Part shown: positions 1 to 64,000 of the stretch, in pieces | Layout of the letters: every line of letters begins with the position of its first letter | Position numbering within the stretch: position 1 is the first letter of the stretch | Assembly (NCBI GenBank): GCA_013995675.1 | Contig: VWRR01000003.1 | Location: forward strand, 248,001-312,000 | DNA length: 64,000 nt | Direction of reading: 5' to 3' | Source of the DNA: Cyanidiococcus yangmingshanensis | Lineage: Eukaryota; Rhodophyta; Bangiophyceae; Cyanidiales; Cyanidiaceae | Position numbers and translations under genes: made by a program | The notes under the pieces: model-generated | What the model was told of the DNA's origin: nothing | Database searches by the model: none | Seen by the model: the letters and a program-made list of their open reading frames with translations, nothing else

Positions 1-625
1 TGTGGCGCATCACCGAGAGCCGCAGCCGTCAAGCAGATGTCGCGAAACGCTGCATGGCGTCATCTTCTGTGGGCCACAAGAAAACGTCTCCTCCTGGACA
101 GGGCGCTTGTCCATGTGACTGAACTGATGACTTGCAGCCACCGGCAATGTTCTTCAAGAGCCAGAGAATCATTCAAAACGCCCTGTTTCCCCACATACCA
201 GAACGTGCCAGATAACGAGTTTCGGAAAGCGTATCCGCAATGAACGCGCCTGTTCGGGGGCGATTTCTGGCGCCTTGGTCACCCAGAAGTCTAAGCTAGG
301 TCTCTCAAGTTCCAGCGAAACCAAGCTTTGTGCTTTGAGTAGCATTCTTGTGACGAAGACGCTACATCATGAACGACGGTTTGAAATCAGGAAGAACACC
401 TTGCCGCCGACCGGTCGCGAACATCTCATGTTCGTATCACTATCATCTCGCCTGGGACGGTGCACAGCATTTGGCCCATTTGACGCATACTTTTGTTTTT
501 ATCTACAGTATTTTGAATGTAATCGGTCCGTCAAAGCGTTGAGTAAATATCTTGAGCAAAAATTTTATGCGATACGATCAGCACACAACCAGTCGAGCCT
601 ATGAAAAAGGGACCTGCCCCAGCCT
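1..625. other. Unassigned left edge
   Basis: Short open frames exist on both strands (the longest is about 109 codons, on +, 275-604) but none shows a recognisable domain. I see no RNA gene or repeat. It lies downstream of the minus-strand gene ending at 626. Confidence 0.3.
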
Positions 626-2179
626 TCAGGGTTTTGGTGTCTGCATCGAGGACAGTATACCGTCTCCGGAGATGAGACGTGGACCGACTGTGCGGTATCG
701 TTCCAGAATGCGCTCCTGGGCGAAGCGCAGACACTCCAGCGGTACCGTTTCTGCAGTGGGCTCGGGTAGGGAAGCCTCAGCCGCCAGTCGCATCGCACGC
801 GATTTTGCATCAGGTCCGACCACCAAGATAGACTGCACGTTCGTGCGTTCACATGCTCCCAGAAAATCCTGCACGACGAGCTCGAGCAGGTTCTCTGGGA
901 CAGAAAATGCATCAGCGGCGAGGGCATAGAATGTAATCGCTTTTGGATCGGTCATGCGCACCAGTCGGACGCCAAGGTCCTGTCCCTTGTCTTCATTCGT
1001 GGACTTCTTCTTCTTCTTCGTGGCATCCGTCGAGGCTGATTTCACACTCGCAGAATCGATCGCTAGAAATAAAGTTCGCGGCCCGGGTACCAGATTCGGT
1101 GTTAGTGATGCTCGTCTTGGCGCGATCGCAATCGATTTGACATCCTTTGTGTTCGTTCCCTGGTATGGCCATCGAGGCACCGCTACTCGTTCACGCCACT
1201 GACGCCGCGTCACCTCCTGATTGGCGACATTTGACTGCCACTCTTCAAGGAGGAGGACGTCACGCCATCCGCGTGCTAGGCCTGTGCGCGTCCATAAGAA
1301 ATGTTGGCCTTCTGCACCCAGAACCGCATTGCCGGTCGGATACACATGTCCCCGGAGGACCAGGCCATAACGTTCCGGATCTATTCCTCGTCGACTCGAT
1401 AACATGACCGTTGCAGCGGCAGATGCGATTGCATAACGCATATGGTCCAGGTCCACACTGGAGCCGATGTACACACTGCTGCCATCCGTTGATAGGTAGG
1501 TTACGCTTGACAGGGATGCATCATGGTTTGCTCGCGACGCAGTCGTTTGCTCTTTCTGCGGATTCGAGGTTGTCAAAGGTGACGCACCGGACACGTCGAA
1601 AGAACCCCGATAGGCCGTCGCTACATAGGCGACGACATCCGGGTTGAACGCATCTACATGGAGCGCACCTGCAGGCAAGCGCTCCATCAGGTGAGTAAGC
1701 GCCAAAGCGACGACAGGGTCGTCGCATAACACCCGGCTCACCACGCAGGTATCAAGGTTGGAGCCGAAAGCGCCGTCCAAAACATAGAGCGCTGATTCGG
1801 AAGCTCCCCGCAGCCCAGCCGAGTTGCACAAATAGCTATTCACGAGCATCTGATGAGCTTGGCGAAGACTCCTGGGCGGCAGCAGTTGCATAGAACCCGC
1901 ACGCCGAGAAGCGTTATCGTGGGAGAGCAACGCAGCCGCAAACGCCGAACCATATCGCGTCTCGCAGTGCGAAACCAGTTCATTTGGACGAAGGTTTCGG
2001 TAAACACGCTCTACACCGACTGGTGCAGCGTCATGCTTCGCCAGCGACCAGTTCAGAGCCAAGCTTTGTCCGTTCAATTTGCTCTCCTCGAAAGAACTCC
2101 ACAGCGGCTGTCTGAGAGAACGCACGCGTGTGACTTGCCGAAACGCCTCAGCCGCTTTCGAGACCGCTTTGGTAGCCAT
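626..2179 (-). CDS. PEPCK-like protein, apparently without kinase motifs
   Basis: An intact 517-residue protein. Several blocks resemble ATP-type phosphoenolpyruvate carboxykinase in order: RVYRNLRPNEL (58-68, compare the VYRNLSPAELYE block), LYVLDGAF (131-138, compare LYVVDGFAG), FNPDVVAY (178-185), SSVYIGSSVDL followed by a helix and RRG (about 240-275, compare the LVLIGGTEYAG block), and RTLFLAIDSA (compare the VFLTADAFG block). The region where the family has its GLSGTGKTTL P-loop has no such motif, and the SGAKTGRSP-like segment near the N-terminus is also absent. I infer a non-catalytic paralogue. The basic, Arg-rich N-terminus without acidic residues for the first 30 positions could target mitochondria. 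A lysine run near 396-400 comes from a CTT repeat in the DNA. Similarity was judged by eye, so the family call is moderate; otherwise it is hypothetical. Confidence 0.5.
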   Translation of the reverse strand: MATKAVSKAAEAFRQVTRVRSLRQPLWSSFEESKLNGQSLALNWSLAKHDAAPVGVERVYRNLRPNELVSHCETRYGSAFAAALLSHDNASRRAGSMQLLPPRSLRQAHQMLVNSYLCNSAGLRGASESALYVLDGAFGSNLDTCVVSRVLCDDPVVALALTHLMERLPAGALHVDAFNPDVVAYVATAYRGSFDVSGASPLTTSNPQKEQTTASRANHDASLSSVTYLSTDGSSVYIGSSVDLDHMRYAIASAAATVMLSSRRGIDPERYGLVLRGHVYPTGNAVLGAEGQHFLWTRTGLARGWRDVLLLEEWQSNVANQEVTRRQWRERVAVPRWPYQGTNTKDVKSIAIAPRRASLTPNLVPGPRTLFLAIDSASVKSASTDATKKKKKSTNEDKGQDLGVRLVRMTDPKAITFYALAADAFSVPENLLELVVQDFLGACERTNVQSILVVGPDAKSRAMRLAAEASLPEPTAETVPLECLRFAQERILERYRTVGPRLISGDGILSSMQTPKP

Positions 2180-3016
2180 GCTGTGCCACTAGGGCTGATT
2201 CGACTTGACTAGAGCAGCAGGAGACTCCAGTTGACCAGGATCACGCCAGATGCCGTTCTAGGCGAGGTAGGCCGACGCAAGTACGGCTCGAGTTTGACTA
2301 GTCTTGTACTGGCTTGGGGTTCAAGACCGACTCCGCTGTCGAGGGCGCGATCCCCGTTGCGGTCGTGTTCGCCAGCGCCGACCACCTGTGACGATTTGAA
2401 TAGCAATGAGAAATGGCTTGGTCCGAGATATGGAGCGACTCAGCATTAGGGTTCTCTTGTGAAAAGCACTTTCGAGAAGTTTACGCGAATGTCGTCTTTA
2501 TCTACGCACGCAGAGACAGGGGCACGAAACGAGCCAAACCAGCTGGCTCTCTGCAGACGACATTCTCCCAGGTTCACGAACCCGTCGCTCGTTACGCCTA
2601 TCATATGGAACGCGTGCGCAAGTCTACGCCATCATAGACTCTGCAACTGTTCATAGTGGCGGGCTGGATTTCGAGGCATACGTTGCCCAGCATGACGGAG
2701 TGCCAAAGAAGCCACTGTGGTGATCATCCTGGTCGTTTGTGATCATTCGGAACCGACTCAACTTGGATGTTGCATTCTAGCCGCTTGATCCAGAGCGAGT
2801 GTGTTGTGCATTTGACGCACACCCCAACGGGTTGTGCATACAATAGATTATTCGTTCGTTGTTGTTGACTTGTCCGAGAACCCCGACATCACGATAGGGT
2901 CCACCAACACAATCCTAGCACGCGGCGCAGCGCTTTCATCTGTACCGGGCCCAAATCCAAGTGCAACCCTGTCGTGTCTGACGTTTGGCGCACTGAATGA
3001 CAAAGCGCACGATGAT
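2180..3016. other. Intergenic, nothing recognised
   Basis: Only short frames without recognisable motifs. The long plus-strand frame at 2834-3562 overlaps the CCDC25 homologue on the other strand and I treat it as a shadow. Confidence 0.3.
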
Positions 3017-3691
3017 TCACAGAAATTCTTCTTCATAATCCTCATTCATCTCTTTATTGCTTGTCATCGCCTCCTTCGTGTGCAGACGAGCATAACTCCG
3101 TGCGTCTCGCTCCCTGGCAGCCAACTCCTGTCGGGCTTTCTCTTCGGCGTGTCGACGGCGTGCCTCGGCCTTGGACCAGCAGTGTTGCTCTTGCTCAAAA
3201 TCTTCACGTGCGTGTCGCATATCCTCTATGGTACACTCGGAGCGGGCGCGTTTAAGCTGCCTCAGCAGCATTGTATCTGCCCTGGGAACACGAGTTCGAT
3301 GAACGAGACTCATATCTCGAAAACCAACTTGACCAGGCTCATGACCGCCGTTTTTTGCAAGTTCAACACAGTCGTGTACACTACACAGACAGTATTCTGC
3401 TTCGCACCTTCGATCGAGTTTTCCTTGGTCAGGGCAGCAACGAGTCGAACCACCTCCGCAGGTGGCTCAGAGGCGCTGCTTGTTCAGCGCTCCAGCACAA
3501 CTTGGCAGTTCTCCGCCCTGAAATGTTCTTTTCTTGGGCCTAACATAGACGTGTGCAGATGAGTATTTGTCTACATGAAACCACCAGTCAATGGGTAGGG
3601 CGTGTTCTAGCAGTGCATCGTTCTCGTACTTATCGCGACCCATAAACGCCACGTAACCGGCTAACTCGTCGCAGTCGTAAACGTACGGCAT
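3017..3691 (-). CDS. CCDC25: CCDC25 homologue (NFACT-R domain), reading frame broken twice
   Basis: The first segment (3691 to about 3470) contains FMGRDKYENDALLEH and WWFHVDKYSSAHVYVRP, nearly identical to the NFACT-R/DUF814 core of CCDC25. The middle segment, in the next frame (about 3465-3345), holds EVVRLVAALTKENSIEGAK and VCVVYTTVLNLQK, matching the conserved AHLVKANSIQG and VVYTPWSNLKK stretch. The third segment returns to the first frame with GQVGFRDMSLVH and a charged coiled-coil tail ending DYEEEFL. The family is about 208 residues long, matching the summed length. One extra base near 3470 and one missing base near 3340 explain the frame changes; conserved blocks abut with no room for introns. 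CCDC25 is linked to ribosome-associated and DNA-sensing roles in animals; its role here is unknown. The start at 3691 gives MPYVYDCDELAGYVAFMG, aligned to the family N-terminus. Confidence 0.8.
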
Positions 3692-4854
3692 GAACCACTC
3701 CGTTTGCTCCTGTTTCAAACGTGCAAATCAACGCTACGGTTCGTCGAGCACTGCTGCGTTATACTTATCGACGCACTACTATTCATGAAGAATACACTTG
3801 ACCAACGCTACCTTGTCGACGAGGGGGGTGCCCCAGTAGCAGACGCTTGTCGTTGATTGTCACGCGCGCGCTACATGAAGGTCGCCTCTGCGGCGATTGT
3901 TTGTTTGTCCAAACACCCCACGACCAGCATTGACAGCCGTTGCAGAGATATCGTCCCCGACTTGGAGTATTTTGCACAAGCATCCATGCTTGAAGAATGT
4001 ATTCGGACGGGTGATCTGTGTCACAAAGGATGTGCCTTGATGGACAGGTACCTTCCTAATGAGGTCGGTTTACCACAGAACCAAACGTATCCGGAATGAA
4101 GCCCAGTTTCCTTCTCTGGGAAAACAGACATGGTTCCAGGAAAGACTGCTGCTTGTTCAGCTGGATGGAGGTATTTCGCGCGAGCCAATGGTGTTGCGAA
4201 GGATGTATGTTTCACTGCATTTGCTACGCACGCCGAGACATATGCGCATGAAGCAGGCCGACAAGCCGAATGCATTCCCATTCAAGAAGGCCATCCGAAA
4301 TGCTTTCTTGACGCAGTTTGTGTGTACTTCTTGAAACAAGCAGCGTGCACCTACGAGTTCACCCGCATGGCTATGGCCGAGCCATGCCGCATCGAAGGAG
4401 TTTTCCTCACGCTCCTTCTCCATGGGACTTTGCATCCAGAGCGAAGCCAACAAAGGGCCTGCTTTTTTCACCATGGATGTTGAATGACTCGAAAAACAAT
4501 ATTCATGGGGTGCGCTTAGGCGTCCCGTGTCCGTGCATAGGGACTGCCCGAACACCCCTCACTTGCCGAGAACAGCATGTCCCCAATCATTCCTCTCGAG
4601 CGAAAAAGCACTCGCCCAGAAAATTCTACACGAAACAGAACATTCCGTCTGACCACTATCGCCTCGTCATGCTCCGAGACATATCTTCTTTCGATTCGGA
4701 AACCGGGAACATCTCTCGAGCGAGAACGACACCGAAGGAATGCGAGGCCGTCGTGCTCGTCCGTCCTCTGTTTAGTCGGAGCGCGCCAATTCTGCTTCGA
4801 GGTACAGGAACGGTGCGCGTTGCTCGGAGCAACGTCCCGCACAGATAGGGTGCG
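3692..4854. other. Intergenic; possible unrecognised Cys-rich small frames
   Basis: Two plus-strand frames in the same register (3857-4099 and 4130-4483) encode Cys-rich stretches such as KCFLDAVCVYFLKQAAC, but I recognise no family and an in-frame stop separates them. Minus-strand frames here are equally unconvincing. No RNA gene seen. Confidence 0.25.
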
Positions 4855-5580
4855 ATGGCGAAACAGGTCGTCCCGGAAGAGGAGCAGGAACGGGTCTTCC
4901 GGACACTCTTGGCAGAGCCAGAGAACAGTCGTTGTGCGGAGTGCGCGGGTCCGGGGCCGCGTTGGGCGTCTGCCAACCTCGGTATCTTTCTCTGCATTCA
5001 ATGTAGTGGTCTGCACAGGAAGCTTGGAGTTCATGTGTCGCAAGTGCGATCTGTGAACCTCGATCGCTGGACCGCAGAGCAACTGAATACCATGAAACGC
5101 ACCGGCAACCGACGAGCAGCGGCTGTCTGGGAGGCACAGCTGCCACCAGACTTTACGCGACCCGTACCTGGCGATACCAGCCGCCTGCAACAGTTCATCT
5201 GGAATAAGTACGTTGAGCGTCGATTTTACAGCGAGCGAGCGGAGACCTTGGACCAGGAGGCAAACGCTCCATCTATCGAGGATACAAAACAAGATCAAGA
5301 TGGACTGTTGGCGTTCGCGACTCCAGCGGCCTCTGTTCAGACCGGAACAGGACACTCTAATGCCAGTGGGCCTTTGTCGGATCACGACTCGTGGTCCGAG
5401 GCTCTTTTACCGCTCTACGAGGATCATGGTTCGGCGAGAGCAGAACCAAATGAAACCAGATCAGTGTCAAATCATCATATGCATCTAGAACGGAAGCGCC
5501 ATATCTTGGCCATGTATGGGCAGGGCAGAGGGTCTGACTCGATTCATGAGGCATCTGACACGCCGTCAAAGGCTTCATAG
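4855..5580 (+). CDS. ArfGAP domain protein (SMAP/AGD type)
   Basis: A 241-residue protein whose first 120 residues are a clean ArfGAP zinc-finger domain. Cys27, Cys30, Cys47 and Cys50 give the CX2CX16CX2C pattern, and Arg55 in GLHRKLGVH is the expected catalytic arginine finger. WNKYVERRF closes the domain as in small SMAP-type ArfGAPs. The remaining half is polar and low in recognisable motifs. By family knowledge it stimulates GTP hydrolysis on Arf GTPases at Golgi or endosomal membranes. The ATG at 4855 directly precedes the domain and no upstream in-frame extension is needed. The frame is uninterrupted. Confidence 0.92.
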   Translation: MAKQVVPEEEQERVFRTLLAEPENSRCAECAGPGPRWASANLGIFLCIQCSGLHRKLGVHVSQVRSVNLDRWTAEQLNTMKRTGNRRAAAVWEAQLPPDFTRPVPGDTSRLQQFIWNKYVERRFYSERAETLDQEANAPSIEDTKQDQDGLLAFATPAASVQTGTGHSNASGPLSDHDSWSEALLPLYEDHGSARAEPNETRSVSNHHMHLERKRHILAMYGQGRGSDSIHEASDTPSKAS

Positions 5581-5997
5581 AAGCTAGACAGCAGCGGCGA
5601 AGGGCGTATACGCCAGACCTGGCCATGAGCGGAACTGGAAAACAGGTCGTATGAAGAATGCATGGGACGTTGTGACGCTGCGAACTGGAGTCCCCGGGCC
5701 CCAGGGTGTGCGCTTTCGAAATCCAATATCGGATGTTGGGTATCATCGAGAATATGTTATCACTGCGACCCTGAAGGGTCCGTTTGCACCCATGCACCAT
5801 GTCTTTGCGGGTTGGCCTCAGTGGCGTCGCTCCAGAAAGTTCCGCTCGGCGTCGTGTGCGCAGATGAGACTCGCTCGAGGTCAGGTCGATCCATTCGGAT
5901 CAAGCGAGTCTACTAGTTGCCTACCTCCTCTGGCAATCTAAGCGGCTGCAAACGAGCCTGGAGCTAGCTCAGCCATCTCCGGGTACGAGAGAAGCGT
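5581..5997. other. Intergenic between convergent genes
   Basis: Lies between the 3' ends of the ArfGAP gene (+) and the CNOT9 gene (-). It has short frames only; I see no supported feature. Confidence 0.35.
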
Positions 5998-6828
5998 TCA
6001 AATAAGCGCCACATCCCCGCCGAGTGCGTAAATCAGGGATGCAAGCCATCGTCGCGTGCTCTGGTCTTCACTCAACAGTTGCGCAAAGGTATTGTCTCGC
6101 AGACTCTGCGGTAAACATTGCCGGAGCGCCTCACGGGCACGCGGGTTGTCACTTAGGCGAAGATAACACCGGATGATATGTTTCAATAGACGGCCAGATG
6201 GCTGCTCAACGAGGCTGTTAACCATGGTTGAGAGGACGGTACTCACAGCATAAAATCGTTCCGCTGTCTGACAGACGTAACTCAGGCCACTATCGTCCAA
6301 CAGAATCTTCTGGACGATGAACGTCGCAACCGTTTTGCTGAGTTCAGACCCAGTTTCCATAATGCGCAGACATAGAGGAATAATCTCCGTCGAGAGGAGA
6401 AACGAGGTGACCTCGGGGTCGTCAACTTTCGCGAGGGCGCCGATAACACCCAAGGAAGTGAGGCGAAGATATTCGAAAGGTCGCGTCTTGGAGACAGTGT
6501 TCAGAAACGGGTACAAATAGAGTGGCATGTGTGCCGCAAGAAAAAGGCTTCGCGTCTCCGAGTGACTGGCCACGCACTGCAGAAGAGCCAGCGCGTTGCA
6601 TACCCGATTCGAGGCGTGACCCGTGAGAGCCGGTGGAGAGAGTAGCGGGTAAATGGCAATAATCTCTTGTAGAAGCACCGCTATGGTTCCCGGCGTGTGC
6701 CATAGGATGAGCGCCAGGTTCGTTACCGACTCGCGCTTCTTGGACAGTTCCAAGAGCGCTGAATCTCTTTGGTCAACCTCCTTCAAATTATGGACCAGCT
6801 GGAGAATGCGGCCCTCAGGCTCCTCCAT
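5998..6828 (-). CDS. CNOT9: CNOT9 / CAF40 / RCD1, CCR4-NOT complex subunit
   Basis: A 276-residue protein that is almost entirely the Rcd1 armadillo-repeat domain. Diagnostic stretches include [54 protein letters not shown] and [16 protein letters not shown], nearly identical to animal and yeast CNOT9. By family knowledge it is a scaffold of the CCR4-NOT deadenylase that binds CNOT1 and recruits silencing factors. I chose the ATG at 6828 ([15 protein letters not shown]) because the family domain begins there; the open frame continues upstream to 7011 but would run close to the divergent gene starting at 7082. The frame is intact. Confidence 0.95.
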
Positions 6829-7081
6829 TGGCACGTTTCGCAACAGACTCCCCAGCCCGAAATGTCGGTGTCCAAAGCAAGAACTTGACCCTATGACAGC
6901 ACAACAAGTCGCTCCACGAGTGGTGTTTCCCAGATCCAGACGAAGCGCCAGCATCGCGCCGCTGCGATGCGCTGGCCAGCTGTGCCACGGCCAACGCTCG
7001 GGCAACACCATGGTTGTTGTTAGGACCCGTCATGGGCAGTTTGAACTTGAAACCGCTCTGAGTCACTTGCATTCGTGCTTG

Positions 7082-7550
7082 ATGCGTGCACGTATGTTTC
7101 AGAGGGTTGTTAAATCGGTTGCTTTTGCTGTTGGATGCAGCGGAAAGGGTTCAGCGGTTGAACGACTTCGATGTCGTGGCGTTTTCGCAAGTCTCCGAGA
7201 TCGAGCTTTTGTCACGGTCCACCAGGGTCCAACTACGGTTTTGCTGGGAACACAGTGTCAGTGCTTCGTCTGTACATGACGCACTGTTGGTGCGCAAACG
7301 ACGCTGCCTCTATCGCTCAACGCAGCGCGGTCTTCGGGAGCTCGACCTCCTACTCGGGGAGTGGACTCGGCGGGAACTGGACCAGTTGAGCGAGCAGCAA
7401 GTGAACGAGCTCGAGCAGATACTCAACTATGAAAGCCTCCAGCTATACTGCTATATTACAGGGCAAATGACACCACCTACGGAGCTGGAGAGGCTCCCAT
7501 TATTCCAACGACTCGTACAGGAGACGAAAGGTAGGTCCGCGAGCGCCTAG
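7082..7550 (+). CDS. SDHAF2: Succinate dehydrogenase assembly factor 2 (SdhE/Sdh5), frame broken once
   Basis: The C-terminal segment has the SdhE/Sdh5 signature: RKRRCLYRSTQRGLRELDLL, then LNYESLQLYCYITGQMTPP, matching the conserved RGxxELD and YxWITGQ blocks. The family promotes covalent FAD attachment to the flavoprotein of respiratory complex II in the mitochondrial matrix. The frame carrying the domain has no ATG. The frame one base away starts with ATG at 7082 (and 7094) and reads MFQRVVKSVAFAVG, a typical Arg-rich amphipathic presequence, until a TGA followed by C at about 7277. Joining the two needs one extra base somewhere in 7090-7279. The homology of the domain is clear; the start is inferred. 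Confidence 0.8.
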
Positions 7551-8454
7551 AAGACCTCGAGCGCCCGGGCGTTGAGCTCACCAAACGCACACTGCATTGA
7601 AGGCAATGATCGGAATAAGTGCTGTCTTCTGATATCGCTCGTTACGAACGATGAATAGGCAGGGGCTACCGCAATGTGCTCTCGAGTATCTGCGACCAAT
7701 ATCGTTCCTTGGCAAAAAGACGCTGCTGAAACGGCGCTATTGTAGCACATCAATAGACGCTCCCCGAAGCAGAGCTCCTGACTGAGCGTTATCTTCAATG
7801 AGACTGCATAGAACCATAAAATTGTGGGAGCGCTCTGATTCATACCGGTCTGAATGTGACCTACTTGGGCACCCGCAGCTTTTCGGTTCCTTGCGGCGAG
7901 TTCGTCATCATCGCCATGTCTTTGCCTCGCATTTCATGGCCGTATCTGCATAAGAGACGTTTGAATTGGGTCTCTTGAGCATCGCCCAACCAAGTCTCTC
8001 GAGCATCCTCTTTATACAGAGGGTAACCATGGATTCTATCATTTTCGGTTGCATACTATAATGGTCCCCTTTGGAAACCGTGAGTAGCGTCCTTCTCTCT
8101 TTACCCCTCGGCGCTACAAGTACGTAATCGGTATGCGTATGGCGAGCCCTGCTTTGATGCAGACTCCTCTGGGGAAGCGTAACAAAAAAATCGAACTTCA
8201 AGTCGTCTCGATAGCTCTCTCCCAAACGTGGTGTTCCTCCGCTTGCCTCAGACAAAGAGTACGTTGTAGAAAATAGACGTATACCTGAACGAATTCCCTG
8301 CTGCATGATGCAAACGGCCTGAAAGCTCTCGTTGAGGCATCTTTCATAACAGTGCAATATTCGTTTCGCGACCGCATTCGTCGAGCCAACTCGGACAATG
8401 GCGCTGCGTTGACGCCGCGATGCGCCATTCAAAGACTGCGGAATCGGCGCTGGT
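7551..8454. other. Gap with two unassigned minus-strand frames
   Basis: Minus-strand frames at 7547-7843 (98 codons) and 7908-8432 (174 codons) are open but in different registers and show no motif I know. They could be fragments of one unrecognised gene or chance. It also holds the presumed promoter of the DGAT2 gene at its right end. Confidence 0.25.
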
Positions 8455-9387
8455 ATGGTGGTGAGAAACTACTTGATTCCAACGAGTCTCGCACGTTTCC
8501 TTGCGGTAAGCACTTTCTTTACTGCGATTTTACTGTTCCATTGGTCGGTACTAAAGGCGTCGCTTGTAGCATATTTATTCATTTTCTTTGATGACGGACC
8601 GGTTCACGGACGCCGCTTCTGGCCGCGCTTTGCTCGCTTGCCGCTCTGGAGATGGTACGTTCCAAAAGTACTAAACATTCATCTCCATCCCGAGTGCGGT
8701 AAGCTAGATGCAAACCAAAAGTACATTTTTGCGGCGCACCCGCACGGCATCTTCGCTTGGCAGCACTATGCAACGTTTACAGACGGCTGTGGTTTCTTGA
8801 CCCAGATAGCTGTTGGTGTCGAGCCCCGAGTTCTGGTCGCCTCGGTGCTTCTCTGGTGCCCATTTATCCGGGACTTTGTACTCTGGCTCGGCGGCATCGA
8901 CGCATCACGGCCAGTGGCTGAAGCGCAGTTACGGCTCGGGCGCAGCTTGGTCATATTCACTGGCGGCGAACACGAGCAACTGCTTACTGAGCCGTGCTGT
9001 CAACGCATCGTGCTCCGGAAAAGGAAGGGCTTCCTTCGGATGGCCCTGCAGCACGGTGCACACATCGTTCCGATCTATGCGTTCGGTGAGAACGAACTCT
9101 ATAGAACGTGCCCCAAGGTAGCACAGCGGTTCCGACTCTGGCTGGCCCGTCGAACGCGCCTACCGCTGTTGCTGTTCTGGGGTCGCTGGGGCACCCCTTG
9201 GCCCGATACACGACATCCCATTCATGTGGTTATCGGGACGCCGATACCCGTGACTTGTTTGGAAGAGACGCCCTCTGATGCACAGGTTCTGGCCCTGCAA
9301 GAACAGGTAATTGATGCATTTCGCAGTTTATTTGAACGGAACAAGCATCGTTTCGGCTATGGGAAACAGGAACTGCTGATAATCTGA
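8455..9387 (+). CDS. DGAT2: Diacylglycerol O-acyltransferase type 2 family
   Basis: A 310-residue integral membrane acyltransferase. The N-terminus has one or two hydrophobic segments (about residues 8-45). HPHGI at 95-99 is the invariant DGAT2 catalytic motif, and RKGFLRMALQHGAHIVPIY with FGENELY (about 194-222) is the second conserved block. Length is at the lower end of the family's usual 300-390. By family knowledge it makes triacylglycerol from diacylglycerol and acyl-CoA at the ER; wax-ester or monoacylglycerol acyltransferase activity cannot be excluded from sequence. The start was chosen at the first ATG before the hydrophobic N-terminus. The frame is intact. Confidence 0.92.
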   Translation: MVVRNYLIPTSLARFLAVSTFFTAILLFHWSVLKASLVAYLFIFFDDGPVHGRRFWPRFARLPLWRWYVPKVLNIHLHPECGKLDANQKYIFAAHPHGIFAWQHYATFTDGCGFLTQIAVGVEPRVLVASVLLWCPFIRDFVLWLGGIDASRPVAEAQLRLGRSLVIFTGGEHEQLLTEPCCQRIVLRKRKGFLRMALQHGAHIVPIYAFGENELYRTCPKVAQRFRLWLARRTRLPLLLFWGRWGTPWPDTRHPIHVVIGTPIPVTCLEETPSDAQVLALQEQVIDAFRSLFERNKHRFGYGKQELLII

Positions 9388-10672
9388 TGGCTATTCATGC
9401 ATGGTGTACACGTAGTGCTGAAGTAGGTTCTGTGATAAGGACGCTGCATCAGCGGACAAACTCGCGTCTCCCCATCATGAAGATTGGTTGTCTCATCCAC
9501 ATCCGATGGAGTATGCAGGGAGGCGCGTTCGGGTCTTCAATGCATCCAGCACCCCAAACAAGTTTCTGAATTTATGATACGAGCACTTACATGTTTCGGG
9601 TTTCCCGAGAGATGCCAGCGATTTCGAATGTGTTGCGTGGTATAGGGACCTCACGTGTCCATTCGAGCGAACTGGGCTCTTACGCAGGCAGCTGATTTTA
9701 CGATTTTCTATTGAGCGCCAAACGCTTGATGTAACAAGTATCGAAAATGTGCACAGCCTTCGCCTAAAGCTCGACGCTTCCAAACAGCCCCGGCAACAAA
9801 ACCATGCTGGGATAGAGCTCTGAGACCCAGCTCGATTCCCACCAGCAAATGATATGGTTTTTCGTGGTCCATAGTGAGCACGGGCGCGAGTACCTCTCAT
9901 GTATCCGCACGACAGGCTATGTTCTCAGCACAACCTTTGATACGAGTGCGCGCGACTCGCCAGGTTTCAGGAGTTGCTCATTATGCAAGATGGCGCGCAC
10001 AAACAGAAGATGATGTTGCTTTTATACAACCAAGCAGTGTGTATCTCTTGGACGTCCACTTTCGGAAGATCATTAACGCGGGTATCATCTGTAGCTGTCA
10101 GCTTGCATCTCTCTGGCAGGAAACAACAGCGGCACCTTCCGAAACGGGCCGACCGCTCACAGCGCTCGGTACTGAACAGGTGCGGTCCGAGCTAGCTCAT
10201 AGCCGCTTGATCTTATTCCTCCATTCAACGCTAGAGGTATCTTGGAATTAAAGACCCCATCGACAAGGCAGGAGGCCAGCTCCAAGGTTCTACGGTCCCT
10301 CGTCTACGACCGGAGCTTTTCTCCGAGACTTGCACTCCGTTCGCGGTGACCGAATCAAGCACCCAAGGCAGCCAGAAGTCGCCTCGCAGTCACGGAGGTA
10401 GTAACAGGATCCTTCTCTGCGGCGCTGCTCCGTATGATCTGTGTCTCGTGGCCATAGATACCATGAAGCGTCCGCACGCGTGCACTACGCGATACCCATC
10501 AACAAAAAACCGTTCTCAGATGCTAAAATCGTTGCATCGATAGAGTTACCCGGCAGGATGGCATACCGAGGATCGAGCCCCGTTGCAGCGTTGCGAATCC
10601 TTCGCGTACCGGGTCTCGTCAACCTGCGACATCTGCCTGGCGTACAAGCAGTGCGAAACTCGCTCGAGGTCT
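9388..10672. other. Long gap, nothing recognised
   Basis: Frames of 125-135 codons occur on both strands (9493-9900 minus, 9874-10251 plus) without recognisable domains. I see no repeats or RNA genes. The open frame preceding TRM112 (10583-10672) begins with an ATG but is not part of the conserved protein. Confidence 0.3.
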
Positions 10673-11155
10673 ATGCGTCTCTTGACACATAACCTGCTTA
10701 TTTGCCCCGTGCACAAGAAGCCGCTTGCGATACGTCACGTCACTTCCGTAGACATAATTGCAGTGGAGTACCAACCACAGTTTATTCTGCGCATGATCCC
10801 GCGACTGGACTGGTCGCTTCTGCGGGAAGCGGCGCTTGCAGTGGAGTCTGACTGCATCGATGCGTTGCCGGAGACACCACCACGTCCCCAAGAGCTCGAG
10901 TTCTTAGAGTCAACGAATGACGAGGTTGAACGTCCGCCGGTCATGGCTGCACTTCAGCGACTGCTTTTGGAGACACACGTTGTGGTCGGTCAGCTGCACT
11001 GTGAACACGGTGAGTACTATCAGATCGACGAGGGTATACCGAACCTGCTTGCGGACGCTGCCGTGTATCCTTCTGAGAAAGTCTCTGCTCAGGCTAGCGG
11101 GGCACCAGTCGATGAGGAAACCGCCATCCCTCTCGACGAGCAAACGGGCTCCTGA
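10673..11155 (+). CDS. TRM112: TRM112-like methyltransferase activator
   Basis: A 160-residue protein. The start was set at 10673 because MRLLTHNLL is the highly conserved N-terminus of TRM112; an upstream in-frame ATG at 10583 adds 30 non-conserved residues. The C-terminal EHGEYYQIDEGIPNLL matches the family's CxHxYPIxxGIPNML block. TRM112 is an obligate partner stabilising several methyltransferases acting on tRNA, rRNA and release factor eRF1. Compared with the usual 125 or so residues this one has a longer middle insertion. The frame is intact. Confidence 0.88.
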   Translation: MRLLTHNLLICPVHKKPLAIRHVTSVDIIAVEYQPQFILRMIPRLDWSLLREAALAVESDCIDALPETPPRPQELEFLESTNDEVERPPVMAALQRLLLETHVVVGQLHCEHGEYYQIDEGIPNLLADAAVYPSEKVSAQASGAPVDEETAIPLDEQTGS

Positions 11156-12214
11156 GTTTACCTGGACAGGTCTCGGCTGCAATGAGCCTCGTGATTACCT
11201 TCGAAGCGTTGGTGCTTGTAGATCGAAAGAGGACGATCCAATCTAGCAGCCGTCCCGTACCGGTACATGCGTCTGGATATGTTTCTATCTGATGTGACGC
11301 CCCTCTCCGCGCGACGAGCACGAATAGGATACGCTCACCAAAGGAGCTCAGACCGCTTGTATCAAGTCTATGCGTCTGGCCCTACTGCTATGGCCGACGC
11401 TGAAGCATTTCCGATGTGACGTCAATGCGGCAGCAGTTTTATTGCGCATCGGTGGCTGGACAAGCCACCGTCTTCGTTTCCTACTCGCAACACGTCTCTT
11501 TGCTTGCAAACCGTGAAAGGAACTCGCATCATACTCCGTTGGTATTTGAATTCGAGGGCGAGCATTCTATAGATTGCGTTGATTCAGCGATTTCCCAAAG
11601 AATAGGGGGTGATGGGGATGCGCTCGCCCTTGAACGAAAATGTTACGAGCTGGTATTCGTTTCTCCATTGTTCCAGTGACGGCCGCCTTCCAGTTTGAAT
11701 CCGAGGAGGGAACTCGCGAAGCACTCATCCCCATGACCGTAGCGAGGTCGCAATCATGTGAAGAGATCAGAAAAAGCTGAAGTAAACACCCACCTCACCA
11801 GCTCATTTCGAGCCAGTTTGTGCCAGTTTAACGCGTACGACTAGCCGCGGTTCAGAGACAGAAACAGCGCTCCAGATCGGCGAGCCTCGATGCTTCTCTT
11901 CGATACCGTCGAGCACCTCGTGCCGCAAAGTCATCTCGGATGCCTAGAGCGCCTCATTGGCACTTGTGTGTTTCATATGCGTGAAGGAGTGGCACACTCG
12001 CTCGCAAGCTACCCGCTGTGTTCAGACGGACTCGATATGCATTGGACACGTGATGTGACCAACAAGAATGCATCGTTCGCCTCATTGCGACGAGACGCCT
12101 CGCGTTCGCGTCCCGTTTTTCATGAGAATCAGGACATGTGTCCATAAGCATTTTTTAACGGTCGCTTATTCGGGAAGCGCTCTTCAGCCTGAGCCAGAGC
12201 GAATACAGGGCTCT
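11156..12214. other. Gap, nothing recognised
   Basis: Only short frames without motifs on either strand. It lies between the 3' ends of TRM112 (+) and ERG28 (-), so it probably holds both terminators, but I cannot point to a specific signal. Confidence 0.3.
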
Positions 12215-12709
12215 TTATTCCGCGAGGCGCCGAGGTTTCGGTGTCCTGCCAGACTCGCGCACCGGCGGACTCGCTTCGCCGCGCTTTCCACCACGAGTCC
12301 TGAAAGAAACCGTGACGATCGCATCCAAGATGAGCAAAACCAGACTCGTCGCCGCGACCAAAAGCGGCAAGCGGCCAGCTGGGTGTAACGCGACTGTCCG
12401 GTACCAGAACACCTCCGTGTAAAAGTGCGCAAACGCGATTCCATAGGAAACTGCGCTCAACAGACGACAGGCTACAGATCGATAACGTAGCGCAGTAACA
12501 ACACGCACGCTCCCAGAAGTCAATAACCAGACTGCGTAGAGGCGACCGATCAGGGCCGCTGTTGAACGCGTCCCCGCCAAACTCGTCGTCCCAGTATAGA
12601 GCACGTGTGTCGGATAAAGCGGATCCCGAAAAACTGAGGCTGCCGCCCCCAAAGCCAGCAACCCAGTTGCCCCAACAAAAAGACGGGTGGCGGTTCTCAA
12701 CATCCTCAT
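12215..12709 (-). CDS. ERG28: ERG28-like sterol biosynthesis scaffold protein
   Basis: A 164-residue membrane protein with about four hydrophobic segments. The central stretch RLYAVWLLTSGSVRVVTA followed by YGIAFAHFYTEVFWYRT matches the Erg28 pattern (RxxAxWTLxSGxxR and FHFxSExxxYRT). The tail is basic and hydrophilic (RTRGGKRGE). By family knowledge Erg28 tethers C-4 demethylation enzymes of sterol synthesis at the ER membrane. The start ATG at 12709 is the first in frame and leads straight into the first hydrophobic helix. The frame is intact; identity rests on the two motifs. Confidence 0.8.
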   Translation of the reverse strand: MRMLRTATRLFVGATGLLALGAAASVFRDPLYPTHVLYTGTTSLAGTRSTAALIGRLYAVWLLTSGSVRVVTALRYRSVACRLLSAVSYGIAFAHFYTEVFWYRTVALHPAGRLPLLVAATSLVLLILDAIVTVSFRTRGGKRGEASPPVRESGRTPKPRRLAE

Positions 12710-13324
12710 TTTTAAAGAAAGAAAGGGACCTTTTCGCGGGTTTTGTAGCTACCGAGTCGCACACTGAAGTTTGAAAACATCAGCCAGGGACGAGCGGTCG
12801 TCCATATCTCGCCGCATCGCGCACCGACGCGGGCCATCGGCAGGTACGAGTTCCCAGGCAGGCGCGATAAAGGTCGTCCCAACTGGGGGGGGGGGGCCAG
12901 GTCTTGTTGCGCGAGTCGGCTAGCAGAGGTTCGCTATCGAATGTTCACTCTTGAGGATAAGTTACGGAGACTTGCGTACTTTTGAGGAAACACGCACGTT
13001 GTTTTTGGTCTTTCCTGTGGGAGAACAGAACTATACGCGAGTTTCGAGGACGACGTGTGTGCCAGCACCGCCGTAGAATCAAGGCAGAGAGCGAGCGCGT
13101 CCTTTCGCTGTCCAGAGTAGTATGCAACGCTGAACAGCGCGAGCATCTCGTCCACGAAACGAAATTGAGTGACCGAGACATTCTGGTGATCGTCGCCCCA
13201 AGAACTTGGTCATGAAGCGTCGTATGCGGCCTGGAAACGGCTTGAAAATGAATGGTTCAGCCAGGCGTATCCGCTACTGACGAGGCGCGCGCAATAAAAC
13301 TTTTCGAGCGCATGGATATCAAGT
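12710..13324. other. Intergenic with poly-G tract
   Basis: It has no convincing gene. The notable element is an isolated run of twelve G at 12885-12896. The region separates the 5' end of ERG28 from the 3' end of the FY-rich gene. Confidence 0.35.
12885..12896. repeat. Homopolymer G12
   Basis: Twelve consecutive G bases on the + strand, alone and not part of a telomere-like array. This is a likely length-polymorphic or error-prone site. Confidence 0.9.
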
Positions 13325-14533
13325 TCAGCACTGGCGAACCATTCCGAGCGCGAATGCCCCTTGAAACTGAATGCCATTCGCCTTCAAACGATCTTGCGCA
13401 TCAACCACGAGATGAGATTGAATCACATACTGGAGCCAGGGGTCACTGAATCCGTAAAAGAGCGGACCACTGATACGCGTCCCAGGGGCGTGGCTATTCA
13501 AGCAGGCGTCCATCCACGCATGCGATGGCGTGTGTCTGCGATAAGTCTCTCGGCCGTCATCGCTTCGTACGATGAACATCGGTCCGTCGCCGTTAGGGTC
13601 CATCTCGATGTACATATGCCAGAGGCGATTCCAGTGCATCTTCGTGGCGTGATATCCTTCGGGAAATGGATGCGCATACATCGCTAAGCGAGATGAAAAC
13701 CATTTGCGCTCAGTTAGCGGGTTGTCGGGTCGAATCACGAGTTGCCCCAGTTTCTGCACCGTGATACCAATAGAGAGGAGCGTGAACGGTGCGACGACTG
13801 TGCTACAACATGCAGCTATCGTTCGTCGCTCTTGTACGCACTGCAGGGCGTAAGGGGCGGGCTCTCGTGGCAGATCAGCGCAGAAGCGGCTTTCGAGTGC
13901 CTTGCGCTTCCGAATGCGGCGCTCTTTGGCCGTCTCTTTCAGTGCGCTGCTATCAAGCTCGCCGGCGCCTTTGGGATTGATTCGTTTCTTCGACGTCACA
14001 GGGAGCGATGTAACCTTCTCTGGTGTCGAGGGCACCTTCACGGCTGTGAGCTCCTCCTTCAACTTGCTTTCGAGTGAAACGTGTGGGTCTGCTACAGTTT
14101 CCCAAAAAGCATACCTGCCCAGCGACGGCGGCGATTTTTCGCTTGGACGCAACGCTAGCAGCTCGACTCCAACGAAAGATCCAACGCCCAGCCCATGATG
14201 ATCGCTGGTCTCTACTTTTTGGGTGCTTGTTCCCTCAGGCGCTGTGTGCATTCTCCGTTGACTGCGTGTCTGCACAGTGGCGGCCGCAACAGCTTGCTTC
14301 TTTCTACCACGTCGTGAACCTCGCGCTCGTGCATTCAAGTTCTTCGTCTCGTTCGTGAACTGATCAGTGTTTCGGACTGGACTAGACCTGCCACCTAAGA
14401 TAGCGCGACACTTTCGCACACCGAGAGACTCCAAGAACTTCTGATTGCGTAACCGATTTTGGGCAATCTGCTCCTCATACGCACTGAGCACTTCTACTTC
14501 AGAGGGTAGTGCGGCATGCTGAACTGCAGTCAT
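13325..14533 (-). CDS. FY-rich (FYRN-FYRC) domain protein
   Basis: A 402-residue protein. The N-terminal half is basic and low-complexity, with a bipartite basic stretch (KERRIRKRK near 210), suggesting nuclear location. The C-terminal part carries paired FY-rich motifs: FSSRLAMYAHPFPEGYHATKM (FYRN type) and, after an Asp/Gly-rich link, ISGPLFYGFSDPWLQYVIQ (FYRC type, compare the GPxFFGLSxPxV consensus). The FYRN/FYRC pair is typical of MLL/trithorax, JARID and TBRG1 chromatin proteins. Here there is no SET, JmjC, PHD or other enzymatic domain in the open frame, so it resembles TBRG1-like stand-alone proteins. The frame is intact and starts at the first ATG. Confidence 0.8.
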   Translation of the reverse strand: MTAVQHAALPSEVEVLSAYEEQIAQNRLRNQKFLESLGVRKCRAILGGRSSPVRNTDQFTNETKNLNARARGSRRGRKKQAVAAATVQTRSQRRMHTAPEGTSTQKVETSDHHGLGVGSFVGVELLALRPSEKSPPSLGRYAFWETVADPHVSLESKLKEELTAVKVPSTPEKVTSLPVTSKKRINPKGAGELDSSALKETAKERRIRKRKALESRFCADLPREPAPYALQCVQERRTIAACCSTVVAPFTLLSIGITVQKLGQLVIRPDNPLTERKWFSSRLAMYAHPFPEGYHATKMHWNRLWHMYIEMDPNGDGPMFIVRSDDGRETYRRHTPSHAWMDACLNSHAPGTRISGPLFYGFSDPWLQYVIQSHLVVDAQDRLKANGIQFQGAFALGMVRQC

Positions 14534-15317
14534 CGTCTCGACGGGTTATCAGGGAACGCGACTCCAGACTTTTCTCGGCTATGCCCTAAAGCGTGTACCA
14601 CCAGACACAAAATCGGCCTCCGTCGTAGAGATCAACGGGCTGCAAAATGGCGGCAACGGTCTGGTGCCCTCGCGAAATCGGATCGATAACGGCCGGGTCC
14701 AGCGCGCCAGCCAAGACGCGTTCCGATGTCATGCATCGGCTATAGAGAATGCTATTGGAATCGTACTGGCATATGAACAGCTGGTTTGGGCATCCCTGTA
14801 AGCACAACACGTTGTATTTAGCGCATTGATGGAGCTCATTGGGAGGGGGCGGCGGCGGCGGCGGCCTCGAGAGGCAAGATGAAGAATCGACAAATCGTGT
14901 GCATGTCATAGGGTGGGCAGCGCGACAGGCCCCCGAGCCAGCGTCCCAGAGGACGCCCGCGCGGAACATGGGAGCATCGACCGGCACGCGCGTCGCGTCC
15001 AGGTCGCACCGTTACAGGATCGTTCGGGTGCGAACGCCGCTGATCGCTGGCGGCGATTCAAACCGAGCCTTCCCGCGACGATGCGCGCTAGAACAAGCTG
15101 TTGTGGCGGTGGCACTACCTTGTTCAGCCGACTCAACGCTCATATGGACCTATCGTAACAACGTCGTGGAGCACTCGAAACTGCACGTTCCTATTTCCAG
15201 AACAGCGCTTCACTGAATACAGGCTTGGAAGGTTTTAGGAGGAACCAGCAGAAGGCGATTTTCACAGACTGGTAGAAATAAACGGCGGTTCTGTCGGCGT
15301 CGTCCGCTCACGCCAAT
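14534..15317. other. Gap with GGC repeat; possible small Pro-rich frame
   Basis: A minus-strand frame at 14586-14987 (133 codons) contains eight consecutive prolines encoded by the GGC/GGG-rich tract and then CQYDSNSILYSRC; I recognise no family and cannot decide whether it is expressed. The right end holds the presumed promoter of EB1. Confidence 0.25.
14845..14866. repeat. GGC trinucleotide microsatellite
   Basis: A short G/GGC-rich tract with about five consecutive GGC units, read as polyproline on the minus strand. Confidence 0.7.
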
Positions 15318-16412
15318 ATGTCGGACGCAGTAGGCATCATGTCGGGGGCGTTCTTTGTCTCTCGGGGAGAACTTTTATCCTGGCTGAATGATTTCCTCAA
15401 GCTGAGCTATACCAAAGTCGAGCAGGTCGCGGATGGCTCAGCGCATTGCCAGGTGTTTGACGCCCTTTTTCCGGGCAAAGTTCCGCTTCACAAAGTGAAC
15501 TTTGGCGCGCGACACGAATATGAGTTTGTGCAGAACTACAAGGTTCTTCAGGCAGTTTTGGATAAAGTTGGTATTGAAAAACATATCGAAGTGGAGCGGC
15601 TCATCAAGGCGCGGGCTCAGGATAACCTGGAGTTTCTGCAATGGGTGAAGGCTGTCTTCGACCGCTTCTATGCTGGTCAACCCTATAACGCCATTGAGCG
15701 ACGCGAGGCAGCAACGCGTAAGTACCAAGAGCAGAAAGCTGGATTTGTTGGAAATGGCATCGGTGTCGCCACGAAACGGCGCCCTATCACGAACGGAAAG
15801 CCGGCGCCAGGTCTAAGTGCGCCCGCTACCAGGACGGTTCAAAGAGCAGCGGTGAATGGCGTTCCGGTATCAGCGCATGCAGACTCGAACGCACAAGTTT
15901 TTCGGGGGAATTCGAACCAGAACGCCGTGGGAGCGCTTTCACGGTCAGCAGCCAATGCACCTCTGAATCAGCCGAGGGAAGGATTGAATTCCCCTGGGGC
16001 ACCCATGGCGACTTCTGCGACGGCGAACGCACCGGCCCCAGAGGCGTACCAAGCGCTCGTCGGCAAGGTGACTGAGATGCAGCTCGCTATCGATAACTTG
16101 GAAAAGGAACGCACCTACTATTTTGAAAAGCTCCGGGACATCGAGTTGCTTTGCCAAACTCATCCGGAGCCGGAACTGCCGCTCATTAAGGCGATTCAGG
16201 CCGTGCTCTATGATGAACCGATCAATGTTGATGGGGAGGAGTCTGCACTAGGTTCTTTGCCTGCGAGCTCGTCCCTTTTTGAGCTGGACCCAACCGCCGC
16301 CGGGGCTCCTCGGCAGGATGCAGCGAGTCGCTACCCCCTCGGTGAGAATACTGATTCTGCATACGCCCAAACTGAGCGCAACAGCGCCACTACAACGCCA
16401 TACATGCCGTAG
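15318..16412 (+). CDS. EB1: EB1 microtubule plus-end tracking protein
   Basis: A 364-residue protein. Residues about 12-115 are a calponin-homology domain of EB type: SRGELLSWLNDFLKLSYTKVE, DALFPGKVPLHKVNFGARHE and LEFLQWVKAVFDRFYAG are all diagnostic. A low-complexity basic linker follows (about 130-235). The C-terminal EB-homology coiled coil is LVGKVTEMQLAIDNLEKERTYY followed by FEKLRDIELLC (about 238-280). The C-terminus ends TTPYMP, so the EEY/F tail that binds CAP-Gly proteins in animals is absent. By family knowledge it tracks growing microtubule ends in spindle and cytoplasm. The frame is intact. Confidence 0.95.
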   Translation: MSDAVGIMSGAFFVSRGELLSWLNDFLKLSYTKVEQVADGSAHCQVFDALFPGKVPLHKVNFGARHEYEFVQNYKVLQAVLDKVGIEKHIEVERLIKARAQDNLEFLQWVKAVFDRFYAGQPYNAIERREAATRKYQEQKAGFVGNGIGVATKRRPITNGKPAPGLSAPATRTVQRAAVNGVPVSAHADSNAQVFRGNSNQNAVGALSRSAANAPLNQPREGLNSPGAPMATSATANAPAPEAYQALVGKVTEMQLAIDNLEKERTYYFEKLRDIELLCQTHPEPELPLIKAIQAVLYDEPINVDGEESALGSLPASSSLFELDPTAAGAPRQDAASRYPLGENTDSAYAQTERNSATTTPYMP

Positions 16413-17629
16413 AGATAAGCATACGCGCTCATCGGAATATAGCGGAAAATTTCCTCCTAAACCATTCAAGAATGATGATCATCCCCTCTGGCTGTTACTC
16501 GACGTCTCTGTTCACTTCCCGGGAGCTGCTTGCACGGAACGCAGCGCGTTTGCGTGGCTGTCCTGCCTATCTGCGTCCGATTGCAGCAGTTATTCTCAGG
16601 TCCCGAACATCACAATTTTCCGATGAAGTCTCCAAGGATGCGTTGCATAGATGGTTAGGCGCCCTCCTCGAAATCGGCTGTCTCGGAGTCAAATTCTTAC
16701 ACGCGATTCACCAGCTGCATGAACGATAAGTTTTGCAAGCAGTGCGGGCTCCCGCTCTCCCAAAACACGCTGATGTGAACGTCAGCATTTCGAGACGCAG
16801 GAGAAAATTCGATGGTCACAATCGAGAACTGGCGATGTTCTCCAAAAATCCGAGTTTCAGAACCATATCGGACTAGTCTAGACCTATATGATCCATGTTT
16901 CTAATCAGAAGGAACGCCATCAACTGCTAGAGATGCAAACGTGCGAGCGGAACTTTATATCAGATAGCATAAGGCGAACCACTCCCCGTTCGTCGTCATT
17001 TCTAAGCGCCCGCACAAAACCACAACCCACTCGATGAGCTCGCATGCCACGAACGGCCTCAAGAAAGCACGAAGTCGTGCTCCTGCTAGGTCCGCCACCA
17101 GGTCACTCCATCCTGGGGTACGTTCCGACCCAATCGACCGATTGGGCAGCAGGCGGCCCGCCCCCCGCGACCGCGCACGCCGCTCCACGATTCGATCGAG
17201 ATCTCGCACCATACCCTACCGGTATGAGTACTAGAGCTGGACATACCGTGCCCAGATCGAGTCCGGCCATGCAATCCCAACGACTGCGTGCGCGTGCGTG
17301 CGTGCGGATCTCGGGCCGCCTCGGCCGCGCTGCCCGAGGCCCGCCGCCCGAGGTCCGCCGCCCGAGGTGTAGACCGTCGCCGGCAGGTCTGCATTGATAC
17401 GGCCGTGCGCGACGCAGCTCGACCTGCTTGTATCGTGAACACGCTTGTTTTGTGGCGTTGCGCTTGGTAACAACCAGTGGCGCTGAGTGATTTCGTGGTG
17501 TGCCTCCCGATCGACTCACAGTAGGACTATTGTGAATATATCTGCCTGTCCGGTTTTTGGTTGTGCACTCGTCAGCCTGTGTTTCGAAACAAGTTCCCCA
17601 CAAGGGTTGCTGAAACTGACTCTTTTTCC
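16413..17629. other. Long gap upstream of CHLP
   Basis: An 85-codon plus-strand frame at 16472-16729 (ATG start) looks protein-like but matches nothing I know. The 17280-17400 interval is very GC-rich with a short tandem repeat and GTGC runs. No RNA gene seen. The right end is the likely CHLP promoter and 5' UTR. Confidence 0.3.
17331..17369. repeat. Short GC-rich tandem repeat
   Basis: About two and a half copies of a 14-base unit (gcccgaggyccgcc) in a GC-rich stretch 260 bases upstream of the CHLP start. Confidence 0.65.
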
Positions 17630-19003
17630 ATGCAACGAAACGGAAATTGTTCTAGGAGCGTTGGATTTGTGTCTTCGCCTTTTGGCCTAGCTGGACTTGG
17701 TTCCCGTCAGGGGGTATCGCAGCGTCGTGGCCGGTTTCGCACCGCTCGTAGGGCGCTTTGGGTTCAGGCCAAGCTGCGGGTCGCGGTCGTCGGTGGTGGA
17801 CCAGCGGGGGCATGTGCCGCTGAGGCTCTCGCCAAGTGCCCCGAAATTGAAACCTATCTCATTGAACGCAAGATGGACAACTGCAAGCCGTGTGGGGGAG
17901 CCATCCCGCTCTGCATGGTGGACGAGTTCAATTTGCCGCCAGAGATTATTGATCGCAAGGTGCGTCGCATGCTCATGGTATCGCCCTCAGGTCGCGAAAT
18001 TCCCGTTGGTAGAACACTGAAGCCGCATGAATACATCGGCATGACTCGTCGAGAGATTCTGGACGGGTATCTACGAGAGCGAGCCATCAGTCTTGGCGCA
18101 GTTCGCGTGCATGGCCTCGTTCAGGACGTGGAGCTGCCGAACCCCCGTGATCCCCAAGGTGTCTACCGGATCAAGTACGCTGACTATGATCGAATCGATG
18201 GAGGTCGTGCAACAACCTCCACACTCGAGGTGGATATGGTCATTGGAGCGGACGGTGCGAACTCGCGCGTCGCGAAGGCGATCGATGCGGGCGACTACAA
18301 GTACGCCATCGCTTTCCAGGAGCGAATCAAAATACCCGACCAAAAGATGGCTTTCTATGAAGATCTAGCGGAAATGTACGTCGGTGATGACGTTTCTCCC
18401 GATTTTTATGCTTGGGTCTTCCCCAAGTATGACCATGTCGGTGTGGGAACGGGCACCGTTATTGACAAGCCCAACATCAAACGGTACCAGGAGGGCATCC
18501 GGCAGCGGGCAGCGGAGAAAATCGCCGGTGGCAGTGTGATTAAAGTCGAGGCGCATCCGATCCCGGAGCATCCTCGACCGCGGCGGGTTGTCGGCCGAGT
18601 CGCCCTTGTCGGTGATGCTGCGGGTTATGTGACGAAATGCTCCGGCGAGGGTATCTACTTTGCGGCGAAGAGTGGTCGCATGTGCGGCGAGGCAATCGTG
18701 CAGGCAAGTCTGAATGGAGGCCGCCTGCCGAGCGAACGCGACCTCATGGAAAGGTACCTGAAACCGTATGATCGTCAGTACGGGCCGACGTACACCGTGC
18801 TCGATATTTTGCAGAAAGTGTTTTACACAAACAATGCCGCACGGGAGGCATTTTGTGAACTCTGTGGCGACGACTACGTGCAGAAGGTGACCTTCGACTC
18901 GTATCTCTACAAAAAGGTGACAAGTACGAACCCCTTGGAGGATGTCAAGCTCCTCTTTCGCACCATCGGCTCGCTGATGCGTGGCCATGCGCTCGCGCCC
19001 TGA
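17630..19003 (+). CDS. CHLP: Geranylgeranyl reductase, plastid (CHLP)
   Basis: A 457-residue flavoprotein. The first in-frame ATG is at 17630 and gives a transit-peptide-like start rich in Ser, Arg and Gly with Phe (SVGFVSSPFGLAG). The Rossmann fold begins VAVVGGGPAGACAAEAL (about residue 50), followed by CKPCGGAIPLCMVDEF, GMTRREILDGYLRERA, VIGADGANSRVAKAID and LVGDAAGYVTKCSGEGIYFA, all characteristic of ChlP. It reduces the geranylgeranyl chain to phytyl for chlorophyll, tocopherol and phylloquinone synthesis at plastid membranes. The frame is intact; the tail FRTIGSLMRGHALAP fits the family's usual C-terminus. Confidence 0.96.
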   Translation: MQRNGNCSRSVGFVSSPFGLAGLGSRQGVSQRRGRFRTARRALWVQAKLRVAVVGGGPAGACAAEALAKCPEIETYLIERKMDNCKPCGGAIPLCMVDEFNLPPEIIDRKVRRMLMVSPSGREIPVGRTLKPHEYIGMTRREILDGYLRERAISLGAVRVHGLVQDVELPNPRDPQGVYRIKYADYDRIDGGRATTSTLEVDMVIGADGANSRVAKAIDAGDYKYAIAFQERIKIPDQKMAFYEDLAEMYVGDDVSPDFYAWVFPKYDHVGVGTGTVIDKPNIKRYQEGIRQRAAEKIAGGSVIKVEAHPIPEHPRPRRVVGRVALVGDAAGYVTKCSGEGIYFAAKSGRMCGEAIVQASLNGGRLPSERDLMERYLKPYDRQYGPTYTVLDILQKVFYTNNAAREAFCELCGDDYVQKVTFDSYLYKKVTSTNPLEDVKLLFRTIGSLMRGHALAP

Positions 19004-19255
19004 GCACGATCCTTGCCGAGCCCACGGCTCCGAAACGAGCGGTTTTGGTGCCAATGATGACGGGTACATGGAATCTCGAAAGCGGTCAAAACGGGCCTCT
19101 CTTGGCTAGGAACGCCATGAGAACATTGGAGGAGAAGGCATTCACATGGAGGATGCACCGGGGCAGCGGAGAAGAGTGCTGCCATAGAGGTCACGCTGGC
19201 GACGCTGTCTTGCACGCTTCTAAAGTAGCCATATCTTTCTGAACTGATCAGGGTT

Positions 19256-20299
19256 TCAATACAGGCGCATCAGCTCGAACTCGAGCCATACTCCAGCGAG
19301 TCCGGCCCTCGTTGGCAGCCGGAGGTGTTCGCGAACCCATGCGACCCAGTCGGGGAAGAGGAATCGTTCTCGGACGCGGGCGCACTGAAACGCGGTGCGA
19401 GCAAGGTCCCGTAAACCGTCCGGTAGAAGTCGTTTTTCACGATTCTGAGTGTTATCAACCGGTTGGCGCGACTGGTCTCGTAGCCAGCGTTGCAAGAGAC
19501 ATGGCACTGCGATTTCGAGCGTAAGAAACCCCAATTCAATGGTACCCTCTGCAGCCGGCCCGGAAACTCCAGCAGCATTTTGTGGAGCCCAACTGCTCGA
19601 CTCCAGAAGCGCAATGAAATCGATTGGATCAAAGGAAGTCTTCGGTGAGAGCAGGAGTGAGGCAAACGCGTTACGACGGGCCTGTGATGTTTGCTCGGAT
19701 ACATTGTCGGACAATGCGGCGCTCTGCTTCCCAGTCGGGAATCGAGCTTGTCGTATTCGGGTTTGCTCCTCCAAGAGCGCGTTTTGATAGTGCTGGTATA
19801 TCGGAAAGCTGGGTTCGGCCTGCTGCTCAACCGACGCATTGGTCTGTTCTAAGACGCCCATCGAGTCTGGTGGCTCCTCGTCCATAAACAAAGGTCGAAA
19901 CAAGTCACCCAGCATACTCCAGTCTAACTCGTTATCTACAACAGGTAGCACTTCTAATGATGCGGGGACTTCAACTCCCAAGCGTTCCAGCTCGACTTCC
20001 ATACAGGGACCTGGTCTTGCAAAGAGATATCGTTGAATCGCTGGCGGTGCTGTGTCCATACCGTCTCGCTCCCTCCGAACGGATTGGGGCTGTTCCGAGA
20101 AACCCAACTCAGCAATCGCCTCATAAAGTCTGCACGAAGAGGGAAGATCCGCTTCTTTAAGGCCAGTTTCGGATTCCGCGTTCGAGCGCTGGTCGAGCGA
20201 GACCTGTTTCGAGCCGTGTCGCCGCCCTCGTTTCGGTGCGGGCTCCTCAGCCCTTTCGGTCTGGCCAGAAGGCAGAGAAACAGACCAAGCTGCGGACAT
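19256..20299 (-). CDS. Hypothetical protein
   Basis: An uninterrupted minus-strand frame whose first ATG at 20299 gives 347 residues (MSAAWSVSLPSGQ...). The frame stays open to 20497 without another ATG. The N-terminal third is charged (APKRGRRHGSKQ), the middle acidic and Gln-rich, and the C-terminal third looks alpha-helical with a conserved-looking LARTAFQCARVRERFLF and PDWVAWVREHLRL. I recognise no domain, signal peptide or membrane segment. Length and composition suggest a real soluble, possibly nuclear protein. It is convergent with CHLP, 250 bases away. Confidence 0.6.
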   Translation of the reverse strand: MSAAWSVSLPSGQTERAEEPAPKRGRRHGSKQVSLDQRSNAESETGLKEADLPSSCRLYEAIAELGFSEQPQSVRRERDGMDTAPPAIQRYLFARPGPCMEVELERLGVEVPASLEVLPVVDNELDWSMLGDLFRPLFMDEEPPDSMGVLEQTNASVEQQAEPSFPIYQHYQNALLEEQTRIRQARFPTGKQSAALSDNVSEQTSQARRNAFASLLLSPKTSFDPIDFIALLESSSWAPQNAAGVSGPAAEGTIELGFLTLEIAVPCLLQRWLRDQSRQPVDNTQNREKRLLPDGLRDLARTAFQCARVRERFLFPDWVAWVREHLRLPTRAGLAGVWLEFELMRLY

Positions 20300-20815
20300 G
20301 GGAACGCACTCGGTGACAAGACCTGTTTCCTTTAGAGCGCTGGACCAAAAAAGTGGCTGTTCGGCAGCACAGCGGCCCCGTAACCGGAACCGACAATTGC
20401 AGCGCGATGTCGCATGCAAAACGTTTGCGACAGTTTGTGGAATTCCCGATAACGTCGACACTGGGCAATATCCTCCGCTGGTCCGCACGCGTTTCAAGGC
20501 TCCCAGATTATCCTCGGGGTGCCTGGTTTTGGAGGCAAGGCAACTTGTGCTTTATTTTGTGCTACGAGGTGCTCAGTCATGAGCTGGCTCGAAACGGAGC
20601 GTGAAAGAGGTTGCCCTTGTCCTGCGTAGGATCGGCCCTATGCTCGTGTTCCGTCTTCATCAAACGAGCGACAACGGGGACTCCGAGTCTGGATGCGCAA
20701 TAACAGGACGCAAGCAGCACGCCTCTCGTTCGCGATCCTATAGCCGGCGAGTTACTGGAAGAAAACTCGTCCCGGGCTCCCAGCATCAAATCAGCATCGC
20801 TATCGAACGACCACT
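20300..20815. other. Gap between hypothetical gene and IspH
   Basis: No supported gene. The left part is the upstream open stretch of the hypothetical gene's frame; the right part is the 3' flank of IspH. Confidence 0.3.
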
Positions 20816-22225
20816 TCACGATGCCAACTGTCCTTGTGCCAGTGCGTGAATGAGAAAAACGCGGTCCAGGCATTCCTCAACGTAACGATCCGGAGTCGAC
20901 GCCCCAGAGGTAATCCCAAGACGCACATTTGCACCGTGCTTGCCAACTTGCGGTAACCACTGCTCGGCTTGCCGGATCTGCCCATCCACATCACGATACT
21001 CGATGCGATTGCCAGGACCGATCCGCTCTGCCGAATCGACGTGGTAAACTGGGATGCTGCGATGATGAGCGATCTCTACCAGATGGCTCGTATTTGAACT
21101 GTTGAAACCGCCGACAACCAGGATAAGATCGAGTTCATTTTCCACGAGCTCTAGCATTGCATCTTGGCGCTCTTGGGTTGCATCGCATATCGTGTTGAAC
21201 GCCACAAAGTGCTTCGAGAGCTCAGTTGTCCCAAACTTGCGCATCATTGTCTTTTCAAAGAGCTTTCCAATGGCTGCAGTCTCGTTTTTCATCATCGTTG
21301 TCTGATTCGCAATTCCGACTGCATCCAGGTCTCGATCAGGATCAAAGTCTTTGCTCATCGCGTAACGAAATTTAGTCAAAAATGCAGCCTTGTCCCCGCC
21401 GTGCAGAATGTAATCGCATACGTATTCCGCCTCAGCCATGTCTCGCACGATTAGATAGGTCTCCGCAAACGATGCGGTCGCTATGGTCTCCTCGTGGTTC
21501 CACTTTCCGTGGATAATAGAAGTGCAGCGGGCCCTCTGATGCTTGTCCAGGGCATTCCATACCTTGCTTACCCAGGGACAGGTCGTATCCACAATCTGGC
21601 ACCCCAGCTGATCCAAATAATTCATTTCTTCCAGTGTGGCTCCAAAGGCCGGTAGAATCACGACATCTGTGGGCTCGATCCCGCTCAGATCCTTGTGAGG
21701 AAGGCCCTTTTCGTCAACGTGCTCCGATACAAAGAGTATGCCCATTTCTTTCAGTCTCGTGTTCACTTTCGGATTGTGAATAATCTCGTTTGTTATCCAG
21801 ATGCGCTGGTTCGGAAACTGGCGCCGCGCCTCGTACGCGAGGGCTACTGCGCGCTCGACGCCCCAGCAGAAGCCGTAGGCCTTGGCGAGCAGCACCGTCA
21901 GACCGTCCCGCTCCAGAACGTAGGCGCTTTCACGTAGCTCCTTCAACAAGTCGGACGAGAACTCTCCAACCATCAAACCTTGTGCCTCCTCTTTCGTCGA
22001 AGCAAAGCCACGACGATTAAACTTCTCGCTCTGCATGATTTGACGACGCCGTTGCTTCTTATCTAACGGGGGCTCCGCCACCGCGTAGAGTGGAGGGCAA
22101 ACACGTTCATAGCGGCGCCCACGGTACCGAGCAAACGTCTGGCCCTCTTTGCCCGTAGCAAGGCTCAAACTCCTGCGTGCTGTAAACGGAATCGGTGAGA
22201 GAAACATTGGAAGCGATGCGCTCAT
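20816..22225 (-). CDS. ispH: 4-hydroxy-3-methylbut-2-enyl diphosphate reductase, plastid
   Basis: A 469-residue plant/cyanobacterial-type IspH (LytB). The three iron-sulfur cysteines are visible in [23 protein letters not shown] and [20 protein letters not shown] is the plant-type substrate block, and [12 protein letters not shown] and [11 protein letters not shown] complete the active site. It makes IPP and DMAPP in the last step of the plastid MEP pathway, upstream in metabolism of the geranylgeranyl units used by the CHLP reductase encoded about 2 kb away. I chose ATG 22225 ([20 protein letters not shown]) as the most transit-peptide-like start; ATGs at 22390 and 22366 are also possible. 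The frame is intact. Confidence 0.95.
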
Positions 22226-22996
22226 GAGATGGACCGCTTGCGAGCACTCGGGTGTTACACAGGCGAGGGGACTCCAGCGCGCTGTCACCGACCAAGTCTT
22301 GGACCTGCGGCGGCCATGGCGAGCGAGACGTGCGCAACGCCAGTGCCCGATCCGCTGCAAATTCATGGCAACGCCCGAGTCGTGATGCATGGTCGAGTGT
22401 TTTCCTCGCACCCCAAATATTTACATGTTGTGGACGATGGTGGACGTGTCCCGGACCTGTGCAGGGCAGTCGTCCTGACCTTGGCGTGCCAGAGACATGA
22501 ATCATTCATCGGCGTAACTCATTGATGAGAGGAATCTAATCAGAAGGATATGCTGCCTCGACAGCCAAGCATCAGAGAATATCACCTTCACCGTCACCGT
22601 CACTGCCGGTGCCTTGTACCAGCCGTCGAGGACCGCACCCAGACATTTGTTGAAGATTCCTTCTCCGAGAACAGCCCAACAGCCGCCTCTGAAGCGAATG
22701 GATGGAGCCTGACACTGGCTGGAAAAATCGTGCCGAACAGCGCGCTCGGGCGACGCGGGCGATCCAACCCGCGATGAACAAGCATGTGCGTATCGCGGCG
22801 TGCATGCGAGATGCGACCGGCCTGGGTTGGTGAAAACCTCTCGGTTTGAGCAAAACAATAGTGCAACGCCGTTTACTTTGAGACAAGGATAGAAAACCGG
22901 TCGTTCAAGTGCGTTTCCTTAGTGGGAGCTGTCATAGTGGAGACGGCGGAAACCCCACTTTAGTGACACTGTCCAGGGTTTTGGTTCACACGAAGC
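22226..22996. other. Divergent promoter region IspH / pentapeptide gene
   Basis: About 770 bases between two divergently transcribed plastid-protein genes; no other gene recognised. A shared light- or plastid-responsive promoter is possible but nothing in the sequence proves it. Confidence 0.35.
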
Positions 22997-23791
22997 ATGC
23001 TGACGTTTGCTGGGACTTGTATGCTTCGCGGTTTCGAAGGAACGTTGTCGTTCGCTCAACGCTGTTGCAAGCAGCACTTGACTCATGAGAGAGGGCAGCG
23101 ACGGGCACTCTCTATCGATCGGTGTCGAGTTCCTGCGATGCTGCTGGCATTCAGCGCAGTGCAGGCCGGCAGCGACGCCTGCAACGAGCGCAAGAGAGAC
23201 TGGTTGCGAACCGTTGGCTCTGGAGCGTGCTTGCTCCCAGTGCTGCTTGCGACGCTACTGCCAGTCGAGCTGTCGGCAGCGCCATCACCAACGTTCAAGT
23301 TACCGCCCGTTGATATGACCGATCCGAACCGTTGCAAGCTGTCATCATCGACCATTGGACAGGCCAACGCGGCCCGTGACAAGTTCATTGACGCACGGTT
23401 TTGCGACTTGCGCGGGCAGGACTTTAGCGGCTATGATCTGAGCGGCGTCCTGCTTGAGGGTGCCACGGCTGACGAGGCGCGCTTCAAGTCTACGCAGCTG
23501 AGCAAGGCGTATGCTCCGCGTTTCACCTGCCGGAAATGTGATTTTGAAGACGCTGTCGTTGATCGGGTGAACTTTGAAGACGCCGACCTAACCGGGAGCG
23601 TGTTCAAGAACGCAGTCCTATCTGATAGCGTTTTCAATGAAGGAACCGTGGTACGTGATGTGGATTTTACTGACGTATATGTTGGTGAGTACGGGCTGAA
23701 ACGACTTTGCAAAAACCCCCATCTGGATGGGGAGAATCCAATCACAGGTGCGCCAACACGTGCCTCGCTGGGTTGTCGTCCGAGGGACTAG
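22997..23791 (+). CDS. Thylakoid-lumen pentapeptide repeat protein
   Basis: A 264-residue protein. The N-terminal ~100 residues look like a bipartite targeting sequence: a basic transit region, then RKRDWLRTVGS followed by a hydrophobic stretch (ACLLPVLLATLLPV) and a Ser-Ala-Ala cleavage-like site. The mature part has a pentapeptide-repeat solenoid (DFSGYDLSGVLLEGATADEA, then VNFEDADLTGSVFKNAVL and VDFTDVYV), as in the TL15/TL17 lumenal proteins of plants and cyanobacteria. Four cysteines in the mature part (CKL, RFC, FTCRKC) could form disulfides, and KRLCKNPHL...TRASLGC gives a C-terminal pair. The biochemical function of these lumenal proteins is not established. The frame is intact. Confidence 0.85.
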   Translation: MLTFAGTCMLRGFEGTLSFAQRCCKQHLTHERGQRRALSIDRCRVPAMLLAFSAVQAGSDACNERKRDWLRTVGSGACLLPVLLATLLPVELSAAPSPTFKLPPVDMTDPNRCKLSSSTIGQANAARDKFIDARFCDLRGQDFSGYDLSGVLLEGATADEARFKSTQLSKAYAPRFTCRKCDFEDAVVDRVNFEDADLTGSVFKNAVLSDSVFNEGTVVRDVDFTDVYVGEYGLKRLCKNPHLDGENPITGAPTRASLGCRPRD

Positions 23792-25188
23792 GCAAATTCG
23801 GTGGCATTCGCGTTGGATGCCGCTGCTCGATCGTGCCAGTCGTGGTTGTCAGTGACGCGATGACTGCATGGGTGCGTGTCTCGACAACAGAATAGTCCTC
23901 TATATTTAGGTAAAGCGCAACGATCGGTACAGAATTGCAGACAAGTGGTTCGAAACAGGCATCGCCACCTGCGAAAATTGCGCGGAGACCGCTTCTGCCA
24001 AGGCGTCTCATACTACGCGAGGAGCATCGGCTAAGTCTGCAGGTCTCCGAGCGCCTCTGTTGGACCGAGCTCGACCGTATCGGTTTTTGCGCAATCATTC
24101 AAGTCCGGGGGGATTCGGGGCCGTCCTATTGGCGATAAATGGTCCTCCGAAGGGCGAGATCCGGCACTGATGATGCAAATTCGCTCGCGCGAATGCCGCA
24201 AATGTAATGCGCTGTCCCGCTTTGGTTCCCGATACTCACTTTAACTGAGCCTCAGGGTCTGCGCTTTGCCGGCCGACCATGCCAGCAAACCCAACGACAC
24301 ATCGATTCTTCTCCTGTATTGCCACGACGAGCTCCTCAAAGCGAGAGTAATCACTTTCCGGGAGCGAACTTGATGCCGAAATGGCTCTAGCCGGTCTCCA
24401 GGGGAATACGGCTCTGCTGGCGGATGAGCAAACGCTGTGATGTTGTTTAATCAAAGCGTGCTATACGGAGGCGGGCATCATCCAGCGAAAGAAACGCAAC
24501 GAGCTGGTGCAGTTTGCTGCAACGTCGAGGGCAGCCAGCGAATCTTCAAAAATGTGGGTCCAGCAGTAAACGTCGAGTCGGGTACTCAACTCTACACGCG
24601 ATGTGCAGTTCTGCGCGCCGCTAACTGCCGCCACAACACAAGGGATGCTTGCATCACTCACGTTCCGGCAACCAAGCATGGCGAGTTTTGAAGCGGCCCA
24701 TCCACCAGCCGCACTCGAGGGACGTACACTGCTCGGGTATTGATGGGTCTGGTCGTTGCAGAGAGCCGCACATTTCCTCATCCACTCAAGTGCGAGACTT
24801 TTCCAAAATTTCTCGATCATGGTCCTGCGTGTCTCATGACAGATCAGGGACATTCTCCATGATGGAGCGCCTGCTCAGAGGCGTACGAAAACCAGCCAGC
24901 CTCATAGAGACCACTAACCGGGAGCTTTCGTCGCCGGTTGATAAACATTTCAATGGGGTAACCCTCCATTGGCCTCCATCCACGCTGCTTCGAGGAATGG
25001 ACATCCGGCGCTGGTCGAGGCCCCCGTGCATTCTCGAACCGGGCCACGCCACGAGGGACGCATTCGGCGGCGAGACGCACCGTCTCTAGCAAGCAGCGCA
25101 GAACCTCCTCGGTTTTTGTCCAAGTAGTGTCTCCATATGCGTGAGCGCTTGGGACGGTATTCAATCATTCTAAGAGCTAATCTGACGC
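23792..25188. other. Long gap with overlapping minus-strand frames
   Basis: Minus-strand frames at 24844-25164, 24461-24853 and 24236-24454 lie head to tail in changing registers, as the frame-broken genes elsewhere do, so an unrecognised broken gene is possible. I identify no domain. No RNA genes or repeats seen. Confidence 0.25.
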
Positions 25189-26853
25189 ATGAACGAAAGC
25201 CAATTATCCGCCCGACTTACAAAATTGACGAGGACGGGACGCTCCGGGCGAAACCGAAAAGGCACTGCGTTCTGCCTCCGCGTCGGTTGGGCACCCCTGG
25301 ACTCGGTGAAGTTGTTCAGAGGAAGCGGCGCTGGGCGACAAGCGGTTGGGACTTGCCAGCCTGCACACTGCTCTGTCAATCAGTTTGAGCTCGCGCGAGA
25401 TCTTGTCCGGAGAGCACAAACACAGTCTGTGATAGGAGGATGGTTCGGCAACAATCGAGGCGAGCGAGTCTTCGACCGTCGTTGCGTCCGTAGAGGCGGT
25501 CGGCAGACGCTTCTACGCGCATGTGATAAACAAGAGCAACCAACTCCTCGAGGCGCTGAGGCTGCTATATCTGCGACGACCAGTGCTGGAGACTGGGAGG
25601 TTTCGAAACCCGACGAAGAGGACTCTAGTGAGTTTTCCGAGAACGCTGAAGAGACGGAGCTCCTAGCCGCCGCTGCGGCTGCACCTCCTGAAGTGGCGGC
25701 AGCAACGCTTCGTCGCAAAGTCCGTGCGCGGGCACGCACTGCCAGAATCCAGAAGGACATGGCAGGCGCAGAACACCCGAAAAGATACCGCATCACGACT
25801 TACTGTACGGCCAAGGAATATGACATGGTCCGGGCGTTCAGGCGAATGAGGGTATGGTCCAACAACCAGGCCGGTTTGGTGGACGACTCTCTCGTGATCC
25901 ACGCCCGACCACGACGTGATGCGGCGAGCGTTGACGACGAGTATATGGACGAGCCGGGCGATGTATTCGTTTTCCGGTACGGCGTCGTAGTGATGTGGCA
26001 TCTCGAACCGGAGGAAGAGCGCCATCTTTTGACCATTATCAGATCTTTCTGTGAGCGGGATGGCCTGGACGAACCCGAGTCTGACGACTTTGCTTATGAA
26101 ATCGGAGGCGATCAGCCGCGTTTCGTCTCGGACATCCTGATGATGCCCGATGCTTCTGTTCTGGCGAAACTGACAGCTTCGCACGGCATGGCACAATCGG
26201 TGAAACTTTCAAGCTTTGAAGAAAGTGTCCAAAGGAGCATTGAAGCCACGCGCGATCTAGCAGCAGAGCTGGCTGCCACTGGTGCGATCGTGTCTCGGAG
26301 TCGTCGCGATATCGCAATGACGCTAGGAAGCCTTGTCATGGACCGCCATATTCTTTACCTCTTTGCCGACGTTTTGGACCCTCCGGATATTATCTGGAAT
26401 CACCCCGAGTACGATTCTCTCTACCGCCTGGTGGAGCGTTACCTAGAGTTGCCACAACGAGTCGAGATGCTGAACAAGCGCGTGGATGTGGTGCGCGAAC
26501 TTTTGAACCTTCTGAGCAGTGAACTTCAGTTTCGACACAGCAGCCGGTTGGAGGTCATCATCATCATCCTGATTATGCTGGAACTCATCTTGGCGCTGGG
26601 TAAGGAGCTCGCGCCATTCATCGCAGGACCATCTCGGCACGGACGCCTCTGGATTTTCGTCATATTGGCGCTTTTTGTTGTGGGTCTGTTGCTGACGCTG
26701 GCAGTTCTTATTGCGGAAAACCTATTTACTCTTCCTCGCCTGAAACGCGAGTCTGTGCGCTCTCTAACCTCACCGCTTTGGTCGCAGCACGATGCGGCCA
26801 AACAACGAGCGTTTCAGTTTCGAACGACTATCCTTCAAAACCCACCCCAGTGA
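25189..26853 (+). CDS. RMD1/RMND1 (DUF155) membrane protein
   Basis: A 554-residue protein. After a long basic, disordered N-terminus (about 190 residues) comes the DUF155 core: YCTAKEYDMVRAFRRM, FVFRYGVVVMWHLEPEEE, then KLSSFEESVQRSIEATRDL, LFADVLDPPDIIWNHPEYDS and KRVDVVRELLNLLSSEL. This ends with the family's hairpin of two hydrophobic helices (VIIIILIMLELILALG and IFVILALFVVGLLLTLAVL). Family members include yeast Rmd1/Rmd8, human RMND1 (inner mitochondrial membrane, supports mitochondrial translation) and plant RETARDED ROOT GROWTH. Location here is uncertain; the N-terminus could be a mitochondrial presequence. The frame is intact. Confidence 0.9.
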   Translation: MNESQLSARLTKLTRTGRSGRNRKGTAFCLRVGWAPLDSVKLFRGSGAGRQAVGTCQPAHCSVNQFELARDLVRRAQTQSVIGGWFGNNRGERVFDRRCVRRGGRQTLLRACDKQEQPTPRGAEAAISATTSAGDWEVSKPDEEDSSEFSENAEETELLAAAAAAPPEVAAATLRRKVRARARTARIQKDMAGAEHPKRYRITTYCTAKEYDMVRAFRRMRVWSNNQAGLVDDSLVIHARPRRDAASVDDEYMDEPGDVFVFRYGVVVMWHLEPEEERHLLTIIRSFCERDGLDEPESDDFAYEIGGDQPRFVSDILMMPDASVLAKLTASHGMAQSVKLSSFEESVQRSIEATRDLAAELAATGAIVSRSRRDIAMTLGSLVMDRHILYLFADVLDPPDIIWNHPEYDSLYRLVERYLELPQRVEMLNKRVDVVRELLNLLSSELQFRHSSRLEVIIIILIMLELILALGKELAPFIAGPSRHGRLWIFVILALFVVGLLLTLAVLIAENLFTLPRLKRESVRSLTSPLWSQHDAAKQRAFQFRTTILQNPPQ

Positions 26854-26956
26854 TGTTCCGCACACAGCCTCTTAAACCCATCTTTTTGTAGAATTTTCGC
26901 TCCAAATTCCATGTTCCAATGAATTGGAACCCAAGCTGTTTCTTTGTAGGCTATCT

Positions 26957-27310
26957 CTAGTCCATAAGGATGAGCTTTGGCTCTGCACCCGTTCCGTTAT
27001 ACTGAAGTCGCTCCTGGTGCACAAAGCACAGTCCGCTGGGGCACCCACAAATAACCGCACACACTTCGAAATAATCCACGTACATGCCCATGCGTTCCAT
27101 CTGTTCAGCGCGTCGGTTCGCAAAGCAGAAGCAGTTGAGAATCGGCACGAGGGCGATGAGTGTGCCAATGAGACACTGTGGTTGCAGACACTTTTCGCCT
27201 TGATCGACACCGTACAACTCACCCCAGGCACAGGGTAGACAGAAGAACTGGTAAACGCAGTCAAGCGGACTTACCGAGATAGAATCAGCGAGCTTGTAGT
27301 CCCAGACCAT
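26957..27310 (-). CDS. PLAC8-like Cys-rich small protein
   Basis: A 117-residue protein with many cysteines: CVYQFFCLPCAWGELYG, a hydrophobic stretch (CLIGTLIALVPILNCFCFA), then a basic RRAEQMERMGMY and CAVICGCPSGLCFVHQERLQ. This order (Cys cluster, hydrophobic segment, RxxLRxKY-like basic helix, Cys-rich block ending in Q-E-R) resembles PLAC8/cadmium-resistance proteins, which are plasma-membrane proteins involved in cell-size control and metal handling. The match is by pattern, not by strong identity. It is convergent with the RMD1 gene, 100 bases away. The start is the first ATG. Confidence 0.55.
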   Translation of the reverse strand: MVWDYKLADSISVSPLDCVYQFFCLPCAWGELYGVDQGEKCLQPQCLIGTLIALVPILNCFCFANRRAEQMERMGMYVDYFEVCAVICGCPSGLCFVHQERLQYNGTGAEPKLILMD

Positions 27311-28696
27311 GGTTTCCGTATGACAAGACTTTGGTGAACGTTGCGGTCTCTATCGTCAAATGAGTCGAGGTTCAAATCCAAACAGAACAACATCATGGCT
27401 GGACGCCGCTGGCGATGAAGTGACGTTCGCCCGCGCGGCCAGATTGTCCAACTTTAACCTCGGGGAGCCACCACGGCCGCCGTTCTCCCGCCGCGCAACC
27501 CCTCCGATGCTGCACTCTGGTGTTGCCACGTGGCAGTCCCCCCACGTGCTCGACGCGTTGTCACGAGCATTGTGACACGAAGCACGGACCGATGACCGTC
27601 TTGCCAACGCGGTCATCACGAGGGCATTGCCTGCGGGCCAAAGGTCAGTGCACGTGGCAGGTTCGTTCGCCAATCTCTCCGCGGCGACGAAACGCGGAGT
27701 CCTTGAGTTCGATCACTGCTGTGTTCGAGCTACGTGTCTGCGATATCGGGGCTATTTGTTGGCAGCGTGCGTTTTTCGTAGGAACGCGATCAGTGCTCTA
27801 AAGCATCCAATTTCGGTCTCTATTCGACGATATCTGGTTCAAGAAGGCGAGTCTCCGAACAGATCCCGTTCCAATGTCAGAGGTCCAGTTGCAAATTCGC
27901 ATCATGTCTGTCCAGAGTGTTACCAAAAGGTCTTTACGCTTCTTGTCTCGCCACGAATGAACATCACGCAGCACCAGGTTGCGGCATTGGCCTTGTCTAC
28001 CTTGGAGAAAAGCAAGCGCCGTGGTTGCAAATCAACCGAGGCGTCCTGGGTCGTTCATTCAGTAATACGAGTCAGCGTCCTAACACAGTATGCAGAACAT
28101 GTCTAGTCAAGCGTCTGGTAGCCTCGCTTTTGCGGAAAAGGCCCTATCCAAATTGGTTAGCCCGCCTAAGAGCGAGAGCTTGCAACGCCCTCTACCCCGA
28201 AGAGCGGGATGGCTCAAACAGTTCTTTCGCATCTTTATGGTATCCGTTTTGGCATTCGAACGTGGCCGCACGCCCATATAAAGTGAGAACAGCATGCACT
28301 GAGCAGATACGCTGCATGATGTGCTGCAGCAACGCTCGGAACATCTGAGCCGTGATCAAAGGTGCACCCCGCCCCTATCTCACGAGCTTGGGTTCACCTG
28401 TCGTTTGGCCGATGATCCAAGATGACATCCTCCCAAATTCTCTATATGGACAACCTTGCATGCACCTGGCGACTCGATGATAAGACCCACTTAGCTCTAA
28501 TTTTGAGTTGTCTCGTGTCCGCCATGACGATCTGTCCACGTCGTTCGCCGAAGGATACGCTTCGATCGCGCAGGTGTTTCATGACCGGTGCCGTGCGTGC
28601 GCGTGCCTCGACCCAGTTGCGCGTCGCAGTCTCCTGTGTGCATCGATTTTTGGATCGTGCGTCTGCCGATAAGTGAACAGGAGCCGCAACGATACG
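27311..28696. other. Long gap, nothing recognised
   Basis: It contains a 63-codon plus-strand frame (28090-28281) with a hydrophobic C-terminal half that could be a small membrane protein, and other short frames. None is identifiable. A ggttcaaatcc sequence near 27370 resembles a tRNA B box but no cloverleaf can be drawn around it. Confidence 0.25.
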
Positions 28697-29436
28697 ATGT
28701 TCGTTCAAACTGTTGTAGCGAACGCAAGGCAAGTCGCTGGTTTTAGAAGTGATCGCTTGTGCCATGGAGTGCGGTTACCGGTGCGAAGCCTTGCACGTCG
28801 CCGAGCAAAGGCGTGTTCACTGCTCCGAATGGCGAACAGCTTCGGATACAACGTTTTTCTGGACCCGGATGATCGCGCGAAGCGAGCCCTTTCAGATAAA
28901 GATGTTTACGCTGTTGTGAGAAAGCCACTCGGACTTACTCTAGCTGAACGAGACGACGGTATGGTGTATATTGCAGCCGTTGATCCCGCAGGCAATGCAG
29001 CTGAGACTGGTGTCTTCCGCCCGGGCCAGGTCGTGACCGCTGTTAGCGCAACCTTCGGAGACGAGGTGTGGAGCGTTCGCGGTGTCGGGCTTGACCGCGT
29101 TCTCAAGTCTATCAAGGTACGCTCTGGTGACTATGTGACTATTGTTGTTGAGGACGAACGGACTATAGAACAGAAGAAAGCGGACGCGTACGAAACGGCC
29201 CAGCGACGCGCAGATGAGGCCCGAGAAAAGTTTGGAGAGCGTGAAGTTCTGGACCCGGTGACCTGGACGAGTCGTCGGTCCTCCACATCCGGAGATACGT
29301 ATCGCTACGATCCAGAGACTCGAGCGAAGAAGTGTCTGGCTCAGTGGATGAACCCTTTCGTCAGACCTGGCTGCTTTGGGCGCTCGGCGGTGTGGTTGCA
29401 ATTCTGGCCGTACTAATATTCACATTTTTCACCTAG
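28697..29436 (+). CDS. Plastid PDZ-domain protein with C-terminal membrane anchor, frame broken once
   Basis: The first ATG at 28697 gives MFVQTVVANAR and an Arg-rich stretch, a transit-peptide-like start; the mature part begins near MANSFGYN. A PDZ-like domain follows: KPLGLTLAERDDGMVYIAAV, GNAAETGVFRPGQVVTAVS and GDEVWSVRGVGLDRVLKSI, then a charged helix (EQKKADAYETAQRRADEAR). The reading frame runs to 29416 but its last residues look random. In the neighbouring frame, 29326-29436 encode EEVSGSVDEPFRQTW and then LLWALGGVVAILAVLIFTFF, an obvious single transmembrane helix ending at a stop. One missing base in 29245-29330 joins them. The plan resembles chloroplast PDZ proteins of the MET1/ZKT kind; function unassigned. 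Confidence 0.65.
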
Positions 29437-30442
29437 AGGGAGACGCTTGGGGATCTTGGATCGGGGGATAAATCACAGATTTCAGCATTAAACATGAGCC
29501 AGCTTGCAGCACTGAGGGGGTTGTTGCTGGCTGTCCGCCATGCAGCGCATACAGCCGGACCTCGTCCCTTCTCGCACCCTATGGTGATCAGACTCTCGAC
29601 AAGCCCCATGCAGGAGCCAATTACGCTCCTGGAAAGGTCCGAAAAACTCCGCATTAAGCTGCAACGCAAAGAGCTCAACACAACGATTGGGGTGATAGAT
29701 GCTCCGCCCGGCGCAGTTTCGTCAAGATCTATGTCGAGGGTTGAGTCTGCTCGATCGGTTTCGTTTGACGAGCGCTACCCCGCAGAGCAAGTGTTGGACA
29801 ACTCGGCATGCGTTTTTTGACGAAACGTATTTATTGGTCGACTCACCTGGCGAGAAGGGCATCAATGACGACTTGGGTTTTTGGGTTGCGAGCACCTTTG
29901 GAGAGAGCTCTGGAAAATCGCGGGCTGCTGTCGACTGTCTGTCACAACGAGCCCATCGTATCTCGGTCGACACGTGTCATGCGATATGCTCCATCATTTT
30001 GTCTATCAGCAGGAGAGATCTCTTCTCAGGCCATAGAGCCCGTCAATAACGAGTCTCTGCGGGTACCGATCCTCTCACACACATAGCCGCATCATGGACG
30101 GTGTCAGCTACAACGATATCGCGGGCCCGCTGCCAAGCTCACGAAATGGGGAGACATTTCGTCGGTCCCAACGATCAAGACGAGTCCGTCGATTTTGCAT
30201 CCGCTCGAATGAGCGCCTCTTCAATATTTTCCTCTGTCTCGCTCAGGGCGTATTTTGGTGCAGCGTCCCCTAGAGCGCATTCTGGAAGCGCTCATCGCAG
30301 AAGAGGCACCATGCGGTAGCATCAGAGGTACTGTCGTTACTCCGTGGCAATCGCGGTGCGCTTATCACGATCGAGTGAGCGCGAGACCCGAGTCCCGACC
30401 CATCGATTTCCTAGAGCATCCCAAGTCGATTGACCAAGTGGC
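29437..30442. other. Gap, one unassigned small frame
   Basis: A 108-codon plus-strand frame at 29494-29820 (ATG start, MSQLAALRGLLLAVRHAAH) could be a small organellar protein because of its Ala/Leu/Arg/His-rich N-terminus, but no family is recognised. Otherwise only short frames. Confidence 0.25.
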
Positions 30443-31409
30443 CTACGCTTTCGCGTTCGGGGAGTTCTCCACACTTGATGGTGGCGCTTTCTGCCCGTTT
30501 TGCCCGCCTGAGCTTGGGTCACTACGCCGCTGCAGATGCAAATTCCCAATACGATGGCTCGGAAAGAGCAGCTTCAGCACGCGTTCAAAACGTTGGCGCA
30601 TGCGACGGTTCTTTCGACATTTTCGAATGGCTCGCTCCAGATACAGAATCTGCAAGTTCTGATTTCCATGCTCTAGCTCACGCGCCTTGCCCTGCGCTTT
30701 CAGAACACGGTTCCAGTCAATTGTGCGACCAGCTTCTAATCGTGCGATTGCGGGCTTTTGCATTGCGCAAACGCCACTGCAAAAGTCGCATTTCCAGCTG
30801 AACTTCGTCTGTGTCGGTATCGGCAATGAGGCCGAGCTTTCGGAGCTCGCCACAGACTCGGTTCTCCAAAACTCGATAATATTCGTCCATAACTTGGGGA
30901 TTGGCTGGCCCGCCCCAGAATAGATCCTCCGGACCAGAGCCCTTGTTCCGCAGGGTAATACCAATGCCTTCGATGGCGCCTGGAGACTCCACAAACGCCG
31001 CTGAGACCCGCTGAAAGAACGGATAAGAGTTCAGACGCGCGCGCAGCAGTTGTTCTGCGGTCCATTTTTCTGTAGCAAGTGTCAGCGCATTCAGCGAGCT
31101 GCTTGATTCCAAGCGTCGGCGGCGTCTTTCGGGAGGGCGTGCTTCGGGTGGGTTCCCCCCGTTCTCAGCAACGGGTGCCTCTGGCTCCTCGTTAGCAGCC
31201 GGTACTATCAGGTCCGTATCGGGGCCGTTATTCATCGAATCACTCTCTCGGATATAGCTTAAAGATTCAATAGTTATCGGGCTGAAAAAAGGCTCTATTT
31301 CTCGCCAGAACGGATCGGCGTCTTCGTGCCGCAACGGGTCCCAAGCGCTTTCCGGCAACGCTGCCGCTATCGCTTGCTGTTGCAAGCCCAGCGCCCGTTG
31401 CTGGCTCAT
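30443..31409 (-). CDS. ADA3: ADA3-like SAGA/ADA complex subunit, frame broken once
   Basis: The first 230 codons have an acidic, Pro-rich linker, then ALTLATEKWTAEQLLRARL and YYRVLENRVCGELRKLGLI, TDEVQLEMRLLQWRLRNAK and ARNRTI. This order matches the C-terminal part of ADA3/TADA3 (LTQRLLQALVEE, KSLESRIKEELIAQGLL, DEVLAELRKRQAELK, HNRT). The frame ends in TGA followed by C at 30717. The next frame continues with DWNRVLKAQGKARELEHGNQ and ERAIRKCRKNRRMRQR, helical and basic like the remainder of ADA3. One extra base in about 30717-30790 would explain it. ADA3 links the Gcn5 acetyltransferase and Ada2 in SAGA-type coactivators. The family call is by pattern. Confidence 0.6.
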
Positions 31410-31740
31410 ATCTACTGGACTCGTCAGCGCCGCACAGCAGGCACAAAGTCGCGAGGAGGAGTCTACAGCGTTTCACAAGTCAGCCCTGCTCGAGAACGAC
31501 TTGGTGCGTGGCTTTTTTGTGGGTCTCCCTGACAGAGCCGAACAGAGCGGGTACATCGCCACTCGGCCGAACCAGCGAGGGCGGTGGCTTCACTACGGCG
31601 CGCCAGGATCTGCCCAGTAGCATTTCGAATACCGTGGCCCGTCTCATTTCTCTCGACGCTGGTAACTTTGGTTCGTAAAAGATCTCCACCAGAATACCGA
31701 TGTGTGCACGGAACAGAGTTTTGAGTCGAATTCAATCTTG
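31410..31740. other. Divergent promoter ADA3 / PRP38
   Basis: About 330 bases between two divergent nuclear-protein genes; no other feature recognised. Confidence 0.35.
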
Positions 31741-32370
31741 ATGGAGAAAAATTATGTTGGCGCCCGCCTCGTTCTGAGAAGCAATTTGGCGTCGCACTCT
31801 GGCAGGCGACCCTCCTGGGCGGCTGTCCGGGAGCAGGTACTGCACTGCGAGTTCTACCGAAAAGTTTGCGCTCCTACGAGTCTGGAGCGACTAAAAGGCG
31901 TGACTGTGAAATACGTATCACATATTGGTGATAATGGGACGCTGCCGCCGTCGCCCTTTCTCTGCGTACTCGTACGTTATGCGGACTGCAAGCCATCACC
32001 CCAGCAAGCGGCACGGCATATAGAACAAGAGGAGAACGTGTATTGGCGGGCATTGGTAGCCACCTGGTTACGCTGGACGCAAATCAAAGCAGAGCAGATA
32101 TACCGCCTTTTGGACCCGCTTTTGGGGGACTACCGACCGATCACGATTCGAGAGGGTGATGGCTCTCTGCGGATCAGCCATCTCGATATCTACATCGATC
32201 AGCTCTTGCGATATCGGAGTACGTTCCGTGCATTGGAGGGGCCCTTTCCAGTGCCCGTTATTCCGTTTCCTTACCTGATTTCCCGATATGAGCTTGAGGC
32301 TCGCGGGGCGCTGCTGCGACGGCACTACGCTGTCGCAGAGACAGCATCAGGAACGCACAAGGAGGCCTAG
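31741..32370 (+). CDS. PRP38: PRP38-like pre-mRNA splicing factor
   Basis: A 209-residue protein matching the PRP38 domain: VREQVLHCEFYRKVCAP (compare EVIDEIYYKV), SPFLCVLVRYADCKPSPQQA (compare SxFxCLLYKLFTLKLT), YWRALVATWLRW (compare YIRALGFLYLRY), RLLDPLLGDYRPI (compare WFEPYLDDxExI), LDIYIDQLL, and a short Pro-rich FPVPVIPFP end. PRP38 joins the spliceosome as part of the B-complex proteins needed for activation. I start at ATG 31741 (MEKNYVGARL); an in-frame codon at 31702 would add 13 residues. Its presence in a stretch with no supportable intron fits a very intron-poor genome with a reduced spliceosome. The frame is intact. Confidence 0.78.
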   Translation: MEKNYVGARLVLRSNLASHSGRRPSWAAVREQVLHCEFYRKVCAPTSLERLKGVTVKYVSHIGDNGTLPPSPFLCVLVRYADCKPSPQQAARHIEQEENVYWRALVATWLRWTQIKAEQIYRLLDPLLGDYRPITIREGDGSLRISHLDIYIDQLLRYRSTFRALEGPFPVPVIPFPYLISRYELEARGALLRRHYAVAETASGTHKEA

Positions 32371-33414
32371 CATGGAGGTTTCATTGAAAGCCAGTGATTC
32401 GCTGAAATCTGTGGATCGCACAATCTGCAAAGCGTCTCAGGAACTGTACACGGTTTGCTGCTTCGTTTCAATCGAATTGAGTACAATGACTTCCAGATTT
32501 GTGTGAATCCTGCGACGGTTGATTCAAGACCAGTCGAATTCTGACATCCAGTACGATCGCAGAAAAGTATGCCGGTTGGCCGCGAGTGAAGAACCAATCT
32601 GTGTCAGATCATCGTGGTCTGCGTAAAGCGAGTTCAGAGATCGGCGCTCCCGACGCATCCAGTGGATCTCGTGGGAGCTCTAGCGCACAAAAGACCACTG
32701 CGACAGTAGCTCCATGATGCTTGTCACAATGATCTGCTGTCCCGAGGCGCTTGCCCCGAGTTGACAACACGGAATTGACCTCGTCACAAGGGTCAATCAG
32801 AAGGTAGAAGGGCCATGATGCATCCCATGTACACAGCTCCGGCCTAAGGGAGAGAGCTGCACGCTGCAAAGGCGAGGACGCAACGAGAATTCCCATCAGA
32901 ACTTGCTGTATCCTTGTTTTGGGGGAGCGAGTCACGACCAGAGCCCAGTGCGGTGCCGGCACAAGCCAAATGAAGCTCTCTTCGATCATCGAATGATCCG
33001 TTTACCGAGAAGAAAAGACAAACCGCGCAGCATACGTCCTGATGTTGCCAAGAGGGGTGCGCGCCACCGTTCTGAGAAGAAATTTCCCTCGCCGTGGTCA
33101 TGTGCCCAGAGAGCACCTACCGTTTTCCTTGGCTCGATACGGATCCATGCTTCACTGCTCAACAGCTTCTGATTATGCGAGTTAGGAAATAGAGCTATCG
33201 GGAAATTCAATTTCGGCACGACCGGCGATACAAAACATCGACACTTGCCCCAAGATAAATCACGGAAACTGAGCCTATGCTCTGTTTTCAGTCACTGGTT
33301 GCGTTTCAGGAGAGGTCTCTCAGCAATACAAGAAAGCTTCATGAACTTCTTTGGCACAGAATTTAGGCGACTTTTGCGCAGGGCACATGCGTGAGACACG
33401 TCTGCTCACACTGC
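32371..33414. other. Gap, nothing recognised
   Basis: Minus-strand frames at 32609-32989 (126 codons) and 32986-33219 (77 codons) overlap by a few bases and could belong to one unrecognised protein; no motif supports this. No repeats or RNA genes. Confidence 0.25.
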
Positions 33415-34233
33415 TCACGAGGACGGTTTGTCTGATGGAGGCTCCTCCGAGTGGCCTGATGGCGGTGACGTTGGTGGCTCTGGATCCGAGGAACTCCCCT
33501 CGGGCTCAACCGAGCCGTGCTCTTCGTCGGTTTCTTGATTTCTGGGATCATTGGGGTCATTCAGGTCCCAAAACTCTGATTTCGGGGCTGAGCATTGCGG
33601 ACATTTGAAGGTCTTGGGAAAGAACTTGAGCTCCCGCCCACGCGCAGGATACAACGTGTACCCGCACTGACCGCAACGATACACATGGAGCTCTTCATCC
33701 GATTCAGCGCGGTACTTTTCCGATCCTATAGGCACATTCTCTGCCTTTTTCCGTCGCACGAGCCGACGTAGAACATTCAAGAAAACAATAAAGATGCCCA
33801 TCAGGAACCAGAACGCGGAGGCTGGAGACCCCAGCAAGTCCAAAAATTTCCAGCTTGGACCAAAAGCTCTTTTTTCTTCAACAGCATGCTCCGACTTTTT
33901 CTTTTCTTCAGCCAGTTTCTTTTCACTCTGGCGCGCGACCAGCACTGCCTCTGCGAGTTGCGCCCGAGGGCACGAGATCTGGACGACTCCTCTGTCTTTG
34001 GCGAGGCAGAGAAAAACCGATCGTTGCGTTCTGTTGGCTGCACGGGGACGAGAGCGTTGCGACGAGCGATACAGCGTGCTCCGCCCCTCTGGGCAACCAG
34101 TGTGCGTCCTAGAGCAGACGACGAACCCAGTCGGCGGCCGCAGGTGCACGCTGAAACACCAATCTAGGTCCTTCGCAGCTCCCTGCTGGTTCTGAATGCG
34201 CCCGCTGGAAAGGAACGCCCACCTATGGTTCAT
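33415..34233 (-). CDS. Membrane-anchored rubredoxin, probably plastid
   Basis: A 272-residue protein. The start was set at ATG 34233 (MNHRWAFLSSGRIQNQQG), the first in frame and transit-peptide-like. A charged coiled helix (EKKLAEEKKKSEHAVEEK) precedes one transmembrane segment (AFWFLMGIFIVFLNVL). Then comes a rubredoxin domain: YRCGQCGYTLYPARG and FKCPQCSAPKSEF, the two CX2C knuckles that bind a single iron. The tail is acidic and Pro/Ser-rich. Plant and algal membrane rubredoxins (RBD1 type) act in photosystem II assembly at thylakoids; their helix usually follows the rubredoxin domain, here it precedes it, so equivalence is not certain. The frame is intact. Confidence 0.85.
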   Translation of the reverse strand: MNHRWAFLSSGRIQNQQGAAKDLDWCFSVHLRPPTGFVVCSRTHTGCPEGRSTLYRSSQRSRPRAANRTQRSVFLCLAKDRGVVQISCPRAQLAEAVLVARQSEKKLAEEKKKSEHAVEEKRAFGPSWKFLDLLGSPASAFWFLMGIFIVFLNVLRRLVRRKKAENVPIGSEKYRAESDEELHVYRCGQCGYTLYPARGRELKFFPKTFKCPQCSAPKSEFWDLNDPNDPRNQETDEEHGSVEPEGSSSDPEPPTSPPSGHSEEPPSDKPSS

Positions 34234-34858
34234 ACGAGAGCGAAACAAAGTTGCAAGTGCCGCCAGCAGCTTCAAAGGAGACGCTTGCGATACCCGAAAA
34301 CCGCATTCCCAATGAGGTTTGCGACGAGTTGTAGCGTCGCCTCCCTTGCGCGGCGCGGATCCTTTCGACGAGGGATCACTTCTGGGACCTATAACATGGC
34401 CTTGTGCCGAGTTCGTGTTTCATTCGGCTGTAAAGGTCTGTTTGATTTTTTTGCGAACCCCCGGTCTTTATCTGAGGAATAAGGGAGTGTGTCCGTCGCT
34501 TGTTTTTCTGGCGTCTCGGGAGCGTTGCGCCAACCTGGAGCTGGTTTGGGCCGTGCCTTGGTTGCACCTGCCTGGGGAAGAAACTCCGTCTAGAGCAGAA
34601 CCGCTCTTGCCATTATAACTGTTTCAGGCGCAACCAAATCTTCCAGAAAAGGTTTATACGAATTCCTGTCGTAGTTCGATACTGAGACTACTTTTTGAGC
34701 AGGAAAGCGTCGATCTTTCAGTAGCTTAGGCGACTGGTTTCCGGACTTGGCTGTCAGGCAACGCTTCAGTGACGTTTTGAACGAATCTAAGACGTCGATA
34801 GGCCCGCGAACATAGGACGTGACTTTTGTACCAACTAATTGCCTCGTTATTGGATACA
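34234..34858. other. Divergent promoter region, nothing else recognised
   Basis: Intergenic between the rubredoxin gene (-) and LTV1 (+). Short frames only. Confidence 0.35.
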
Positions 34859-36585
34859 ATGCTGCAGCGAAGGTTTCGTCGACGGAACATGCGGACTTAT
34901 ATTCTGGTACACGAGTCGCTCACGGACCGCAACGGCGACGAGCCGCCAGTCGTCTCTGATCGAGGTGATCATCGCCGCGTACTCGTTCTTCAAGAAGATC
35001 ATCGAAGGGGTGCCCGTGAAGAAACGGGCACTGCGTCGGGAGCACTCGAGCAACCGGGGTCCAGGCATATCTACGCCAGACGTCTCGACACCGATGAAGA
35101 CGCCTTGTTCGCCGCAGCGGAAACAGCGTATCAGCTTGAGAGGGATACTCTTAAGAGCGGCGAGCGCTTACCTGATGACGGGTATGACTACGAACAGCAT
35201 TTCCGAGAGCGGGGTGACGGAGTCTTCGTCCCGGCGCAGGGCCTCAACACCATCGCGATTGGATATGATTCCCTTGATGGATGCGAGGAAACACGAACCT
35301 TTCCGGAGAGGCGCTTGGATACAGACCTGGAACAGGTGCTCGAAGCGCTCGCATCAGATGGTGAGGATTCCGGAACCGCTCCCGTGACATCTGAAGAGAT
35401 ATCGCTGTCGATCTCGGAGTCATCATCGGGCAGTGAACTTGAAGACGATTTCGTGCTTCGAGCCAATCGAGAGCGTGCTCATTCGGAGTTGCATCATGAA
35501 GAGCAACAACCGCGTGGTGCAAATATGTACCAGGAGCGCGGAGCAAAACAGCGCGAAACGCGCACCAGGCGGTTTGTCGATGAGCAGTTTGATGCTTTGT
35601 TCGAATCGACCTACGCGACAGACGTCCTGGTCCATGGGAATGGGTCTCGCGACACGCTCGAACAACACACTGATGACCTCCGCGAAGATGTTTTTCAATC
35701 ACTATTAGAAGACTTTGAAGAGGATCTACGAAAGTTGCGCCTTGACCCAACCAGAGATACCCAAGGTGTACGTTTGTCGCAGACAGAGACGGCAAGCGCG
35801 AATCCGGATGCAGGGTGCAATGAAGTGCAAATAACAAACAGTGCCTACGGAACGCTGCGCCTGAAAGCGGCCAGCACGAGGGTCACACGGATGAACCGAC
35901 GCTCTCTAACCAGCCCTCGCACAACTTCAAGACGTGTCGGGTCGTTAGAACGCCATCTCGAGAGAGTGCAAACTCATCGCCGGAGCTAGAAATCGCTGAC
36001 CAGGATTGGGACTCCGGTATACCTTCCGATTCTCTGGATGCTTCCGATGATCTCGCGTACGAGGAAGACGAGAACGCAGCGGCGAGCGCGAGTGACCCAA
36101 CTCAAGGAACAGCGACGACAACCGCGGCACTCTATAGGCCACGTATCATTCTTTGTCCTCGAGACCGTTTTACCCGTCGCCGTCGTCGTCTGCGTTCGAA
36201 CACGCTCACCCTGGATGAGCAATCGACTAGCTGGCCCGAGGCGCCAACAACAGCTTTGCCCTCATTTCCGGGCGGAATCGAGCATCGCCTGCTACAGGTC
36301 GATGCCACAGACAGTTCAAGCTCCAGCCATGCAGTCCATACCGAGACGAAAGAGACGATGCCAGGTGCATTCCGGCTGCCGTGCCACTCGATAACCGCGA
36401 CAGAGGAGAGCGCATCCACCGGGAAACGCTTTCACAAGAGGGTCGTCAAAAGCCTTCGGCGCCAGCGCCGTGCCGCGAAAAAGGCCCTCCGGGAAGCCTA
36501 TGGTCGAGAACGCGTCCGACAGACGATCCATCGCCATAGCTTGGGTACAGCCAAAGTGAGCGTCCATTACAATGACGCGTTTTAG
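34859..36585 (+). CDS. LTV1: LTV1 ribosome biogenesis factor, frame broken once
   Basis: The start at 34859 (MLQRRFRRRNMRTYILVHES) fits the LTV1 N-terminus (basic stretch then FxLVHRS). DDGYDYEQHFRERG near residue 105 is the hallmark DDDYDYMQHLR motif. Long acidic and Ser-rich regions follow. The frame meets a stop at 35989, but from about 35880 the neighbouring frame is open and protein-like (ELEIADQDWDSGIPSDSLD) until 36585, ending with a basic helix (RRQRRAAKKALREAYGRER) typical of the LTV1 C-terminus. One missing base in 35880-35945 accounts for it. LTV1 assists 40S maturation and nuclear export, with Enp1 and uS3. Total size about 575 residues, near the family norm. Confidence 0.75.
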
Positions 36586-36943
36586 GAGCGCTGGGATGTG
36601 CAATCGGCGCTTGGTCAACAAAACGAAGCGAGCGCTATCTCGTTGGTTACGGTAGGAGGTCTTGCGCGAAACAGCTCGTTGATTCCGTTCCGGCCTGAAT
36701 CGGTCTGTATCTGCGATGCGCGCCTTTACAGTTTTTCATCCAAAAGATTAGGTCAAGTCCTCAGATTGGAGTGCGGCATACACGCGGACAAGTGAATTGT
36801 TTGCGATACGTCGCAGTATGTGCCATGACCGGCTGGCTTTTATCCAAGTTTAAAAGCAGCATTGCAGCCACATCACGAATATCCATGGATTCTGGGTGCA
36901 ACCTATCTATCCTGCAGCACCAATCTTGGTTCAGTTCCTGATA

Positions 36944-36999
36944 GAATACTACGTTCAGAGAGTCCTGTTCCTTGACCAGGCCGAACTTGGGTCATGATC
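36944..36999. repeat. Direct repeat, copy 1
   Basis: Starts gaatactacgttc and ends with gaccaggccgaacttgggtc plus atgatc. It is identical to copy 2 except in the middle third; weaker similarity (ttc..ttcct) extends about 15-20 bases upstream of both copies. Start-to-start spacing is 95 bases. Confidence 0.85.
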
Positions 37000-37038
37000 A
37001 ACATCTGAGCGGAAACTCGGAATCGGTTCCTCCGGATC

Positions 37039-37094
37039 GAATACTACGTTCGAAGGGCCCGGTTTCCTGACCAGGCCGAACTTGGGTCATGATC
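37039..37094. repeat. Direct repeat, copy 2
   Basis: Second copy of the 56-base repeat, same orientation. The first 13 and last 28 bases match copy 1; the middle differs by several substitutions. Function unknown; the intervening 39 bases are unique. Confidence 0.85.
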
Positions 37095-37686
37095 CATTCT
37101 CCGAGAAAAACCATCCTCAGCATGATCTGGGAATTCCTTGGCTGTCGATGCACTTCAGAAATGAGCGTACAAGGCGTGTGACGTTTCTAGTACGACTCAA
37201 ACCAATAAAACGCCACCATCTGGCAAGTCCTCTTCCCGAAATGTCGAGTCGTCCGTGAACAAACTGCCAGGATTAGGCTCTCTGGAGCCAGTGCTCGCCT
37301 GAACCATATCTCTTTTCCGACGCAAGTTGTATTCCGTTCAGGTGATGAATTCCAGATTCTCTATTCAGAGTGAATGGATCCGGAAGCATGCAGCGCATTA
37401 AAGCATGCTGTCTGGAGCACCGTTGCTTGATTATATGTCATCGATGCCGGCTGCGATGCGACTGGACGAGCTGGAACCCGTCCTCATCAACGATGGGCGA
37501 CCGTGCATTGATACCGGTACCGCGGACAGCCGAGCTTGCAACATTTTCGTCGCGCAACGCCATGTCCATCGGTTCACCAGTTTCTCATCCGAGACGACAC
37601 GTTGGTTGTGCTGCGCCGCTGGCGCAGCGGGTTCACTGCTTCGAGCCAAAACATGGTCGCGTCGCTCACGCTCCGTTCGCAACTGA

Positions 37687-38116
37687 TCAACGAGCCTGGC
37701 GAGTTGCGGGCAACGTTAGACGCCACACGACTACTGAGCACGGCGTCGCGTGCCATATCTCGGACCGAAGTCTATCCAGCACCTGAGCCACTTCCTCGAT
37801 GCTGCCGTCCTCAATGTCAGCGGAGCAGTCTTCTTCGAAAAAGTCCTCTAACCAGGCCACGACAGTGCTCACCTGGTATGGCTGAATCGTTCCGTCTGGT
37901 CGCACGTATTCTTGGATAGCAAGTGCTATCAAGTCGTCTGCAAGGTCAGTCCACGCTCAATGCAGTGTCAGGACCCGCCCAGTTGTCTGCGAGTGCCAAA
38001 CGCATCGCCGTCCATCGCTCAAAGACTGCGCCCACCGCGAACGAGAACAGATCTCTGGCGACCAAGAGATCAGGCAAAGGAGCCAAGTCTGAAGGCAGGG
38101 TAGCCGATGCGTTCAT
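37687..38116 (-). CDS. TSR2: TSR2 pre-rRNA processing factor, frame broken once
   Basis: The start ATG at 38116 gives MNASATLPSDLAPLPDLL, then FSFAVGAVFERWTAMRLALA and DNWAGPDTA, the TSR2 signature (GVxxxFxxWxALQLAVENxWGGxDS). The frame stops at TGA followed by C (37946-37948). The next frame continues DLADDLIALAIQEYV, STVVAWLEDFFEEDCSADIE and DGSIEEVAQVLDRL, the conserved second half (DVEDFLEExMxxxFxxxxEDGSxxEVA). The shift must lie within about 11 bases, because the downstream frame has its own stop just before. Removing one base restores the family spacing exactly. TSR2 is the escortin that delivers eS26 to the pre-40S ribosome. It is divergent from ClpR. Confidence 0.82.
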
Positions 38117-38326
38117 AATACAACCCTCCAATGGCCGAGCGTTGGTCTCGGGAGACAACGACGCGCCGAACGAGGAATACTTCAAGCAGTATGCCCTCGA
38201 TAGAGAGCACGACGTCGCCCGTCCGGACGACCGTCGCGCATTGCGTATGCCGGTCCGCTGGTCACGCTCGACGCTGTATCGGTGTCGCTTGGGAGCAAAG
38301 AAACCTCCAACGTGTCGTTTTTCGCC

Positions 38327-39209
38327 ATGTTCTTGTCCGGTGTAGCATTGTCCTCTGTGCAAGGGCGTCGAAGGAATGTGGCTGCTTTACTTCGCAACAC
38401 GGGTTCGAACCGCACCAGTCCGAGTCTGGCAGAAACCGGTTGGTTGCCGACGTCGGCCACGCTGAACGGAACTTGCGCCAACAGGACTTTAACGGATCAG
38501 CGGCCACTCGATTCGGATCCCTATAACAAATTGATGCGCTCTAAAAATGTGAACTGCGGGTCTTTGCAACTTGCGTATGAATCGAACGATGCCCCGCGTG
38601 CCCTACCGAGGCCCCGGCATGCAAGAATACGTTTTCATTGATCTCATGCAGCGTCTGAACAAGGACCGAATCATCTTCCTCGGAGAAGAAATTGATGAAG
38701 AAGTCGCTAACCAAACTGTGGCCCTGTTATTGCAGATGAAAGAGGAGGACGCCGTGTCACCAGTGAACCTCTACTGTCAGATACCTGGCGGGATATTCAC
38801 TGCTGGTATGATGATCTACGACTGCATGAAAAATTTGCCTTTTGATATTGTGACGTTGAATATGGGCATGGCGGCGGGTATGGGGGCCTTTCTGGTCGCT
38901 GGCGGCACGAAAGGGAAACGCTTCGCGCTTCCGAACGCGCGATTTCTTTTTCAACAGCCCAGTTTGCTGGATGATTTCGAGGGCAGCGCGGAAGACATCA
39001 AGACCGAAGTGCTGAATGTGCTCCGTCAGCGTGATCAGTGGCTGCGCCATCTCTCAGAATTTACAGGTCATCCGATTGAACGGATCACAGAAGACTTCCG
39101 TCGGGATCGGTACTTCACGGCCTCGGAAGCGCGCGAGTACGGCCTCATCGACCGTGTGCTCGAGCCAACCATGAAGGGCATGACGAGAGAGATGGAGGCC
39201 AATCTCTAG
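38327..39209 (+). CDS. clpR: Plastid ClpR, non-catalytic Clp protease subunit, frame broken once
   Basis: From the ATG at 38577 the protein is a ClpP-fold subunit: VPYRGPGMQEYVFIDLMQRL, DRIIFLGEEIDEEVANQ, YCQIPGGIFTAGM, NMGMAAGMGAFLVAGG, KGKRFALPNARFLFQQP and REYGLIDRVL. The catalytic Ser of GxAASMGA is Gly here, and the catalytic His of MIHQP is Gln, so it is a ClpR-type inactive ring subunit; PRVPYRxPG recalls ClpR1. A plastid protein needs a transit peptide: the neighbouring frame upstream starts at ATG 38327 with MFLSGVALSSVQGRRRN, Ser/Thr/Arg-rich and ideal for that. The core frame opens only after a TGA at 38550. One extra base in 38553-38600 would join them. Confidence 0.82.
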
Positions 39210-40058
39210 AGACGAATGAATGCTCAAAGCAAGCCGCTTGGGGATATTCTAGCGACTGGCGATCTGGTCGACCCCTCCTTACGTCAGACTGAAGAGCTGT
39301 TGGCAACGCCTGGAGCTGGAGTCTCCCGAAGCCGAAGACAAACATTCGATGGTCAACATTTACTGCACGGGGAGAGCAACCCCACTCGGATAGACGGCTC
39401 GAGTCCAACGAAAACCGCACTGTGGCAATGGACTCGGCCTGAATTTTGGCATGACACTGCTGTGGCATTTCATCACGAATAGGTCGCTGCTGTTCATTCG
39501 TTGTCGGCGAAGGCTATCCACCTGACCGCTGGGTCTCGCGGAAGCGCGCCCACGACTCGCTCACAGTGGGTTGATTCCATCAGTGTCCGTCTTGATTTTG
39601 GTTCGAAACTGCAGATCCACGCGAATAAATGTCTTTCTGATTCGATTCGCGCGGGTCTGATGAATCTCACCAGCTCAATCAAACGAACCTAAAAACCGTT
39701 TCAGTGTAGCCATGCATAAGCGCTCCGCGGCATGCCGCGAAACGAAGCGTTAGAATCCTCCAACCGTGGCTCATTCGCCTGATCAAGAACTGAACAGTCG
39801 CTTGAATACCACTCTTACAAACAACACACCAAACTTAGAGCATCTTTTTCGGAAAGACAGAAGCATGAGGCATTCGCAGGCAGGTGGGAACCGCTGCAAC
39901 AGCCTCTCCGACGAGGCGTCGCCCGTCCGCCAGAGATTGCCGACAACTCGTCGTCCGTTACGTATCCTGCTTCCGCGCTTCCGCTGGACTGGCGCGGAAT
40001 AAGGCTTCTCGTCCTCGTAGTTGGAGAGGTTCGGTCCCAAGTCAGGATATAGAGTTAT
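39210..40058. other. Gap, nothing recognised
   Basis: Short frames only, the longest 88 codons at 39216-39482 and 112 on the minus strand, without motifs. It contains the 3' flank of ClpR and the promoter of TyrRS. Confidence 0.3.
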
Positions 40059-41327
40059 ATGGAGGAGACTTTGGACCAGTATGACCATTCGCTCAAGAAT
40101 GGTACTGAAGCGAACCAGCATGGAAACGGAGACGGCTCTAGAGCGCTGAGCGTTTTGACGGAGACTTTGTCTACGACGCAGCTGCTCCGGGAATCGAGTG
40201 TTGAGGCCTGCAGCGCCCCCGAGACGCTAGCTACGCTCGCGCAGGCTCCACGTCCGAGTTGGTGGCGCGGCGACTTGACGCTCGCGGAACGGTATTCCCT
40301 CTGTCGATCGGTCGCCGAGGAGTGCATCCAAGAGGAGGAGCTGTGGCGACTGTTGGCGTTAAAGCCGAACGCCCCGGTATGCTATGACGGCTTCGAACCG
40401 TCAGGCCGAATGCATATTGCACAAGGAGTTCAGAAAGCGCTAAACGTGAATAAACTCACCGCTGTGGGTTGCATATTCAAGTTCTGGATCGCTGACTACT
40501 TCGCCCAGCTGAACAACAAGCTGGGGGGCGATCTGGAGAAAATTCGCACGGTCGGACGGTATTTTATTGAGGTTTGGCGCGCTTGTGGAATGGATATGGA
40601 GCGGGTTGAGTTTCTCTGGGCTTCAGAGGAGATTGCCAAGCGCCCTACGGAATACTGGAGCCTCGTGATGGACATCGCTCGTCGAAACTCCTTGGCACGT
40701 ATGATTCGGTGCTGTCAGATTATGGGACGCAACGAGTCCGATGAGCTTTCCGCAGCTCAGATCCTCTACCCATGCATGCAATGTGCTGATATCTTCTTTC
40801 TCCATGCCGATGTTTGTCAGCTTGGAATGGATCAGCGCAAAGTGAACGTTCTTGCCCGAGAGTACTGCGACATGCGCAAACTCCGACACAAACCAGTCAT
40901 TCTCTCGCATCGCATGATGCCCGGATTGAAACAGGGTCAGGAGAAGATGTCCAAATCGGATCCAGACTCGGCAATCTTTATGGAGGATTCAGAAATCGAA
41001 GTGAACACCAAAATCAAGAAAGCGTTTTGTCCGCCAGGCGTTCTAGAAGGCAATCCGTGTCTCGAATACTTGCAGTATATGGTGCTGCCAAAGCTGGGCG
41101 AATTTTGCGTGGAAAGGCATCCGGAACATGGAGGAACCAAACGCTATACAGACTTTGGACAGGTCGCTCGTGACTACGAGAGCGGCGCGCTGCACCCATC
41201 GGATTTGAAGCCAGCCCTGGCACGGGCACTCAATCAAATTTTGCAGCCTGTACGAGACCATTTTGAGCAGAATCCCGAAGCACGAAGCTTACGTGACAAG
41301 GTGCGTCGCTATCGCAGCAAGGCATGA
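40059..41327 (+). CDS. Tyrosyl-tRNA synthetase, eukaryotic cytosolic type
   Basis: A 422-residue class I synthetase. CYDGFEPSGRMHIAQG holds the HIGH-equivalent motif, and GLKQGQEKMSKSDPDSAIFM the KMSKS loop. FKFWIADYFAQLNNKLGG, LYPCMQCADIFFLHADVCQL and GMDQRKVNVLAREYCD are typical of the archaeal/eukaryotic branch. About 110 residues precede the catalytic core, the first 80 polar and not obviously a transit peptide. No EMAP-II or other C-terminal domain is present; it ends RRYRSKA. It charges tRNA-Tyr in the cytosol; organellar use would need a second gene or alternative starts. The frame is intact. Confidence 0.95.
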   Translation: MEETLDQYDHSLKNGTEANQHGNGDGSRALSVLTETLSTTQLLRESSVEACSAPETLATLAQAPRPSWWRGDLTLAERYSLCRSVAEECIQEEELWRLLALKPNAPVCYDGFEPSGRMHIAQGVQKALNVNKLTAVGCIFKFWIADYFAQLNNKLGGDLEKIRTVGRYFIEVWRACGMDMERVEFLWASEEIAKRPTEYWSLVMDIARRNSLARMIRCCQIMGRNESDELSAAQILYPCMQCADIFFLHADVCQLGMDQRKVNVLAREYCDMRKLRHKPVILSHRMMPGLKQGQEKMSKSDPDSAIFMEDSEIEVNTKIKKAFCPPGVLEGNPCLEYLQYMVLPKLGEFCVERHPEHGGTKRYTDFGQVARDYESGALHPSDLKPALARALNQILQPVRDHFEQNPEARSLRDKVRRYRSKA

Positions 41328-42058
41328 GCCTCTGGACCGAGGCTGAATCCCAGATACGAGCTGAACCAGAGGCATGCACCATCGGGCAATGTGTCCTGAG
41401 ATCGTGCCCTGGTCACCACCATATCAGTCGGTGATCTATACCGAGCTGGAAGGTGGCGAACGATGAAAGCACGGCGAATATAAAGTAGATGTTGATGATG
41501 CTACAGCATTGCGCTTACAAGGATCTTGTAGCCGGTATTCACGTTCATGCCGAGTTTTGGACCATGAAGGCTGTTGCGCCCAGGCTTGCTCTCTTATCGA
41601 AGTAGGTTTGAGCGCTTGCGACCTCTATTCGGAAGGAAGTGAATCCGCGTTTTGGGATTCATTGTTGTGTTTATGTGTGGGCGAATCTCAAGTCTGCGCT
41701 CGATTTCATTCACCGCATCCGAGGGTCACCAGTTTCTAGTCTATGCTCTCCAGATCGAGGTAGGTGCACAATCTGAGACCTTCCAAGTCGCGTTCCGGAT
41801 TCATGTCTGGTGGTGTGCAGACCAACTCACGACTGGACTGCACCGTGCAGGAGTCCGTACGAACCGCGTCGTATTGCTCAACACGCTCTCGTTCCCGAGT
41901 CCATCAGCCAGCATGTAGGCTGGATGTCGCACGAAAAAATGATGTCGCTACCTGCTATCTGCTTTATAACGGTGTCACGCCTGTCCAAACTAACGAGCCC
42001 AGGGTTTGCCTGCTTGCATCCTTTGCGAGTGTCGCATTGGCGGGTGATCGCGTCGTCA
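41328..42058. other. Gap between convergent genes, nothing recognised
   Basis: It lies between the 3' ends of TyrRS (+) and the NRAMP transporter (-). Short frames without motifs. Confidence 0.3.
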
Positions 42059-44461
42059 TCATGCGAGTGCCAGCCATGCCACAACACCCACATAAAGCAG
42101 AATCACTAGATCCTGGAGAATATTCGCCTGGACTGACCAGGTGAAATTGCTTGTCGAGCCTGTGTATAGGCCAAACATTCCGCCCTGGGGCGCACAGAGG
42201 CCGTACAGGTTCAGACCGAAAATGAATGCTGTAAAGAGCCATCCGGCTGCGTGCGGGAACCAGTGCAATGCCTTGCGCTCATGCGAACAACGCAGGAGCG
42301 GCACCAAGACGATGGGAAGTCCCACGCTCAGGGTTGTATTCACCACACCGATGATGGCGTTAACAGTCGCGGGTCCCGAGGTCGCGGCAACAACCAGCGC
42401 TGGCATGATTGCAAGGCCACGGGCCAGAGCGGCACGTAGAAGAAGAGGAATACGCATATGGAGAAAGCCGCTCATAACATAGCTACCAGTCAGCGTCGTT
42501 GTAACCGTTGACGCTGTCCCCGATATAAGCAGAATGAGCCCCCAGAGGACACATGCACCCTCAAAGGGCAGAAACTGGCAGAAATTGTAGAGGCCTAAAT
42601 TGACGGTTGCTTGCGAGGCAGAGGGATGTACATGCTCAGCCGCAATGGAGGTGGCGGCTGCATTGACGAAAAAAGCGAAACAAGTGGGCAGGACTAGCTC
42701 GAGGATCACTGGCCCGATGGCTGGCAACGAGACGGGCGCACATGCAGGGCATCCATCGGGGTCATCGCCAATGCTCTGTGCATCGCCGATATTCTCCTGG
42801 CCCGATCGTTTTCCGCATATGCTGTTCGCACGAATTTCATCATATGGAGCGTCTGAATCTGGTGATAGCCGGATATCAGGCACGTCCACAACGTCAACTG
42901 GGAAGATTGACCCTGTCTCGCCATCTTTGCCATCAATGCGTGTAGCTGGTTGCTGACCTCGCATCATCTCGGCACGCTGCTCGAGTTGCCACCCGTTCAG
43001 TATCCATGAGGCGTCCCCTGCATGACACGAATCCTGGAAGGGGGCGTGTCTGCGAGCATTGACACCCTCGCATGTCTGCCGCGAGCTGACGCAGACCCCA
43101 CTCGCTGGCTGAATGCCTGCGTCCAGAGATTCTGTACTATCCTCGCTCGACAGATCATATCGATCCAGCTTTCTTGAGGCCGCGCTCACGTCAGTTGCGC
43201 GTGCTGGCACTCCAGTTGTCGCGGCTCCCGGCGATTCGTGCCCACAAGGACAGCACGCCTCTGCCGCAGAGGTTGACTCAACGCATCCAGATTTCCCAGG
43301 TAAACAGCCACCGGTGGGACCTTCTGTTGGCAGCGACGGCGATGGTTCAGAGAGCGCAGATTCAAGGTCATCCAAAGGATTCTGGTCTCCGTCGACGTTC
43401 TCGCTCAACGACGAGGTGAGTTCTGATTCCTCTGCTTTTTCGTCGCCTTGCTCATCCTGTTGGACCTTTTCAATGATATCGAGTGCCACAAATGCAGCTG
43501 TATGATGGGCGATGAGCGAGCCGGTCTGCAAATACAAATTATGAGGCATCACGACACTCCCAATAATACTCAGAGCATCGTAGACTGATTGGCCTCCTTG
43601 GAACGTAGGAACCAACCAGCCCAATATGAACTGCTTTCCATCCAGGCCAGACCTGGCAAGAGAGACAAGCAGCACAATGCCGAGCGCAAAAACGCAGAGC
43701 GCTACCGTAGCCTCGACCAACCGAAAATCGCCCAGCTCCAACAAAAGCACCAGCGACGTCGCCACAAATGAGAGTAAGACACCCACCCAGACCGGCACAC
43801 CAGTGAGTATATTCATCCCGAACGCAAACCCAATTACCTCTGGAATATCAGCCACGACCACGACCAGTTCTGCGAAGAGCCATAGCAGGTATCGAGCAGC
43901 ACCCGGTTTGCGGTAGTGTTTCCGCTCGGCAGTTGCAAAGTCCTCAAGCGGCGCACTCACGAGCACTAGTCGGGCACAGAGCCACCCCACAAAGAGGGCA
44001 AACCACTGCGACCACCAGATCACCCAAAGCTGCGAATAAGCGTACTGAGAGCCGGAGAGGATATCGGAAAACATGTTGCCTGGGTCGAGGTACGCCACGC
44101 AAACCAACCAGCCAGGACCCATGTAACGCCACGCTCGTCGAAAAACTTGAGCATACCGGCGCAGACGCCTCCTCCAACCGATACCATAGCTACGTACAAC
44201 AACAGCATCACGCTCCATTGGATGCTGTGACTCGGATGCGCTCCTGTACGGAAGAGACGCCTGATAGTACGTCCAGTCTCGTTTCTGAGGTCGTGGCTCG
44301 CGCGCACCGCATCCGCCGAGATGCGGGTTGCAGGGCTCCCGTCCGACGAACCCAGACACCATTGTACATTCATGGTCATAGATGGACGGCCTTAACAACG
44401 GGAACGACTCCATGGATCGACACCCAACGCCGCCGCTGGCAGGGGGCCCGGCATCGAGCAT
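42059..44461 (-). CDS. NRAMP-family metal ion transporter with long cytoplasmic insert
   Basis: An 800-residue polytopic membrane protein. After about 110 hydrophilic residues comes the NRAMP core: GPGWLVCVAYLDPGNMFSD (DPGN motif at 126-129, TM1) and SIIGSVVMPHNLYLQTGSL (MPHN motif at 305-308, TM6), with hydrophobic helices between. A hydrophilic, Ser/Glu/Asp-rich stretch of about 250 residues (roughly 330-585) is inserted between TM6 and TM7, where most NRAMPs have a short loop. The C-terminal half resumes with PVILELVLPTCFAFFVNAAA and further helices. It probably imports Fe2+ or Mn2+, exchanging with protons. The Met of the MPHN motif that selects transition metals is kept. The open frame is intact; a downstream ATG at 44413 is an alternative start. 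Confidence 0.92.
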   Translation of the reverse strand: MLDAGPPASGGVGCRSMESFPLLRPSIYDHECTMVSGFVGREPCNPHLGGCGAREPRPQKRDWTYYQASLPYRSASESQHPMERDAVVVRSYGIGWRRRLRRYAQVFRRAWRYMGPGWLVCVAYLDPGNMFSDILSGSQYAYSQLWVIWWSQWFALFVGWLCARLVLVSAPLEDFATAERKHYRKPGAARYLLWLFAELVVVVADIPEVIGFAFGMNILTGVPVWVGVLLSFVATSLVLLLELGDFRLVEATVALCVFALGIVLLVSLARSGLDGKQFILGWLVPTFQGGQSVYDALSIIGSVVMPHNLYLQTGSLIAHHTAAFVALDIIEKVQQDEQGDEKAEESELTSSLSENVDGDQNPLDDLESALSEPSPSLPTEGPTGGCLPGKSGCVESTSAAEACCPCGHESPGAATTGVPARATDVSAASRKLDRYDLSSEDSTESLDAGIQPASGVCVSSRQTCEGVNARRHAPFQDSCHAGDASWILNGWQLEQRAEMMRGQQPATRIDGKDGETGSIFPVDVVDVPDIRLSPDSDAPYDEIRANSICGKRSGQENIGDAQSIGDDPDGCPACAPVSLPAIGPVILELVLPTCFAFFVNAAATSIAAEHVHPSASQATVNLGLYNFCQFLPFEGACVLWGLILLISGTASTVTTTLTGSYVMSGFLHMRIPLLLRAALARGLAIMPALVVAATSGPATVNAIIGVVNTTLSVGLPIVLVPLLRCSHERKALHWFPHAAGWLFTAFIFGLNLYGLCAPQGGMFGLYTGSTSNFTWSVQANILQDLVILLYVGVVAWLALA

Positions 44462-44633
44462 CCAGCAGCACCTCGAGTCCGTCTACACCGACACCATGCT
44501 CCATGGGTGCTGAACCATCGACCTCGACGGTAACCGTTCTCCGAACGCACCTATCCCAAGTCGCAACCGATGCGTACGCTGGCCCTGGGAGCGGATCATC
44601 GCCCTGGTCGATGGACATCGCTGCCGTGCGCCC

Positions 44634-45239
44634 ATGGCCGCGCGACGACGACGGGTGCCGCAGACTGGCGCTCGCCACACCGAACGGGACGTCCTCGAGT
44701 GCGTTGCCCGCGCTGCATACAACGTCATGGCAACATCGTCTCTGCTACTCCCGGCGAGTCGAACATTTCTGGATGAAGAATCCAGTTGTCATGAGTCGGA
44801 TGTGGAGATCGAGGACCTCATCGACAAGTACGCCGGTGACAAGGCGCCGGTTGGAGAAGCAGAGAACTCGTTCGAGCTACCTGCCGAGTCTGCTGCTGTG
44901 CTTGCGAAAGAGGTTTCAATTTTGCGGCTTCGTCAACACTGGGATCCGAAACGTTTCTACAAGTCGATGGGAAACAATAATGATTTTGATCTGCGTCGAT
45001 TTCAACTGGGGACTGTGATCGAGGCGCCACACGAGTTCTATACTGCAGAGCGTCTGCGACGACGAGAACGTAAACCTCGCCTCTTCGAAGAGGTCATGGA
45101 AGACCAGTGCGTGCGTGCGTACGTGAGGCGACGTTTTCGAGACGTGCAGGAGCGGGCCCAACGAACGGCTGAAGCCTCTCGGCGACGACGACGACGACGA
45201 CGACAAGGCGGCTCGTCCAAGCGCTCAGGGCGACGATAA
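44634..45239 (+). CDS. FCF2: FCF2 pre-rRNA processing protein
   Basis: The C-terminal half carries the Fcf2 domain: LRQHWDPKRFYKSMG (compare LRNALDPKRFYKK), RFQLGTVIEAPHEFYTAERL (compare FQxGTVVEGPxEFYSxR) and ERKPRLFEEVMEDQCVRAYV (compare RKxTxVDELLxD), followed by an arginine run encoded by a CGA/CGACGA repeat (45183-45206). In yeast Fcf2 acts in the small-subunit processome during early 35S rRNA cleavage; the human homologue is DNTTIP2. The first ATG is 44634; ATG 44727 (MATSSLLLPASRTFLDEE) gives a more typical acidic start and I cannot decide between them. The frame is intact. It is divergent from the NRAMP gene. Confidence 0.88.
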   Translation: MAARRRRVPQTGARHTERDVLECVARAAYNVMATSSLLLPASRTFLDEESSCHESDVEIEDLIDKYAGDKAPVGEAENSFELPAESAAVLAKEVSILRLRQHWDPKRFYKSMGNNNDFDLRRFQLGTVIEAPHEFYTAERLRRRERKPRLFEEVMEDQCVRAYVRRRFRDVQERAQRTAEASRRRRRRRRQGGSSKRSGRR

Positions 45240-45849
45240 ACGGAGCGTGCAGCGCTGCTTGTCATCGGCCAAGGTGCTGAGCGAACCCGGTAGAAAACGG
45301 GTTGGAAGGAAACATTTTGGTCGCTGAATCCCAAGTCCAACCACGGCAGGATGGGGCAGAGAGCGCGTTTCTGGGAACCGTCGCGAACCGTGCATGGGAC
45401 CGGACTCGAAGGACTTGACGAGCACTTGAGGGCGTTGGCCGCATCGAGCCTTTCACTTGCAATGCGCGAAAAGTGACATATCGATCCTGAACGGTGCCTT
45501 TCCTCTACATGGAACGCTGCCCGATTCCGCTGCCAGAGTAGGACGAATGTTGGATGCGGCTCGAGGCGCACGCAAAGCCACCCGCTCTGCGAGTCGCCAG
45601 CGCCCGTCGATACGCTCATCGGCCAGACTTGTTGCATCGATTTCCGAGCTGTTATCCGTCTCAGTGCAAATCGATTGATTGGGTTTAGGGACAGCGTTGG
45701 TTGCATTTGATCGCCCGCTGTTTGGAACGCGGATACGGCGACTGACACAACGAGTCCAGGCGACGCGGCCGGAACTTGGTCGGAACGTTACACTGGCTCT
45801 CTGAACGTCTACGCAAACGCATATTCAAGCCCGGTTTCATCTATGGTCG
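45240..45849. other. Gap between convergent FCF2 and PAN2
   Basis: No supported gene; long minus-strand frames here extend into the antisense of FCF2 with an arginine/serine-repeat composition and look like shadows. Confidence 0.3.
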
Positions 45850-48800
45850 TTAAAGTACCATTTCGAAAGGGTCACTGAAATCCGGTTGCCAGTTCTTCCG
45901 ACTTCCGTACTCATACAGCTGCTCAATGGTGGCGTCAAGGACATGTTGACGCTCCAGCTCCTGATAGAGGCGATAGAGATCCAGGGCCGCTTGGGCGTCT
46001 TCGCTGGAGTCGTGGCCCTGTTGCTGCCGATTCTGGATGTTACGCCTCAACAGGCAGCCAGAAAGAAATCGCAACGAGAGCAGTCTAGATCGGCCGCGGT
46101 TGCCATCACCAGCTCGTTGCCGAAAAAGAAGAGCCGTATCGCGGTATTGCTCCGTTTGAAGCAAAAAGTTCAAGTGCCGGAAATCGCTGCGGAGCCCGTG
46201 TCCGACAAAGATGCATCCGGCTCGTTGAAGCGCATGCAACTTTGCGTAGACGTATTTGCTCAGGGTTAGGTAGTGGCGAGTTCGATTCGGTTGCAAGTCC
46301 GTCGCAGTGATGCCACTGTATCGAGTCAGGTAATCAACGATCTGAAATCCTGGTGGCGGGAGAACGTAGTCGTCCAGAAGGACCTGGCCGTTCTCTCGAA
46401 TCACGGTCACTCGGGCGACGTACTTACGCGACGGCTCCAGAATCACTCGTCGCGTGAGTAGCTCCTCCGTCGGCTGACTCGAAGGCATCCATGTCGTCTG
46501 CAGACGTTGATCCTTTCCATGCCGGCGCGCACATAAGATTTCCGCCTTCTCTCGCGAAAGCAGGACAAACTCGGTGTCCATTGCAACGAGTGTACCGGGA
46601 GTGAAACGCTCCCCAGGCGCTAGTGGCACGAATGATAGGCGTGCCCGCAATGCTGCCATATCCCCGGCCTGCAGCAGCCGCCGATGCACCGCACTCAAAG
46701 GGCGCAGCGCGAAAATGCGCTCCCAAGATGCCCGCCAATCGATCGGTGCCAGCGGTTCGGGAAACGCACGGCTCGCATCGGTGTCATCAACCGGTCTTTG
46801 ATACAGCAACAAAACGGGTTGCAAAAACGACGGATCGTAGGACAAAACCTCACTCGCATCCTGAATCGGCGTGATTGTGAAATCATTGAAGCAAAACCAG
46901 GTACCAGCTTGGGTGATCGTCGACGCGTCTCGGGGCTGTGACCCCTTCACCTTGAACGAGGGCAACCGCAGATGAAAACGACGATGCCCTGTCGACGGTC
47001 ACTGACGCATCACCGGAACGTACACCGGCCACGACGCCAACCAGTCGATAGGAATAGCTGGTCCCCGACGAAGGCATCAGCTCCAGCTCGGTCGGAATTG
47101 CATGTACAACCAGCTCAGTGCAACTACATAGCAGATACGGTGGCAGTGAAACAACTTGACGAGATTGTTCCACGAGCTCGACTTTTTGACTCGCCGGATG
47201 CAGCGCTCGAATCGGCTCGAGCCGCTGTTGCAGCGACGCGGCCACAAGCGCGCGAAAATCGGTCGCATCCGTCACGACGCCCTTGCCATTGGACACGGAC
47301 AGCACGAACTGGCTGTGGACACGTGTCGTCTCGAGGACCGCTCGAAACGGCCCGAATGCGTGTCACGATGCGTGCACCGAAAAGTCTCTCCGTCACGCAC
47401 CCATGACTCGAGCCGTAAACACCATTGGACTCCTCTCGAGAGAGATGCTCGAGCAGAAAACGACTGAATTTGTCTAGACGGCGCTCTAGTGGTGTGTTGG
47501 AATGGGCCTGCACGGCACCACTCAGGTCGTCGACGAGGCCCAAGGCCACCGCTTGTGGTGTTTGTTGAAAGGCATAGATGAGGCGGGCCGCCTCGCACGC
47601 CGAGCCGCCGCCTCGTTCGAGCATATCGTAGAGGTAGCCGAGCTCGGCAGCGATACTGGTTGGGATCTCTTCGGAGGTAGAGGCGAATCGATGACATATA
47701 CTGAACATGGCCATGCGGAATGGACGCACGAAGAAAAGTAGTTGCAATACGGCGTTCATGTACGAGTTGGGTAGATTATTCTCCAGTCCGCAGAAAGGCG
47801 TGCGATTGTAGAGCGCGTAATCAAAGCCTTCGAGGCTCTCCGCTTTCACCAGATCCATTCGGCGAAAGCGAACGCGTTCCAGAAGTGTATCCAGTTTCGG
47901 CTGCACTTGAGTATTGATGGCGGTGGTGGTCTGCAACCAACCTTGGTCCGGCTGAAGACATAACGCATTGCGGTCGGTATCGGTCGATGTCAAGTAACCG
48001 ATCGGTCCGATGAAACGAGCATTTTGGATCGCCTTGGGGCTCGCGAGCAACGGGAATCGGATGCTCGCCGTCAGTCCATGATCGGTCCGGTTGCTCAAAC
48101 GAGACACCGGCAGCGGTGTGTCGGACAGCCAACGATGGCGTGCACTCGTCGCTGCGGGGAAGGCCCAACGACGAGCTCGGCCCTAACGATGCCTCTGCAA
48201 AGAGGCGCTCCAGGGCTGCAGCACTGATCATATCACCATCAGGAGCAGATGCTGCCGATGGATGGAGCGCCAGTACCCTGACATAGCCACCAATGTCTCC
48301 GACTGCAAGCAGATCTCCTTCGCTGCAAATGTCGAGGCTCGAATAGAGGGCGTTGGCTGCCGGCAGGGTCATGCCACTCGCGTACTGGAGCGGCTGCTGC
48401 ATCCCCACGGATCTGAAAGCGCTCCAGATTCCCGCCAACTCCGAGCGTGAAGAGACTGCCTGACTGGGGATGCCACTTCAACGCGATGACAGCATCCGCG
48501 CTTGGCACATCCAGTTCTTGAACGATGGCTGGCGATTGTTTGCAACCTCCACTGATGCCGTCTAGACCTTTGCGAATATCGTAGATCCGGACCAGTGGCA
48601 CAACGCCATACACTGCTGCGACATAACCGCTTTCGGGGAGCACAGCCAAGTCGACGACAGGGAGGCGCGGCGCACCCGACAGCTTGCGAGTTGGCTCCGC
48701 CTGGAGCACACGCAACTGCGAAGAGTCCCGTATCGATATCGTGCCATCATCATGTCCCAAAACGACCGCATCGTTACGTAACCAGTCTGCCGCGAGCACC

Positions 48801-49339
48801 CTGCGGACGTGCGGCGGGTCCACTGATGATCGCAGGGCGATGCCTCTCTCCGCGTGCAGCAGGTGCATTCGCCCAAGATCAGTTACCACCAGCAACATTG
48901 CATGTCCGGACAGCGGTATCGGCCGACAGAGACGGGACTGCGACCACTCGGGGCTGATCAACACATGAACCGGAACACCCGTCGAGGTACGCACCACGAT
49001 TCCGTTCGCTGATGCTGACACAATCAGCGGTCTCTCCATAGAGCCATGCACTGCGAACAGGTCCCGAACGCCATCTGATAAAGGACCCGGAATTGATCCA
49101 ACCCAAGACGTAAACAGATAACCCGTTGGGAACAGATGGGTATGAATCTGACCAGTCTGAGTCCCAAACAGAACCAAACGAGCGCAACGGTCCGCGCGTT
49201 CGACAACGTCGGGACCCCGCTCGACCAGGTGCGCAGCACCAATAGCTTCCAGTGGCAGGGAAAGCCAGCGTACACGTCGTACAGGATCGGGAACTCCGTG
49301 AAAGCCTAAATACCCGGGGGCAATCCCCAGTACCTCCAT
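45850..49339 (-). CDS. PAN2: PAN2 deadenylase catalytic subunit, frame broken four times
   Basis: All PAN2 parts occur in order over 3.5 kb, spread over changing frames. First, an N-terminal WD40-type propeller (49339 to about 48410, MEVLGIAPGYLGFHG ... KWHPQSGSLFTLG) whose last repeat continues in the next frame (LDICSEGDLLAVGDIGGYV). Second, the linker and inactive UCH domain (about 48170-47370: PKAIQNARFIGPIGY, FDYALYNRTPF, CGLENNLPNSYMNAVLQLLF). Third, a segment at 47350-47000. Fourth, the exonuclease at 46995-45850. There VAMDTEFVLLS, FVGHGLRSDFRHLN and HDSSEDAQAALDLY supply the D-E-D-D-H catalytic set. Each change equals one extra base, near 48403, 48120-48180, 47351 and 47000. PAN2 with PAN3 shortens poly(A) tails in the cytoplasm. 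Confidence 0.88.
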
Positions 49340-50316
49340 ATCAAAGCGCTATCGCTACTTCCATAACCTTGCCTTGAGTATGCAAAAAAGGTCGGACGCA
49401 ACAGAGCTCGTCAAAACAAGAAACACACTCCTACACCAGTGCCGAGTTTGCAAGTCCACTCGAGAAAAGCACGTCAGTTCTCCAGTGGAGACTCAATTTT
49501 CTCGCTGAGCGCTGATTGAAAAACGCTATTGCCAATGGTCCACGTCTATAACGCGTGTCGCGAGATACAGAAACGCCGCCGGGTCGACAGAATGGAACAC
49601 TCGCTGACGTCACGCCCCTGCGCATACGCCTCTTGTAAAGACGCCTACGACTACCTGTTTACAATGGTGCAGTGGTATGCACGTTCAGAAGAGAGCGTAA
49701 GAATCATTGGTCAAGTCGATCTCGCTTCGTCAAGGTGAGTGGTTTCAAATCGCTAGTCTAGTGACTCGAAAGTAGTTTGATCTCCAAGATGCGGGACGAG
49801 AAGTACCGTGCATACGCAGAGCGAGCGCCCACTGGGCCCCGATCTCGACACGAAGATGCGTTTGCGGTCGAGAAGAAAGGAGCAGAGTTTCTCTAGTTTT
49901 ACTGGAGCAATAGTGTCTAAGAGCACCCGATTCGAGCTACTTTTTGGTCGGTGAGTCGCCAGCTGATTCGGCGACTGCGATTGCGTGGCAGAGCCGACCT
50001 TATCGTGACGCTCCGAAACCGATCCAGCGATCGTCCGCAGCGCGAGGTAGTCTCAAAGAACTGAGAGAATCAGAGTGGCATGAGCGAGTCGGAATTGTTG
50101 CGCGATAAGGTCGCTCTTCTTGACAGTGCTGAAAAGAAAGCTCCTCTTCATTATGAACAAATATGACGTCGACAAGTTTGGTACCCTGTCTCTCTGAGAC
50201 GAAACATGATCGTTCTTATCAGTTGCAATCGAAGGCGTAACATTCAGATCAGTTTTTTGATAGAGATGCTTCGCTCGGGGGCAGTTCTCGAAGCGTTTCC
50301 GCCTGGCCGCTCGGAG
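49340..50316. other. Long gap, nothing recognised
   Basis: A 69-codon plus-strand frame (49529-49738) ends close to a gtgagt that could serve as a 5' splice site, but no matching downstream exon is recognisable. Otherwise short frames only. Confidence 0.25.
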
Positions 50317-51936
50317 TCACTCAAACAGGCCTCGCCCGGCGACAGGCCTGGCTAACAATAGACCAGAACTCTCGTGCTGCACCTTCATCCGTATAACGCC
50401 GGTGTCGATGAATAGGGATGCACTTAACAGCCCATTGACGTACGGCCAAGGGATTTGTTCATCCTCGTAATAGAAATAGACTCCTTTGACGGCTGCGAAG
50501 AGCTGTGCTGGCCCATTCGGAAAGGGCCAACCTTTGAATTGCCAGGAGGCACCCTGGCAGACAACCACAGCAACCCGCTCCCATTCTGCGGGCATCAGCT
50601 GGTTTGGTTGATCCGTAAATACATAGGTCTGGCCTCGGTGAGAGATCTGGATACGAGGAGCTGGTTTTCGCACCACGCCCTGTTTCCGTAGCTCCTCCTG
50701 AGGTACAAACGTCCCCGACTCCACAAAAGGTTTCACATTCAACATCGTAATCAGCGGTTGTTGTCCTGACTGGGAGGATAATGATCGGATGGAGTGTATC
50801 GTAACCGCTCCCCGTTTGTGCCTGCGTACCACCGGCACTCGCGTGTTTCTTGGTTACGACTACACCTGCTGGGCCGTTGTCGCGACCATGGCCAGCTGTC
50901 GTCGGGGTTCCTGTTCGCTCTAATCGCCCAGTGGATGCTGCCGTCGACTCACCTAGAGTCGTCTCCATCGAGTCTCTAGCCGACAAGGCATTGCTCCCCG
51001 GCTCTAAAAGACTTGCTGCCACAGAAGCAAACCCGGCTGCTGGATCGATTTCGAGCCTCTCGAGGTCAGCGAGACCGGCTTCGCGGTACGCTCGCAACGG
51101 ATCCGTTCGATATCGATCACCACGAGCGATATCAAGATCAGACGCTTTCGCAGTTACTAGAGTCGGCTGGCCATCAACGGACGCCCTGCCTGAAACTGCA
51201 GCATTCTCCACGGCTGGTACACCCTCTGGTGGTCCGGCGATGACGGATTTGCGTAGCGCCTCAACGACCGGGAATGTCGTAAAGTCGATTCCCTTTCGTT
51301 TGTCGAGCTCGAAAAATCCATCGCATGAACGTTGTACTCGTTCCATGGCGATACAGCGTGCAACGTAGGCAGACTCATCAAAAGCTCCGTGTCGAGTGTC
51401 CTGGTTTGAGGCGCTCACATCATGCTCATCCCGCTCGATCTTGACTGAGCTAGAAGCGACAGCCTCTTTCACAGAAGAGCGCTCGTCAAGAGGTTCCTTC
51501 TCTGCTTGCAGATCAGCTTTCGTTGGTGCGGTTGTTTGCGTTGTCTCCATTGTGGATGCAGCTCGAAGCGTCTGGTCAGCTGACGCTAGCAGCACTTGAG
51601 TCGAAAAGAGAAGATTCCTCGAAACTCAGCTCACCAAGCATAAATTTGACCAGTTCTTTGCGTTCTGCTTCCATAAGTCGACTTAACGCCATGTGTTTGA
51701 CAGTAAGCCACGTACTCACGAAGTGAAGCATCCATGTGCAACAATGCAACATAGATGTCTCGAAGGGTGTAGGGGTCTCCTTTCCGAGCCCCTGCTGTAC
51801 GGCGAGCGGGCGTCGGGTCGTCAAGCGGATAACTCTTTGACCCGATATGCAGTACCTGCCGATCTTCATCAATAGATGACTTGGACATGGCCGAGCCGAA
51901 CTCACCCAGCGCCTGCAACGCAAAGAGAGGCTCCAT
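50317..51936 (-). CDS. CDC73: CDC73/parafibromin, PAF1 complex subunit, frame broken three times
   Basis: Starts at ATG 51936. The N-terminal segment (KGDPYTLRDIYVALLHMDAS) and its continuation one frame away (SRLMEAERKELVKFMLGE, compare VVRRPDRKDLLGYLNG) match the CDC73 N-terminus. A disordered middle follows in a third frame. The conserved C-terminal Ras-like domain begins HPIIILPVRT and continues in a fourth segment: PLITMLNVKPFVESGTFVP, YVFTDQPNQLMPAEWERVAV, WQFKGWPFPNGPAQLFAAVK and GVYFYYEDEQIPWPYV. Breaks lie near 51660-51690, 51576-51625 (upstream frame ends TGA-C) and 50752-50767. At the last one, removing one base gives exact length agreement with the family's PIIIIPxxxTSLITMLN block. 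The PAF1 complex travels with RNA polymerase II and promotes histone modification. Confidence 0.88.
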
Positions 51937-52515
51937 GCTGCGACGCCCTCCTGGCAGTACGCTCAGCGACTACAACGGCGCGTACACAAAGTCTCAAAAG
52001 GAACGTGCGATCCGCTCTCTTAGCCACTAGTCACCGCGGATCGAGACGGTTGGCCAGAAAAAATACCAACTCGGCTGCAACAGAGTACCTCGTCTGCGTT
52101 CGTGGGTTCAGTCGTCGCTTCCCGAGTTCCGCACGCTGTCTCGGTCGCAGGTCACCGTTCAGAACCCGAACCCGCCCTAAAGACAGTCTAATTTCTGAAG
52201 GTTTCTCTCTTATCTATAACTAGTCACACAGTGCACTTTTCCGTCTCCCCGTCTAGAGAAACAACAAAATAGAGACTATGGCGAATTACTGCGAATCCGA
52301 GTCGCCATATCCCTAACAGAACCGGTCTGGTTCTTGTCACACAAACGTATTGTGGTTCACAACAGTGTCTTCCGTACGCTTGAAACGTCAACAGACGAAG
52401 CGGGTTCTGGTTGCGTCTCAAGGACCTCCACTTGGTGAGTTTGTTGGAGTCAGGGGCTTGGCGGTTTGGTGCCTCACGGGAACGTTCAGGTACAGCGATC
52501 TCCTGCTCATCGGGA
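51937..52515. other. Divergent promoter region CDC73 / PgsA
   Basis: No gene recognised. The PgsA frame is open upstream of the chosen ATG back to 52411 but has no ATG there. Confidence 0.35.
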
Positions 52516-53383
52516 ATGAGGGTTCTTTTCCTTCTAAACGAGGCGTGTAACGGAGCTCCGCGCCGACAACCTGCTTTTCTATGGTCTTCCGGTGTATTGA
52601 CCCTGGTTTGCTGGAGATGCACGCTTTCTGCCGAAAAATGCGGCCGTCGAGAGCGAGCGTGGAGGACTAGACGAGCGAGCCGCAACCCCAGCTGTTGCAT
52701 CGAGGAAGTTCCCTCACAAATTCGACGGAAACAACCGATCGATCCTGCGAAGCGCTATCGTTTGAACTTGGGACCAGGTGCTGAACTACAAAAACCGGTC
52801 CCAGTTCAGAGCTTGAGCTTTTGGAACCTGCCGAACGCGCTCACGCTATCTCGGCTCATCTTACTTCCATTGATCGTAGTCTGTTTCTACATCCCTCGAG
52901 ACTGGGCCGCTCTTGCTTGTGTAGCGCTCTTTGGCTTGAGCTCTTTGACGGACTCGCTGGATGGCTACGTCGCTCGGCGCCTGAATCTCACCAGTGTATG
53001 GGGTGCTTTTCTTGATCCGGTCACGGACAAGCTCAGCATCTTAACAGTTCTCGTGTTGCTCGTTGAGCGTCACGCCACTATCTGGATAACAGGACCCGTC
53101 CTCCTGATTCTCCTCCGCGAGGTGGCAATCACCTGCGCTCCGAGAATGGATGGCGACTCGAGGTCTCCGCGATGTAGTGGCTGTCAATCAACAGGGAAAA
53201 CTGAAAACAGTTCTCCAAATGACAAGCGTGTTCTTGTTGCTGCTCGCACAGACAAGCATTGGTCTTCCGCGAGGAGTCTTCTATTTGGGAATGGTGCTCC
53301 TGCAGATTGCAGCGATCTTATCCGTGACGTCCGGATACGCTTATTTTCGTGCGGCCCTGGATGCTCATGCAAAGTACTACTGA
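52516..53383 (+). CDS. pgsA: CDP-diacylglycerol-glycerol-3-phosphate phosphatidyltransferase (PgsA), frame broken once
   Basis: A transit-peptide-like start at ATG 52516 (MRVLFLLNEACNGAPRRQ) is followed by the CDP-alcohol phosphatidyltransferase domain: NLPNALTLSRLILLPLIVV and SLTDSLDGYVARRLNLTSVW plus GAFLDPVTDKL (the D(X2)DG(X2)AR(X8)G(X3)D(X3)D signature), then LLREVAIT. The expected continuation ALREWMATRGL with VAVNQQGKLKTVLQMTSVFL lies in the next frame to 53383. One extra base (a T near 53134) separates ITAL-type residues exactly, so there is no intron. The enzyme makes phosphatidylglycerophosphate, precursor of phosphatidylglycerol, the main thylakoid and mitochondrial phospholipid. 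Bacterial-type PgsA in algae serves plastids and mitochondria. Confidence 0.9.
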
Positions 53384-54822
53384 GCCGTATACAGATCTCA
53401 TTGAGGTGAATTGCGATCACGAGATCATGAGGCACCGTGCAACCCCATATCTACTGGTTCAGGGTCGACAACCAGGGAGCAGGGTCTGATTCAGCGCCGC
53501 CTGGACGCTCTCCAGGACAGAACCATGCACTTGATTGGATAGACTCACACAAAAGTATGCACGAGTCGTCATCACGAGATGCTGCTCCCGCTAGAATCGT
53601 TCTGCAACTGAAGCGGCTCGTGGAGCATCCAACGCCTCTGAAAGAATAAGACCGAATGGGTCCATTGATGTGGGCGGCAGCAGTTGCGAGCATTCGCCAT
53701 CGCTCGCGTATCGGGTTCATCGTCGGACGGCCAATTGCGGTAACGATGACCCAGAAAAACCTTTCCTTGATGAGCGCAAGTGGTTTACGAACGTCAGCCT
53801 CCTGCGGTGATTCGAAACCCTGCTTCAGGACCGTATGGTGCAGCGATGTCGCACTCGACAGGAGCGACACGACCATGACCAAGACTGCGTTCCGGCAGGC
53901 AGCACCGTCGACATGTACCCATCGCCGATGACTTGTCGTCTCCTCGAACACTGGGAATGATTCGTCAGCGTACGATTAAAAGCCCAGCTCCAAAACGCGT
54001 CTGTATTTGCATGGCTGATCGATGCGATGATCGGTCGTCACTATGAACAGGGTCGAGCACGCGCTGAACTGTACCCTTTCCCACGGAGGCATGCTGCGTA
54101 GAATTCAAAGAAACTTTGCGTTGCCGCAAATCGCCCAAGGATGATGACGAAGGAGCCCCTCGTATGATGGGAACGAACGCTCTTCGGATACTGCGCGCTT
54201 CGCCAGTGTCGAGTTTCGACGAGCGCTCCATCTATCTAGAAGGAGCATCATGGACTCGCAATCATCCGTCGATTGAGGCCAACAAGAGTTTATGATACGG
54301 AGAGCGAGCCTTGTGCCCATGGCTCGTGCACACTGGTTTTCCTGAAGCGTGCACGTTCGTTCTTGAATCCATGAAACCGACATTCACTCGCTGGGGCAAT
54401 CATAGGAGAGCGGTTGTGCGTGGCTAGAGACGCACACATTTGTCGGATGTTTGTCTGTCGTGAGACCAGCTTCAGTGCTTCCGGGTGCCCATGAAATGGA
54501 CGCACCCTCAACGTGCCAGCTGGCAACGAAAATTCAGCACGACCAAGAGGTCACCCTACAGTCACCGATTGGAGATCAGCGTCAGTTCATGGGTTTTGGT
54601 GGCCAACGACCTCGGACAAGTCGGACCAGACCGCCACCGCCTGCAACTGCGATGCATTAGACAGGACTTTACAGCTTCTCTTTGCGAGTTCCATGGGGTT
54701 ATCTGCGTCAACGCGTAAAAGCGCCTCGCGCACTCGTATGATCACTTGCGTCCTTCAACGACATCTCCGTCAGCAGCTTCGAGAAGGGATCATCCGTGGT
54801 CATCCCGGTGTCGGACTCACCG
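53384..54822. other. Long gap, one unassigned minus-strand frame
   Basis: A 166-codon minus-strand frame (53451-53951) has a hydrophobic stretch (AVLVMVVSLLSSA) and RFFWVIVTAIGRP, so a small membrane protein is possible; further frames lie upstream in other registers. No family is recognised. Confidence 0.25.
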
Positions 54823-56218
54823 CTATCGAGGCCAGACCGGCTCTTGTTTGAAGGCCGATCCGACATTCGGACTTCGCTGGGGCGCCAACGCGCTCCTTTC
54901 TCCGTTCGCGGGTGGGTTCTTCACAGTGCTCGCGGAGAGCGACCCAGAGAGCAAGTCATCGAGCAGATGCTTCCCCTCTGGAGCGGAACGATCCGTTGCA
55001 TCTTTCGCCTTCATGACGCGTGCAGATACTGCTGCCTGCGATGCATTCGTACTGGTTGTCAGATTCGATGCCCTGGTGTTCGCTTCATAGCCTCGTGTAG
55101 TTGCATTCGAGGCGGTCGGTTTTGCCACCATAACAGATGACTGGATCTTTTGGAAAAAATCATCGTCTTCGGAGCCAGGCAGACCTGCGGATCCAGTGCC
55201 CACCGTCGATGGTTCTGATGCCGCAGCCGCTGCACCACCTCTCTGAGCCGCGGCTGGCCCAGATGCTGCGGTCACAAAGTCACTCCAATCCTTTCTGGAC
55301 GTCTCGGTATCAAGTCCCGTCACTGTTGCGCCGCCTATCGATCCAATCTCGGATTCTTCGTGGCGACTCGCTACGGCAGTGTCCTCGTCGTGAAATCCGA
55401 GCAGGTCGTCTACTTGCGACGGACCTCGCGGGGCTGAAGTCGTTCCAAGCGCACCTCTGGATGCATCAAAGGTCGCCACTGACTCCACCTCTGCGCCGGT
55501 GTCACCAGCGCCAAAACCGCGGAAGGAAGCAGTTTTGGGCTCTTCCATAGGGCTGGCCTGCCCACGAGGCACTCCCTGCAGCAACCGCGTACGAGTGACT
55601 CCCACCAGCAACGCCAGTACCACCTCCGCGATATCCGGCCGGGTCAAAAGACATGGCGGTAGGTGCAGCGCTTCCCAGACTCGGATAGAGCGGACTCGAA
55701 CCCACCGAAGCACTCATTTTCTGCATCATCGTCAAACTCCGCTGCAACTCCTCTTCATAACGCCGCGGATCACGAATAATCTCCACCACAAGCTTCGCCT
55801 TCTGACGAACACTCATCCCGCAGTCTCGACGCTCGTTCTGGTCAAAGTAGCGAAAGTCTTGGAGAACCTCCAAGTGAGGGAGTGCTGCACGCGCCTCCTC
55901 CAACACCCGCGGCGAGCCGTGCAGTATCAGATAACGCAAAAGATCCAACGCTTTGTATACTCGACGCCAGTATCGCCCCCTATCATTCAAACGGGACCAA
56001 ATAATACCCATAATCAGCGGGTACTCTTCGGCGTTATGAGTCGCACTCGCAACCTCCGCAAGCTCCCGCTGAGTCGGACCGTACGGCTCGACACTCGTCG
56101 CTGCGCGCACCTTGTTCTCAATATCCGTCATGACCGCGTCCTTTATCCATGACACCAGCTTACCCCGTTGACGCACTCCCTTTCGCTTAACATCCGTCCA
56201 GTTCACTTTATCCAACAT
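54823..56218 (-). CDS. Epsin-like ENTH-domain endocytic adaptor, frame broken once
   Basis: The start at ATG 56218 (MLDKVNWTDVKRKG) precedes an ENTH domain of about 140 residues: KVRAATSVEPYGPTQRELAE, EYPLIMGIIWSRLNDRGRYW, RRVYKALDLLRYLILHGS and DCGMSVRQKAKLVVEIIRDP, close to epsin (KVREATSNDPWGP, WRHVYKALTLLEYLIKTGSERV). The frame ends in TGA followed by C at 55502. The neighbouring frame is open across 55713-54823 and carries EEPKTASFRGFGAGD and repeated Asp-Asp-Leu/Phe motifs (QVDDLLGFH, DDDFFQKIQ, LLDDLLSGSL), typical of the disordered clathrin/AP-binding tails of epsins. One extra base around 55502-55560 explains the change. By family knowledge it binds PtdInsP and clathrin at budding membranes. 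Confidence 0.85.
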
Positions 56219-56814
56219 GACGCGTCTCGCTGTCTTGTTCCAGCGCTGGTTTTCGTGATCAACAGCACACGGGAAGCGTTTCCGTCCAAAGGACGCTGTC
56301 GGGAAACCGAGCCGGCCGCCCATCGCGGGCGCGAGGAGCGCTTGGCTTCAGGCACGCGCTCGAGCCTAGATATGTTTCTTGTTCGAGCTCACGCTTTAGA
56401 GCTGGTCTCGGAGAGGAGATGAGCGCTTTCATACCGCCAACCATAAAGTCGTATTGAAATAGAGCGGTGGCTACTTTCTCCAAAAGTTTGGGCGGTTGCC
56501 TGGGTTTGTTCGAGCTGGAGGAACGCCCTACTGGAGGCATCGGTGCTGGCTTGCTGCGACTGCGACGCGAGCGCGCTCTGGATAGCCCGAAGGGACACCG
56601 GTCGACGTTTGCATCATTGAAAGTATCAACATCTTTGGAAACGCGTTGAACGAATTTATTGTTGGGGGAGCTGTGATTGCATCTTTGAGGGCTCATTGGC
56701 CCTTTGCTAGCGCTGCAATCGGTGGCGCTTCTTTCGAACGACGTTCACGTGCAGCGACTCGGTGCGCGCCGTTATTCGCTGGGATAGACAGCGAAGATTC
56801 AAGAGTGAGTGGTT
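56219..56814. other. Divergent promoter region epsin / patatin-like gene
   Basis: A 145-codon minus-strand frame (56259-56696) overlaps the region in a different register from epsin; no domain is recognised and I do not call it. Confidence 0.3.
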
Positions 56815-59037
56815 ATGCCGGTTGCTTGGTTGCGTTGGTCTGCAAAGACCAAACAGAGACATAACAAGGGCAGCGATGATAGAGATTGCCCTGATCACGT
56901 AGTTGTACAGGCGACCTCGGAAGCATCGGCGACGACCGAAGCATCTCGTTCTACAGAGCTTGTACGCGCGAGCGCTGCATCCTCCGCTATGCACGAGACT
57001 CTAGGGCCTACGCTTACGCAATCAGATGCATTGACTGAGGCGATCTCTACGGTCGAGCAGGCTGGCCCTTCGCGACAGTCGTCCGAATATTTATCGCAGG
57101 CGATGATGGAAACAATGGAGGAAGCTGCCCGCAAGGCCAGCAAGCGACTCAGTCGCCCTGATCGAGAGCGCGTAGACAAGTACTTGCAACGACTGCGTCT
57201 GCTACAGGAGCTCTCTCGGGACTTTGCTCGCTACGACGTTCAGTGTCGAATACCGCTGCGCCGAGCGCTGAACGAACTCACTGCGATTGCGTTCTGCGGT
57301 GGCGGCGTCCTCGGCACAGCCTATGTGGGTGCACTCTCAGTACTCGAACAACACGGTCTTGATTACGCCCGAATCAAACGTTTCGCTGGCACTTCTGCAG
57401 GCGCGATCATGGCGTCTACGCTTGCTGTGGGCTATCACGCTGCCGGCTGCATGAAACAGTTGCAGAAGCTCAATTTCGAAGACCTGATGACGCCGGACCT
57501 TAGCGCGCTCACCCGTGGTCGAGGTTTGAGTTCTGGCAAGTATCTCGAACAGTGGATGGGACAAGTGCTCGCTGAGCGGACCGGTGATTCCAATATCACC
57601 ATGGCGCAGGTACTGGAACGCTACGGCAAAGAGCTCGTTATCGTGACCACCGAGCTGGACACAGGTCGGGAGCGCAAACTAACACCTTACACTGATCCAG
57701 ATTTGCCGGTTAAATCTGCGGTGCGGATGTCTGCGGGCATCCCAGTAGTCTTCGACGTCTACCACTACCAGGGACACCAATACTGTGACGGCGGACTGGT
57801 GAACAATTGGCCAGTAGATGCATTGCCGCAGGACGGCACCGGACTGGGCTTGGTGACCTTTTCCTTCAATGACTTTATTCATTACGAGCTCTATCATCTG
57901 CTCTGGGGACCCATTCCTCCCGAGACACGCGGTTTTGATTACGAACGTATGGGACATGCTTTCGCGCAGGCGCTCTACAGCCACTCGGAGAAAGCGACGA
58001 CCATCTTCGGTGTGGCGACGCGGAGTATGCGCATTATCTATGATCGCCTGACACGAGAGCAGATCTATCGCTACGCAGAACGCTGGCCGGGAGGTCTGTC
58101 GATGCCACGCGCTGCTTTCCTCTGCGTAGGGGAATACGGTGCGCTGGATACCGACATATCGACGACAGGGCAACTGGAGCTCTTCGAGATGGGTCGGCTC
58201 TCCATGTACGTCGAGGTGCAGCGCTTCATGCACGAGCTGGAGTACGCGAACACACACAGCGGTTCATCCATTCGAGATATGCTTCCGATCAGCGGTGATC
58301 TCTACCGACAACGTCTGCGTGAAGCAAGCGCGCTGAACGAGGGATCGCCACCGGGACCAGACACTCATCAGCGAGCAAGCACCATCGACCCTGGAACGGA
58401 TTCGGTGACGACCAACGCTCGCCAGATGCATCAGCGTACTGACCAGCATCCCTGTGGCGACGATGCCAACGCCGATGCCGCATCTGCAGCACCTGAAAAT
58501 GAAGTGATGAGACCAGTTCACTCGGAGAGTTCCACGTCTTCGAACGCTGAGTTGTCGGCACCGAGTCACACCCATGTGCACTTTACAGAGCCCGCTAACC
58601 AAGAGTCCGATCTGTCGCCGGAGCGTCAGACAAGCCGTTCGAGTCGGGATGCGATCGAGGGACCGCGCCGCTTGTGGCAGGCCCCAGAGGAGCTCTTCTG
58701 GCGACATATATTCCTTCTTTCGCTGCGAGAGGGCCGAAAACTCGGGCCCCAGGTTCACGCCCGTCTTTTTCCAAGTCGGTTGCGTCGCAGCGCTCGCATG
58801 GGAGGCCTGCGCGCTGAAGCGGTCCTCATCCAACAGGACATCACTCGACAGGTGCGCAGCATTTGGCAGAATCTACGACTATGCGGTATCGGCTGTTTCG
58901 CGTTAACCATTCAGTGCGCTACTTGCTGTCAAGTGGCTCGCTGCGTCAAAGACGATAACGGTATCGACGACGCCACGCCCGATTCACCGCCCCTCGATAG
59001 GGTTGCATCGGAGACGACACCTGAATCCAGGGAGTAG
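56815..59037 (+). CDS. Patatin-like phospholipase / lipase
   Basis: A 740-residue protein starting at ATG 56815. After a polar N-terminus (about 115 residues, Ala/Ser/Glu-rich) and a charged helix, the patatin domain starts ELTAIAFCGGGVLGTAYVGA (oxyanion loop, residues about 155-175). The nucleophile elbow GTSAG is at about 192-196, and the catalytic Asp is in YCDGGLVNNWPVDALP (about 325). The catalytic Ser-Asp dyad is therefore complete. The last 270 residues are low-complexity and then end in a Cys-rich hydrophobic stretch (GIGCFALTIQCATCCQ) without a known domain, possibly a palmitoylated membrane contact. It probably hydrolyses acyl esters of membrane or storage lipids. The frame is intact over 2.2 kb. 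Confidence 0.9.
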   Translation: MPVAWLRWSAKTKQRHNKGSDDRDCPDHVVVQATSEASATTEASRSTELVRASAASSAMHETLGPTLTQSDALTEAISTVEQAGPSRQSSEYLSQAMMETMEEAARKASKRLSRPDRERVDKYLQRLRLLQELSRDFARYDVQCRIPLRRALNELTAIAFCGGGVLGTAYVGALSVLEQHGLDYARIKRFAGTSAGAIMASTLAVGYHAAGCMKQLQKLNFEDLMTPDLSALTRGRGLSSGKYLEQWMGQVLAERTGDSNITMAQVLERYGKELVIVTTELDTGRERKLTPYTDPDLPVKSAVRMSAGIPVVFDVYHYQGHQYCDGGLVNNWPVDALPQDGTGLGLVTFSFNDFIHYELYHLLWGPIPPETRGFDYERMGHAFAQALYSHSEKATTIFGVATRSMRIIYDRLTREQIYRYAERWPGGLSMPRAAFLCVGEYGALDTDISTTGQLELFEMGRLSMYVEVQRFMHELEYANTHSGSSIRDMLPISGDLYRQRLREASALNEGSPPGPDTHQRASTIDPGTDSVTTNARQMHQRTDQHPCGDDANADAASAAPENEVMRPVHSESSTSSNAELSAPSHTHVHFTEPANQESDLSPERQTSRSSRDAIEGPRRLWQAPEELFWRHIFLLSLREGRKLGPQVHARLFPSRLRRSARMGGLRAEAVLIQQDITRQVRSIWQNLRLCGIGCFALTIQCATCCQVARCVKDDNGIDDATPDSPPLDRVASETTPESRE

Positions 59038-59285
59038 CGCGATGCTCTCCAGCGAGAACGGGCCCATCATCGCCGACAAGCCCGTACAGATGAAACCAGA
59101 TCCATAAAAATTCGGCGGCATTGACTTTTCCGGTGCTTTAAAAGGGTCTCGGTTTCCATGTCTGCTCATCCGCAATGCATGGTACCCACCCGTGGACCAG
59201 CGTCACAAGACATTTTTCGAGGTCGGTTGCGGGACGTCGCCGATACCCTCGATTGTGCACCATGAGCGACGCGCTCGCCCAAAAT

Positions 59286-60494
59286 CTATGTAAAGGGCGT
59301 AGAAGAGCGTTTTGGATCGCTTGAATCGAGGCCTTGACTGCTGCTGTGCAACGTCTTCAGAATCTGTCCCAGTATGGCCACTTTGAAGCTCAGGAAGCCA
59401 AGAAATGCCGGCAGAACGTGAAGCGATTCACGCTGTTTGGCCACTGCCAGAACCAGGCCAATGAAGAGCAGAATCCGTAACGGGCCACTCGTTAGATGAC
59501 GGGCGTGCTGGAGCGTCGAGCTCGCGGGAGCTCCTCCTTTCAAGTTCGTTCGTTCGGTCTCTGGCGGAAGCAGCCGATCAACCCCGTGTCCCAGAAGAAA
59601 CACGTAGACGACCGAAACGCTTGCTCCGAGCAAGAAAGAAAGCGCAGCTTCCTTTGAGCTCAGCCAGAACGTAACCAGCGACCCCGCCGCACCTGTAAAC
59701 AGCGTGTTTCGAAGCAGCTCTCGCTGCAGCAGCACGTAACTGGCCAGTGTCGGTTCCGCGGTCTCTTCCACCCGCCTCGAGTCATCGAATCCCTTTGATG
59801 AAGGAAACGGGATGTTCGTGTAGCGATCTGGAGCGTAGTGCGCTTGTTCAAAGGCCAACACTTCATCCGCCACCGAGTTTGACGTTTGTTCGCTTTCGAG
59901 GGCCGAGCGCCACTCGAGCCGGTACTGGACACGCCAAAACCGTACCGAACCGCCTCCCATAGCGTCCTTTCGCGTGCATGCTCCCCCAATACTGCCTGAG
60001 TGTCTCCGTCCGGGAATCTTCAAAACAACTGCCCACATGAACCAAAGGTCGTTGCCACTGGGGCCGTCACTCACGGATGCGAGCCTCAGATAGGCATCAC
60101 TGGACGGGCCAATCGGGAGCGTGGCGTCGCCCGAGACGCGACCGGATCGGGCCATGCGGCCATCCACTACCTGGGACTCGCCTGCCAGGATCCAGGAGGA
60201 CGGGTTCTCCCGTGTAGTCTGGCCTGGAGTCTCGACCTGGCGCCCGACGCCATTGATCATGAAGACAAGTTCCAGTTGACTGGTATCCATACCCATCACT
60301 GGACAATATCCAGCCGTGAACAAGACAACTAGACCGTGCTCTACGGATCCACGACCACCAACTGCCCAACCGAGAATACGTATTCCTTCGGTCGCGATAC
60401 CTCGCTCTCTGAACCTCTGACGCATCGAATGAGTCCTTCCTAGACGAATATGAAACGGTGACCGCTCTGATGCGCGCCCCAAGAGCCAGCACAT
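59286..60494 (-). CDS. ATP synthase protein I / CGL160-like plastid protein
   Basis: A 402-residue protein. The C-terminal third has four hydrophobic helices: RNTLFTGAAGSLVTFW, AALSFLLGASVSVVYVFLLG followed by HGVDRLLPPETERT, then GPLRILLFIGLVLAVAKQ and HVLPAFLGFLSFKVAILGQI. This arrangement (Gly-rich helix pair, xGxxVDxL, Arg-I/L-L, final KxA helix) matches the AtpI/UncI-like domain of CGL160, which helps assemble the CF0 c-ring of chloroplast ATP synthase. About 230 residues precede it and do not resemble a simple transit peptide. ATG 60494 is the first start; ATG 60425 is an alternative. The frame is intact. Identity is by topology and motif only. Confidence 0.6.
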   Translation of the reverse strand: MCWLLGRASERSPFHIRLGRTHSMRQRFRERGIATEGIRILGWAVGGRGSVEHGLVVLFTAGYCPVMGMDTSQLELVFMINGVGRQVETPGQTTRENPSSWILAGESQVVDGRMARSGRVSGDATLPIGPSSDAYLRLASVSDGPSGNDLWFMWAVVLKIPGRRHSGSIGGACTRKDAMGGGSVRFWRVQYRLEWRSALESEQTSNSVADEVLAFEQAHYAPDRYTNIPFPSSKGFDDSRRVEETAEPTLASYVLLQRELLRNTLFTGAAGSLVTFWLSSKEAALSFLLGASVSVVYVFLLGHGVDRLLPPETERTNLKGGAPASSTLQHARHLTSGPLRILLFIGLVLAVAKQRESLHVLPAFLGFLSFKVAILGQILKTLHSSSQGLDSSDPKRSSTPFT

Positions 60495-60810
60495 TCGCCA
60501 ACAAATCGACGCTCATGACTACAGCAGCGAGCGCTTCTGAACGATCTCTATGCTTGATCAGCAATCAACAAGAACTACACTCTCTAAGAAGGACCCATGA
60601 CCCAGGAAAGAAACCGAGTCGTCCATGGATTCGATCCGGAAAATCGAGGAATCACCGCCACGCATCGGGTCGCACGCATCGGGTTGATTGCACGCATCGA
60701 CACGCATGCGCTGTCCGGTTTCCAGATCGGGAAGCGCCGATTGCCTTCGATAAGAAAAGTTGATCGTTCTCGTCACTGACTTGTAAAGTGTTGCGTTCGC
60801 TCTGGAGAGC
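60495..60810. other. Divergent promoter region
   Basis: About 316 bases between two divergently transcribed genes; a 60-codon frame here has no recognisable content. Confidence 0.35.
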
Positions 60811-61740
60811 ATGGCAAGAGACGATAGTGTTTCGACGGATTCATTTGATTGGCGCAAGTTACTGAATGTAGAATTCTGGGATTCAGGTTTTGACGCCGTT
60901 TCGGTAGCGAGCATGACGACTCCAACGACACGACCGGGTACGGCAGAGCACTCCACGAACGCGTTGGCGCCAGCGACCGTGTCTACGGACGGACGCTTGG
61001 CCACGAAAGAGCGCTGCTCGAGTTGCAGGGAAACCTGGGACTTGACTGGTTTGAATGTTGTGGACCACGCGGCGCTCTCTTGGGCTTTGAGCCAACTAGC
61101 AGCGGAGAACGAACAGCTCAAGCAACGCGTTCGAGAACTCGAGGACCGACTAGCGACCGTCCAAGCCGAAAAATCATCGGCCACGAGTGCGGGTGTCTGC
61201 AGGGGAAAAAAAGGGACCTTGTCGGATGTGGCGAACACGAACGGTGCTTCGAGCAGCGGCCAACGAATGGTGATCGGTTTCGCGTATTTGACCAAGTCTC
61301 TGGTGCGAGAGCTGGCCTCGTTCTTGACGATCTCCAACGGGCAAGTCGGTTGGACCGACTCTCCCTGTACAGCGTCATCAGCGTCGTCGGACCACGAGGC
61401 AGCGGAAGCGGATGAGCCGTCGTCACCCCGCGCCGACTCGGAGGCGGCCTCTAAGACTTCTACGTGCACGTTCGAAGGGCACGCCACCACGAAACGGAAA
61501 CCGAACACGAGCTGGATGCTGGAGAAACATGTCCAGATAGGACCGTCCAAACGCACACGTCACGAAAAGACAACGAACAAAGCGTATCGATCAGCGGCTC
61601 GATATGCGGCCAACGGTGCAATCTTTAGTATCTTCTTCTTTTTCAGCCTGGCGCTTTTGCCACCGATCCTTGATGTACTCGGACTGCTAACGGGGACGGC
61701 ACCAGCGACACATCATGTTCTATCGCTGCCACCAGCCTAG
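60811..61740 (+). CDS. Coiled-coil protein with C-terminal membrane helix, unknown
   Basis: A 309-residue protein starting at the first ATG (MARDDSVSTDSFDWRKLL). Residues about 90-130 form a heptad-rich coiled coil (LAAENEQLKQRVRELEDRL) like a leucine zipper, but the preceding stretch lacks the NxxAAxxSRxRK basic region of bZIP proteins. A polar middle follows, then a basic patch (KRTRHEKTTNKAYRS) and one strongly hydrophobic helix (AIFSIFFFFSLALLPPILDV, about 275-294) with a 15-residue tail. The layout recalls tail-anchored proteins or membrane-tethered transcription factors without DNA-binding residues. No family is recognised. The frame is intact. Confidence 0.6.
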   Translation: MARDDSVSTDSFDWRKLLNVEFWDSGFDAVSVASMTTPTTRPGTAEHSTNALAPATVSTDGRLATKERCSSCRETWDLTGLNVVDHAALSWALSQLAAENEQLKQRVRELEDRLATVQAEKSSATSAGVCRGKKGTLSDVANTNGASSSGQRMVIGFAYLTKSLVRELASFLTISNGQVGWTDSPCTASSASSDHEAAEADEPSSPRADSEAASKTSTCTFEGHATTKRKPNTSWMLEKHVQIGPSKRTRHEKTTNKAYRSAARYAANGAIFSIFFFFSLALLPPILDVLGLLTGTAPATHHVLSLPPA

Positions 61741-62579
61741 TTGGTTGATGGTTCCTCGTCATGGCGCGACCATCGTAACTCGCTTCGTCATGATCGTCGC
61801 CGGTCACGGACTGGCGCTTTGCCTCGTCGATCTAACTGAACGCGACCATTCAAACCAACACAAGTGCTCATCGAGTAAGGCATGAAATCCTAAAGTTGAT
61901 CTCGCGATCAAATCGCTCCAGACCAGGGGGTCACGCTTCGCCCTGGGAGCGCAATGCATGGAACTCAGCCCGAGTCCGGATCACGTCCGACCCGGAGGTG
62001 CTCGTCACAAATCTCGAGGCAAGCCATCTTGGAAGAGAAACAGATGGCGCACTCGGGCCGAACGAAGCCTTCGTAACCATTCAGATACGAGGGCCAAGTC
62101 CATACTCACCGTGACGAACGATCGACTGAGCAATCATGTCGAGTTGCAACGCCAAAGACGCTGTCATCCTGGTCAGTAGGGCGAATGGGATCGGCATGCT
62201 CGCGACAACCGGCGAATATCAGCGTGGAGTTGCTATCGTTCAATCCCGCGTTTTGAGTTCAGTTGCCCAAAAAACGTGTGTCGGTCGTCAGTATCTCGAC
62301 ATCAACGAGACGCAGGGATGCATCAGCACCCCGGTCTGAGTCGAGCATACCTCCGACACGTCCGATCCAGCATACGTTCTCCTATGCTTTGACGCGAGCA
62401 CACATGCGACCAGCGTCCTGTCATGAGAACGCCGATCCACAGCCGGTACGGGACATGCACAGACACTTGCCAGGAGCGATCCTTGAACAGACGACTTGAG
62501 TGTACTCCGCGCGCTTCCAGCTCCGATAGACCTATGGAGCAGTCCATTGCCCTTGTTCATTTCTGATCGAGAGTCCTCT
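61741..62579. other. Gap between convergent genes, nothing recognised
   Basis: It lies between the 3' ends of the coiled-coil gene (+) and CRY-DASH (-). Only short frames; no repeats or RNA genes. Confidence 0.3.
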
Positions 62580-64000
62580 TCAAATTGATTCATTTGGTTG
62601 CTCTTTGACCGCGGTCGGTGTCTGCGCTTTCGTCGATGCGGTGCGAGGACGCCCTGGTTCCCGCAACGTCACAACCGGATGGGGATACTGTTCGCCCAGG
62701 GTCACGCGAAACGCTTTCTGCATTTTGGGACCCCATTTCCAGGGCGTCTGAATCAGCGCGGAGTCCGCCCAGAAAAGCTCTGGACACCAGCGCTTTGTGA
62801 AAGTTGCATTCGGGTCGTATTCATGCGCCTGCTTGAGTGGATGAAAGTAGCGCAAGCCACTGCGTGGATCGTTCCCGACACCAGCAACATAGCACCAGTT
62901 GCCCCAATTCGAGCAAGGATCATAGTCGATGAGTTGCGTCTCAAACCACTCTGCGCCAAGTTGCCAGTCCAATCCCAGATCGTTGACGAGAAACGAGGCC
63001 ACAACTTGTCGAGCGCGGTTCGACATGAACCCCGTCAGAAGGAGTTCTCGCATGGCGGCATCGATAAAAGGCAAGCCAGTCTGTCCCTGACACCACGCCT
63101 CCAGCAAGGCGTCGGACGTCAACTCCTCTCGGCGACGGGTGACGGCAGAGCGTGGGCGCCGCTCATGCCCGCCTCCGAGAGCGCCTTCACGCGGACGAGT
63201 GTGACGCAAACCAGCGCGCTGGAAGAGCGCATTCCCATGATAAGCCGCAGTGAAGCGAAAAAAATCACGCCATAGTAGTTCGAAAAGTAGCCAATAGGTG
63301 GACTCATTGGACTGGAGCCGGGCCTCAAAGTTACGAACCTGAGCGTAGATTAGACGAGGCGATAGGCAACCATGCGCAAGGAAACAGCTGAATTTGGAAG
63401 AGTAGTCTGGTCCTTCGAGACCATTGCGCGTTTCCTTATAGGTGGTCAGTGATCGTGATTGCCACATCCACTCTTGTAGTCGTGAAAGCGCCATCACCTC
63501 ACCACCGTGAAAGTCATAGCAGGCGCGAGGGTCCGGGAAAGGCCGCATCAGCAGCAACTTGGGGGGCTCGACACCAACGCGGGTCGCTTCTGCTGGATAC
63601 TCGATGGGCAGGGCACCCGCCCAGGCCACCGTGCGAAACGAGAGTGCCTCTGCTGGTAACGACTGCAGTGTCTCGGGGCATTTCCATGTCTTGCGCACTG
63701 GCCAGGTCTTCTCCACCTGTCGACGAAATGTGGTGAATGTGTTCGGAAACGGAGGCAATGCCGACGATGGGTCACCGTTCGAAGCTCGAGCCAATCTCGT
63801 GGATGGTGCTGGCGACACCTTTCCTGGCAAGGCATAGTCAATATCTTCTATATGAATAAGGGTCGAGTTCCAGACCGCATGGCACTGAATCGCTGCCGAA
63901 ACCTTGCCCTGAGTTGCAGCCTGCTCCAGCGTTCGCACGAGTGCATTCTCGGTTGCCACCTCTTCCTCAGTGACCTCTTTGCTGAAAACCACGTGTTGAA
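62580..64000 (-). CDS. CRY-DASH cryptochrome/photolyase, 5' end outside the window
   Basis: The frame is open to the right edge, so the N-terminus (antenna-binding Rossmann start) is missing. The visible 470 residues include the end of the alpha/beta domain (WNSTLIHIEDIDYALPG, LPPFPNTFTTFRRQVE) and the FAD-binding helical domain: YSSKFSCFLAHGCLSPRLIY, TYWLLFELLWRDFFRFTA, TGLPFIDAAMRELLLTGFMS, NRARQVVASFLVNDLGLDW and YDPCSNWGNWCYVAGVGNDP, the last being typical of the DASH subfamily. The C-terminus is Pro/Thr/Arg-rich. CRY-DASH proteins repair cyclobutane dimers in single-stranded DNA and may signal blue light. The visible frame is intact. Confidence 0.92.
   Translation of the reverse strand, partial: QHVVFSKEVTEEEVATENALVRTLEQAATQGKVSAAIQCHAVWNSTLIHIEDIDYALPGKVSPAPSTRLARASNGDPSSALPPFPNTFTTFRRQVEKTWPVRKTWKCPETLQSLPAEALSFRTVAWAGALPIEYPAEATRVGVEPPKLLLMRPFPDPRACYDFHGGEVMALSRLQEWMWQSRSLTTYKETRNGLEGPDYSSKFSCFLAHGCLSPRLIYAQVRNFEARLQSNESTYWLLFELLWRDFFRFTAAYHGNALFQRAGLRHTRPREGALGGGHERRPRSAVTRRREELTSDALLEAWCQGQTGLPFIDAAMRELLLTGFMSNRARQVVASFLVNDLGLDWQLGAEWFETQLIDYDPCSNWGNWCYVAGVGNDPRSGLRYFHPLKQAHEYDPNATFTKRWCPELFWADSALIQTPWKWGPKMQKAFRVTLGEQYPHPVVTLREPGRPRTASTKAQTPTAVKEQPNESI

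Follow-up and report, generated by a model that had tools for sequence, protein, structure and literature searches.

A stretch of DNA from the red alga Cyanidiococcus yangmingshanensis raises the question of whether the reading-frame breaks seen in many of its recognisable genes belong to the cell or to the assembled sequence. The 64,000-nucleotide stretch analysed here (the window; C14:248,001-312,000) belongs to a genome assembly of 20 contigs that totals 12,072,675 bases, and its GC content is 53-57% per 4-kb step. Scans of the window with Rfam (gathering threshold) and ARAGORN returned no matches. The first-pass annotation had counted about 17 breaks in 11 genes, most of them in the same direction. 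By means of a codon-usage HMM, split Pfam domains and alignment to relatives, 16 breaks were confirmed in nine of these 11 genes, with ClpR and SDHAF2 falling outside the count. Twelve correspond to one extra base and three to one missing base (the second break of CCDC25, PDZ and the fourth of CDC73), and that of LTV1 is ambiguous; the predominance of the extra-base direction was thus borne out. It is very probable that the breaks do not exist in the living alga, where the genes concerned are almost certainly unbroken.

Several breaks interrupt, or lie beside, conserved domains. The CCDC25 gene (NFACT-R_1; 3020..3727, minus strand) carries two: one extra base at ∼3,470-3,483, which splits the NFACT-R_1 domain into positions 3-55 and 55-98 over two frames, and one missing base between 3,313 and 3,466, observed in a three-frame reading as previously annotated. 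In the TSR2 (WGG) gene (37690..38386, minus strand), one extra base at ∼37,949-37,956 places the halves of the WGG domain (1-29 and 32-80, each under the Pfam cut-off) in two frames. The domain of the PgsA-like CDP-alcohol phosphatidyltransferase (plus strand; its first part is an ORF at 52384..53406) stops at position 102 of 152; the break, one extra base, lies at ∼53,140, and the remainder of the gene is found in the next frame. Single extra bases were located by the HMM at ∼30,737 in the ADA3-like gene (30446..31472, minus strand), where the Ada3 domain match is weak and under its Pfam cut-off, and at ∼55,675 in the epsin gene (54826..56347, minus strand), the ENTH domain of which is unbroken. 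The missing base that had been assigned to the PDZ-like protein, which has a C-terminal hydrophobic stretch (28673..29433, plus strand), was recovered at ∼29,317 with the looser codon HMM only; its PDZ_6 match is weak and under its own Pfam cut-off. The Sdh5 domain of SDHAF2 (7299..7520, plus strand; positions 1-74 of 76) is unbroken within a single frame, and the domain of the ClpP-like (ClpR) ORF (38553..39206, plus strand) is likewise unbroken over positions 5-180 of 182.

Close relatives, the comparison that the first-pass annotation had proposed, are intact at the break places for both CDC73 (four relatives) and PAN2 (two). The CDC73 gene of the window (50324..51936, minus strand), in which the CDC73_C domain was matched, shares 517 of 537 residues with P0025, a relative of 537 aa encoded by one ORF. 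To follow P0025, it needs four shifts and not the three previously annotated: one extra base at each of ∼51,684, 51,590 and 50,770, and one missing base at ∼50,452, at a short run of C. Alignment to P0026 (one ORF) placed all four breaks within one codon of these spots. With P0028 and P0030 (one ORF each), three breaks fell at the same spots (the first within two codons), and the second was read as a backward step of two bases, equivalent modulo three to the frame change found with P0025. The PAN2 relatives P0001 and P0002 are also single ORFs. Frame-aware alignment of the window PAN2 gene (45853..49348, minus strand) to P0001, together with the HMM, reproduced the four extra-base breaks annotated earlier (∼48,391, 48,170, 47,335 and 46,953). 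Against P0002, three of these shifts agree; the second, which lies where conservation is poor, is read as a backward step of two bases, and an additional compensating pair of shifts appears near the N terminus, which we take to be an alignment effect. For the LTV1-like gene (34823..36582, plus strand), the relatives, at 35-41% identity, are each encoded by one ORF, and a net frame change of one missing or two extra bases, produced by at least one break, lies at ∼35,838 to 35,986. P0032 fits two extra bases and P0033 a different combination; because these alignments disagree, the single missing base previously assigned here is insecure.

The direction of the breaks was assessed with the codon-usage HMM over 262 kb (198 kb of flanking sequence plus the window itself), after training on long ORFs from the same stretch. 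Under strict settings, all 16 in-gene junctions corresponded to one extra base (P = 3e-5); under looser settings, 19 of 20 did so (P = 4e-5), and at the loosest setting 20 of 23. Seven of ten long ORFs scanned gave a Pfam family match within a single frame. Breaks were not significantly enriched in the window (7 in 33.4 kb of coding sequence, compared with 13 in 111 kb of the flanks; P = 0.28).

Domain searches across contigs revealed breaks spread over the genome regardless of gene function. In a survey of three families (chaperonin, class I tRNA synthetase and protein kinase; 112 matches, 75.8 kb), 13 frame changes were found on six contigs, 12 of which equal one extra base modulo three, given as differences between neighbouring domain matches that in several cases are separated by gaps of hundreds of bases, where natural insertions could sit. 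HSP70 contributed three further frame changes, two of the extra-base sign by arithmetic from the matches, and searches with DEAD, AAA and GTP_EFTU yielded further cut domains. Essential genes are among the broken set (Rpt2, CCT, HSP70, complex I subunits and TrpB), and alignments to PDB entries showed TrpB, NDUFS2, NDUFV1 and Rpt2 to be conserved on either side of the break. Genuine loss of all these genes is difficult to reconcile with the viability of the alga.

Duplicated DNA on C11 provides an internal comparison. Two copies of a 5.7-kb stretch, 98.7% identical, contain one one-base difference within a 1,090-aa ORF, an extra coding base that is present in one copy only; the counterpart of that ORF in the second copy is a frame of 673 aa. 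Relative to its twin, the broken copy shows 13 synonymous differences against 6 others beyond the break, and 7 against 6 before it. A second duplicated block on C11 has a few one- and two-base differences and a chaperonin ORF of 565 aa in both copies. On C14, an intergenic tandem repeat whose units measure 123 and 124 bases was also considered; its one-base difference travels with a SNP, looks like true variation and was set aside. Among the matches listed, arrays of AATGGGGGG occur at or near the ends of C6, C7, C14 and C15 and in the first bases of C3, C5, C6 and C17; the same sequence is given as the telomere repeat of C. yangmingshanensis in the available portions of two papers (PMC13353863; PMC9812998).

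The bases at the break sites have a pattern of their own. Many of the extra bases differ from their neighbour, such that two adjacent unlike bases each give an acceptable codon, and the usual pair is a synonymous third-position transition, for example between two Asp codons or two Lys codons. This idea arose from 13 sites already inspected, of which 9 of 12 clear sites fit (P = 0.0003) and one more was ambiguous; loci fetched afterwards constituted a separate test, in which 5 of 6 clear sites fit (P = 0.004), or 5 of 9 when three ambiguous sites are scored as misses (P = 0.04, or 0.10 at a null of 0.30). Overall, 14 of 18 clear sites fit (P = 2e-6), or 14 of 22 with ambiguous sites as misses (P = 9e-5). 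Apart from the one value at 0.30, these P values use a null of 0.24. Insertions simulated on 77 long ORFs allowed such a pair in 23.1% of cases when random, 22.6% when non-homopolymer, 23.7% when duplicated and 21.8% when placed in homopolymers. The four clear misfits are the first CDC73 break, where a synonymous transversion pair fits instead; the second, where P0025 has Val and a non-synonymous pair fits; NDUFV1, where the site is a run of T; and the second CCT break, where a non-synonymous transition pair fits. Most of the fitting sites are also compatible with a homopolymer insertion.

Sites with an ambiguous residue (NDUFS2, the first CCT break, FtsH and the C15 kinase) were counted apart. 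Six of the 14 loci fetched (the C6 kinase, L034, L035, L036, L038 and L039) were dropped before the pair count, their site or sign being unfixable, and the second breaks of PAN2 and TrpB, LTV1 and breaks with HMM evidence only were also left out. The residues at the midasin, HSP70, kinase, CCT, TypA, FtsH, second Rpt and PgsA sites were assigned from known conserved motifs, which we presume to hold at these positions.

The observations can be accommodated by several explanations of very unequal merit. Given the intact relatives, the broken essential genes on further contigs, the lack of a common slip motif and the excess of synonymous transition pairs, we favour, with moderate confidence, the reading that the breaks are artefacts of a long-read consensus, that the living alga carries the genes unbroken and that most extra-base breaks probably arose by retention of both alleles of a SNP. 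An attribution to residual single-base insertions of a long-read assembly had been made earlier, and intact relatives, breaks on other contigs, the absent motif and the presence of both signs within CDC73 all support it. A simpler version of that attribution, in which plain residual errors (random or homopolymer insertions and a few deletions) account for everything and heterozygosity plays no part, we regard as possible but doubtful. It fits the intact relatives, the genome-wide spread and the lack of a motif equally well, a homopolymer insertion is feasible at many of the located sites, the missing-base breaks of CDC73 and CCT lie at short homopolymers, and gene-fragmenting indels of long reads are well known, as the available part of PMC12007338 describes. 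It does not, however, anticipate that 14 of the 18 clear sites are synonymous transition pairs where 22-24% would be expected, nor the bias of 16/16 and 19/20 junctions, the PacBio simulator setting found in the available text of PMC8111713 having near-equal insertions and deletions; moreover, the homopolymer option is absent at the second and third CDC73 breaks, the first PAN2 break and midasin. Spliceosomal introns were considered for PAN2 and CDC73 and rejected, the shifts there amounting to one base without an inserted stretch; the species assemblies list 35-36 introns within ORFs in the available portion of PMC13353863. It is very improbable that this strain carries the broken genes as genuine pseudogenes. 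One broken gene on C11 does have an intact duplicate, and because of this duplicate its real loss would be tolerated, but even that copy is still mostly synonymous beyond its break (the 13 and 6 differences given above), and the essential genes are conserved past the break to the end of the protein. The first-pass annotation had already thought pseudogenes unlikely, and the decay beyond the break that they would imply was not seen.

Were the bases real, translation of many genes would depend on +1 ribosomal shifts, in the manner of Euplotes. The strength of the one-way bias and the correctness of the protein on either side of the breaks speak for such decoding, yet we consider it exceedingly improbable. 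Twelve located sites gave 12 different heptamers, nine P-site codons and zero stop codons, and the extra bases are absent both from relatives and from the 98.7% identical paralogue on C11. CDC73 mixes both signs, and PAN2 would require four shifts. In the portions of the species-assembly papers available, 4,832 and 4,884 genes are listed, near the 5,022 of C. merolae (PMC13353863), and the word "frameshift" is absent from both (PMC9812998, PMC13353863). A literature search on Cyanidioschyzon and ribosomal frameshifting returned only titles that were apparently unrelated. A variant, in which the ribosome reads an occasional four-base codon and takes two wobble pyrimidines or purines as one, would need just the pair pattern observed at most located sites. 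The intact relatives, the transversion and non-synonymous sites and the opposite-sign break within the same gene count against four-base decoding, to which we assign next to no probability.

The favoured reading, a consensus artefact with two alleles kept, could operate as follows. In a heterozygous diploid, the consensus would retain both alleles of one SNP side by side and so gain one extra base; with the retained pair mostly a synonymous third-position transition, the protein would remain correct on both sides while the frame moves by one. The proposed process would account for the one-way bias, because keeping both alleles always adds one base, in the same direction and mostly at silent positions. 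The missing-base breaks, few in number, resemble the usual errors at homopolymers. The excess of pairs suggests that most of the extra bases probably have this two-allele origin and that such a consensus step probably lies behind them. This goes beyond the earlier interpretation in that a second allele beside the first, as opposed to a plain or homopolymer insertion, is the likely cause of the bias.

Published data on heterozygosity bear on this proposal in both directions, as far as the available portions of the papers extend. Diploid C. yangmingshanensis NIES-4659 has a heterozygosity of 2.19%, and values of 0.146-1.72% are given for other Cyanidiococcus strains (PMC13353863). As a counterpoint, NIES-4659 Ha1 is a haploid clone (PMC13353863), and Galdieria is more heterozygous than the remaining Cyanidiales lineages (PMC9812998), which counts against a two-allele cause. 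Two published chromosome-level assemblies, one of them from a haploid clone, were polished with Illumina reads (one in PMC13353863). Because both were so polished, we assume that the sequence analysed here is an unpolished or earlier version. In the available parts of the literature on spurious insertions in the long-read consensus of heterozygous samples, no statement of a two-allele insertion mechanism was found.

The breaks have consequences for the use of such sequences. P0027 and P0031 are short protein models on the window's own 844,003-base contig (the CDC73 and LTV1 models are 363 and 376 aa); they are present in the protein collection and could be misread as evidence of lost genes or of unusual decoding. 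Should the two-allele cause be true, one-base coding insertions in such assemblies would mark heterozygous sites, the ploidy and heterozygous stretches of a strain would be readable from frame breaks, and quality checks could seek synonymous transition pairs in addition to homopolymers.

Two known systems invite comparison, each described here from the available portion of its source. In Euplotes, many genes likewise seem to require a +1 shift, and programmed frameshifting occurs at AAA-TAR at most sites (PMC4759687). Unlike those of Euplotes, the sites in the alga have no slippery stop or common motif, the relatives do without a shift and both signs occur within one gene. The resemblance to long-read assemblies with indels (PMC12007338) lies in single-base errors that break many otherwise intact genes and are exposed by intact relatives. 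By contrast with the nanopore deletions at homopolymers reported there, nearly all of the breaks described here are extra bases, and most of those located are synonymous transition pairs.

The gene for midasin (MDN1), which spans ∼15 kb of the contig that carries the window (C14:390,548-405,917; covered by fetched stretches L019-L021), contains at least three frame shifts equivalent to one added base, as judged by a codon-usage hidden Markov model trained on long open reading frames of the same sequence. Within the window itself, a single run of 12 G residues much exceeds all remaining homopolymers, the longest of which is 7 bases.

Elsewhere in the assembly, a 300-base gap that preserves the reading frame splits the domain of a chaperonin gene (C18:203,671-205,608), and stop codons lie close to it. 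This gap is perhaps an intron, a feature of which the species has few.

Contig C11 carries two internal segmental duplications with identities of ∼98.7-99.0%, one direct and one inverted; the paired copies lie at 148,311-153,985 and 232,129-237,800, and at ∼100.6-105.9 and ∼182.8-188.1 kb. An intergenic tandem array on C14 (189,893-190,894; fetched stretches L005-L006) comprises eight units of either 123 or 124 bases, and unit length is associated with a single-nucleotide polymorphism.
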